Part shown: piece by piece, positions 1-64,000 of the stretch
Layout of the letters: each line of letters opens with the position of its first letter
How positions within the stretch are numbered: the stretch's first letter is position 1
Source of the DNA: Sinohyriopsis cumingii
Lineage: Eukaryota; Mollusca; Bivalvia; Unionida; Unionidae
Assembly: GCA_028554795.2 (NCBI GenBank)
Contig: CM068839.1
Span: forward strand, 87,689,540 to 87,753,539
DNA length: 64,000 nucleotides
Direction: 5' to 3'
Position numbers and translations under genes: made by a program
Notes under the pieces: model-generated
The model's database searches: none
Seen by the model: the letters and a program-made list of their open reading frames with translations, nothing else
What the model was told of the DNA's origin: nothing

Positions 1-361
1 CGAGATCAAGCGAGATCCCTCTGTAATTATTACAGTCACTGAGGTCGCCATTGTTTTTGTAAACGGTATCTCGCGCATGTCTTGGGGATCCGCTCCTTCC
101 TCCCAGCAGAGACAAAGTAGCTCATGCAGTGGCTGAAGCAATGTTTGTTTCCCACGTTCGATAGCTTCGGGCGGGATGATGTCACTACCTGGTGCTTTGT
201 CGTTTGGGAGGGAGTCAATTGCTTTGCTGAGCTCCTCTAAGGTGGGCACTTTGTTGAGCTCGTCCATGGTTAGCAGTTTTTATGCTGCTAGGGGCCGCAT
301 CGGTGACTGACATTTCTTGGTAGTATAGCTCTAGGTAGTGTTCCACCCATCTGGCCATCTG
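1..361 (-). mobile_element. LINE fragment C0, partial
   Basis: This is the upstream part of the C-type RT piece. The window starts inside the 10-bp duplication, so the motif A end is off the left edge. It is of the MDELNKVPT class, as in C2, C6 and C7. Confidence 0.88.
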
Positions 362-773
362 TCATACTTAATGCAAAATAATGGTGAAAGACAAACGTTA
401 ATTCAAATAAAGCATCGCACACATACACACGAATGCAACAAGTGTATACAGACATGATGTCTTCCGTCGTCATACTATATACACCGGCTAATCAACAATA
501 ACTACTTAAAAGTGTTTAATTCAATTTTTAAATTCACAAAAAATGTGAGAAATAAAATAAAACTCAAGAAATCTTTATTTGTTGGTATTCTGCTGCGTAA
601 CAAATGGAACGTAACGCCCAGTGTAATTTCGACAATTTAGAACAAATCTTCATATGCGACAAAAAGATTTCAAAGAAACTATATATGTAATCTTTACTGG
701 TTCGATCTACAAGTAAATAACTCCAGGATTCAGTTTATGGTGTACATTTCAAAAGGAAATGGGATGAAATTAT
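362..773. other. Shortened AT-rich spacer of C units
   Basis: About 410 bp, equivalent to the second half of the A and B spacers. It starts at the deletion junction (ggccatctg joined to tcatacttaatgc) and includes the CA-rich cacacatacacacg near 418. No gene is recognised. The same stretch lies about 580-990 bp after each C start (for example 6556-6967 and 12750-13161). Confidence 0.85.
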
Positions 774-1172
774 CTCGAAGTAATTGTAAGCAAAGTGTAC
801 TAAAAGATTACATAGCTCGCCTCTTTGAAGTAATTATAAACAATGTAATAAACGAGTATGTATCTCAACTATTTGATGTAATTGAAACCAGAGTATTAAA
901 GCCGAGTAAATATCTCAACTCGTTGAAGTAACTGTATAACTGTAAAAAGAGTAATAAATAAGTATATATCTCAATTCTCTGAAGTAATTGTAACCAAAAT
1001 ACAATAAATGATTACATAGCTCATCTCTTCAAGGTAATTGTAACTAGTCTAATAAACTGTTACATATCTCAGCTATTCCAAGCAATTGTAAACAAAATGT
1101 AATAAATAACAGCTTAGATGACCTCTTCGATGCATTTAATAGTCTTCAGTTTACATAATAAAAACTAATTAT
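774..1172 (+). repeat. 50-bp minisatellite, 8 degenerate copies (end of C0)
   Basis: Eight tandem degenerate copies begin at about 774, 821, 869, 919, 975, 1025, 1073 and 1123; lengths are 47-56 bp, mostly 48-50. The shared core is ctcTNgaagtaattgtaac followed by an AT-rich half ending tatctca or catagctc. The last copy is the most decayed and runs into the LINE edge at 1174. An equivalent block occupies roughly the 400 bp before every monomer start in the array, so there are over 30 blocks in the window. No coding or RNA-gene signal is visible. Confidence 0.85.
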
Positions 1173-1173
1173 C

Positions 1174-2165
1174 ATGCAGGTCAATGGTCTTGGTGAGTTC
1201 AATGAACATCATGTAGAGTGGTTGACCTTGCTCTGTGTTCTTCTCTTGGAGTTGTCGTATGGAAAAGATCATGTCTGTCGTCGACCTGCCTGCTTTAAAG
1301 CCGCACTGGGATTCCAGGTGCACACGGTCCACCAGCAACTGCAGCCTGTTGAGTATAATGCGGGAATACACTTTGCCAACGATGCTCCGAAGCGAGATCC
1401 CTCTGTAATTATTACAGTTACTGAGGTCGCCATTGTTTTTGTAAACGGTATCTCGCGCATATCTTGGAGGACCGCTCCTTTCCTCCCAGCAGAGACAAAG
1501 TAGCTCATGCAGCAGCTGAAGCAATGTTGGTTTCCCACGTTCGATAGCTTTGGGCGGGATGCTGTCACTACATGGTGCTTTGTCGTTTGGGACGGAGTCG
1601 ATTGCTTTGTTGAGCTCCTCTAAGGTGGGCACTTTGTGGAGCTCCTCTATGGTGGGCAGTTTTTATGCTGTTAGGGCTTCATCGGTGACTGACATTTCTT
1701 GGGAGCATAGCTCTGAGTAGTGTTCCACCCATCTGGCCATCTGTTGCTCGCAGTCAGTGATCTCCTCTCCCGTCAGAGATTTCTGGCGGACGATCCCTTT
1801 CACCATAGGGTCTAGAGCCTTCTTGATATCACAGTACATACCTTGGATGTTTCCGGATTCGGCACTGCGCTGGAGTCCTTCACATAGTTGTTACCAGTAC
1901 TCGTTCGCGCACTGTCTAGCGATGTGTTGGGTGTTGCTTCGAGCGCTTGTGAGGTCAGCAAGCATCCGTTCATTAGGGCATTTTTTGTAAGCTTTGAAGG
2001 CTTTTCATTTGTCTTCGATTATTGGTTCTATCCTTGATAGATGTGCGCTGAACTAGTGCCAAACGTGGCCATGGCTGTGCTGTAGATGACACCCTTCATG
2101 GCGCTCCACATGACTGTGGCATCGTGATCTGGCAGGTCTTGGAGTGCCTGGTCCAGGGCTAGTAT
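1174..2165 (-). mobile_element. LINE fragment A1 (linker and RT start)
   Basis: On the minus strand this is an internal piece of a non-LTR retrotransposon ORF2-like polyprotein. The RT part is open from 1632 down to 1165 (155 codons), with the blocks APCSDSIPPKAIERGKP, NCNNYRGISL, ESQCGFKAGRSTTDMIF and a motif A relic FIELTKTIDL. It stops just after motif A, so motif C (the F/YADD block), the thumb and the C-terminus are absent. The linker is visible up to about 2165 (LALDQALQDLPDHDATVMW). The catalytic Asp of motif A is Glu here. Relative to B, A lacks about 22 bp in the linker near 2056. Stops and frame changes separate linker and RT, so this is a dead fragment. The RT blocks resemble a RTE-like family widespread in aquatic animals (from memory, unsearched). 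Confidence 0.9.
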
Positions 2166-3174
2166 GAGAATACAAGAGTATATCACAATTATGCTCATGC
2201 AGCTCTGAGATTTTTTCAGAGACGTACGAAAATTCAATCAAAATCCAATTAAACATTTTATAATTTCATTTGTATTAAATGTTCTAATTCGAGGTTATTA
2301 AAAGCTTATTACATGAATAAACTGCACAATTTTGCAGGTGCCACATTTTACTTAAATAAAAACAGACACCATGAAAAAGGAAAAATCAGCCAGATATATT
2401 CATATATTACCAAAACATAATGCAAATAGACTTTTTTTTATATAAATTATTACAAAAAGTGCACATGTAAGATTTATAAATTCTTTGGTTGATCTTTTTT
2501 ATTCTGGCTGTGTCATACAGGAAATGTTTTTTAAACTAAACAGGCATTGGATATTGAAAATCAATTATAATCCTTATTATTGCAGCATATATACTTGTCA
2601 ATTATTCTGGCCAAGCATTATGCTATAAGAATTGCATTGCATAAATGGAAATATATTGTACTGCAAACCCACTTCCTCACATCCGACCCTGTTATCTGTT
2701 CAATGAATGTATTCTACAAGTATCCTCAATGGCATGAATATCGGTTTTCTTTGAAATGTTTCAAACTTAATGCAAAATAACGGTGAAAGACAAACGTTAA
2801 TTCAAATAAAGCATCACACACATACACACGAATGCAACAAGTGTATACAGACATGATGTCTTCCTTCGTCATACTATATACACCGGCTGATCAACAATAA
2901 CTACTTAAAAGTGTTTTATTCAATTGTTAAATATGTAAAACATTTGAGAAATACAATAAAACCCAAGAAATTTGTATTTGTTGGTATTCCACAGCGTGAC
3001 AAATGGAACGTAATTCCCAGTGTAATTTCGACAATTTAGAACAAATCTTCATAACCAACAAAAAGATTTCAAAGAAACTATATATGTAATCTTTACTGGT
3101 TCGATCTACAAGTAAATAGCTGCAGGATTCAGTTAATGGTGTACATTTCAAAAGGGAAATGGGATGAAAATGTC
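2166..3174. other. AT-rich spacer of A units
   Basis: About 1 kb of AT-rich DNA lies between the LINE edge and the minisatellite. It holds homopolymer runs (for example the T run near 2430), a short CA-rich stretch (cacacacatacacac near 2815) and no recognisable gene, tRNA or promoter. It is homologous to the B spacer but carries an A-specific insert of roughly 23 bp (aatgttttttaaactaaac near 2523). Short open frames here (66 and 88 codons) recur only because the copies are homogenised. The same spacer follows each A LINE piece, about 992-2000 bp after the A start. Confidence 0.85.
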
Positions 3175-3572
3175 TCGAAGTAATTGTAACCAAAGTGTAC
3201 TAAAAGATCACATAGCTCGCCTCTTTGAAGTAATTATAAACAATGTAATAAACAAGTACGTATCTCAACTCTCTGATGTCATTGAAACCAGAGTACTAAA
3301 GCCGAGTAAATATCTCAACTCGGTGAAGTAACTGTATAACTGTAACAAGAGTAATAAATGAGTATATACTTCAACTCTCTGAAGTAATTGTAACCAAAGT
3401 ACAATAAATGATTACATAGCTCATCTCTTCAAGGTAATGGTAACTAGACTAATAAACTATTACATATCTCAGCTCTTCCAAGCAATTGTAAACAAAATGT
3501 AATAAATAACAGCTTAGATCACCTCTACGATGCATTTAATAGTCTTCAATTTACATAATAAAAACTAATTAT
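3175..3572 (+). repeat. 50-bp minisatellite block (end of A1)
   Basis: This has the same eight-copy structure as at 774-1172, with A-specific bases such as tatacttcaactctctg near 3363 and cacctctacg near 3520. Within a block the copies are much more different from each other than corresponding copies in successive monomers, so the 50-bp amplification is older than the 2.4-kb amplification. Confidence 0.85.
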
Positions 3573-3573
3573 C

Positions 3574-4590
3574 ATGCAGGTCAAAGGTCTTGGTGATTTC
3601 GATGAACATCATGTAGAGTGGTTGACCTTGCTCTGTGTTCTTCTCTTGGAGTTGTCGTATGGAAAAGATCATGTCTGTCGTCGACCTGCCTGCTTTAAAG
3701 CCGCACTGGGATTCCAGGTGCACACGGTCCGCCAGCAACTGCAGCCTGTTGAGTATAATGCGGGCATACACTTTGCCAACGATGCTCAGAAGCGAGATCC
3801 CTCTGTAGTTATTACAGTCACTGAGGTCGCCATTGTTTTTGTAAACGGTATCTCGCGCATATCTTGGGGGACCGCTCCTTTCCTTCCAGCAGAGACAAAG
3901 TAGCTCATGCAGCGGCTGAAGCAATGTTGGTTTCCCACGTTCTATAGTTTTGGGCGGGATGCTGTCACTACCTGGTGCTTTGTCGTTTGGGTGGGAGTCG
4001 ATTGCTTTGCTGAGCTCCTCTAAGGTGGGCACTTTGTCGAGCTCATCCATGGTGGGCAGTTTTTATGCTGCTAGGGGCCGCATCGGTGACTAGCATATCC
4101 TGGGAGTATAGCTCTGAGTAGTGTTCCACCCATCTGGCCATCTGTTGCTCACAGTCAGTGATCTCCTCTCCCCTCAGAGATTTCCGGGGAACGGCCCCTT
4201 TCACCGTAGGGCCTAGAGCCTTCTTGATACCACAGTACATACCTTGGATGTTTCCGGACTCGGCAGTGTGCTGGAGTCCTTCACATAGTTGTTACCAGTA
4301 CTCGTTCGCGCACTGTCTAGCGATTGTGTTGGGTGTTGCTTCGAGCACTTCTGAGATCAGCAAGCGTCCGTCCATTAAGGCATTTTTTTGTAACGTTTGA
4401 AGGCTTTTCGTTTGTCTTCGATTATTGGTTCCATCCTTGATAGATGTGCGTTGAACCAGTCCTGGCTGGGCCGTTCCTTTTTGCCAAACATGGCCATGGC
4501 TGTGCTGTAGATTGCACCCTTCATGGCGTTCCACATGGCTGTGGCATCGTGGTCTGGCAGTTCCTGGAGTGTCTGGTCCAGGGCTAGTAT
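3574..4590 (-). mobile_element. LINE fragment B1, longest version (linker and RT start)
   Basis: Read on the minus strand from 4590 down, the linker begins ILALDQTLQELPDHDATAMW and continues GKKERPSQDWFNAHLSRMEP, KRKAFKRYKK, then (after a frame change at the seven-T run 4383-4389) ISEVLEATPNTIARQCANEYW. A stop follows the final W. The frame resumes with GMYCGIKKALGPTVKG and QQMARWVEHYSELYSQD. After another frame change the RT part is open from 4050 to 3565 (161 codons): MDELDKVPTLEELSKAIDS, KAPGSDSIPP, CNNYRGISLLSIVGKVYARI, ESQCGFKAGRSTTDMIF and motif A FIEITKTFDL. The segment KERSGPPRYAR is out of the ancestral frame, where C units read EEGADPQDMRE. Endonuclease, motif C and 3' end are missing; no poly-A tail or target-site duplication is seen at the edges. 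Confidence 0.92.
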
Positions 4591-5576
4591 GACAATACAA
4601 GAGTATATCACAATTCTACTAGTGCAGCTCTGAGATTGTTTCAGAGACGTACGACCATTCAATCAAAATGCAATTAAACATTTTATAATTTGATTGGTAT
4701 TGAATGTTCTAGTTCGAGGTTATCAAAAGCAAATTACATGAAAGAACTGCACAATTCTGCAGGTGCCACATTTTACTTATATAAACACATGTACCATGGA
4801 AAAGGAAAAAAATAGCCAAATAGATTCATATATTACCAAAACATAATGCAAATAGACTTTTTTTAAATATAAATTATTACAAAAAGTGCACGTGTAAGAT
4901 TTATAAATTCTTTGATTGATCTTTTTTATTCTGGCTGTGTCATACAGCAGTTGGATATTTAAAATCAGTTATAATCCTTATTACTGCAGCATATATACTT
5001 GTTAATTATTCTGACCAAGCATTATGCTATGAGAATTGCATTGCATAAATGGAAATATATTGTACTGCAAACCCACTTCCTCACATCCGACCCTGTTATC
5101 TGTTCAATGAATGTATTCTACAAGTATGCTCAGTGGCATGAATATGTGTTTTCTCTGAAATGTTTCAAACTTAATGCAAAATAATGGTGAAAGACAAACG
5201 TTAATTCAAATAAAGCATCACACACATACACACGAATGCAACAAGTGTATACAGACAGGATGTCTTTCTTTGTCATACTATTTACACCGATAAATCAACA
5301 ATAACTACTTAAAAGTGTTTTATTCAATTTTTAAATTCGGAAAAATGTGAGAAATACAATAAAACTCAAGAAATATTTATTTGTTGGTATTCCGCAGCGT
5401 GACAAATGGAACGTAACGCTCAGTGTAATTTCGACAATTTAGAACAAATGTTCATAACCGACAAAAAGATTTCAAAGAAACTATATATGTAATCTTTACT
5501 GGTTCGATCTACAAGTAAATAGCTGCAGGATTCAGCTAATGGTGTACATTTCAAAAGGGAAATGGGATGAAATTGT
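4591..5576. other. AT-rich spacer of B units
   Basis: This is homologous to the A spacer, without the 23-bp insert (catacagcagttgg near 4942). It contains the splice-acceptor-like ttattactgcag near 4979 followed by a cysteine-containing short frame that is interrupted in most copies. No gene is recognised. The same spacer follows each B LINE piece, about 1017-2000 bp after the B start. Confidence 0.85.
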
Positions 5577-5974
5577 CTCGAAGTAATTGTAACCAAAGTG
5601 TACTAAAAGATCACATAGCTCGCCTCTTTGAAGTAATTATAAACAATGTAATAAACAAGTACGTATCTCAACAATTTGATGTAATTGTAACCAGAGTACT
5701 AAAGCCGAGTAAATATCTCAACTCGTGGAACCAACTGTATAACTGTAAGAAGAGTAATAAATGAGTATATATCTCAACTCTCTGAAGTAATTGTAACCAA
5801 AGTACAATAAATGATTACATAGCTCATCTCTTAGAGGTAATTGTAACTAGTCTAATAAACTATTACATATCTCAGCTCTTCCAAGCAATTGTAAACAAAA
5901 TGTAATAAATAACAGCTTAGATGACCTCTTCGATGCATTTAATAGTCTTCAGTTTACATAATAAAACTAATTAT
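5577..5974 (+). repeat. 50-bp minisatellite block (end of B1)
   Basis: Same structure, with B-specific bases such as catctcttagagg near 5825 and one A fewer just before the LINE edge (cataataaaacta near 5956). In B8 to B11 the second copy carries the right-domain variant aaaaaatgtaaaaaccgag. Confidence 0.85.
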
Positions 5975-5975
5975 C

Positions 5976-6555
5976 ATGCAGGTCAAAGGTCTTGGTGATT
6001 TCGATGAACATCATGTAGAGTGGTTGACCTTGCTCTGTGTTCTTCTCTTGGAGTTGTCGTATGGAAAATATCCTGTCTATCGTCGACCTGCCTGCATTAA
6101 AGCCGTACTGGGATTCCAGGTGCACACTGTCCGCCAGCAACTGCAGCCTGTTGAATATAATGCGGGCATACACGTTGCCAACGATGCTCAGAAGCGAGAT
6201 CAAGCGAGATCCCTCTGTAATTATTACAGTCACTGAGGTCGCCATTGTTTTTGTAAACGGTATCTCGCGCATGTCTTGGGGATCCGCTCCTTCCTCCCAG
6301 CAGAGACAAAGTAGCTCATGCAGTGGCTGAAGCAATGTTTGTTTCCCACGTTCGATAGCTTCGGGCGGGATGATGTCACTGCCTGGTGCTTTGTCGTTTG
6401 GGAGGGAGTCGATTGCTTTGCTGAGCTCCTCTAAGGTGGGCACTTTGTCGAACTCATCCATGGTGGGCAGTTTTTATGCTGCTAGGGGCCGCATCGGTGA
6501 CTGACATTTCTTGGGAGTATAGCTCTAGGTAGTGTTCCACCCATCTGGCCATCTG
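5976..6555 (-). mobile_element. LINE fragment C1 (RT start only)
   Basis: C units keep only the RT end of the LINE piece. The frame is open from 6461 down to 5967 (164 codons): MDEFDKVPTLEELSKAIDS, APGSDIIPPEAIERGK, CWEEGADPQDMRE, then out of frame (IPFTKTMATSVTVIITEG), then back in frame at ISLLSIVGNVYARIIFN thanks to a 10-bp tandem duplication (aagcgagatc at 6192-6201 and 6202-6211). Motif A reads FIEITKTFDL. The linker is cut at about 6555, where ggccatctg joins directly to tcatacttaatgc of the spacer. The 10-bp duplication and this deletion junction are diagnostic of C units. Confidence 0.9.
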
Positions 6556-7367
6556 TCATACTTAATGCAAAATAATGGTGAAAGACAAACGTTAATTCAA
6601 ATAAAGCATCGCACACATACACACGAATGCAACAAGTGTATACAGACATGATGTCTTCCGTCGTCATACTATATACACCGGCTAATCAACAATAACAACT
6701 TAAAAGTGTTTAATTCGATTTTTAAATTCACAAAAAATGTGAGAAATAAAATAAAACTCAAGAAATCTTTATTTGTTGGTATTCTGCAGCGTAACAAATG
6801 GAACGTAACGCCCAGTGTAATTTCGACAATTTAGAACAAATCTTCATATGCGACAATAAGATTTCAAAGAAACTATATATGTAATCTTTACTGGTTCGAT
6901 CTACAAGTAAATAACTCCAGGATTCAGTTTATGGTGTACATTTCAAAAGGAAATGGGATGAAATTATCTCGAAGTAATTGTAAGCAAAGTGTACTAAAAG
7001 ATTACATAGCTCGCCTCTTTGAAGTAATTATAAACAATGTAATAAACGAGTATGTATCTCAACTATTTGATGTAATTGAAACCAGAGTATTAAAGCCGAG
7101 TAAATATCTCAACTCGTTGAAGTAACTGTATAACTGTAAAAAGAGTAATAAATAAGTATATATCTCAATTCTCTGAAGTAATTGTAACCAAAATACAATA
7201 AATGATTACATAGCTCATCTCTTCAAGGTAATTGTAACTAGTCTAATAAACTGTTACATATCTCAGCTATTCCAAGCAATTGTAAACAAAATGTAATAAA
7301 TAACAGCTTAGATGACCTCTTCGATGCATTTAATAGTCTTCAGTTTACATAATAAAAACTAATTATC

Positions 7368-8359
7368 ATGCAGGTCAATGGTCTTGGTGAGTTCAATGAA
7401 CATCATGTAGAGTGGTTGACCTTGCTCTGTGTTCTTCTCTTGGAGTTGTCGTATGGAAAAGATCATGTCTGTCGTCGACCTGCCTGCTTTAAAGCCGCAC
7501 TGGGATTCCAGGTGCACACGGTCCACCAGCAACTGCAGCCTGTTGAGTATAATGCGGGAATACACTTTGCCAACGATGCTCCGAAGCGAGATCCCTCTGT
7601 AATTATTACAGTTACTGAGGTCGCCATTGTTTTTGTAAACGGTATCTCGCGCATATCTTGGAGGACCGCTCCTTTCCTCCCAGCAGAGACAAAGTAGCTC
7701 ATGCAGCAGCTGAAGCAATGTTGGTTTCCCACGTTCGATAGCTTTGGGCGGGATGCTGTCACTACATGGTGCTTTGTCGTTTGGGACGGAGTCGATTGCT
7801 TTGTTGAGCTCCTCTAAGGTGGGCACTTTGTGGAGCTCCTCTATGGTGGGCAGTTTTTATGCTGTTAGGGCTGCATCGGTGACTGACATTTCTTGGGAGC
7901 ATAGCTCTGAGTAGTGTTCCACCCATCTGGCCATCTGTTGCTCGCAGTCAGTGATCTCCTCTCCCGTCAGAGATTTCTGGCGGACGATCCCTTTCACCAT
8001 AGGGTCTAGAGCCTTCTTGATATCACAGTACATACCTTGGATGTTTCCGGATTCGGCACTGCGCTGGAGTCCTTCACATAGTTGTTACCAGTACTCGTTC
8101 GCGCACTGTCTAGCGATGTGTTGGGTGTTGCTTCGAGCGCTTCTGAGATCAGCAAGCATCCGTTCATTAGGGCATTTTTTGTAAGCTTTGAAGGCTTTTC
8201 ATTTGTCTTCGATTATTGGTTCTATCCTTGATAGATGTGCGCTGAACTAGTGCCAAACGTGGCCATGGCTGTGCTGTAGATGACACCCTTCATGGCGCTC
8301 CACATGACTGTGGCATCGTGATCTGGCAGGTCTTGGAGTGCCTGGTCCAGGGCTAGTAT
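7368..8359 (-). mobile_element. LINE fragment A2
   Basis: A-type piece with the RT part open from 7826 to 7359 (155 codons), motif A FIELTKTIDL and the A-specific 22-bp linker deletion. It differs from A1 by ggctgcatcgg near 7869 and gcttctgagatc near 8139. Confidence 0.9.
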
Positions 8360-9767
8360 GAGAATACAAGAGTATATCACAATTATGCTCATGCAGCTCT
8401 GAGATTTTTTCAGAGACGTACGAAAATTCAATCAAAATCCAATTAAACATTTTATAATTTCATTTGTATTAAATGTTCTAATTCGAGGTTATTAAAAGCT
8501 TATTACATGAATAAACTGCACAATTTTGCAGGTGCCACATTTTACTTAAATAAAAACAGACACCATGAAAAAGGAAAAATCAGCCAGATATATTCATATA
8601 TTACCAAAACATAATGCAAATAGACTTTTTTTTATATAAATTATTACAAAAAGTGCACATGTAAGATTTATAAATTCTTTGGTTGATCTTTTTTATTCTG
8701 GCTGTGTCATACAGGAAATGTTTTTTAAACTAAACAGGCATTGGCTATTGAAAATCAATTATAATCCTTATTATTGCAGCATATATACTTGTCAATTATT
8801 CTGGCCAAGCATTATGCTATAAGAATTGCATTGCATAAATGGAAATATATTGTACTGCAAACCCACTTCCTCACATCCGACCCTGTTATCTGTTCAATGA
8901 ATGTATTCTACAAGTATCCTCAATGGCATGAATATCGGTTTTCTTTGAAATGTTTCAAACTTAATGCAAAATAACGGTGAAAGACAAACGTTAATTCAAA
9001 TAAAGCATCACACACATACACACGAATGCAACAAGTGTATACAGACATGATGTCTTCCTTCGTCATACTATATACACCGGCTGATCAACAATAACTACTT
9101 AAAAGTGTTTTATTCAATTGTTAAATATGTAAAACATTTGAGAAATACAATAAAACCCAAGAAATTTGTATTTGTTGGTATTCCACAGCGTGACAAATGG
9201 AACGTAATTCCCAGTGTAATTTCGACAATTTAGAACAAATCTTCATAACCAACAAAAAGATTTCAAAGAAACTATATATGTAATCTTTACTGGTTCTATC
9301 TACAAGTAAATAGCTGCAGGATTCAGTTAATGGTGTACATTTCAAAAGGGAAATGGGATGAAAATGTCTCGAAGTAATTGTAACCAAAGTGTACTAAAAG
9401 ATCACATAGCTCGCCTCTTTGAAGTAATTATAAACAATGTAATAAACAAGTACGTATCTCAACTATTTGATGTCATTGAAACCAGAGTACTAAAGCCGAG
9501 TAAATATCTCAACTCGGTGAAGTAACTGTATAACTGTAACAAGAGTAATAAATGAGTATATACTTCAACTCTCTGAAGTAATTGTAACCAAAGTACAATA
9601 AATGATTACATAGCTCATCTCTTCAAGGTAATGGTAACTAGTCTAATAAACTATTACATATCTCAGCTCTTCCAAGCAATTGTAAACAAAATGTAATAAA
9701 TAACAGCTTAGATGACCTCTTCGATGCATTTAATAGTCTTCAGTTTACATAATAAAAACTAATTATC

Positions 9768-10784
9768 ATGCAGGTCAATGGTCTTGGTGAGTTCAATGAA
9801 CATCATGTAGAGTGGTTGACCTTGCTCTGTGTTCTTCTCTTGGAGTTGTCGTATGGAAAAGATCATGTCTGTCGTCGACCTGCCTGCTTTAAAGCCGCAC
9901 TGGGATTCCAGGTGCACACGGTCCACCAGCAACTGCAGCCTGTTGAGTATAATGCGGGCATACACTTTGCCAACGATGCTCAGAAGCGAGATCCCTCTGT
10001 AGTTATTACAGTCACTGAGGTCGCCATTGTTTTTGTAAACGGTATCTCGCGCATATCTTGGAGGACCGCTCCTTTCCTTCCAGCAGAGACAAAGTAGCTC
10101 ATGCAGCGGCTGAAGCAATGTTGGTTTCCCACGTTCTATAGCTTTGGGCGGGATGCTGTCACTACCTGGTGCTTTGTCGTTTGGGTGGGAGTCGATTGCT
10201 TTGCTGAGCTCCTCTAAGGTGGGCACTTTGTCGAGCTCATCCATGGTGGGCAGTTTTTATGCTGCTAGGGGCCGCATCGGTGACTAGCATATCCTGGGAG
10301 TATAGCTCTGAGTAGTGTTCCACCCATCTGGCCATCTGTTGCTCACAGTCAGTGATCTCCTCTCCCCTCAGAGATTTCCGGGGAACGGCCCCTTTCACCG
10401 TAGGGCCTAGAGCCTTCTTGATACCACAGTACATACCTTGGATGTTTCCGGACTCGGCACTGTGCTGGAGTCCTTCACATAGTTGTTACCAGTACTCGAT
10501 CGCGCACTGTCTAGCGATTGTGTTGGGTGTTGCTTCGAGCACTTCTGAGATCAGCAAGCGTCCGTCCATTAAGGCATTTTTTTGTAACGTTTGAAGGCTT
10601 TTCGTTTGTCTTCGATTATTGGTTCCATCCTTGATAGATGTGCGTTGAACCAGTCCTGGCTGGGCCGTTCCTTTTTGCCAAACATGGCCATGGCTGTGCT
10701 GTAGATTGCACCCTTCATGGCGTTCCACATGGCTGTGGTATCGTGGTCTGGCAGGTCCTGGAGTGTCTGGTCCAGGGCTAGTAT
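9768..10784 (-). mobile_element. LINE fragment B2
   Basis: B-type piece, RT part open from 10244 to 9759 (161 codons). Its last codons are A-like (VDRVHLES, FIELTKTIDL) while the upstream part is B-like, so the copy looks like a product of exchange or conversion with an A unit. Confidence 0.9.
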
Positions 10785-12169
10785 GACAATACAAGAGTAT
10801 ATCACAATTCTACTAGTGCAGCTCTGAGATTGTTTCAGAGACGTACGACCATTCAATCAAAATGCAATTAAACATTTTATAATTTGATTGGTATTGAATG
10901 TTCTAGTTCGAGGTTATCAAAAGCAAATTACATGAAAGAACTGCACAATTCTGCAGGTGCCACATTTTACTTATATAAACACATGTACCATGGAAAAGGA
11001 AAAAAATAGCCAAATAGATTCATATATTACCAAAACATAATGCAAATAGACTTTTTTTAAATATAAATTATTACAAAAAGTGCACGTGTAAGATTTATAA
11101 ATTCCTTGATTGATCTTTTTTATTCTGGCTGTGTCATACAGCAGTTGGATATTTAAAATCAGTTACAATCCTTATTACTGCAGCATATATACTTGTTAAT
11201 TATTCTGACCAAGCATTATGCTATGAGAATTGCATTGCATAAATGGAAATATATTGTACTGCAAACCCACTTCCTCACATCCGACCCTGTTATCTGTTCA
11301 ATGAATGTATTCTACAAGTATGCTCAGTGGCATGAATATGTGTTTTCTCTGAAATGTTTCAAACTTAATGCAAAATAATGGTGAAAGACAAACGTTAATT
11401 CAAATAAAGCATCACACACATACACACGAATGCAACAAGTGTATACAGACAGGATGTCTTTCTTTGTCATACTATTTACACCGATAAATCAACAATAACT
11501 ACTTAAAAGTGTTTTATTCAATTTTTAAATTCGGAAAAATGTGAGAAATACAATAAAACTCAAGAAATATTTATTTGTTGGTATTCCGCAGCGTGACAAA
11601 TGGAACGTAACGCTCAGTGTAATTTCGACAATTTAGAACAAATGTTCATAACCGACAAAAAGATTTCAAAGAAACTATATATGTAATCTTTACTGGTTCG
11701 ATCTACAAGCAAATAGCTGCAGGATTCAGCTAATGGTGTACATTTCAAAAGGGAAATGGGATGAAATTGTCTAGAAGTAATTGTAACCAAAGTGTACTAA
11801 AAGATTACATAGCTCGCCTCTTTGAAGTAATTATAAACAATGTAATAAACGAGTATGTATCTCAACAATTTGATGTAATTGTAACCAGAGTACTAAAGCC
11901 GAGTAAATATCTCAACTCGTTGAAGCAACTGTATAACTGTAAGAAGAGTAATAAATGAGTATATATCTCAACTCTCTGAAGTAATTGTAACCAAAGTACA
12001 ATAAATGATTACATAGCTCATCTCTTAGAGGTAATTGTAACTAGTCTAATAAACTATTACATATCTCAGCTCTTCCAAGCAATTGTAAACAAAATGTAAT
12101 AAATAACAGCTTAGATGACCTCTTCGATGCATTTAATAGTCTTCAGTTTACATAATAAAACTAATTATC

Positions 12170-12749
12170 ATGCAGGTCAAAGGTCTTGGTGATTTCGATG
12201 AACATCATGTAGAGTGGTTGACCTTGCTCTGTGTTCTTCTCTTGGAGTTGTCGTATGGAAAATATCCTGTCTGTCGTCGACCTGCCTGCATTAAAGCCGC
12301 ACTGGGATTCCAGGTGCACACTGTCCGCCAGCAACTGCAGCCTGTTGAATATAATGCGGGCATACACGTTGCCAACGATGCTCAGAAGCGAGATCAAGCG
12401 AGATCCCTCTGTAATTATTACAGTCACTGAGGTCGCCATTGTTTTTGTAAACGGTATCTCGCGCATGTCTTGGGGATCCGCTCCTTCCTCCCAGCAGAGA
12501 CAAAGTAGCTCATGCAGTGGCTGAAGCAATGTTTGTTTCCCACGTTCGATAGCTTCGGGCGGGATGATGTCACTACCTGGTGCTTTGTCGTTTGGGAGGG
12601 AGTCAATTGCTTTGCTGAGCTCCTCTAAGGTGGGCACTTTGTTGAGCTCGTCCATGGTTAGCAGTTTTTATGCTGCTAGGGGCCGCATCGGTGACTGACA
12701 TTTCTTGGTAGTATAGCTCTAGGTAGTGTTCCACCCATCTGGCCATCTG
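12170..12749 (-). mobile_element. LINE fragment C2
   Basis: C-type piece, 164 codons open from 12655 to 12161, MDELNKVPT class, with the 10-bp duplication and the C deletion junction. Motif A is FIEITKTFDL. Confidence 0.9.
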
Positions 12750-13561
12750 TCATACTTAATGCAAAATAATGGTGAAAGACAAACGTTAATTCAAATAAAG
12801 CATCGCACACATACACACGAATGCAACAAGTGTATACAGACATGATGTCTTCCGTCGTCATACTATATACACCGGCTAATCAACAATAACTACTTAAAAG
12901 TGTTTAATTCAATTTTTAAATTCACAAAAAATGTGAGAAATAAAATAAAACTCAAGAAATCTTTATTTGTTGGTATTCTGCTGCGTAACAAATGGAACGT
13001 AACGCCCAGTGTAATTTCGACAATTTAGAACAAATCTTCATATGCGACAAAAAGATTTCAAAGAAACTATATATGTAATCTTTACTGGTTCGATCTACAA
13101 GTAAATAACTCCAGGATTCAGTTTATGGTGTACATTTCAAAAGGAAATGGGATGAAATTATCTCGAAGTAATTGTAAGCAAAGTGTACTAAAAGATTACA
13201 TAGCTCGCCTCTTTGAAGTAATTATAAACAATGTAATAAACGAGTATGTATCTCAACTATTTGATGTAATTGAAACCAGAGTATTAAAGCCGAGTAAATA
13301 TCTCAACTCGTTGAAGTAACTGTATAACTGTAAAAAGAGTAATAAATAAGTATATATCTCAATTCTCTGAAGTAATTGTAACCAAAATACAATAAATGAT
13401 TACATAGCTCATCTCTTCAAGGTAATTGTAACTAGTCTAATAAACTGTTACATATCTCAGCTATTCCAAGCAATTGTAAACAAAATGTAATAAATAACAG
13501 CTTAGATGACCTCTTCGATGCATTTAATAGTCTTCAGTTTACATAATAAAAACTAATTATC

Positions 13562-14553
13562 ATGCAGGTCAATGGTCTTGGTGAGTTCAATGAACATCAT
13601 GTAGAGTGGTTGACCTTGCTCTGTGTTCTTCTCTTGGAGTTGTCGTATGGAAAAGATCATGTCTGTCGTCGACCTGCCTGCTTTAAAGCCGCACTGGGAT
13701 TCCAGGTGCACACGGTCCACCAGCAACTGCAGCCTGTTGAGTATAATGCGGGAATACACTTTGCCAACGATGCTCCGAAGCGAGATCCCTCTGTAATTAT
13801 TACAGTTACTGAGGTCGCCATTGTTTTTGTAAACGGTATCTCGCGCATATCTTGGAGGACCGCTCCTTTCCTCCCAGCAGAGACAAAGTAGCTCATGCAG
13901 CAGCTGAAGCAATGTTGGTTTCCCACGTTCGATAGCTTTGGGCGGGATGCTGTCACTACATGGTGCTTTGTCGTTTGGGACGGAGTCGATTGCTTTGTTG
14001 AGCTCCTCTAAGGTGGGCACTTTGTGGAGCTCCTCTATGGTGGGCAGTTTTTATGCTGTTAGGGCTTCATCGGTGACTGACATTTCTTGGGAGCATAGCT
14101 CTGAGTAGTGTTCCACCCATCTGGCCATCTGTTGCTCGCAGTCAGTGATCTCCTCTCCCGTCAGAGATTTCTGGCGGACGATCCCTTTCACCATAGGGTC
14201 TAGAGCCTTCTTGATATCACAGTACATACCTTGGATGTTTCCGGATTCGGCACTGCGCTGGAGTCCTTCACATAGTTGTTACCAGTACTCGTTCGCGCAC
14301 TGTCTAGCGATGTGTTGGGTGTTGCTTCGAGCGCTTGTGAGGTCAGCAAGCATCCGTTCATTAGGGCATTTTTTGTAAGCTTTGAAGGCTTTTCATTTGT
14401 CTTCGATTATTGGTTCTATCCTTGATAGATGTGCGCTGAACTAGTGCCAAACGTGGCCATGGCTGTGCTGTAGATGACACCCTTCATGGCGCTCCACATG
14501 ACTGTGGCATCGTGATCTGGCAGGTCTTGGAGTGCCTGGTCCAGGGCTAGTAT
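13562..14553 (-). mobile_element. LINE fragment A3
   Basis: A-type piece, RT part open from 14020 to 13553. It shares the A1-specific bases gggcttcatcgg and gcttgtgaggtc at an offset of 12,388 bp. Confidence 0.9.
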
Positions 14554-15961
14554 GAGAATACAAGAGTATATCACAATTATGCTCATGCAGCTCTGAGATT
14601 TTTTCAGAGACGTACGAAAATTCAATCAAAATCCAATTAAACATTTTATAATTTCATTTGTATTAAATGTTCTAATTCGAGGTTATTAAAAGCTTATTAC
14701 ATGAATAAACTGCACAATTTTGCAGGTGCCACATTTTACTTAAATAAAAACAGACACCATGAAAAAGGAAAAATCAGCCAGATATATTCATATATTACCA
14801 AAACATAATGCAAATAGACTTTTTTTTATATAAATTATTACAAAAAGTGCACATGTAAGATTTATAAATTCTTTGGTTGATCTTTTTTATTCTGGCTGTG
14901 TCATACAGGAAATGTTTTTTAAACTAAACAGGCATTGGATATTGAAAATCAATTATAATCCTTATTATTGCAGCATATATACTTGTCAATTATTCTGGCC
15001 AAGCATTATGCTATAAGAATTGCATTGCATAAATGGAAATATATTGTACTGCAAACCCACTTCCTCACATCCGACCCTGTTATCTGTTCAATGAATGTAT
15101 TCTACAAGTATCCTCAATGGCATGAATATCGGTTTTCTTTGAAATGTTTCAAACTTAATGCAAAATAACGGTGAAAGACAAACGTTAATTCAAATAAAGC
15201 ATCACACACATACACACGAATGCAACAAGTGTATACAGACATGATGTCTTCCTTCGTCATACTATATACACCGGCTGATCAACAATAACTACTTAAAAGT
15301 GTTTTATTCAATTGTTAAATATGTAAAACATTTGAGAAATACAATAAAACCCAAGAAATTTGTATTTGTTGGTATTCCACAGCGTGACAAATGGAACGTA
15401 ATTCCCAGTGTAATTTCGACAATTTAGAACAAATCTTCATAACCAACAAAAAGATTTCAAAGAAACTATATATGTAATCTTTACTGGTTCGATCTACAAG
15501 TAAATAGCTGCAGGATTCAGTTAATGGTGTACATTTCAAAAGGGAAATGGGATGAAAATGTCTCGAAGTAATTGTAACCAAAGTGTACTAAAAGATCACA
15601 TAGCTCGCCTCTTTGAAGTAATTATAAACAATGTAATAAACAAGTACGTATCTCAACTCTCTGATGTCATTGAAACCAGAGTACTAAAGCCGAGTAAATA
15701 TCTCAACTCGGTGAAGTAACTGTATAACTGTAACAAGAGTAATAAATGAGTATATACTTCAACTCTCTGAAGTAATTGTAACCAAAGTACAATAAATGAT
15801 TACATAGCTCATCTCTTCAAGGTAATGGTAACTAGACTAATAAACTATTACATATCTCAGCTCTTCCAAGCAATTGTAAACAAAATGTAATAAATAACAG
15901 CTTAGATCACCTCTACGATGCATTTAATAGTCTTCAATTTACATAATAAAAACTAATTATC

Positions 15962-16978
15962 ATGCAGGTCAAAGGTCTTGGTGATTTCGATGAACATCAT
16001 GTAGAGTGGTTGACCTTGCTCTGTGTTCTTCTCTTGGAGTTGTCGTATGGAAAAGATCATGTCTGTCGTCGACCTGCCTGCTTTAAAGCCGCACTGGGAT
16101 TCCAGGTGCACACGGTCCGCCAGCAACTGCAGCCTGTTGAGTATAATGCGGGCATACACTTTGCCAACGATGCTCAGAAGCGAGATCCCTCTGTAGTTAT
16201 TACAGTCACTGAGGTCGCCATTGTTTTTGTAAACGGTATCTCGCGCATATCTTGGGGGACCGCTCCTTTCCTTCCAGCAGAGACAAAGTAGCTCATGCAG
16301 CGGCTGAAGCAATGTTGGTTTCCCACGTTCTATAGTTTTGGGCGGGATGCTGTCACTACCTGGTGCTTTGTCGTTTGGGTGGGAGTCGATTGCTTTGCTG
16401 AGCTCCTCTAAGGTGGGCACTTTGTCGAGCTCATCCATGGTGGGCAGTTTTTATGCTGCTAGGGGCCGCATCGGTGACTAGCATATCCTGGGAGTATAGC
16501 TCTGAGTAGTGTTCCACCCATCTGGCCATCTGTTGCTCACAGTCAGTGATCTCCTCTCCCCTCAGAGATTTCCGGGGAACGGCCCCTTTCACCGTAGGGC
16601 CTAGAGCCTTCTTGATACCACAGTACATACCTTGGATGTTTCCGGACTCGGCAGTGTGCTGGAGTCCTTCACATAGTTGTTACCAGTACTCGTTCGCGCA
16701 CTGTCTAGCGATTGTGTTGGGTGTTGCTTCGAGCACTTCTGAGATCAGCAAGCGTCCGTCCATTAAGGCATTTTTTTGTAACGTTTGAAGGCTTTTCGTT
16801 TGTCTTCGATTATTGGTTCCATCCTTGATAGATGTGCGTTGAACCAGTCCTGGCTGGGCCGTTCCTTTTTGCCAAACATGGCCATGGCTGTGCTGTAGAT
16901 TGCACCCTTCATGGCGTTCCACATGGCTGTGGCATCGTGGTCTGGCAGTTCCTGGAGTGTCTGGTCCAGGGCTAGTAT
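15962..16978 (-). mobile_element. LINE fragment B3
   Basis: B-type piece, RT part open from 16438 to 15953 (161 codons), protein identical to that of B1 over this stretch (both read IPPKTIERGK, where other B copies have KAIERGK). Confidence 0.9.
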
Positions 16979-18363
16979 GACAATACAAGAGTATATCACA
17001 ATTCTACTAGTGCAGCTCTGAGATTGTTTCAGAGACGTACGACCATTCAATCAAAATGCAATTAAACATTTTATAATTTGATTGGTATTGAATGTTCTAG
17101 TTCGAGGTTATCAAAAGCAAATTACATGAAAGAACTGCACAATTCTGCAGGTGCCACATTTTACTTATATAAACACATGTACCATGGAAAAGGAAAAAAA
17201 TAGCCAAATAGATTCATATATTACCAAAACATAATGCAAATAGACTTTTTTTAAATATAAATTATTACAAAAAGTGCACGTGTAAGATTTATAAATTCTT
17301 TGATTGATCTTTTTTATTCTGGCTGTGTCATACAGCAGTTGGATATTTAAAATCAGTTATAATCCTTATTACTGCAGCATATATACTTGTTAATTATTCT
17401 GACCAAGCATTATGCTATGAGAATTGCATTGCATAAATGGAAATATATTGTACTGCAAACCCACTTCCTCACATCCGACCCTGTTATCTGTTCAATGAAT
17501 GTATTCTACAAGTATGCTCAGTGGCATGAATATGTGTTTTCTCTGAAATGTTTCAAACTTAATGCAAAATAATGGTGAAAGACAAACGTTAATTCAAATA
17601 AAGCATCACACACATACACACGAATGCAACAAGTGTATACAGACAGGATGTCTTTCTTTGTCATACTATTTACACCGATAAATCAACAATAACTACTTAA
17701 AAGTGTTTTATTCAATTTTTAAATTCGGAAAAATGTGAGAAATACAATAAAACTCAAGAAATATTTATTTGTTGGTATTCCGCAGCGTGACAAATGGAAC
17801 GTAACGCTCAGTGTAATTTCGACAATTTAGAACAAATGTTCATAACCGACAAAAAGATTTCAAAGAAACTATATATGTAATCTTTACTGGTTCGATCTAC
17901 AAGTAAATAGCTGCAGGATTCAGCTAATGGTGTACATTTCAAAAGGGAAATGGGATGAAATTGTCTCGAAGTAATTGTAACCAAAGTGTACTAAAAGATT
18001 ACATAGCTCGCCTCTTTGAAGTAATTATAAACAATGTAATAAACGAGTATGTATCTCAACAATTTGATGTAATTGTAACCAGAGTACTAAAGCCGAGTAA
18101 ATATCTCAACTCGGTGAAGCAACTGTATAACTGTAACAAGAGTAATAAATGAGTATATATCTCAACTCTCTGAAGTAATTGTAACCAAAGTACAATAAAT
18201 GATTACATAGCTCATCTCTTAGAGGTAATTGTAACTAGTCTAATAAACTATTACATATCTCAGCTCTTCCAAGCAATTGTAAACAAAATGTAATAAATAA
18301 CAGCTTAGATGACCTCTTCGATGCATTTAATAGTCTTCAGTTTACATAATAAAACTAATTATC

Positions 18364-18943
18364 ATGCAGGTCAAAGGTCTTGGTGATGTCGATGAACATC
18401 ATGTAGAGTGGTTGACCTTGCTCTGTGTTCTTCTCTTGGAGTTGTCGTATGGAAAATATCCTGTCTATCGTCGACCTGCCTGCATTAAAGCCGCACTGGG
18501 ATTCCAGGTGCACACTGTCCGCCAGCAACTGCAGCCTGTTGAATATAATGCGGGCATACACGTTGCCAACGATGCTCAGAAGCGAGATCAAGCGAGATCC
18601 CTCTGTAATTATTACAGTCACTGAGGTCGCCATTGTTTTTGTAAACGGTATCTCGCGCATGTCTTGGGGATCCGCTCCTTCCTCCCAGCAGAGACAAAGT
18701 AGCTCATGCAGTGGCTGAAGCAATGTTTGTTTCCCACGTTCGATAGCTTCGGGCGGGATGATGTCACTACCTGGTGCTTTGTCGTTTGGGAGGGAGTCGA
18801 TTGCTTTGCTGAGCTCCTCTAAGGTGGGCACTTTGTCGAACTCATCCATGGTGGGCAGTTTTTATGCTGCTAGGGGCCGCATCGGTGACTGACATTTCTT
18901 GGGAGTATAGCTCTAGGTAGTGTTCCACCCATCTGGCCATCTG
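18364..18943 (-). mobile_element. LINE fragment C3
   Basis: C-type piece, 164 codons open from 18849 to 18355, MDEFDKVPT class. Motif A reads FIDITKTFDL, so the expected catalytic Asp is present where most copies have Glu. Confidence 0.9.
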
Positions 18944-19756
18944 TCATACTTAATGCAAAATAATGGTGAAAGACAAACGTTAATTCAAATAAAGCATCGC
19001 ACACATACACACGAATGCAACAAGTGTATACAGACATGATGTCTTCCGTCGTCATACTATATACACCGGCTAATCAACAATAACTACTTAAAAGTGTTTA
19101 ATTCAATTTTTAAATTCACAAAAAATGTGAGAAATACAATAAAACTCAAGAAATCTTTATTTGTTGGTATTCCGCAGCGTAACAAATGGAACGTAACGCC
19201 CAGTGTAATTTCGACAATTTAGAACAAATCTTCATATGCGACAAAAAGATTTCAAAGAAACTATATATGTAATCTTTACTGGTTCGATCTACAAGTAAAT
19301 AACTCCAGGATTCAGTTTATGGTGTACATTTCAAAAGGGAAATGGGATGAAATTATCTCGAAGTAATTGTAAGCAAAGTGTACTAAAAGATTACATAGCT
19401 CGCCTCTTTGAAGTAATTATAAACAATGTAATAAACGAGTATGTATCTCATCTATTTGATGTAATTGAAACCAGAGTATTAAAGCCGAGTAAATATCTCA
19501 ACTCGTTGAAGTAACTGTATAACTGTAAAAAGAGTAATAAATAAGTATATATCTCAATTCTCTGAAGTAATTGTAACCAAAATACAATAAATGATTACAT
19601 AGCTCATCTCTTCAAGGTAATTGTAACTAGTCTAATAAACTGTTACATATCTCAGCTATTCCAAGCAATTGTAAACAAAATGTAATAAATAACAGCTTAG
19701 ATGACCTCTTCGATGCATTTAATAGTCTTCAGTTTACATAATAAAAACTAATTATC

Positions 19757-20748
19757 ATGCAGGTCAATGGTCTTGGTGAGTTCAATGAACATCATGTAGA
19801 GTGGTTGACCTTGCTCTGTGTTCTTCTCTTGGAGTTGTCGTATGGAAAAGATCATGTCTGTCGTCGACCTGCCTGCTTTAAAGCCGCACTGGGATTCCAG
19901 GTGCACACGGTCCACCAGCAACTGCAGCCTGTTGAGTATAATGCGGGAATACACTTTGCCAACGATGCTCCGAAGCGAGATCCCTCTGTAATTATTACAG
20001 TTACTGAGGTCGCCATTGTTTTTGTAAACGGTATCTCGCGCATATCTTGGAGGACCGCTCCTTTCCTCCCAGCAGAGACAAAGTAGCTCATGCAGCAGCT
20101 GAAGCAATGTTGGTTTCCCACGTTCGATAGCTTTGGGCGGGATGCTGTCACTACATGGTGCTTTGTCGTTTGGGACGGAGTCGATTGCTTTGTTGAGCTC
20201 CTCTAAGGTGGGCACTTTGTGGAGCTCCTCTATGGTACGCAGTTTTTATGCTGTTAGGGCTGCATCGGTGACTGACATTTCTTGGGAGCATAGCTCTGAG
20301 TAGTGTTCCACCCATCTGGCCATCTGTTGCTCGCAGTCAGTGATCTCCTCTCCCGTCAGAGATTTCTGGCGGACGATCCCTTTCACCATAGGGTCTAGAG
20401 CCTTCTTGATATCACAGTACATACCTTGGATGTTTCCGGATTCGGCACTGCGCTGGAGTCCTTCACATAGTTGTTACCAGTACTCGTTCGCGCACTGTCT
20501 AGCGATGTGTTGGGTGTTGCTTCGAGCGCTTGTGAGATCAGCAAGCATCCGTTCATTAGGGCATTTTTTGTAAGCTTTGAAGGCTTTTCATTTGTCTTCG
20601 ATTATTGGTTCTATCCTTGATAGATGTGCGCTGAACTAGTGCCAAACGTGGCCATGGCTGTGCTGTAGATGACACCCTTCATGGCGCTCCACATGACTGT
20701 GGCATCGTGATCTGGCAGGTCTTGGAGTGCCTGGTCCAGGGCTAGTAT
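19757..20748 (-). mobile_element. LINE fragment A4
   Basis: A-type piece, RT part open from 20215 to 19748, the same protein as A1 to A3. It has a private two-base difference near 20236 just upstream of the RT frame. Confidence 0.9.
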
Positions 20749-22156
20749 GAGAATACAAGAGTATATCACAATTATGCTCATGCAGCTCTGAGATTTTTTC
20801 AGAGACGTACGAAAATTCAATCAAAATCCAATTAAACATTTTATAATTTCATTTGTATTAAATGTTCTAATTCGAGGTTATTAAAAGCTTATTACATGAA
20901 TAAACTGCACAATTTTGCAGGTGCCACATTTTACTTAAATAAAAACAGACACCATGAAAAAGGAAAAATCAGCCAGATATATTCATATATTACCAAAACA
21001 TAATGCAAATAGACTTTTTTTTATATAAATTATTACAAAAAGTGCACATGTAAGATTTATAAATTCTTTGGTTGATCTTTTTTATTCTGGCTGTGTCATA
21101 CAGGAAATGTTTTTTAAACTAAACAGGCATTGGATATTGAAAATCAATTATAATCCTTATTATTGCAGCATATATACTTGTCAATTATTCTGGCCAAGCA
21201 TTATGCTATAAGAATTGCATTGCATAAATGGAAATATATTGTACTGCAAACCAACTTCCTCACATCCGACCCTGTTATCTGTTCAATGAATGTATTCTAC
21301 AAGTATCCTCAATGGCATGAATATCGGTTTTCTTTGAAATGTTTCAAACTTAATGCAAAATAACGGTGAAAGACAAACGTTAATTCAAATAAAGCATCAC
21401 ACACATACACACGAATGCAACAAGTGTATACAGACATGATGTCTTCCTTCGTCATACTATATACACCGGCTGATCAACAATAACTACTTAAAAGTGTTTT
21501 ATTCAATTGTTAAATATGTAAAACATTTGAGAAATACAATAAAACCCAAGAAATTTGTATTTGTTGGTATTCCACAGCGTGACAAATGGAACGTAATTCC
21601 CAGTGTAATTTCGACAATTTAGAACAAATCTTCATAACCAACAAAAAGATTTCAAAGAAACTATATATGTAATCTTTACTGGTTCGATCTACAAGTAAAT
21701 AGCTGCAGGATTCAGTTAATGGTGTACATTTCAAAAGGGAAATGGGATGAAAATGTCTCGAAGTAATTGTAACCAAAGTGTACTAAAAGATCACATAGCT
21801 CGCCTCTTTGAAGTAATTATAAACAATGTAATAAACAAGTACGTATCTCAACTATTTGATGTCATTGAAACCAGAGTACTAAAGCCGAGTAAATATCTCA
21901 ACTCGGTGAAGTAACTGTATAACTGTAACAAGAGTAATAAATGAGTATATACTTCAACTCTCTGAAGTAATTGTAACCAAAGTACAATAAATGATTACAT
22001 AGCTCATCTCTTCAAGGTAATGGTAACTAGTCTAATAAACTATTACATATCTCAGCTCTTCCAAGCAATTGTAAACAAAATGTAATAAATAACAGCTTAG
22101 ATGACCTCTTCGATGCATTTAATAGTCTTCAGTTTACATAATAAAAACTAATTATC

Positions 22157-23174
22157 ATGCAGGTCAATGGTCTTGGTGAGTTCAATGAACATCATGTAGA
22201 GTGGTTGACCTTGCTCTGTGTTCTTCTCTTGGAGTTGTCGTATGGAAAAGATCATGTCTGTCGTCGACCTGCCTGCTTTAAAGCCGCACTGGGATTCCAG
22301 GTGCACACGGTCCACCAGCAACTGCAGCCTGTTGAGTATAATGCGGGCATACACTTTGCCAACGATGCTCAGAAGCGAGATCCCTCTGTAGTTATTACAG
22401 TCACTGAGGTCGCCATTGTTTTTGTAAACGGTATCTCGCGCATATCTTGGGGGACCGCTCCTTTCCTTCCAGCAGAGACAAAGTAGCTCATGCAGCGGCT
22501 GAAGCAATGTTGGTTTCCCACGTTCTATAGCTTTGGGCGGGATGCTGTCACTACCTGGTGCTTTGTCGTTTGGGTGGGAGTCGATTGCTTTGCTGAGCTC
22601 CTCTAAGGTGGGCACTTTGTCGAGCTCATCCATGGTGGGCAGTTTTTATGCTGCTAGGGGCCGCATCGGTGACTAGCATATCCTGGGAGTATAGCTCTGA
22701 GTAGTGTTCCACCCATCTGGCCATCTGTTGCTCACAGTCAGTGATCTCCTCTCCCCTCAGAGATTTCCGGGGAACGGCCCCTTTCACCGTGGGGCCTAGA
22801 GCCTTCTTGATACCACAGTACATACCTTGGATGTTTCCGGACTCGGCAGTGTGCTGGAGTCCTTCACATAGTTGTTACCAGTACTCGTTCGCGCACTGTC
22901 TAGCGATTGTGTTGGGTGTTGCTTCGAGCACTTCTGAGATCAGCAAGCGTCCGTCCATTAAGGCATTTTTTTTGTAACGTTTGAAGGCTTTTCGTTTGTC
23001 TTCGATTATTGGTTCCATCCTTGATAGATGTGCGTTGAACCAGTCCTGGCTGGGCCGTTCCTTTTTGCCAAACATGGCCATGGCTGTGCTGTAGATTGCA
23101 CCCTTCATGGCGTTCCACATGGCTGTGGCATCGTGGTCTGGCAGGTCCTGGAGTGTCTGGTCCAGGGCTAGTAT
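22157..23174 (-). mobile_element. LINE fragment B4 with joined linker frame
   Basis: B-type piece, RT part open from 22633 to 22148. A run of eight T (22966-22973; seven in the other B copies) puts the two halves of the linker in one frame, so the linker is open for 123 codons from 23246 to 22875 (KRYKKNALMDGRLLISEVLE). The stop after CANEYW remains, so it is still dead. Confidence 0.9.
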
Positions 23175-24559
23175 GACAATACAAGAGTATATCACAATTC
23201 TACTAATGCAGCTCTGAGATTGTTTCAGAGACGTACGACCATTCAATCAAAATGCAATTAAACATTTTATAATTTGATTGGCACTGAATGTTCTAGTTCG
23301 AGGTTATCAAAAGCAAATTACATGAAAGAACTGCACAATTCTGCAGGTGCCACATTTTACTTATATAAACACATGTACCATGGAAAAGGAAAAAAATAGC
23401 CAAATAGATTCATATATTACCAAAACATAATGCAAATAGACTTTTTTTAAATATAAATTATTACAAAAAGTGCACGTGTAAGATTTATAAATTCTTTGAT
23501 TGATCTTTTTTATTCTGGCTGTGTCATACAGCAGTTGGATATTTAAAATCAGTTATAATCCTTATTACTGCAGCATATATACTTGTTAATTATTCTGACC
23601 AAGCATTATGCTATGAGAATTGCATTGCATAAATGGAAATATATTGTACTGCAAACCCACTTCCTCACATCCGACCCTATTATCTGTTCAATGAATGTAT
23701 TCTACAAGTATGCTCAGTGGCATGAATATGTGTTTTCTCTGAAATGTTTCAAACTTAATGAAAAATAATGGTGAAAGACAAACGTTAATTCAAATAAAGC
23801 ATCACACACATACACACGAATGCAACAAGTGTATACAGACAGGATGTCTTTCTTTGTCATACTATTTACACCGATAAATCAACAATAACTACTTAAAAGT
23901 GTTTTATTCAATTTTTAAATTCGGAAAAATGTGAGAAATACAATAAAACTCAAGAAATATTTATTTGTTGGTATTCCGCAGCGTGACAAATGGAACGTAA
24001 CGCTCAGTGTAATTTCGACAATTTAGAACAAATGTTCATAACCGACAAAAAGATTTCAAAGAAACTATATATGTAATCTTTACTGGTTCGATCTACAAGT
24101 AAATAGCTGTAGTATTCAGCTAATGGTGTACATTTCAAAAGGGAAATGGGATGAAATTGTCTCGAAGTAATTGTAACCAAAGTGTACTAAAAGATTACAT
24201 AGCTCGCCTCTTTGAAGTAATTATAAACAATGTAATAAACGAGTATGTATCTCAACAATTTGATGGAATTGTAACCAGAGTACTAAAGCCGAGTAAATAT
24301 CTCAACTCGTGGAAGCAACTGTATAACTGTAAGAAGAGTAATAAATGAGTATATATCTCAACTCTCTGAAGTAATTGTAACCAAAGTACAATAAATGATT
24401 ACATAGCTCATCTCTTAGAGGTAATTGTAACTAGTCTAATAAACTATTACATATCTCAGCTCTTCCAAGCAATTGTAAACAAAATGTAATAAATAACAGC
24501 TTAGATGACCTCTTCGATGCATTTAATAGTCTTCAGTTTACATAATAAAACTAATTATC

Positions 24560-25139
24560 ATGCAGGTCAAAGGTCTTGGTGATTTCGATGAACATCATGT
24601 AGAGTGGTTGACCTTGCTCTGTGTTCTTCTCTTGGAGTTGTCGTATGGAAAATATCCTGTCTATCGTCGACCTGCCTGCATTAAAGCCGCACTGGGATTC
24701 CAGGTGCACACTGTCCGCCAGCAACTGCAGCCTGTTGAATATAATGCGGGCATACACGTTGCCAACGATGCTCAGAAGCGAGATCAAGCGAGATCCCTCT
24801 GTAATTATTACAGTCACTGAGGTCGCCATTGTTTTTGTAAACGGTATCTCGCGCATGTCTTGGGGATCCGCTCCTTCCTCCCAGCAGAGACAAAGTAGCT
24901 CATGCAGTGGCTGAAGCAATGTTTGTTTCCCACGTTCGATAGCTTCGGGCGGGATGATGTCACTACCTGGTGCTTTGTCGTTTGGGAGGGAGTCAATTGC
25001 TTTGCTGAGCTCCTCTAAGGTGGGCACATTGTTGAGCTCGTCCATGGTTAGCAGTTTTTATGCTGCTAGGGGCCGCATCGGTGACTGACATTTCTTGGGA
25101 GTATAGCTCTAGGTAGTGTTCCACCCATCTGGCCATCTG
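24560..25139 (-). mobile_element. LINE fragment C4
   Basis: C-type piece, 164 codons open from 25045 to 24551, starting MDELNNVPT, a private variant of the even-numbered class. Motif A is FIEITKTFDL. Confidence 0.9.
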
Positions 25140-25951
25140 TCATACTTAATGCAAAATAATGGTGAAAGACAAACGTTAATTCAAATAAAGCATCGCACAC
25201 ATACACACGAATGCAACAAGTGTATACAGACATGATGTCTTCCGTCGTCATACTATATACACCGGCTAATCAACAATAACTACTTAAAAGTGTTTAATTC
25301 AATTTTTAAATTCACAAAAAATGTGAGAAATAAAATAAAACTCAAGAAATCTTTATTTGTTGGTATTCTGCAGCGTAACAAATGGAAAGTAACGCCCAGT
25401 GTAATTTCGACAATTTAGAACAAATCTTCATATGCGACAAAAAGATTTCAAAGAAACTATATATGTAATCTTTACTGGTTCGATCTACAAGTAAATAACT
25501 CCAGGATTCAGTTTATGGTGTACATTTCAAAAGGAAATGGGATGAAATTATCTCGAAGTAATTGTAAGCAAAGTGTACTAAAAGATTACATAGCTCGCCT
25601 CTTTGAAGTAATTATAAACAATGTAACAAACGAGTATGTATCTCAACTATTTGATGTAATTGAAACCAGAGTATTAAAGCCGAGTAAATATCTCAACTCG
25701 TTGAAGTAACTGTATAACTGTAAAAAGAGTAATAAATAAGTATATATCTCAATTCTCTGAAGTAATTGTAACCAAAATACAATAAATGATTACATAGCTC
25801 ATCTCTTCAAGGTAATTGTAACTAGTCTAATAAACTGTTACATATCTCAGCTATTCCAAGCAATTGTAAACAAAATGTAATAAATAACAGCTTAGATGAC
25901 CTCTTCGATGCATTTAATAGTCTTCAGTTTACATAATAAAAACTAATTATC

Positions 25952-26943
25952 ATGCAGGTCAATGGTCTTGGTGAGTTCAATGAACATCATGTAGAGTGGT
26001 TGACCTTGCTCTGTGTTCTTCTCTTGGAGTTGTCGTATGGAAAAGATCATGTCTGTCGTCGACCTGCCTGCTTTAAAGCCGCACTGGGATTCCAGGTGCA
26101 CACGGTCCACCAGCAACTGCAGCCTGTTGAGTATAATGCGGGAATACACTTTGCCAACGATGCTCCGAAGCGAGATCCCTCTGTAATTATTACAGTTACT
26201 GAGGTCGCCATTGTTTTTGTAAACGGTATCTCGCGCATATCTTGGAGGACCGCTCCTTTCCTCCCAGCAGAGACAAAGTAGCTCATGCAGCAGCTGAAGC
26301 AATGTTGGTTTCCCACGTTCGATAGCTTTGGGCGGGATGCTGTCACTACATGGTGCTTTGTCGTTTGGGACGGAGTCGATTGCTTTGTTGAGCTCCTCTA
26401 AGGTGGGCACTTTGTGGAGCTCCTCTATGGTGGGCAGTTTTTATGCTGTTAGGGCTGCATCGGTGACTGACATTTCTTGGGAGCATAGCTCTGAGTAGTG
26501 TTCCACCCATCTGGCCATCTGTTGCTCGCAGTCAGTGATCTCCTCTCCCGTCAGAGATTTCTGGCGGACGATCCCTTTCACCATAGGGTCTAGAGCCTTC
26601 TTGATATCACAGTACATACCTTGGATGTTTCCGGATTCGGCACTGCGCTGGAGTCCTTCACATAGTTGTTACCAGTACTCGTTCGCGCACTGTCTAGCGA
26701 TGTGTTGGGTGTTGCTTCGAGCGCTTGTGAGGTCAGCAAGCATCCGTTCATTAGGGCATTTTTTGTAAGCTTTGAAGGCTTTTCATTTGTCTTCGATTAT
26801 TGGTTCTATCCTTGATAGATGTGCGCTGAACTAGTGCCAAACGTGGCCATGGCTGTGCTGTAGATGACACCCTTCATGGCGCTCCACATGACTGTGGCAT
26901 CGTGATCTGGCAGGTCTTGGAGTGCCTGGTCCAGGGCTAGTAT
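25952..26943 (-). mobile_element. LINE fragment A5
   Basis: A-type piece, RT part open from 26410 to 25943, the same protein as A1 to A4. Confidence 0.9.
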
Positions 26944-28351
26944 GAGAATACAAGAGTATATCACAATTATGCTCATGCAGCTCTGAGATTTTTTCAGAGA
27001 CGTACGAAAATTCAATCAAAATCCAATTAAACATTTTATAATTTCATTTGTATTAAATGTTCTAATTCGAGGTTATTAAAAGCTTATTACATGAATAAAC
27101 TGCACAATTTTGCAGGTGCCACATTTTACTTAAATAAAAACAGACACCATGAAAAAGGAAAAATCAGCCAGATATATTCATATATTACCAAAACATAATG
27201 CAAATAGACTTTTTTTTATATAAATTATTACAAAAAGTGCACATGTAAGATTTATAAATTCTTTGGTTGATCTTTTTTATTCTGGCTGTGTCATACAGGA
27301 AATGTTTTTTAAACTAAACAGGCATTGGATATTGAAAATCAATTATAATCCTTATTATTGCAGCATATATACTTGTCAATTATTCTGGCCAAGCATTATG
27401 CTATAAGAATTGCATTGCATAAATGGAAATATATTGTACTGCAAACCCACTTCCTCACATCCGACCCTGTTATCTGTTCAATGAATGTATTCTACAAGTA
27501 TCCTCAATGGCATGAATATCGGTTTTCTTTGAAATGTTTCAAACTTAATGCAAAATAACGGTGAAAGACAAACGTTAATTCAAATAAAGCATCACACACA
27601 TACACACGAATGCAACAAGTGTATACAGACATGATGTCTTCCTTCGTCATACTATATACACCGGCTGATCAACAATAACTACTTAAAAGTGTTTTATTCA
27701 ATTGTTAAATATGTAAAACATTTGAGAAATACAATAAAACCCAAGAAATTTGTATTTGTTGGTATTCCACAGCGTGACAAATGGAACGTAATTCCCAGTG
27801 TAATTTCGACAATTTAGAACAAATCTTCATAACCAACAAAAAGATTTCAAAGAAACTATATATGTAATCTTTACTGGTTCGATCTACAAGTAAATAGCTG
27901 CAGGATTCAGTTAATGGTGTACATTTCAAAAGGGAAATGGGATGAAAATGTCTCGAAGTAATTGTAACCAAAGTGTACTAAAAGATCACATAGCTCGCCT
28001 CTTTGAAGTAATTATAAACAATGTAATAAACAAGTACGTATCTCAACTATTTGATGTCATTGAAACCAGAGTACTAAAGCCGAGTAAATATCTCAACTCG
28101 GTGAAGTAACTGTATAACTGTAACAAGAGTAATAAATGAGTATATACTTCAACTCTCTGAAGTAATTGTAACCAAAGTACAATAAATGATTACATAGCTC
28201 ATCTCTTCAAGGTAATGGTAACTAGACTAATAAACTATTACATATCTCAGCTCTTCCAAGCAATTGTAAACAAAATGTAATAAATAACAGCTTAGATCAC
28301 CTCTACGATGCATTTAATAGTCTTCAATTTACATAATAAAAACTAATTATC

Positions 28352-29368
28352 ATGCAGGTCAAAGGTCTTGGTGATTTCGATGAACATCATGTAGAGTGGT
28401 TGACCTTGCTCTGTGTTCTTCTCTTGGAGTTGTCGTATGGAAAAGATCATGTCTGTCGTCGACCTGCCTGCTTTAAAGCCGCACTGGGATTCCAGGTGCA
28501 CACGGTCCGCCAGCAACTGCAGCCTGTTGAGTATAATGCGGGCATACACTTTGCCAACGATGCTCAGAAGCGAGATCCCTCTGTAGTTATTACAGTCACT
28601 GAGGTCGCCATTGTTTTTGTAAACGGTATCTCGCGCATATCTTGGGGGACCGCTCCTTTCCTTCCAGCAGAGACAAAGTAGCTCATGCAGCGGCTGAAGC
28701 AATGTTGGTTTCCCACGTTCTATAGCTTTGGGCGGGATGCTGTCACTACCTGGTGCTTTGTCGTTTGGGTGGGAGTCGATTGCTTTGCTGAGCTCCTCTA
28801 AGGTGGGCACTTTGTCGAGCTCATCCATGGTGGGCAGTTTTTATGCTGCTAGGGGGCGCATCGGTGACTAGCATATCCTGGGAGTATAGCTCTGAGTAGT
28901 GTTCCACCCATCTGGCCATCTGTTGCTCACAGTCAGTGATCTCCTCTCCCCTCAGAGATTTCCGGGGAACGGCCCCTTTCACCGTAGGGCCTAGAGCCTT
29001 CTTGATACCACAGTACATACCTTGGATGTTTCCGGACTCGGCAGTGTGCTGGAGTCCTTCACATAGTTGTTACCAGTACTCGATCGCGCACTGTCTAGCG
29101 ATTGTGTTGGGTGTTGCTTCGAGCACTTCTGAGATCAGCAAGCGTCCGTCCATTAAGGCATTTTTTTGTAACGTTTGAAGGCTTTTCGTTTGTCTTCGAT
29201 TATTGGTTCCATCCTTGATAGATGTGCGTTGAACCAGTCCTGGCTGGGCCGTTCCTTTTTGCCAAACATGGCCATGGCTGTGCTGTAGATTGCACCCTTC
29301 ATGGCGTTCCACATGGCTGTGGCATCGTGGTCTGGCAGGTCCTGGAGTGTCTGGTCCAGGGCTAGTAT
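28352..29368 (-). mobile_element. LINE fragment B5
   Basis: B-type piece, RT part open from 28828 to 28343 (161 codons), motif A FIEITKTFDL. It shares tactcgatcgcg near 29078 with B2 and B6, and has a private change giving DAPPSSIK in the segment before the RT. Confidence 0.9.
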
Positions 29369-30753
29369 GACAATACAAGAGTATATCACAATTCTACTAG
29401 TGCAGCTCTGAGATTGTTTCAGAGACGTACGACCATTCAATCAAAATGCAATTAAACATTTTATAATTTGATTGGTATTGAATGTTCTAGTTCGAGGTTA
29501 TCAAAAGCAAATTACATGAAAGAACTGCACAATTCTGCAGGTGCCACATTTTACTTATATAAACACATGTACCATGGAAAAGGAAAAAAATAGCCAAATA
29601 GATTCATATATTACCAAAACATAATGCAAATAGACTTTTTTTAAATATAAATTATTACAAAAAGTGCACGTGTAAGATTTATAAATTCCTTGATTGATCT
29701 TTTTTATTCTGGCTGTGTCATACAGCAGTTGGATATTTAAAATCAGTTACAATCCTTATTACTGCAGCATATATACTTGTTAATTATTCTGACCAAGCAT
29801 TATGCTATGAGAATTGCATTGCATAAATGGAAATATATTGTACTGCAAACCCACTTCCTCACATCCGACCCTGTTATCTGTTCAATGAATGTATTCTACA
29901 AGTATGCTCAGTGGCATGAATATGTGTTTTCTCTGAAATGTTTCAAACTTAATGCAAAATAATGGTGAAAGACAAACGTTAATTCAAATAAAGCATCACA
30001 CACATACACACGAATGCAACAAGTGTATACAGACAGGATGTCTTTCTTTGTCATACTATTTACACCGATAAATCAACAATAACTACTTAAAAGTGTTTTA
30101 TTCAATTTTTAAATTCGGAAAAATGTGAGAAATACAATAAAACTCAAGAAATATTTATTTGTTGGTATTCCGCAGCGTGACAAATGGAACGTAACGCTCA
30201 GTGTAATTTCGACAATTTAGAACAAATGATCATAACCGACAAAAAGATTTCAAAGAAACTATATATGTAATCTTTACTGGTTCGATCTACAAGTAAATAG
30301 CTGTAGTATTCAGCTAATGGTGTACATTTCAAAAGGGAAATGGGATGAAATTGTCTCGAAGTAATTGTAACCAAAGTGTACTAAAAGATTACATAGCTCG
30401 CCTCTTTGAAGTAATTATAAACAATGTAATAAACGAGTATGTATCTCAACAATTTGATGTAATTGTAACCAGAGTACTAAAGCCGAGTAAATATCTCAGC
30501 TCGTTGAAGCAACTGTATAACTGTAACAAGAGTAATAAATGAGTATATATCTCAACTCTCTGAAGTAATTGTAACCAAAGTACAATAAATGATTACATAG
30601 CTCATCTCTTAGAGGTAATTGTAACTAGTCTAATAAACTATTACATATCTCAGCTCTTCCAAGCAATTGTAAACAAAATGTAATAAATAACAGCTTAGAT
30701 GACCTCTTCGATGCATTTAATAGTCTTCAGTTTACATAATAAAACTAATTATC

Positions 30754-31333
30754 ATGCAGGTCAAAGGTCTTGGTGAGGTCGATGAACATCATGTAGAGTG
30801 GTTGACCTTGCTCTGTGTTCTTCTCTTGGAGTTGTCGTATGGAAAATATCCTGTCTATCGTCGACCTGCCTGCATTAAAGCCGCACTGGGATTCCAGGTG
30901 CACACTGTCCGCCAGCAACTGCAGCCTGTTGAATATAATGCGGGCATACACGTTGCCAACGATGCTCAGAAGCGAGATCAAGCGAGATCCCTCTGTAATT
31001 ATTACAGTCACTGAGGTCGCCATTGTTTTTGTAAACGGTATCTCGCGCATGTCTTGGGGATCCGCTCCTTCCTCCCAGCAGAGACAAAGTAGCTCATGCA
31101 GTGGCTGAAGCAATGTTTGTTTCCCACGTTCGATAGCTTCGGGCGGGATGATGTCACTACCTGGTGCTTTGTCGTTTGGGAGGGAGTCGATTGCTTTGCT
31201 GAGCTCCTCTAAGGTGGGCACTTTGTCGAACTCATCCATGGTGGGCAGTTTTTATGCTGCTAGGGGCCGCATCGGTGACTGACATTTCTTGGGAGTATAG
31301 CTCTAGGTAGTTTTCCACCCATCTGGCCATCTG
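30754..31333 (-). mobile_element. LINE fragment C5
   Basis: C-type piece, 164 codons open from 31239 to 30745, MDEFDKVPT class. Motif A reads FIDLTKTFDL, the closest to an intact motif A together with C8 to C11. Confidence 0.9.
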
Positions 31334-32146
31334 TCATACTTAATGCAAAATAATGGTGAAAGACAAACGTTAATTCAAATAAAGCATCGCACACATACAC
31401 ACGAATGCAACAAGTGTATACAGACATGATGTCTTCCGTCGTCATACTATATACACCGGCTAATCAACAATAACTACTTAAAAGTGTTTAATTCAATTTT
31501 TAAATTCACAAAAAATGTGAGAAATACAATAAAACTCAAGAAATCTTTATTTGTTGGTATTCCGCAGCGTAACAAATGGAACGTAACGCCCAGTGTAATT
31601 TCGACAATTTAGAACAAATCTTCATATGCGACAAAAAGATTTCAAAGAAACTATATATGTAATCTTTACTGGTTCGATCTACAAGTAAATAACTCCAGGA
31701 TTCAGTTTATGGTGTACATTTCAAAAGGGAAATGGGATGAAATTATCTCGAAGTAATTGTAAGCAAAGTGTACTAAAAGATTACATAGCTCGCCTCTTTG
31801 AAGTAATTATAAACAATGTAATAAACGAGTATGTATCTCAACTATTTGATGTAATTGAAACCAGAGTATTAAAGCCGAGTAAATATCTCAACTCGTTGAA
31901 GTAACTGTATAACTGTAAAAAGAGTAATAAATAAGTATATATCCCAATTCTCTGAAGTAATTGTAACCAAAATACAATAAATGATTACATAGCTCATCTC
32001 TTCAAGGTAATTGTATCTAGTCTAATAAACTATTACATATCTCAGCTCTTCCAAGCAATTGTTAACAAAATGTAATAAATAACAGCTTAGATGACCTCTT
32101 CGATGCATTTAATAGTCTTCAGTTTACATAATAAAAACTAATTATC

Positions 32147-33138
32147 ATGCAGGTCAATGGTCTTGGTGAGTTCAATGAACATTATGTAGAGTGGTTGACC
32201 TTGCTCTGTGTTCCTCGCTTGGAGTTGTCGTATGGAAAAGATCATGTCTGTCGTCGACCTGCCTGCTTTAAAGCCGCACTGGGATTCCAGGTGCACACGG
32301 TCCACCAGCAACTGCAGCCTGTTGAGTATAATGCGGGAATACACTTTGCCAACGATGCTCCGAAGCGAGATCCCTCTGTAATTATTACAGTTACTGAGGT
32401 CGCCATTGTTTTTGTAAACGGTATCTCGCGCATATCTTGGAGGACCGCTCCTTTCCTCCCAGCAGAGACAAAGTAGTTCATGCAGCAGCTGAAGCAATGT
32501 TGGTTTCCCACGTTCGATAGCTTTGGGCGGGATGCTGTCACTACATGGTGCTTTGTCGTTTGGGACGGAGTCGATTGCTTTGTTGAGCTCCTCTAAGGTG
32601 GGCACTTTGTGGAGCTCCTCTATGGTGGGCAGTTTTTATGCTGTTAGGGCTGCATCGGTGACTGAAATATCTTGGGAGCATAGATCTGAGTAGTGTTCCA
32701 CCCATCTGGCCATCTGTTGCTCGCAGTCAGTGATCTCCTCTCCCGTCAGAGATTTCTGGCGGACGATCCCTTTCACCATAGGGTCTAGAGCCTTCTTGAT
32801 ATCACAGTACATACCTTGGATGTTTCCGGATTCGGCACTGCGCTGGAGTCCTTCACATAGTTGTTACCAGTACTCGTTCGCGCACTGTCTAGCGATGTGT
32901 TGGGTGTTGCTTCGAGCGCTTCTGAGATCAGCAAGCATCCGTTCATTAGGGCATTTTTTGTAAGCTTTGAAGGCTTTTCATTTGTCTTCGATTATTGGTT
33001 CTATCCTTGATAGATGTGCGCTGAACTAGTGCCAGACGTGGCCATGGCTGTGCTGTAGATGACACCCTTCATGGCGCTCCACATGATTGTGGCATCGTGA
33101 TCTGGCAGGTCTTGGAGTGCCTGGTCCAGGGCTAGTAT
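32147..33138 (-). mobile_element. LINE fragment A6
   Basis: A-type piece, RT part open from 32605 to 32138. It is the most diverged A copy of the left domain (RQLQARNTEQGQPLYIMF where the others have RQLQEKNTEQGQPLYMMF). Confidence 0.9.
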
Positions 33139-34546
33139 GAGAATACAAGAGTATATCACAATTATGCTCATGCAGCTCTGAGATTTTTTCAGAGACGTAC
33201 GAAAATTCAATCAAAATCCAATTAAACATTTTATAATTTCATTTGTATTAAATGTTCTAATTCGAGGTTATTAAAAGCTTATTACATGAATAAACTGCAC
33301 AATTTTGCAGGTGCCACATTTTACTTAAATAAAAACAGACACCATGAAAAAGGAAAAATCAGCCAGATATATTCATATATTACCAAAACATAATGCAAAT
33401 AGACTTTTTTTTATATAAATTATTACAAAAAGTGCACATGTAAGATTTATAAATTCTTTGGTTGATCTTTTTTATTCTGGCTGTGTCATGCAGGAAATGT
33501 TTTTTAAACTAAACAGGCATTGGATATTGAAAATCAATTATAATCCTTATTATTGCAGCATATATACTTGTCAATTATTCTGGCCAAGCATTATGCTATA
33601 AGAATTGCATTGCATAAATGGAAATATATTGTACTGCAAACCCACTTCCTCACATCCGACCCTGTTATCTGTTCAATGAATGTATTCTACAAGTATCCTC
33701 AATGGCATGAATATCGGTTTTCTTTGAAATGTTTCAAACTTAATGCAAAATAACGGTGAAAGACAAACGTTAATTCAAATAAAGCATCACACACATACAC
33801 ACGAATGCAACAAGTGTATACAGACATGATGTCTTCCTTCGTCATACTATATACACCGGCTGATCAACAATAACTACTTAAAAGTGTTTTATTCAATTGT
33901 TAAATATGTAAAACATTTGAGAAATACAATAAAACCCAAGAAATTTGTATTTGTTGGTATTCCACAGCGTGACAAATGGAACGTAATTCCCAGTGTAATT
34001 TCGACAATTTAGAACAAATCTTCATAACCAACAAAAAGATTTCAAAGAAACTATATATGTAATCTTTACTGGTTCGATCTACAAGTAAATAGCTGCAGGA
34101 TTCAGTTAATGGTGTACATTTCAAAAGGGAAATGGGATGAAAATGTCTCGAAGTAATTGTAACCAAAGTGTACTAAAAGATCACATAGCTCGCCTCTTTG
34201 AAGTAATTATAAACAATGTAATAAACAAGTACGTATCTCAACTATTTGATGTCATTGAAACCAGAGTACTAAAGCCGAGTAAATATCTCAACTCGGTGAA
34301 GTAACTGTATAACTGTAACAAGAGTAATAAATGAGTATATACTTCAACTCTCTGAAGTAATTGTAACCAAAGTACAATAAATGATTACATAGCTCATCTC
34401 TTCAAGGTAATGGTAACTAGTCTAATAAACTATTACATATCTCAGCTCTTCCAAGCAATTGTAAACAAAATGTAATAAATAACAGCTTAGATCACCTCTA
34501 CGATGCATTTAATAGTCTTCAATTTACATAATAAAAACTAATTATC

Positions 34547-35563
34547 ATGCAAGTCAAAGGTCTTGGTGATTTCGATGAACATCATGTAGAGTGGTTGACC
34601 TTGCTCTGTGTTCTTCTCTTGGAGTTGTCGTATGGAAAAGATCATGTCTGTCGTCGACCTGCCTGCTTTAAAGCCGCACTGGGATTCCAGGTGCACACGG
34701 TCCACCAGCAACTGCAGCCTGTTGAGTATAATGCGGGCATACACTTTGCCAACGATGCTCAGAAGCGAGATCCCTCTGTAGTTATTACAGTCACTGAGGT
34801 CGCCATTGTTTTTGTAAACGGTATCTCGCGCATATCTTGGGGGACCGCTCCTTTCCTTCCAGCAGAGACAAAGTAGCTCATGCAGCGGCTGAAGCAATGT
34901 TGGTTTCCCACGTTCTATAGCTTTGGGCGGGATGCTGTCACTACCTGGTGCTTTGTCGTTTGGGTGGGAGTCGATTGCTTTGCTGAGCTCCTCTAAGGTG
35001 GGCACTTTGTCGAGCTCATCCATGGTGGGCAGTTTTTATGCTGCTAGGGGCCGCATCGGTGACTAGCATATCCTGGGAGTATAGCTCTGAGTAGTGTTCC
35101 ACCCATCTGGCCATCTGTTGCTCACAGTCAGTGATCTCCTCTCCCCTCAGAGATTTCCGGGGAACGGCCCCTTTCACCGTAGGGCCTAGAGCCTTCTTGA
35201 TACCACAGTACATACCTTGGATGTTTCCGGACTCGGCAGTGTGCTGGAGTCCTTCACATAGTTGTTACCAGTACTCGATCGCGCACTGTCTAGCGATTGT
35301 GTTGGGTGTTGCTTCGAGCACTTCTGAGATCAGCAAGCGTCCGTCCATTAAGGCATTTTTTTGTAACGTTTGAAGGCTTTTCGTTTGTCTTCGATTATTG
35401 GTTCCATCCTTGATAGATGTGCGTTGAACCAGTCCTGGCTGGGCCGTTCCTTTTTGCCAAACATGGCCATGGCTGTGCTGTAGATTGCACCCTTCATGGC
35501 GTTCCACATGGCTGTGGTATCGTGGTCTGGCAGGTCCTGGAGTGTCTGGTCCAGGGCTAGTAT
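34547..35563 (-). mobile_element. LINE fragment B6
   Basis: B-type piece, RT part open from 35023 to 34538. It mixes B1-like ends (FIEITKTFDL) with the A-like cggtccaccag near 34697, and shares gtggtatcgtgg near 35515 with B2. Confidence 0.9.
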
Positions 35564-36948
35564 GACAATACAAGAGTATATCACAATTCTACTAGTGCAG
35601 CTCTGAGATTGTTTCAGAGACGTACGACCATTCAATCAAAATGCAATTAAACATTTTATAATTTGATTGGTATTGAATGTTCTAGTTCGAGGTTATCAAA
35701 AGCAAATTACATGAAAGAACTGCACAATTCTGCAGGTGCCACATTTTACTTATATAAACACATGTACCATGGAAAAGGAAAACAATAGCCAAATAGATTC
35801 ATATATTACCAAAACATAATGCAAATAGACTTTTTTTAAATATAAATTATTACAAAAAGTGCACGTGTAAGATTTATAAATTCCTTGATTGATCTTTTTT
35901 ATTCTGGCTGTGTCATACAGCAGTTGGATATTTAAAATCAGTTACAATCCTTATTACTGCAGCATATATACTTGTTAATTATTCTGACCAAGCATTATGC
36001 TATGAGAATTGCATTGCATAAATGGAAATATATTGTACTGCAAACCCACTTCCTCACATCCGACCCTGTTATCTGTTCAATGAATGTATTCTACAAGTAT
36101 GCTCAGTGGCATGAATATGTGTTTTCTCTGAAATGTTTCAAACTTAATGCAAAATAATGGTGAAAGACAAACGTTAATTCAAATAAAGCATCACACACAT
36201 ACACACGAATGCAACAAGTGTATACAGACAGGATGTCTTTCTTTGTCATACTATTTACACCGATAAATCAACAATAACTACTTAAAAGTGTTTTATTCAA
36301 TTTTTAAATTCGGAAAAATGTGAGAAATACAATAAAACTCAAGAAATATTTATTTGTTGGTATTCCGCAGCGTGACAAATGGAACGTAACGCTCAGTGTA
36401 ATTTCGACAATTTAGAACAAATGTTCATAACCGACAAAAAGATTTCAAAGAAACTATATATGTAATCTTTACTGGTTCGATCTACAAGTAAATAGCTGCA
36501 GGATTCAGCTAATGGTGTACATTTCAAAAGGGAAATGGGATGAAATTGTCTCGAAGTAATTGTAACCAAAGTGTACTAAAAGATTACATAGCTCGCCTCT
36601 TTGAAGTAATTATAAACAATGTAATAAACGAGTATGTATCTCAACAATTTGATGTAATTGTAACCAGAGTACTAAAGCCGAGTAAATATCTCAACTCGTT
36701 GAAGCAACTGTATAACTGTAAGAAGAGTAATAAATGAGTATATATCTCAACTCTCTGAAGTAATTGTAACCAAAGTACAATAAATGATTACATAGCTCAT
36801 CTCTTAGAGGTAATTGTAACTAGTCTAATAAACTATTACATATCTCAGCTCTTCCAAGCAATTGTAAACAAAATGTAATAAATAACAGCTTAGATGACCT
36901 CTTCGATGCATTTAATAGTCTTCAGTTTACATAATAAAACTAATTATC

Positions 36949-37528
36949 ATGCAGGTCAAAGGTCTTGGTGATTTCGATGAACATCATGTAGAGTGGTTGA
37001 CCTTGCTCTGTGTTCTTCTCTTGGAGTTGTCGTATGGAAAATATCCTGTCTGTCGTCGACCTGCCTGCATTAAAGCCGCACTGGGATTCCAGGTGCACAC
37101 TGTCCGCCAGCAACTGCAGCCTGTTGAATATAATGCGGGCATACACGTTGCCAACGATGCTCAGAAGCGAGATCAAGCGAGATCCCTCTGTAATTATTAC
37201 AGTCACTGAGGTCGCCATTGTTTTTGTAAACGGTATCTCGCGCATGTCTTGGGGATCCGCTCCTTCCTCCCAGCAGAGACAAAGTAGCTCATGCAGTGGC
37301 TGAAGCAATGTTTGTTTCCCACGTTCGATAGCTTCGGGCGGGATGATGTCACTACCTGGTGCTTTGTCGTTTGGGAGGGAGTCAATTGCTTTGCTGAGCT
37401 CCTCTAAGGTGGGCACTTTGTTGAGCTCGTCCATGGTTAGCAGTTTTTATGCTGCTAGGGGCCGCATCGGTGACTGACATTTCTTGGGAGTATAGCTCTA
37501 GGTAGTGTTCCACCCATCTGGCCATCTG
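36949..37528 (-). mobile_element. LINE fragment C6
   Basis: C-type piece, 164 codons open from 37434 to 36940, MDELNKVPT class, motif A FIEITKTFDL. Confidence 0.9.
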
Positions 37529-38340
37529 TCATACTTAATGCAAAATAATGGTGAAAGACAAACGTTAATTCAAATAAAGCATCGCACACATACACACGAA
37601 TGCAACAAGTGTATACAGACATGATGTCTTCCTTCGTCATACTATATACACCGGCTAATCAACAATAACTACTTAAAAGTGTTTAATTCAATTTTTAAAT
37701 TCACAAAAAATGTGAGAAATACAATAAAACTCAAGAAATCTTTATTTGTTGGTATTCCGCAGCGTAACAAATGGAACGTAACGCCCAGTGTAATTTCGAC
37801 AATTTAGAACAAATCTTCATATGCGACAAAAAGATTTCAAAGAAACTATATATGTAATCTTTACTGGTTCGATCTACAAGTAAATAACTCCAGGATTCAG
37901 TTTATGGTGTACATTTCAAAAGGAAATGGGATGAAATTATCTCGAAGTAATTGTAACCAAAGTGTACTAAAAGATTACATAGCTCGCCTCTTTGAAGTAA
38001 TTATAAACAATGTAATAAACGAGTATGTATCTCAACTATTTGATGTAATTGAAACCAGAGTATTAAAGCCGAGTAAATATCTCAACTCGTTGAAGTAACT
38101 GTATAACTGTAAAAAGAGTAATAAATAAGTATATATCTCAATTCTCTGAAGTAATTGTAACCAAAATACAATAAATGATTACATAGCTCATCTCTTCAAG
38201 GTAATTGTAACTAGTCTAATAAACTGTTACATATCTCAGCTATTCCAAGCAATTGTAAACAAAATGTAATAAATAACAGCTTAGATGACCTCTTCGATGC
38301 ATTTAATAGTCTTCAGTTTACATAATAAAAACTAATTATC

Positions 38341-39357
38341 ATGCAGGTCAATGGTCTTGGTGAGTTCAATGAACATCATGTAGAGTGGTTGACCTTGCTC
38401 TGTGTTCTTCTCTTGGAGTTGTCGTATGGAAAAGATCATGTCTGTCGTCGACCTGCCTGCTTTAAAGCCGCACTGGGATTCCAGGTGCACACGGTCCGCC
38501 AGCAACTGCAGCCTGTTGAGTATAATGCGGGCATACACTTTGCCAACGATGCTCAGAAGCGAGATCCCTCTGTAGTTATTACAGTCACTGAGGTCGCCAT
38601 TGTTTTTGTAAACGGTATCTCGCGCATATCTTGGGGGACCGCTCCTTTCCTTCCAGCAGAGACAAAGTAGCTCATGCAGCGGCTGAAGCAATGTTGGTTT
38701 CCCACGTTCTATAGCTTTGGGCGGGATGCTGTCACTACCTGGTGCTTTGTCGTTTGGGTGGGAGTCGATTGCTTTGCTGAGCTCCTCTAAGGTGGGCACT
38801 TTGTCGAGCTCATCCATGGTGGGCAGTTTTTATGCTGCTAGGGGCCGCATCGGTGACTAGCATATCCTGGGAGTATAGCTCTGAGTAGTGTTCCACCCAT
38901 CTGGCCATCTGTTGCTCACAGTCAGTGATCTCCTCTCCCCTCAGAGATTTCCGGGGAACGGCCCCTTTCACCGTAGGGCCTAGAGCCTTCTTGATACCAC
39001 AGTACATACCTTGGATGTTTCCGGACTCGGCAGTGTGCTGGAGTCCTTCACATAGTTGTTACCAGTACTCGTTCGCGCACTGTCTAGCGATTGTGTTGGG
39101 TGTTGCTTCGAGCACTTCTGAGATCAGCAAGCGTCCGTCCATTAAGGCATTTTTTTGTAACGTTTGAAGGCTTTTCGTTTGTCTTCGATTATTGGTTCCA
39201 TCCTTGATAGATGTGCGTTGAGCCAGTCCTGCCTGGGTCGTTCCTTTTTGCCAAACATGGCCATGGCTGTGCTGTAGATTGCACCCTTCATGGCGTTCCA
39301 CATGGATGTGGCATCGTGGTCTGGCAGGTCCTGGAGTGTCTGGTCCAGGGCTAGTAT
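38341..39357 (-). mobile_element. LINE fragment B7 (A/B junction copy)
   Basis: B-type piece, RT part open from 38817 to 38332 (161 codons), with an A-like end (FIELTKTIDL) and B-like remainder (LADRVHLES, MDELDKVPT). It lies directly after a C unit, at the place where an A unit should be. Confidence 0.9.
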
Positions 39358-40741
39358 GACAATACAAGAGTATATCACAATTCTACTAGTGCAGCTCTGA
39401 GATTGTTTCAGAGACGTACGACCATTCAATCAAAATGCAATTAAACATTTTATAATTTGATTGGTATTGAATGTTCTAGTTCGAGGTTATCAAAAGCAAA
39501 TTACATGAAAGAACTGCACAATTCTGCAGGTGCCACATTTTACTTATATAAACACATGTACCATGGAAAAGGAAAAAAATAGCCAAATAGATTCATATAT
39601 TACCAAAACATAATGCAAATAGACTTTTTTAAATATAAATTATTACAAAAAGTGCACGTGTAAGATTTATAAATTCTTTGATTGATCTTTTTTATTCTGG
39701 CTGTGTCATACAGCAGTTGGATATTTAAAATCAGTTATAATCCTTATTACTGCAGCATATATACTTGTTAATTATTCTGACCAAGCATTATGCTATGAGA
39801 ATTGCATTGCATAAATGGAAATATATTGTACTGCAAACCCACTTCCTCACATCCGACCCTGTTATCTGTTCAATGAATGTATTCTACAAGTATGCTCAGT
39901 GGCATGAATATGTGTTTTCTCTGAAATGTTTCAAACTTAATGCAAAATAATGGTGAAAGACAAACGTTAATTCAAATAAAGCATCACACACATACACACG
40001 AATGCAACAAGTGTATACAGACAGGATGTCTTTCTTTGTCATACTATTTACACCGATAAATCAACAATAACTACTTAAAAGTGTTTTATTCAATTTTTAA
40101 ATTCGGAAAAATGTGAGAAATACAATAAAACTCAAGAAATATTTATTTGTTGGTATTCCGCAGCGTGACAAATGGAACGTAACGCTCAGTGTAATTTCGA
40201 CAATTTAGAACAAATGTTCATAACCGACAAAAAGATTTCAAAGAAACTATATATGTAATCTTTACTGGTTCGATCTACAAGTAAATAGCTGCAGGATTCA
40301 GCTAATGGTGTACATTTCAAAAGGGAAATGGGATGAAATTGTCTCGAAGTAATTGTAACCAAAGTGTACTAAAAGATTACATAGCTCGCCTCTTTGAAGT
40401 AATTATAAACAATGTAATAAACGAGTATGTATCTCAACAATTTGATGTAATTGTAACCAGAGTACTAAAGCCGAGTAAATATCTCAACTCGTTGAAGCAA
40501 CTGTATAACTGTAAGAAGAGTAATAAATGAGTATATATCTCAACTCTCTGAAGTAATTGTAACCAAAGTACAATAAATGATTACATAGCTCATCTCTTAG
40601 AGGTAATTGTAACTAGTCTAATAAACTATTACATATCTCAGCTCTTCCAAGCAATTGTAAACAAAATGTAATAAATAACAGCTTAGATGACCTCTTCGAT
40701 GCATTTAATAGTCTTCAGTTTACATAATAAAACTAATTATC

Positions 40742-41321
40742 ATGCAGGTCAAAGGTCTTGGTGATTTCGATGAACATCATGTAGAGTGGTTGACCTTGCT
40801 CTGTGTTCTTCTCTTGGAGTTGTCGTATGGAAAATATCCTGTCTGTCGTCGACCTGCCTGCATTAAAGCCGCACTGGGATTCCAGGTGCACACTGTCCGC
40901 CAGCAACTGCAGCCTGTTGAATATAATGCGGGCATACACGTTGCCAACGATGCTCAGAAGCGAGATCAAGCGAGATCCCTCTGTAATTATTACAGTCACT
41001 GAGGTCGCCATTGTTTTTGTAAACGGTATCTCGCGCATGTCTTGGGGATCCGCTCCTTCCTCCCAGCAGAGACAAAGTAGCTCATGCAGTGGCTGAAGCA
41101 ATGTTTGTTTCCCACGTTCGATAGCTTCGGGCGGGATGATGTCACTACCTGGTGCTTTGTCGTTTGGGAGGGAGTCAATTGCTTTGCTGAGCTCTTCTAA
41201 GGTGGGCACTTTGTTGAGCTCGTCCATGGTTAGCAGTTTTTATGCTGCTAGGGGCCGCATCGGTGACTGACATTTCTTGGTAGTATAGCTCTAGGTAGTG
41301 TTCCACCCATCTGGCCATCTG
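40742..41321 (-). mobile_element. LINE fragment C7
   Basis: C-type piece, 164 codons open from 41227 to 40733, MDELNKVPT class as in C6, with a private gagctcttctaagg near 41189. Confidence 0.9.
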
Positions 41322-42134
41322 TCATACTTAATGCAAAATAATGGTGAAAGACAAACGTTAATTCAAATAAAGCATCGCACACATACACACGAATGCAACA
41401 AGTGTATACAGACATGATGTCTTCCGTCGTCATACTATATACACCGGCTAATCAACAATAACTACTTAAAAGTGTTTAATTCAATTTTTAAATTCACAAA
41501 AAATGTGAGAAATACAATAAAACTCAAGAAATCTTTATTTGTTGGTATTCCGCAGCGTAACAAATGGAACGTAACGCCCAGTGTAATTTCGACAATTTAG
41601 AACAAATCTTCATATGCGACAAAAAGATTTCAAAGAAACTATATATGTAATCTTTACTGGTTCGATCTACAAGTAAATAACTCCAGGATTCAGTTTATGG
41701 TGTACATTTCAAAAGGAAATGGGATGAAATTATCTCGAAGTAATTGTAAGCAAAGTGTACTAAAAGATTACATAGCTCGCCTCTTTGAAGTAATTATAAA
41801 CAATGTAATAAACGAGTATGTATCTCAACTATTTGATGTAATTGAAACCAGAGTATTAAAGCCGAGTAAATATCTCAACTCGTTGAAGCAACTGTATAAC
41901 TGTAAAAAGAGTAATAAATAAGTATATATCTCAATTCTCTGAAGTAATTGTAACCAAAATACAATAAATGATTACATAGCTCATCTCTTCAAGGTAATTG
42001 TAACTAGTCTAATAAACTATTACATATCTCAGCTATTCCAAGCAATTGTAAACAAAATGTAATAAATAACAGGCTTAGATGACCTCTTCGATGCATTTAA
42101 TAGTCTTCAGTTTACATAATAAAAACTAATTATC

Positions 42135-43126
42135 ATGCAGGTCAATGGTCTTGGTGAGTTCAATGAACATCATGTAGAGTGGTTGACCTTGCTCTGTGTT
42201 CTTCTCTTGGAGTTGTCGTATGGAAAAGATCATGTCTGTCGTCGACCTGCCTGCTTTAAAGCCGCACTGGGATTCCAGGTGCACACGGTCCGCCAGCAAC
42301 TGCAGCCTGTTGAGTATAATGCGGGCATACACTTTGCCAACGATGCTCAGAAGCGAGATCCCTCTGTAGTTATTACAGTCACTGAGGTCGCCATTGTTTT
42401 TGTAAACGGTATCTCGCGCATATCTTGGAGGACCGCTCCTTTCCTTCCAGCAGAGACAAAGTAGCTCATGCAGCAGCTGAAGCAATGTTGGTTTCCCACG
42501 TTCGATAGCTTTGGGCGGGATGCTGTCACTACATGGTGCTTTGTCGTTTGGGTGGGAGTCGATTGCTTTGTTGAGCTCCTCTAAGGTGGGCACTTTGTCG
42601 AGCTCCTCTATGGTGGGCAGTTTTTATGCTGTTAGGGCTGCATCGGTGACTGACATTTCTTGGGAGCATAGCTCTGAGTAGTGTTCCACCCATCTGGCCA
42701 TCTGTTGCTCACAGTCAGTGATCTCCTCTTCCGTCAGAGATTTCTGGCGGACGATCCCTTTCACCATAGGGCCTAGAGCCTTCTTGATATCACAGTACAT
42801 ACCTTGGATGTTTCCGGATTCGGCACTGCGCTGGAGTCCTTCACATAGTTGTTACCAGTACTCGTTCGCGCACTGTCTAGCGATGTGTTGGGTGTTGCTT
42901 CGAGCGCTTCTGAGATCAGCAAGCATCCGTTCATTAGGGCATTTTTTGTAAGCTTTGAAGGCTTTTCATTTGTCTTCGATTATTGGTCCTATCCTTGATA
43001 GATGTGCGCTGAACTAGTGCCAAACGTGGCCATGGCTGTGCTGTAGATGACACCCTTCATGGCGCTCCACATGGCTGTGGCATCGTGATCTGGCAGGTCT
43101 TGGAGTGCCTGGTCCAGGGCTAGTAT
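42135..43126 (-). mobile_element. LINE fragment A8
   Basis: A-type piece (22-bp linker deletion present), RT part open from 42593 to 42126 (155 codons). Several residues are B-like (AIDSHPNDKAP, LLSIVGKVYARI, LADRVHLES) between A-like ends, so this copy is an A/B mosaic. Confidence 0.9.
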
Positions 43127-44533
43127 GAGAATACAAGAGTATATCACAATTATGCTCATGCAGCTCTGAGATTTTTTCAGAGACGTACGAAAATTCAATC
43201 AAAATCCAATTAAACATTTTATAATTTCATTTGTATTAAATGTTCTAATTCGAGGTTATTAAAAGCTTATTACATGAATAAACTGCACAATTTTGCAGGT
43301 GCCACATTTTACTTAAATAAAAACAGACACCATGAAAAAGGAAAAATCAGCCAAATATATTCATATATTACCAAAACATAATGCAAATAGACTTTTTTTT
43401 ATATAAATTATTACAAAAAGTGCACATGTAAGATTTATAAATTCTTTGGTTGATCTTTTTTATTCTGGCTGTGTCATACAGGAAATGTTTTTTAAACTAA
43501 ACAGGCATTGGATATTGAAAATCAATTATAATCCTTATTATTGCAGCACATATACTTGTCAATTATTCTGGCTAAGCATTATGCTATAAGAATTGCATTG
43601 CATAAATGGAAATATATTGTACTGCAAACCCACTTCCTCACATCCGACCCTGTTATCTGTTCAATGAATGTATTCTACAAGTATCCTCAATGGCATGAAT
43701 ATCGGTTTTCTTTGAAATCTTTCAAACTTAATGCAAAATAACGGTGAAAGACAAACGTTAATTCCAATAAAGCATCACACACATACACACGAATCCAACA
43801 AGTGTATACAGACATGATGTCTTCCTTCGTTATACTATATACACCGGCTGATCAACAATAAATACTTAAAAGTGTTTTATTGAATTGTTAAATTTGTAAA
43901 ACATTTGAGAAATACAATAAAACCCAAGAAATTTGTATTTGTTGGTATTCCACAGCGTGACGAATGGAACGTAATTCCCAGTGTAATTTCGACAATTTAG
44001 AACAAATCTTCATAACCAACAAAAAGATTTCAAAGAAACTATATATGTAATCTTTACTGGTTCGATCAACAAGTAAATAGCTGCAGGATTCAGTTAATGG
44101 TGTACATTTCAAAAGGAAATGGGATGAAATTATCTCGAAGTAATTGTAACCAAAGTGTACTAAAAGATTACATAGCTCGCCTCTTTGAAGTAATTATAAA
44201 CAATGTAATAAACGAGCATGTATCTCAACTATTTGATGTAATTGAAACCAGAGTATTAAAGCCGAGTAAATATCTCAACTCGTTGAAGTAACTGTATGAC
44301 TGTAAAAAGAGTAATAAATAAGTATATATCTCAATTGTCTGAAGTAATTGTAACCAAAATACAATAAATGATTACATAGCTCATCTCTTCAAGGTAATTG
44401 TAACTAGTCTAATAAACTATTACATATCTCAGCTCTTCCAAGCAATTGTAAACAAAATGTAATAAATAACAGCTTAGATGACCTCTTCGATGCATTTAAT
44501 AGTCTTCAGTTTACATAATAAAAACTAATTATC

Positions 44534-45550
44534 ATGCAGGTCAATGGTCTTGGTGAGTTCAATGAACATCATGTAGAGTGATTAACCTTGCTCTGTGTTC
44601 TTCTCTTGGAGTTGTCGTATGGAAAAGATCATGTCTGTCGTCGACCTGCCTTCCTTAAAGCCGCACTGGGATTCCAGGTGCACACGGTCCGCCAGCAACT
44701 GCAGCCTGTTGAGTATAATGCGGGCATACACTTTGCCAACGATGCTCAGAAGCGAGATCCCTCTGTAGTTATTACAGTCACTGAGGTCGCCATTGTTTTT
44801 GTAAACGGTATCTCGCGCTTATCTTGGAGGACCGCTCCTTTCCTTCCAGCAGAGACAAAGTAGCTCATGCAGCGGCTGAAGCAATGTTGGTTTCCCACGT
44901 TCTATAGCTTTGGGCGGGATGCTGTCACTACCTGGTGCTTTGTCGTTTGGGTGGGAGTCGATTGCTTTGCTGAGCTCCTCTAAGGTGGGCACTTTGTCGA
45001 GCTCATCCATGGTGGGCAGTTTTTATGCTGCTAGGGGCCGCATCGGTGACTAGCATATCCTGGGAGTATAGCTCTGAGTAGTGTTCCACCCATCTGGCCA
45101 TCTGTTGCTCACAGTCAGTGATCTCCTCTCCCCTCAGAGATTTCCGGGGAACGGCCCCCTTCACCGTAGGGCCTAGAGCCTTCTTGATACCACAGTACAT
45201 ACCTTGGATGTTTCCGGACTTGGCAGTGTGCTGGAGTCCTTCACATAGTTGTTACCAGTACTCGTTCGCGCACTGTCTAGCGATTGTGTTGGGTGTTGCT
45301 TCGAGCACTTCTGAGATCAGCTAGCGTCCGTTCATTAAGGCATTTTTTTGTAACGTTTGAAGGCTTTTCGTTTGTCTTCGATTATTGGTTCCATCCTTGA
45401 TAGATGTGCGTTGAACCAGTCCTGGCTGGGCCGTTCCTTTTTGCCAAACATGGCCATGGCTGTGCTGTAGATTGCACCCTTCATGGCGTTCCACATGGAT
45501 GTGGCATCGTGGTCTGGCAGGTCCTGGAGTGTCTGGTCCAGGGCTAGTAT
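44534..45550 (-). mobile_element. LINE fragment B8
   Basis: B-type piece. Here the RT frame is interrupted by a stop near 44817 (gcgcttatc on the plus strand), leaving a 63-codon part from 45010 to 44819. The same stop occurs in B9 and B11 but not in B7 or B10. Confidence 0.9.
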
Positions 45551-46934
45551 GACAATACAAGAGTATATCACAATTCTACTAGTGCAGCTCTGGGATTGTT
45601 TCAGAGACGTACGACCATTCAATCAAAATGCAATTAAACATTTTATAATTTGATTGGTATTGAATGTTCTAGTTCGAGGTTATCAAAAGCAAATTACATG
45701 AAAGAACACTACAATTCTGCAGGTGCCACATTTTACTTATATAAACACATGTACCATGGAAAAGGAAAAAAATAGCCAAATAGATTCATATATTACCAAA
45801 ACATAATGCAAATAGACTTTTTTTAAATATAAATTATTACAAAAAGTGCACGTGTAAGATTTATAAATTCTTTGATTGATCTTTTTATTCTGGCTGTGTC
45901 ATACAGCAGTTGGATATTTAAAATCAGTTATAATCCTTATTACTGCAGCATATATACTTGTTAATTATTCTGACCAAGCATTATGCTATGAGAATTGCAT
46001 TGCAGAAATGGAAATATATTGTACTGCAAACCCACTTCCTCACATCCGACCCTGTTATCTGTTCAATGAATGTATTCTACAAGTATGCTCAGTGGCATGA
46101 ATATATGTTTTCTCTGAAATGTTTCAAACTTAATGCAAAATAATGGTGAAAGACAAACGTTAATTCAAATAAAGCATCACACACATACACACGAATGCAA
46201 CAAGTGTATACAGACAGGATGTCTTTCTTTGTCATACTATTTACACCGATAAATCAACAATAACTACTTAAAAGTGTTTTATTCAATTTTTAAATTCGGA
46301 AAAATGTGAGAAATACAATAAAACTCAAGAAATATTTATTTGTTGGTATTCCGCAGCGTGACAAATAGAACGTAACGCTCAGTGTAATTTCGACAATTTA
46401 GAACAAATGTTCATAACCGACAAAAAGATTTCAAAGAAACTATATATGTAATCTTTACTGGTTCGATCTACAAGTAAATAGCTGCAGGATTCAGCTAATG
46501 GTGTACATTTCAAAAGGGAAATGGGATGAAATTGTCTTGAAGTAATTGTAACCAAAGTGTACTAAAAGATTACATAGCTCGCCTCTTTGAAGTAATTATA
46601 AAAAATGTAAAAACCGAGTATGTATCTCAACAATTTGATGTAATTTTAACCAGAGTACTAAAGCCGAGTAAATATCTCAACTCGTTGAAGCAACTGTATA
46701 ACTGTAACAAGAGTAGTAAATGAGTATATATCTCAACTCTCTGAAGTAATTGTAACCAAAGTACAATAAATGATTACATAGCTCATCTCTTAGAGGTAAT
46801 TGTAACTAGTCTAATAAACTATTACATATCTCAGCTCTTCCAAGCAATTGTAAACAAAATGTAATAAATAACAGCTTAGATGACCTCTTCGATGCATTTA
46901 ATAGTCTTCAGTTTACATAATAAAACTAATTATC

Positions 46935-47514
46935 ATGCAGGTCAAAGGTCTTGGTGAGGTCGATGCACATCATGTAGAGTGGTTGACCTTGCTCTGTGTT
47001 CTTCTCTTGGAGTTGTCGTATGGAAAATATCCTGTCTGTCGTCGACCTCCCTGCATTAAAGCCGCACTGGGATTCCAGGTGCACACTGTCCGCCAGCAAC
47101 TGCAGCCTGTTGAATATAATGCGGGCATACACGTTGCCAACGATGCTCAGAAGCGAGATCAAGCGAGATCCCTCTGTAATTATTACAGTCACTGAGGTCG
47201 CCATTGTTTTTGTAAACGGTATCTCGCGCATGTCTTGGGGATCCGCTCCTTCCTCCCAGCAGAGACAAAGTAGCTCATGCAGTGGCTGAAGCAATGTTTG
47301 TTTCCCACGTTCGATAGCTTCGGGCGGGATGATGTCACTACCTGGTGCTTTGTCGTTTGGGAGGGAGTCGATTGCTTTGCTGAGCTCCTCTAAGGTGGGC
47401 ACTTTGTCGAACTCATCCATGGTGGGCAGTTTTTATGCTGCTAGGGGCCGCATCGGTGACTGACATTTCTTGGGAGTATAGCTCTAGGTAGTGTTCCACC
47501 CATCTGGCCATCTG
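46935..47514 (-). mobile_element. LINE fragment C8
   Basis: C-type piece, 164 codons open from 47420 to 46926, MDEFDKVPT class. Motif A is CIDLTKTFDL, the right-domain form. Confidence 0.9.
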
Positions 47515-48327
47515 TCATACTTAATGCAAAATAATGGTGAAAGACAAACGTTAATTGACATAAATCATCGCACACATACACACGAATGCAACAAGTGTAT
47601 ACAGACATGATGTCTTCCGTCGTCATACTATATACACCGGCTAATCAACAATAACTACTTAAAAGTGTTTAATTCAATTTTTAAATTCACAAAAAATGTG
47701 AGAAATACAATAAAACTCAAGAAATCTTTATTTGTTGGTATTCCGCAGCGTAACAAATGGAACCTAACGCCCAGTGTAATTTCGACAATTTAGAACAAAT
47801 CTTCATATGCGACAAAAAGATTTCAAAGAAACTATATATGTAATCTTTACTGGTTCGATCTACAAGTAAATAACTCCAGGATTCAGTTTATGGTGTACAT
47901 TTCAAAAGGGAAATGGGATGAAATTATCTCGAAGTAATTGTAAGCAAAGTGTACTAAAAGATTACATAGCTCGCCTCTTTGAAGTAATTATAAACAATGT
48001 AATAAACGAGTATGTATCTCAACTATTTGATGTAATTGAAACCAGAGTATTAAAGCCGAGTAAATATCTCAACTCGTTGAAGTAACTGTATAACTGTAAA
48101 AAGAGTAATAAATAAGTATATATCTCAATTCTCTGAAGTAATTGTAACCAAAATACAATAAATGATTACATAGCTCATCTCTTCAAGGTAATTGTAACTA
48201 GTCTAATAAACTATTACATATCTCAGCTCTTCCAAGCAATTGTTAACAAAATGTAATAAATAACAGCTTAGATGACCTCTTCGATGCATTTAATAGTCTT
48301 CAGTTTACATAATAAAAACTAATTATC

Positions 48328-49319
48328 ATGCAGGTCAATGGTCTTGGTGAGTTCAATGAACATCATGTAGAGTGGTTGACCTTGCTCTGTGTTCTTCTCT
48401 TGGAGTTGTCGTATGGAAAAGATCATGTCTGTCGTCGACCTGCCTGCTTTAAAGCCGCACTGGGATTCCAGGTGCACACGGTCCACCAGCAACTGCAGCC
48501 TGTTGAGCATAATGCGGGAATACACTTTGCCAACGATGCTCAGAAGCGAGATCCCTCTGTAATTATTACAGTTACTGAGGTCGCCATTGTTTTTGTAAAC
48601 GGTATCTCGCGCATATCTTGGAGGACCGCTCCTTTCCTCCCAGCAGAGACAAAGTAGCTCATGCAGCAGCTGAAGCAATGTTGGTTTCCCACGTTCGATA
48701 GCTTTGGGCGGGATGCTGTCACTACATGGTGCTTTGTCGTTTGGGACGGAGTCGATTGCTTTGTTGAGCTCCTCTAAGGTGGGCACTTTGTCGAGCTCCT
48801 CTATGGTGGGCAGTTTTTATGCTGTTAGGGCTGCATCGGTGACTGACATTTCTTGGGAGCATAGCTCTGTGTAGTGTTCCACCCATCTGGCCATCTGTTG
48901 CTCACAGTCAGTGATCTCCTCTCCCGTCAGAGATTTCTGGCGGACGATCCCTTTCACCATAGGGCCTAGAGCCTTCTTGATATCACAGTACATACCTTGG
49001 ATGTTTCCGGATTCGGCACTGCGCTGGAGTCCTTCACATAGTTGTTACCAGTACTCGTTCGCGCACTGTCTAGCGATGTGTTGGGTGTTGCTTCGAGCGC
49101 TTCTGAGATCAGCAAGCATCCGTTCATTAGGGCATTTTTTGTAAGCTTTGAAGGCTTTTCATTTGTCTTCGATTATTGGTTCTATCCTTGATAGATGTGC
49201 GCTGAACTAGTGCCAAACGTGGCCATGGCTGTGCTGTAGATGACACCCTTCATGGCGCTCCACATGGCTGTGGCATCGTGATCTGGCAGGTCTTGGAGTG
49301 CCTGGTCCAGGGCTAGTAT
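48328..49319 (-). mobile_element. LINE fragment A9
   Basis: A-type piece, RT part open from 48786 to 48319. It reads SLLSIVGKVYSRIMLN, a right-domain form shared with A10. Confidence 0.9.
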
Positions 49320-50726
49320 GAGAATACAAGAGTATATCACAATTATGCTCATGCAGCTCTGAGATTTTTTCAGAGACGTACGAAAATTCAATCAAAATCC
49401 AATTAAACATTTTATAATTTCATTTGTATTAAATGTTCTAATTCGAGGTTATTAAAAGCTTATGACATGAATAAACTGCACAATTTTGCAGGTGCCACAT
49501 TTTACTTAAATAAAAACAGACACCATGAAAAAGGAAAAATCAGCCAAATATATTCATATATTACCAAAACATAATGCAAATAGACTTTTTTTTATATAAA
49601 TTATTACAAAAAGTGCACATGTAAGATTTATAAATTCTTTGGTTGATCTTTTTTATTCTGGCTGTGTCATACAGGAAATGTTTTTTAAACTAAACAGGCA
49701 TTGGATATTGAAAATCAATTATAATCCTTATTATTGCAGCATATATACTTGTCAGTTATTCTGGCTAAGCATTATGCTATAAGAATTGCATTGCATAAAT
49801 GGAAATATATTGTACTGCAAACCCACTTCCTCACATCCGACCCTGTTATCTGTTCAATGAATGTATTCTACAAGTATCCTCAATGGCATGAATATCGGTT
49901 TTCTTTGAAATCTTTCAAACTTAATGCAAAATAACGGTGAAAGACAAACGTTAATTCAAATAAAGCATCACACACATACACACGAATCCAACAAGTGTAT
50001 ACAGACATGATGTCTTCCTTCGTTATACTATATACACCGGCTGATCAACAATAAATACTTAAAAGTGTTTTATTGAATTGTTAAATTTGTAAAACATTTG
50101 AGAAATACAATAAAACCCAAGAAATTTGTATTTGTTGGTATTCCACAGCGTGACAAATGGAACGTAATTCCCAGTGTAATTTCGACAATTTAGAACAAAT
50201 CTTCATAACCAACAAAAAGATTTCAAAGAAACTATATATGTAATCTTTACTGGTTCGATCTACAAGTAAATAGCTGCAGGATTCAGTTAATGGTGTACAT
50301 TTCAAAAGGAAATGGGATGAAATTATCTCGAAGTAATTGTAACCAAAGTGTACTAAAAGATTACATAGCTCGCCTCTTTGAAGTAATTATAAACAATGTA
50401 ATAAACGAGCATGTATCTCAACTATTTGATGTAATTGAAACCAGAGTATTAAAGCCGAGTAAATATCTCAACTCGTTGAAGTAACTGTATGACTGTAAAA
50501 AGAGTAATAAATAAGTATATATCTCAATTGTCTGAAGTAATTGTAACCAAAATACAATAAATGATTACATAGCTCATCTCTTCAAGGTAATTGTAACTAG
50601 TCTAATAAACTATTACATATCTCAGCTCTTCCAAGCAATTGTAAACAAAATGTAATAAATAACAGCTTAGATGACCTCTTCGATGCATTTAATAGTCTTC
50701 AGTTTACATAATAAAAACTAATTATC

Positions 50727-51744
50727 ATGCAGGTCAATGGTCTTGGTGAGTTCAATGAACATCATGTAGAGTGGTTGACCTTGCTCTGTGTTCTTCTCTT
50801 GGAGTTGTCGTATGGAAAAGATCATTGTCTGTCGTCGACCTGCCTTCTTTAAAGCCGCACTGGGATTCCAGGTGCACACGCTCCGCCAGCAACTGCAGCC
50901 TGTTGAGTATAATGCGGGCATACACTTTGCCAACGATGCTCAGAAGCGAGATCCCTCTGTAGTTATTACAGTCACTGAGGTCGCCATTGTTTTTGTAAAC
51001 GGTATCTCGCGCTTATCTTGGAGGACCGCTCCTTTCCTTCCAGCAGAGACAAAGTAGCTCATGCAGCGGCTGAAGCAATGTTGGTTTCCCACGTTCTATA
51101 GCTTTGGGCGGGATGCTGTCACTACCTGGTGCTTTGTCGTTTGGGTGGGAGTCGATTGCTTTGCTGAGCTCCTCTAAGGTGGGCACTTTGTCGAGCTCAT
51201 CCATGGTGGGCAGTTTTTATGCTGCTGGGGGCCGCATCGGTGACTAGCATATCCTGGGAGTATAGCTCTGAGTAGTGTTCCACCCATCTGGCCATCTGTT
51301 GCTCACAGTCAGTGATCTCCTCTCCCCTCAGAGATTTCCGGGGAACGGCCCCCTTCACCGTAGGGCCTAGAGCCTTCTTGATACCACAGTACATACCTTG
51401 GATGTTTCCGGACTCGGCAGTGTGCTGGAGTCCTTCACATAGTTGTTACCAGTACTCGTTCGCGCACTGTCTAGCGATTGTGTTGGGTGTTGCTTCGAGC
51501 ACTTCTGAGATCAGCAAGCGTCCGTTCATTAAGGCATTTTTTTGTAACGTTTGAAGGCTTTTCGTTTGTCTTCGATTATTGGTTCCATCCTTGATAGATG
51601 TGCGTTGAACCAGTCCTGGCTGGGCCGTTCCTTTTTGCCAAACATGGCCATGGCTGTGCTGTAGATTGCACCCTTAATGGCGTTCCACATGGCTGTGGCA
51701 TCGTGGTCTGGCAGGTCCTGGAGTGTCTGGTCCAGGGCTAGTAT
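50727..51744 (-). mobile_element. LINE fragment B9
   Basis: B-type piece with the stop shared with B8 and B11, plus a private one-base insertion near 50824 that shifts the RT frame. It is therefore one of the most broken copies. Confidence 0.9.
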
Positions 51745-53128
51745 GACAATACAAGAGTATATCACAATTCTACTAGTGCAGCTCTGGGATTGTTTCAGAG
51801 ACGTACGACCATTCAATCAAAATGCAATTAAACATTTTATAATTTGATTGGTATTGAATGTTCTAGTTCGAGGTTATCAAAAGCAAATTACATGAAAGAA
51901 CTGCACAATTCTGCAGGTGCCACATTTTACTTATATAAACACATGTACCATGGAAAAGGAAAAAAATAGCCAAATAGATTCATATATTACCAAAACATAA
52001 TGCAAATAGACTTTTTTTAAATATAAATTATTACAAAAAGTGCACGTGTAAGATTTATAAATTCTTTGATTGATCTTTTTATTCTGGCTGTGTCATACAG
52101 CAGTTGGATATTTAAAATCAGTTATAATCCTTATTACTGCAGCATATATACTTGTTAATTATTCTGACCAAGCATTATGCTATGAGAATTGCATTGCATA
52201 AATGGAAATATATTGTACTGCAAACCCACTTCCTCACATCCGACCCTGTTATCTGTTCAATGAATGTATTCTACAAGTATGCTCAGTGGCATGAATATAT
52301 GTTTTCTCTGAAATGTTTCAAACTTAATGCAAAATAATGGTGAAAGACAAACGTTAATTCAAATAAAGCATCACACACATACACACGAATGCAACAAGTG
52401 TATACAGACAGGATGTCTTTCTTTGTCATACTATTTACACCGATAAATCAACAATAACTACTTAAAAGTGTTTTATTCAATTTTTAAATTCGGAAAAATG
52501 TGAGAAATACAATAAAACTCAAGAAATATTTATTTGTTGGTATTCCGCAGCGTGACAAATAGAACGTAACGCTCAGTGTAATTTCGACAATTTAGAACAA
52601 ATGTTCATAACCGACAAAAAGATTTCAAAGAAACTATATATGTAATCTTTACTGGTTCGATCTACAAGTAAATAGCTGCAGGATTCAGCTAATGGTGTAC
52701 ATTTCAAAAGGGAAATGGGATGAAATTGTCTCGAAGTAATTGTAACCAAAGTGTACTAAAAGATTACATAGCTCGCCTCTTTGAAGTAATTATAAAAAAT
52801 GTAAAAACCGAGTATGTATCTCAACAATTTGATGTAATTTTAACCAGAGTACTAAAGCCGAGTAAATATCTCAACTCGTTGAAGCAACTGTATAACTGTA
52901 ACAAGAGTAATAAATGAGTATATATCTCAACTCTCTGAAGTAATTGTAACCAAAGTACAATAAATGATTACATAGCTCATCTCTTAGAGGTAATTGTAAC
53001 TAGTCTAATAAACTATTACATATCTCAGCTCTTCCAAGCAATTGTAAACAAAATGTAATAAATAACAGCTTAGATGACCTCTTCGATGCATTTAATAGTC
53101 TTCAGTTTACATAATAAAACTAATTATC

Positions 53129-53708
53129 ATGCAGGTCAAAGGTCTTGGTGAGGTCGATGCACATCATGTAGAGTGGTTGACCTTGCTCTGTGTTCTTCTC
53201 TTGGAGTTGTCGTATGGAAAATATCCTGTCTGTCGTCGACCTGCCTGCATTAAAGCCGCACTGGGATTCCAGGTGCACACTGTCCGCCAGCAACTGCAGC
53301 CTGTTGAATATAATGCGGGCATACACGTTGCCAACGATGCTCAGAAGCGAGATCAAGCGAGATCCCTCTGTAATTATTACAGTCACTGAGGTCGCCATTG
53401 TTTTTGTAAACGGTATCTCGCGCATGTCTTGGGGATCCGCTCCTTCCTCCCAGCAGAGACAAAGTAGCTCATGCAGTGGCTGAAGCAATGTTTGTTTCCC
53501 ACGTTCGATAGCTTCGGGCGGGATGATGTCACTACCTGGTGCTTTGTCGTTTGGGAGGGAGTCGATTGCTTTGCTGAGCTCCTCTAAGGTGGGCACTTTG
53601 TCGAACTCATCCATGGTGGGCAGTTTTTATGCTGCTAGGGGCCGCATCGGTGACTGACATTTCTTGGGAGTATAGCTCTAGGTAGTGTTCCACCCATCTG
53701 GCCATCTG
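53129..53708 (-). mobile_element. LINE fragment C9
   Basis: C-type piece, 164 codons open from 53614 to 53120, protein identical to that of C8. Confidence 0.9.
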
Positions 53709-54521
53709 TCATACTTAATGCAAAATAATGGTGAAAGACAAACGTTAATTGACATAAATCATCGCACACATACACACGAATGCAACAAGTGTATACAGAC
53801 ATGATGTCTTCCGTCGTCATACTATATACACCGGCTAATCAACAATAACTACTTAAAAGTGTTTAATTCAATTTTTAAATTCACAAAAAATGTGAGAAAT
53901 ACAATAAAACTCAAGAAATCTTTATTTGTTGGTATTCCGCAGCGTAACAAATGGAACCTAACGCCCAGTGTAATTTCGACAATTTAGAACAAATCTTCAT
54001 ATGCGACAAAAAGATTTCAAAGAAACTATATATGTAATCTTTACTGGTTCGATCTACAAGTAAATAACTCCAGGATTCAGTTTATGGTGTACATTTCAAA
54101 AGGGAAATGGGATGAAATTATCTCGAAGTAATTGTAAGCAAAGTGTACTAAAAGATTACATAGCTCGCCTCTTTGAAGTAATTATAAACAATGTAATAAA
54201 CGAGTATGTATCTCAACTATTTGATGTAATTGAAACCAGAGTATTAAAGCCGAGTAAATATCTCAACTCGTTGAAGTAACTGTATAACTGTAAAAAGAGT
54301 AATAAATAAGTATATATCTCAATTCTCTGAAGTAATTGTAACCAAAATACAATAAATGATTACATAGCTCATCTCTTCAAGGTAATTGTAACTAGTCTAA
54401 TAAACTATTACATATCTCAGCTCTTCCAAGCAATTGTTAACAAAATGTAATAAATAACAGCTTAGATGACCTCTTCGATGCATTTAATAGTCTTCAGTTT
54501 ACATAATAAAAACTAATTATC

Positions 54522-55513
54522 ATGCAGGTCAATGGTCTTGGTGAGTTCAATGAACATCATGTAGAGTGGTTGACCTTGCTCTGTGTTCTTCTCTTGGAGT
54601 TGTCGTATGGAAAAGATCATGTCTGTCGTCGACCTGCCTGCTTTAAAGCCGCACTGGGATTCCAGGTGCACACGGTCCACCAGCAACTGCAGCCTGTTGA
54701 GCATAATGCGGGAATACACTTTGCCAACGATGCTCAGAAGCGAGATCCCTCTGTAATTATTACAGTTACTGAGGTCGCCATTGTTTTTGTAAACGGTATC
54801 TCGCGCATATCTTGGAGGACCGCTCCTTTCCTCCCAGCAGAGACAAAGTAGCTCATGCAGCAGCTGAAGCAATGTTGGTTTCCCACGTTCGATAGCTTTG
54901 GGCGGGATGCTGTCACTACATGGTGCTTTGTCGTTTGGGACGGAGTCGATTGCTTTGTTGAGCTCCTCTAAGGTGGGCACTTTGTCGAGCTCCTCTATGG
55001 TGGGCAGTTTTTATGCTGTTAGGGCTGCATCGGTGACTGACATTTCTTGGGAGCATAGCTCTGAGTAGTGTTCCACCCATCTGGCCATCTGTTGCTCACA
55101 GTCAGTGATCTCCTCTCCCGTCAGAGATTTCTGGCGGACGATCCCTTTCACCATAGGGCCTAGAGCCTTCTTGATATCACAGTACATACCTTGGATGTTT
55201 CCGGATTCGGCACTGCGCTGGAGTCCTTCACATAGTTGTTACCAGTACTCGTTCGCGCACTGTCTAGCGATGTGTTGGGTGTTGCTTCGAGCGCTTCTGA
55301 GATCAGCAAGCATCCGTTCATTAGGGCATTTTTTGTAAGCTTTGAAGGCTTTTCATTTGTCTTCGATTATTGGTTCTATCCTTGATAGATGTGCGCTGAA
55401 CTAGTGCCAAACGTGGCCATGGCTGTGCTGTAGATGACACCCTTCATGGCGCTCCACATGGCTGTGGCATCGTGATCTGGCAGGTCTTGGAGTGCCTGGT
55501 CCAGGGCTAGTAT
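54522..55513 (-). mobile_element. LINE fragment A10
   Basis: A-type piece, RT part open from 54980 to 54513, protein identical to that of A9. Confidence 0.9.
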
Positions 55514-56920
55514 GAGAATACAAGAGTATATCACAATTATGCTCATGCAGCTCTGAGATTTTTTCAGAGACGTACGAAAATTCAATCAAAATCCAATTAA
55601 ACATTTTATAATTTCATTTGTATTAAATGTTCTAATTCGAGGTTATTAAAAGCTTATTACATGAATAAACTGCACAATTTTGCAGGTGCCACATTTTACT
55701 TAAATAAAAACAGACACCATGAAAAAGGAAAAATCAGCCAAATATATTCATATATTACCAAAACATAATGCAAATAGACTTTTTTTTATATAAATTATTA
55801 CAAAAAGTGCACATGTAAGATTTATAAATTCTTTGGTTGATCTTTTTTATTCTGGCTGTGTCATACAGGAAATGTTTTTTAAACTAAACAGGCATTGGAT
55901 ATTGAAAATCAATTATAATCCTTATTATTGCAGCATATATACTTGTCAATTATTCTGGCCAAGCATTATGCCATAAGAATTGCATTGCATAAATGGAAAT
56001 ATATTGTACTGCAAACCCACTTCCTCACATCCGACCCTGTTATCTGTTCAATGAATGTATTCTACAAGTATCCTCAATGGCATGAATATCGGTTTTCTTT
56101 GAAATCTTTCAAACTTAATGCAAAATAACGGTGAAAGACAAACGTTAATTCAAATAAAGCATCACACACATACACACGAATGCAACAAGTGTATACAGAC
56201 ATGATGTCTTCCTTCGTTATACTATATACACCGGCTGATCAACAATAACTACTTAAAAGTGTTTTATTCAATTGTTAAATTTGTAAAACATTTGAGAAAT
56301 ACAATAAAACCCAAGAAATTTGTATTTGTTGGTATTCCACAGCGTGACAAATGGAACGTAATTCCCAGTGTAATATCGACAATTTAGAACAAATCTTCAT
56401 AACCAACAAAAAGATTTCAAAGAAACTATATATGTAATCTTTACTGGTTCGATCTACAAGTAAATAGCTGCAGGATTCAGCTAATGGTGTACATTTCAAA
56501 AGGAAATGGGATGAAATTATCTCGAAGTAATTGTAACCAAAGTGTTCTAAAAGATTACATAGCTCGCCTCTTTGAAGTAATTATAAACAATGTAATAAAC
56601 GAGCATGTATCTCAACTATTTGATGTAATTGAAACCAGAGTATTAAAGCCGAGTAAATATCTCAACTCGTTGAAGTAACTGTATAACTGTAAAAAGAGTA
56701 ATAAATAAGTATATATCTCAATTCTCTGAAGTAATTGTAACCAAAATACAATAAATGATTACATAGCTCATCTCTTCAAGGTAATTGTAACTAGTCTAAT
56801 AAACTATTACATATCTCAGCTCTTCCAAGCAATTGTAAACAAAATGTAATAAATAACAGCTTAGATGACCTCTTCGATGCATTTAATAGTCTTCAGTTTA
56901 CATAATAAAAACTAATTATC

Positions 56921-57937
56921 ATGCAGGTCAATGGTCTTGGTGAGTTCAATGAACATCATGTAGAGTGGTTGACCTTGCTCTGTGTTCTTCTCTTGGAGTT
57001 GTCGTATGGAAAAGATCATGTCTGTCGTCGACCTGCCTGCTTTAAAGCCGCACTGGGATTCCAGGTGCACACGGTCCGCCAGCAACTGCAGCCTGTTGAG
57101 TATAATGCGGGCATACACTTTGCCAACGATGCTCAGAAGCGAGATCCCTCTGTAGTTATTACAGTCACTGAGGTCGCCATTGTTTTTGTAAACGGTATCT
57201 CGCGCATATCTTGGGGGACCGCTCCTTTCCTTCCAGCAGAGACAAAGTAGCTCATGCAGCGGCTGAAGCAATGTTGGTTTCCCACGTTCTATAGCTTTGG
57301 GCGGGATGCTGTCACTACCTGGTGCTTTGTCGTTTGGGTGGGAGTCGATTGCTTTGCTGAGCTCCTCTAAGGTGGGCACTTTGTCGAGCTCATCCATGGT
57401 GGGCAGTTTTTATGCTGCTAGGGGCCGCATCGGTGACTAGCATATCCTGGGAGTATAGCTCTGAGTAGTGTTCCACCCATCTGGCCATCTGTTGCTCACA
57501 GTCAGTGATCTCCTCTCCCCTCAGAGATTTCCGGGGGACGGCCCCTTTCACCGTAGGGCCTAGAGCCTTCTTGATACCACAGTACATACCTTGGATGTTT
57601 CCGGACTCGGCAGTGTGCTGGAGTCCTTCACATAGTTGTTACCAGTACTCGTTCGCGCACTGTCTAGCGATTGTGTTGGGTGTTGCTTCGAGCACTTCTG
57701 AGATCAGCAAGCGTCCGTTCATTAAGGCATTTTTTTGTAACGTTTGAAGGCTTTTCGTTTGTCTTCGATTATTGGTTCCATCCTTGATAGATGTGCGTTG
57801 AACCAGTCCTGGCTGGGCCGTTCCTTTTTGCCAAACATGGCCATGGCTGTGCTGTAGATTGCACCCTTCATGGCGTTCCACATGGCTGTGGCATCGTGGT
57901 CTGGCAGGTCCTGGAGTGTCTGGTCCAGGGCTAGTAT
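56921..57937 (-). mobile_element. LINE fragment B10
   Basis: B-type piece, RT part fully open from 57397 to 56912 (161 codons), the same protein as B7. It lacks the stop seen in its neighbours B8, B9 and B11. Confidence 0.9.
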
Positions 57938-59321
57938 GACAATACAAGAGTATATCACAATTCTACTAGTACAGCTCTGGGATTGTTTCAGAGACGTACG
58001 ACCATTCAATCAAAATGCAATTAAACATTTTATAATTTGATTGGTATTGAATGTTCTAGTTCGAGGTTATCAAAAGCAAATTACATGAAAGAACTGCACA
58101 ATTCTGCAGGTGCCACATTTTACTTATATAAACACATGTACCATGGAAAAGGAAAAAAATAGCCAAATAGATTCATATATTACCAAAACATAATGCAAAT
58201 AGACTTTTTTTAAATATAAATTATTACAAAAAGTGCACGTGTAAGATTTATAAATTCTTTGATTGATCTTTTTATTCTGGCTGTGTCATACAGCAGTTGG
58301 ATATTTAAAATCAGTTATAATCCTTATTACTGCAGCATATATACTTGTTAATTATTCTGACCAAGCATTATGCTATGAGAATTGCATTGCAGAAATGGAA
58401 ATATATTGTACTGCAAACCCACTTCCTCACATCCGACACTGTTATCTGTTCAATGAATGTATTCTACAAGTATGCTCAGTGGCATGAATATGTGTTTTCT
58501 CTGAAATGTTTCAAACTTAATGCAAAATAATGGTGAAAGACAAACGTTAATTCAAATAAAGCATCACACACATACACACGAATGCAACAAGTGTATACAG
58601 ACAGGATGTCTTTCTTTGTCATACTATTTACACCGATAAATCAACAATAACTACTTAAAAGTGTTTTATTCAATTTTTAAATTCGGAAAAATGTGAGAAA
58701 TACAATAAAACTCAAGAAATATTTATTTGTTGGTATTCCGCAGCGTGACAAATGGAACGTAACGCTCAGTGTAATTTCGACAATTTAGAACAAATGTTCA
58801 TAACCGACAAAAAGATTTCAAAGAAACTATATATGTAATCTTTACTGGTTCGATCTACAAGTAAATAGCTGCAGGATTCAGCTAATGGTGTACATTTCAA
58901 AAGGGAAATGGGATGAAATTGTCTCGAAGTAATTGTAACCAAAGTGTACTAAAAGATTACATAGCTCGCCTCTTTGAAGTAATTATAAAAAATGTAAAAA
59001 CCGAGTATGTATCTCAACAATTTGGTGTAATTTTAACCAGAGTACTAAAGCCGAGTAAATATCTCAACTCGTTGAAGCAACTGTATAACTGTAACAAGAG
59101 TAATAAATGAGTATATATCTCAACTCTCTGAAGTAATTGTAACCAAAGTACAATAAATGATTACATAGCTCATCTCTTAGAGGTAATTGTAACTAGTCTA
59201 ATAAACTATTACATATCTCAGCTCTTCCAAGCAATTGTAAACAAAATGTAATAAATAACAGCTTAGATGACCTCTTCGATGCATTTAATAGTCTTCAGTT
59301 TACATAATAAAACTAATTATC

Positions 59322-59901
59322 ATGCAGGTCAAAGGTCTTGGTGAGGTCGATGCACATCATGTAGAGTGGTTGACCTTGCTCTGTGTTCTTCTCTTGGAGT
59401 TGTCGTATGGAAAATATCCTGTCTGTCGTCGACCTGCCTGCATTAAAGCCGCACTGGGATTCCAGGTGCACACTGTCCGCCAGCAACTGCAGCCTGTTGA
59501 ATATAATGCGGGCATACACGTTGCCAACGATGCTCAGAAGCGAGATCAAGCGAGATCCCTCTGTAATTATTACAGTCACTGAGGTCGCCATTGTTTTTGT
59601 AAACGGTATCTCGCGCATGTCTTGGGGATCCGCTCCTTCCTCCCAGCAGAGACAAAGTAGCTCATGCAGTGGCTGAAGCAATGTTTGTTTCCCACGTTCG
59701 ATAGCTTCGGGCGGGATGATGTCACTACCTGGTGCTTTGTCGTTTGGGAGGGAGTCGATTGCTTTGCTGAGCTCCTCTAAGGTGGGCACTTTGTCGAACT
59801 CATCCATGGTGGGCAGTTTTTATGCTGCTAGGGGCCGCATCAGTGACTGACATTTCTTGGGAGTATAGCTCTAGGTAGTGTTCCACCCATCTGGCCATCT
59901 G
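59322..59901 (-). mobile_element. LINE fragment C10
   Basis: C-type piece, 164 codons open from 59807 to 59313, protein identical to those of C8 and C9. Confidence 0.9.
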
Positions 59902-60714
59902 TCATACTTAATGCAAAATAATGGTGAAAGACAAACGTTAATTGACATAAATCATCGCACACATACACACGAATGCAACAAGTGTATACAGACATGATGT
60001 CTTCCGTCGTCATACTATATACACCGGCTAATCAACAATAACTACTTAAAAGTGTTTTATTCAATTTTTAAATTCACAAAAAATGTGAGAAATACAATAA
60101 AACTCAAGCAATCTTTATTTGTTGGTATTCCGGAGCGTAACAAATGGAACCTAACGCCCAGTGTAATTTCGACAATTTAGAACAAATCTTCATATGCGAC
60201 AAAAAGATTTCAAAGAAACTATATATGTAATCTTTACTGGTTCGATCTACAAGTAAATAACTCCAGGATTCAGTTTATGGTGTACATTTCAAGAGGGAAA
60301 TGGGATGAAATTATCTCGAAGTAATTGTAAGCAAAGTGTACTAAAAGATTACATAGCTCGCCTCTTTGAAGTAATTATAAACAATGTAATAAACGAGTAT
60401 GTATCTCAACTATTTGATGTAATTGAAACCAGAGTATTAAAGCCGAGTAAATATCTCAACTCGTTGAAGTAACTGTATAACTGTAAGAAGAGTAATGAAT
60501 AAGTATATATCTCAATTCTCTGAAGTAATTGTAACCAAAATACATTAAATGATTACATAGCTCATCTCTTCAAGGTAATTGTAACTAGTCTAATAAACTA
60601 TTACATATCTCAGCTCTTCCAAGCAATTGTAAACAAAATGTAATAAATAACAGCTTAGATGACCTCTTCGATGCATTTAATAGTCTTCAGTTTACATAAT
60701 AAAAACTAATTATC

Positions 60715-61731
60715 ATGCAGGTCAATGGTCTTGGTGAGTTCAATGAACATCATGTAGAGTGGTTGACCTTGCTCTGTGTTCTTCTCTTGGAGTTGTCGTA
60801 TGGAAAAGATCATGTCTGTCGTCGACCTGCCTGCTTTAAAGCCGCACTGGGATTCCAGGTGCACACGGTCCGCCAGCAACTGCAGCCTGTTGACTATAAT
60901 GCGGGCATACACTTTGCCAACGATGCTCAGAAACGAGATCCCTCTGTAGTTATTACAGTCACTGAGGTCGCCATTGTTTTTGTAAACGGTATCTCGCGCT
61001 TATCTTGGAGGACCGCTCCTTTCCTTCCAGCAGAGACAAAGTAGCTCATGCAGCGGCTGAAGCAATGTTGGTTTCCCACGTTCTATAGCTTTGGGCGGGA
61101 TGCTGTCACTACCTGGTGCTTTGTCGTTTGGGTGGGAGTCGATTGCTTTGCTGAGCTCCTCTAAGGTGGGCACTTTGTCGAGCTCATCCATGGTGGGCAG
61201 TTTTTATGCTGCTAGGGGCCGCATCGGTGACTAGCATATCCTGGGAGTATAGCTCTGAGTAGTGTTCCACCCATCTGGCCATCTGTTGCTCACAGTCAGT
61301 GATCTCCTCTCCCCTCAGAGATTTCCGGGGAACGGCCCCCTTCACCGTAGGGCCTAGAGCCTTCTTGATACCACAGTACATACCTTGGATGTTTCCGGAC
61401 TCGGCAGTGTGCTGGAGTCCTTCACATAGTTGTTACCAGTACTCGTTCGCGCACTGTCTAGCGATTGTGTTGGGTGTTGCTTCGAGCACTTCTGAGATCA
61501 GCAAGCGTCCGTTCATTAAGGCATTTTTTTGTAACGTTTGAAGGCTTTTCGTTTGTCTTCGATTATTGGTTCCATCCTTGATAGATGTGCGTTGAACCAG
61601 TCCTGGCTGGGCCGTTCCTTTTTGCCAAACATGGCCATGGTTGTGCTGTAGATTGCACCCTTCATGGCGTTCCACATGGCTGTGGCATCGTGGTCTGGCA
61701 GGTCCTGGAGTGTCTGGTCCAGGGCTAGTAT
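60715..61731 (-). mobile_element. LINE fragment B11
   Basis: B-type piece in the second short HOR. The RT frame is split by the stop shared with B8 and B9; 68 codons remain at 60912-60706 and 63 at 61191-61000. Motif A is the A-like FIELTKTIDL. Confidence 0.9.
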
Positions 61732-63115
61732 GACAATACAAGAGTATATCACAATTCTACTAGTGCAGCTCTGGGATTGTTTCAGAGACGTACGACCATT
61801 CAATCAAAATGCAATTAAACATTTTATAATTTGATTGGTATTGAATGTTCTAGTTCGAGGTTATCAAAAGCAAATTACATGAAAGAACTGCACAATTCTG
61901 CAGGTGCCACATTTTACTTATATAAACACATGTACCATGGAAAAGGAAAAAAATAGCCAAATAGATTCATATATTACCAAAACATAATGCAAATAGACTT
62001 TTTTTAAATATAAATTATTACAAAAAGTGCACGTGTAAGATTTATAAATTCTTTGATTGATCTTTTTATTCTGGCTGTGTCATACAGCAGTTGGATATTT
62101 AAAATCAGTTATAATCCTTATTACTGCAGCATATATACTTGTTAATTATTCTGACCAAGCATTATGCTATGAGAATTGCATTGCATAAATGGAAATATAT
62201 TGTACTGCAAACCCACTTCCTCACATCCGACACTGTTATCTGTTCAATGAATGTATTCTACAAGTATGCTCAGTGGCATGAATATGTGTTTTCTCTGAAA
62301 TGTTTCAAACTTAATGCAAAATAATGGTGAAAGACAAACGTTAATTCAAATAAAGCATCACACACATACACACGAATGCAACAAGTGTATACAGACAGGA
62401 TGTCTTTCTTTGTCATACTATTTACACCGATAAATCAACAATAACTACTTAAAAGTGTTTTATTCAATCTTTAAATTCGGAAAAATGTGAGAAATACAAT
62501 AAAACTCAAGAAATATTTATTTGTTGGTATTCCGCAGCGTGACAAATGGAACGTAACGCTCAGTGTAATTTCGACAATTTAGAACAAATGTTCATAACCG
62601 ACAAAAAGATTTCAAAGAAACTATATATGTAATCTTTACTTTTTCGATCTACAAGTAAATAGCTGCAGGATACAGCTAATGGTGTACATTTCAAAAGGGA
62701 AATGGGATGAAATTGTCTCGAAGTAATTGTAACCAAAGTGTACTAAAAGATTACATAGCTCGCCTCTTTGAAGTAATTATAAAAAATGTAAAAACCGAGT
62801 ATGTATCTCAACAATTTGGTGTAATTTTAACCAGAGTACTAAAGCCGAGTAAATATCTCAACTCGTTGAAGCAACTGTATAACTGTAACAAGAGTAATAA
62901 ATGAGTATATATCTCAACTCTCTGAAGTAATTGTAACCAAAGTACAATAAATGATTACATAGCTCATCTCTTAGAGGTAATTGTAACTAGTCTAATAAAC
63001 TATTACATATCTCAGCTCTTCCAAGCAATTGTAAACAAAATGTAATAAATAACAGCTTAGATGACCTCTTCGATGCATGTAATAGTCTTCAGTTTACATA
63101 ATAAAACTAATTATC

Positions 63116-63695
63116 ATGCAGGTCAAAGGTCTTGGTGAGGTCGATGCACATCATGTAGAGTGGTTGACCTTGCTCTGTGTTCTTCTCTTGGAGTTGTCGT
63201 ATGGAAAATATCCTGTCTGTCGTCGACCTGCCTGCATTAAAGCCGCACTGGGATTCCAGGTGCACACTGTCCGCCAGCAACTGCAGCCTGTTGAATATAA
63301 TGCGGGCATACACGTTGCCAACGATGCTCAGAAGCGAGATCAAGCGAGATCCCTCTGTAATTATTACAGTCACTGAGGTCGCCATTGTTTTTGTAAACGG
63401 TATCTCGCGCATGTCTTGGGGATCCGCTCCTTCCTCCCAGCAGAGACAAAGTAGCTCATGCAGTGGCTGAAGCAATGTTTGTTTCCCACGTTCGATAGCT
63501 TCGGGCGGGATGATGTCACTACCTGGTGCTTTGTCGTTTGGGAGGGAGTCGATTGCTTTGCTGAGCTCCTCTAAGGTGGGCACTTTGTCGAACTCATCCA
63601 TGGTGGGCAGTTTTTATGCTGCTAGGGGCCGCATCGGTGACTGACATTTCTTGGGAGTATAGCTCTAGGTAGTGTTCCACCCATCTGGCCATCTG
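63116..63695 (-). mobile_element. LINE fragment C11
   Basis: C-type piece, 164 codons open from 63601 to 63107, protein identical to those of C8 to C10. Confidence 0.9.
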
Positions 63696-64000
63696 TCATA
63701 CTTAATGCAAAATAATGGTGAAAGACAAACGTTAATTGACATAAATCATCGCACACATACACACGAATGCAACAAGTGTATACAGACATGATGTCTTCCG
63801 TCGTCATACTATATACACCGGCTAATCAACAATAACTACTTAAAAGTGTTTAATTCAATTTTTAAATTCACAAAAAATGTGAGAAATACAATAAAACTCA
63901 AGAAATCTTTATTTGTTGGTATTCCGCAGCGTAACAAATGGAACGTAACGCCCAGTGTAATTTCGACAATTTAGAACAAATCTTCATATGCGACAAAAAG

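Follow-up and report, generated by a model that had tools for sequence, protein, structure and literature searches.

In human alpha satellite, according to the account given in PMC8122249, the monomers within a higher-order repeat (HOR) are about 70% identical, and the HOR copies can be up to 97 to 100% alike. The same source describes the potato 2D8 pericentric repeat, a 5.9-kb dimer of diverged monomers of about 3 kb each that is related to the rDNA intergenic spacer. The human LTR arrays found on chromosomes 13, 18, 21, and others have monomers of about 3.5 kb made of MaLR fragments, organized into 6-monomer HORs, some of which miss one or three monomers, a loss ascribed there to unequal crossing-over (PMC2588610); that report also mentions megasatellite repeats of 5.4 and about 6 kb with LINEs, or parts of LINEs, inside them. 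Tandem amplification can act on a transposable element as a whole unit or on a segment of it (PMC4107277, in which a whale satellite with L1 similarity is cited), and satellites of Lathyrus derive from LTR elements (PMC7004042). The vole MS3/MS4 complex repeats (PMC5793180) were also considered, and nothing below is built on them.

We analyzed a 64-kb stretch of DNA (the window), the whole of which was found to be a single tandem array running past both of its ends. When the window was compared with itself, the self-match at a shift of 6194 was 55.9%, against a top self-match of 27.3% over shifts of 50 to 31999 in five simulated first-order sequences, which bears out the tandem organization proposed in a preliminary description of this DNA. 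Repeated 24-mers occupied 61,781 of the 63,977 positions in the window and none in the five first-order controls. A TRF run limited to periods of up to 500 bp gave 85 rows, with periods of 27 and 48 to 98 bp only.

Cutting the array at one conserved anchor, with up to five substitutions tolerated, gave 32 anchors and hence 31 complete units, not counting an incomplete C unit at the left end (1 to 366) and the beginning of a further unit cut off at the right end (63701 to 64000). Measured by anchor spacing, the A units are 2399 to 2400 bp long, the B units 2402 to 2405 bp, the C units 1391 bp, and two A/B hybrids 2402 and 2403 bp, as against the spacings of 2400, 2402, and 1392 bp reported earlier. 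The order is A-B-C six times, a hybrid and C, A-B-C three times, and again a hybrid and C, with all of these repeats and the edge pieces given on the plus strand. The left block comprises HOR 0 at 367 to 6560 (A, 367 to 2765; B, 2766 to 5169; C, 5170 to 6560), HOR 1 at 6561 to 12754, HOR 2 at 12755 to 18948, HOR 3 at 18949 to 25144, HOR 4 at 25145 to 31338, and HOR 5 at 31339 to 37533. It is followed by a short repeat of 3793 bp (37534 to 41326), by a right block with HOR 6 at 41327 to 47519, HOR 7 at 47520 to 53713, and HOR 8 at 53714 to 59906, and by a second short repeat of 3794 bp (59907 to 63700). The nine full HORs measure 6193 to 6196 bp. The fixed A-B-C order that had been proposed thus holds in 9 of the 11 complete repeats, but not in the two that consist of a hybrid and a C unit (3.79 kb).

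The anatomy of the monomer can be described on the B unit at 2766 to 5169, which contains an AT-rich spacer, diverged subrepeats of 48 to 50 bp on the plus strand (3175 to 3507; 3337 to 3507 by TRF and 3175 to 3463 by self-shift), a minus-strand reverse transcriptase (RT) piece, broken frames reaching to about 4662, and a second AT-rich spacer. The copy number of the minisatellite appears constant across its counterparts, judging by the lengths of the units, which within each type differ by no more than a few bases. The C unit is a monomer of the A/B type without about 1020 bp of B, and the join left by this internal deletion is exemplified at 6551 to 6561 (plus strand). The RT piece of C is also interrupted, about halfway along, by a short insertion, where the reading frame is lost. 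In a tree built on the 1391 columns common with C, the C units stood apart from the rest with a support of 1.000, and the A and B clades were supported at 0.999 and 0.979, with both hybrids placed weakly beside A (0.605).

The preliminary description had also noted a retrotransposon gene piece in the monomer, which proved real, with its strand corrected to minus. It corresponds to the N-terminal part of a non-LTR reverse transcriptase, at 3565 to 4062 in the B example, with counterparts at 1165 to 1662 in A and at 5967 to 6473 in C, where it is frameshifted in the middle. The Pfam family RVT_1 was matched in B with an E value of 3.7e-9 over profile positions 5 to 80 of 205, in A with 4e-7, and in C with 8e-7, the last being 0.2 bits under the Pfam cut-off. 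In the PDB, LINE-1 ORF2 was matched with an E value of 4.8e-6 by a single sequence and 1.5e-7 by a three-sequence profile; the best row was an 832-residue chain named RNA-directed DNA polymerase (2.7e-6 and 7.9e-8, respectively), and R2 was weaker (0.0063 and 0.084). The RT similarity ends near what we take to be motif A, and most of the enzyme's catalytic portion is therefore missing. The broken minus-strand frames upstream, at 4043 to 4662, had no family above the Pfam cut-off; we take them, from their resemblance to the linkers of LINE ORF2 proteins, to be possibly the linker between endonuclease and RT. The source element may have been a LINE of RTE/CR1-like look. A complete LINE is not present, as RVT_1 is matched over positions 5 to 80 of 205 only, the frames upstream are broken, and no endonuclease family was found among the 35 frames scanned. 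At the start of the RT piece, there is an in-frame duplication of 27 bp (1605 to 1662 and its counterparts), found by TRF in 26 places for the 31 units, which may be part of the source LINE.

The Pfam scan covered 35 frames of at least 60 amino acids in 291 to 6685, out of 51 frames listed for 1 to 9000, and only RVT_1, in A and B, passed the cut-off; the 28 frames other than the RT and upstream ones gave no family above it. The other Pfam matches, up to an E value of 0.1, were far under their cut-offs and were taken as chance. No tRNA was found, and no Rfam family reached its gathering score. The exact core of the CENP-B box, in the pattern that we take it to have, had no match in the window; matches with one mismatch numbered 12, versus a shuffle mean of 3.93, but these represent one site in C that was copied with the array, and the shuffle comparison is therefore uninformative. 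In one stretch of 6194 bp, there were 28 inverted pairs of at least 14 nucleotides, the longest among the 25 shown being 27 nucleotides at 81%, with nothing striking among them. Relatives were found in none of the collections of viral contigs, prokaryote genome contigs, plasmids, and phages, which by their descriptions are non-eukaryotic and say little here. A literature search by words rather than by sequence brought up no recognized description of this repeat, a result that by its nature cannot show the repeat to be undescribed.

The copies of the HOR are far closer to each other than are the monomers within it. The nine full HORs are 98.3 to 99.8% alike, in line with the near-identical copies reported in the preliminary description, while the type consensuses are identical at 94.0% for A and B (2376 columns), 94.6% for A and C (1379 columns), and 94.9% for B and C (1381 columns). 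With gaps disregarded and both hybrids excluded, the mean pairwise identity was 99.23% among the nine A units (98.62 to 100%), 98.79% among the nine B units (97.67 to 100%), and 98.98% among the 11 C units (98.06 to 99.86%). Three diverged variants of a 2.4-kb monomer, as originally described, are distinct in A, B, and C, except that C additionally lacks about 1020 bp. The HORs fall into two blocks, with identities of 99.2 to 99.8% within HORs 0 to 5, 99.1 to 99.6% within HORs 6 to 8, and 98.3 to 98.9% between the two, and the first short repeat (37534 to 41326) lies at the boundary.

In columns of about 700 to 1000, the A and B consensuses are 99 to 100% identical, and functional constraint on this stretch was considered as a cause and rejected: C differs there by 1 to 6%, which makes exchange between A and B the better explanation. 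No 100-column block in columns 0 to 1399 was invariant across all three types. As for base composition, the CpG observed/expected ratio of the whole window was 0.72, and 19 of the 85 transitions between A and B were at CpG sites, above the share expected from the 61 CpG in the 2404-bp B consensus. These values suggest some CpG decay, which would be no more than a weak hint about the host.

Traces of exchange, as would mark an HOR satellite, were found in the two hybrid units and in shared foreign tracts. The hybrids, u18 (37534 to 39935) and u29 (59907 to 62309), recognized from diagnostic sites, are of A type at the left and of B type at the right. With the subtypes of the left half as references, u18 switched within 38368 to 38498 (columns 836 to 967) with 4 misfits among 153 diagnostic sites; for u29 the same columns were obtained, i.e., 60742 to 60872, with 8 misfits. 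With those of the right half, u29 switched within 60518 to 60631 (columns 611 to 724) with 4 misfits among 136 diagnostic sites, and u18 again in the same columns, i.e., 38144 to 38257, with 12 misfits. The whole-type consensuses placed the switch at columns 709 to 967 in u18 and 673 to 693 in u29, and columns 693 and 709 have A-type letters in u18 but not in u29. The two hybrids differ at 28 sites, and a site-by-site check showed a common switch interval to be still possible. Two independent crossovers, which we had first read from the differing best-fit intervals with the local subtypes, were rejected as a necessary reading, since a single common reference gives both hybrids the same interval; the pair may go back to a single event or to two. 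Each hybrid is the product that would be expected from in-register unequal crossing-over deleting one monomer. The foreign tracts consist of a 13-site A-type tract in the B units of all three right-hand HORs and none of the six left-hand ones (44169 to 44399 in HOR 6, 50362 to 50592 in HOR 7, and 56556 to 56786 in HOR 8), and of a 5-site B-type tract in a single A unit (42292 to 42380, in HOR 6).

Within the left block, the even-numbered HORs were unusually alike, with 10 differences between HORs 0 and 2 (all in C), 19 between HORs 2 and 4, and 27 between HORs 0 and 4, as compared with about 39 to 47 differences between neighboring HORs and 33, 35, and 44 in the odd-numbered pairs. The mean differences among HORs 0 to 5 at lags 1 to 5 were 41.8, 26.5, 41.7, 31.0, and 47.0. 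Exact permutation of the six HORs gave values at least as extreme in 28 of 720 arrangements by a lag test and 72 of 720 by a parity test, both of them weak tests. This pattern is suggestive of a second-level unit of 12.39 kb in 367 to 37533, which we do not claim.

The array is very probably a nuclear satellite (megasatellite) array, in which a trimer was amplified and kept uniform by unequal exchange and conversion, with the RT fragment as a passenger. An ancestral monomer of about 2.4 kb would have consisted of an AT-rich spacer, a small minisatellite of 48 to 50 bp, and a dead internal LINE fragment. It would have been duplicated in tandem, and its copies would have diverged to about 5 to 6%; one copy would then have lost about 1 kb to become C, after which amplification would have proceeded by whole A-B-C trimers. 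Gene conversion and unequal crossing-over between copies matched in register would keep the trimers 98 to 100% alike, the crossing-over occasionally deleting a monomer, and such an array would need no coded product. The hybrids, the foreign tracts, and the pattern of identities can be read directly from the sequence, and from them we infer how exchange took place and in which order the historical steps came. The probability of this explanation is independent of whether the two hybrids arose separately. The nuclear location and the eukaryotic origin are suggested by the LINE piece and by the lack of matches in the collections searched, which cover prokaryotes, viruses, phages, and plasmids.

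A frame of about 164 to 167 codons in the RT piece is open in 28 of the 31 copies, which counts against a passenger, although it is expected of young copies. The same open frame would suit a macrosatellite with a functional gene, whose tandem copies would encode a peptide derived from the RT, much as D4Z4 encodes DUX4. The remaining three copies have stops, however, one of them being frameshifted as well, and the C copies are frameshifted in the middle of the piece; the frame stops near the presumed motif A, so that most of the catalytic palm is missing, and the piece upstream is scattered over different frames. When the A piece of HOR 0 was compared with its B piece (20 differences), dN (0.043) was close to dS (0.037), and the codons that differed were nonsynonymous in 15 cases and synonymous in 4, so no purifying selection was seen in this one pair. 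We thus consider a functional gene highly improbable and read the RT piece as a still-young passenger fragment rather than a maintained gene, on a selection test of one pair. Even less probable is that a LINE was serially inserted into its own copies, in a telomere-type or target-specific manner like that of HeT-A/TART, rather than being multiplied by satellite recombination. The piece is indeed present in all 31 units in a single orientation, but it is internal to the element (RVT_1 positions 5 to 80 of 205), its motif-A end falls on one shared anchor in all 31 units, and the C-terminal half of the RT was not found in the 35 frames of HOR 0 and its edges. Moreover, what distinguishes the units is point changes and A/B mosaics rather than 5′ truncations of varying extent.

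An assembly artefact, in which the HOR copies or the two short repeats would result from misassembly, is very unlikely, though not quite as unlikely as the two readings above. What speaks for it is that the A and B units of HORs 0 and 2 are without a difference; against it, the copies bear private and block-specific variants, and the A-type tract is restricted to B units of the right block. Compared with these, a bolder extension of the satellite reading is somewhat less doubtful, although still unlikely: the array might serve its host as the functional centromere, or make up most of a sex chromosome or a supernumerary one, with the 6.19-kb LINE-bearing HOR as its unit and the 12.39-kb level nested above it. 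If this were true, it would be a kilobase-scale counterpart of the alpha-satellite arrays.

A satellite array remains our preferred reading, and as such the locus is a readable case of how a kilobase satellite with a captured LINE piece evolves, as monomer divergence, an internal deletion, HOR amplification, foreign tracts, and crossover products are seen together within one 64-kb stretch. It would carry more weight if the array proved to lie at a centromere or on a sex or B chromosome.

Compared with human alpha satellite as described in PMC8122249, the array has the same ordered diverged monomers and near-identical HOR copies, and the alpha-satellite-like pattern noted at the outset stands in its architecture. 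It does not extend to divergence, which is about 5 to 6% between types here versus monomers about 70% identical there, nor to scale, as the units of 1391 to 2405 bp (1.4 to 2.4 kb, about 94 to 95% identical, and with no exact CENP-B box core) are not 171-bp monomers. Potato 2D8, in the same source, shares the diverged kilobase monomers but has an rDNA-spacer origin in place of a LINE piece. The whale and Lathyrus satellites (PMC4107277 and PMC7004042) are alike by description in that a transposon segment is shared with or turned into a satellite, while the elements and the hosts differ. The human LTR arrays (PMC2588610) resemble the locus, again by description and not by sequence, in their kilobase monomers of retrotransposon fragments, multi-monomer HORs, and losses of whole monomers; they differ in having an MaLR LTR instead of a LINE fragment and six monomers per HOR instead of three. 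In the coding frames, to which our test for MSTA/THE-1 LTRs was confined, RVT_1 was the sole Pfam family above its cut-off among the 35 scanned, and the piece matched LINE-1 ORF2. A kilobase monomer with a retrotransposon piece, taken in the preliminary description as setting this repeat apart, is hence not distinguishing, as the human LTR arrays in that report already have such monomers. From the precedents of the LTR arrays, the megasatellites, 2D8, and the tandemly amplified transposon segments, the organization is therefore of a known kind, and the sequence may represent a new family.
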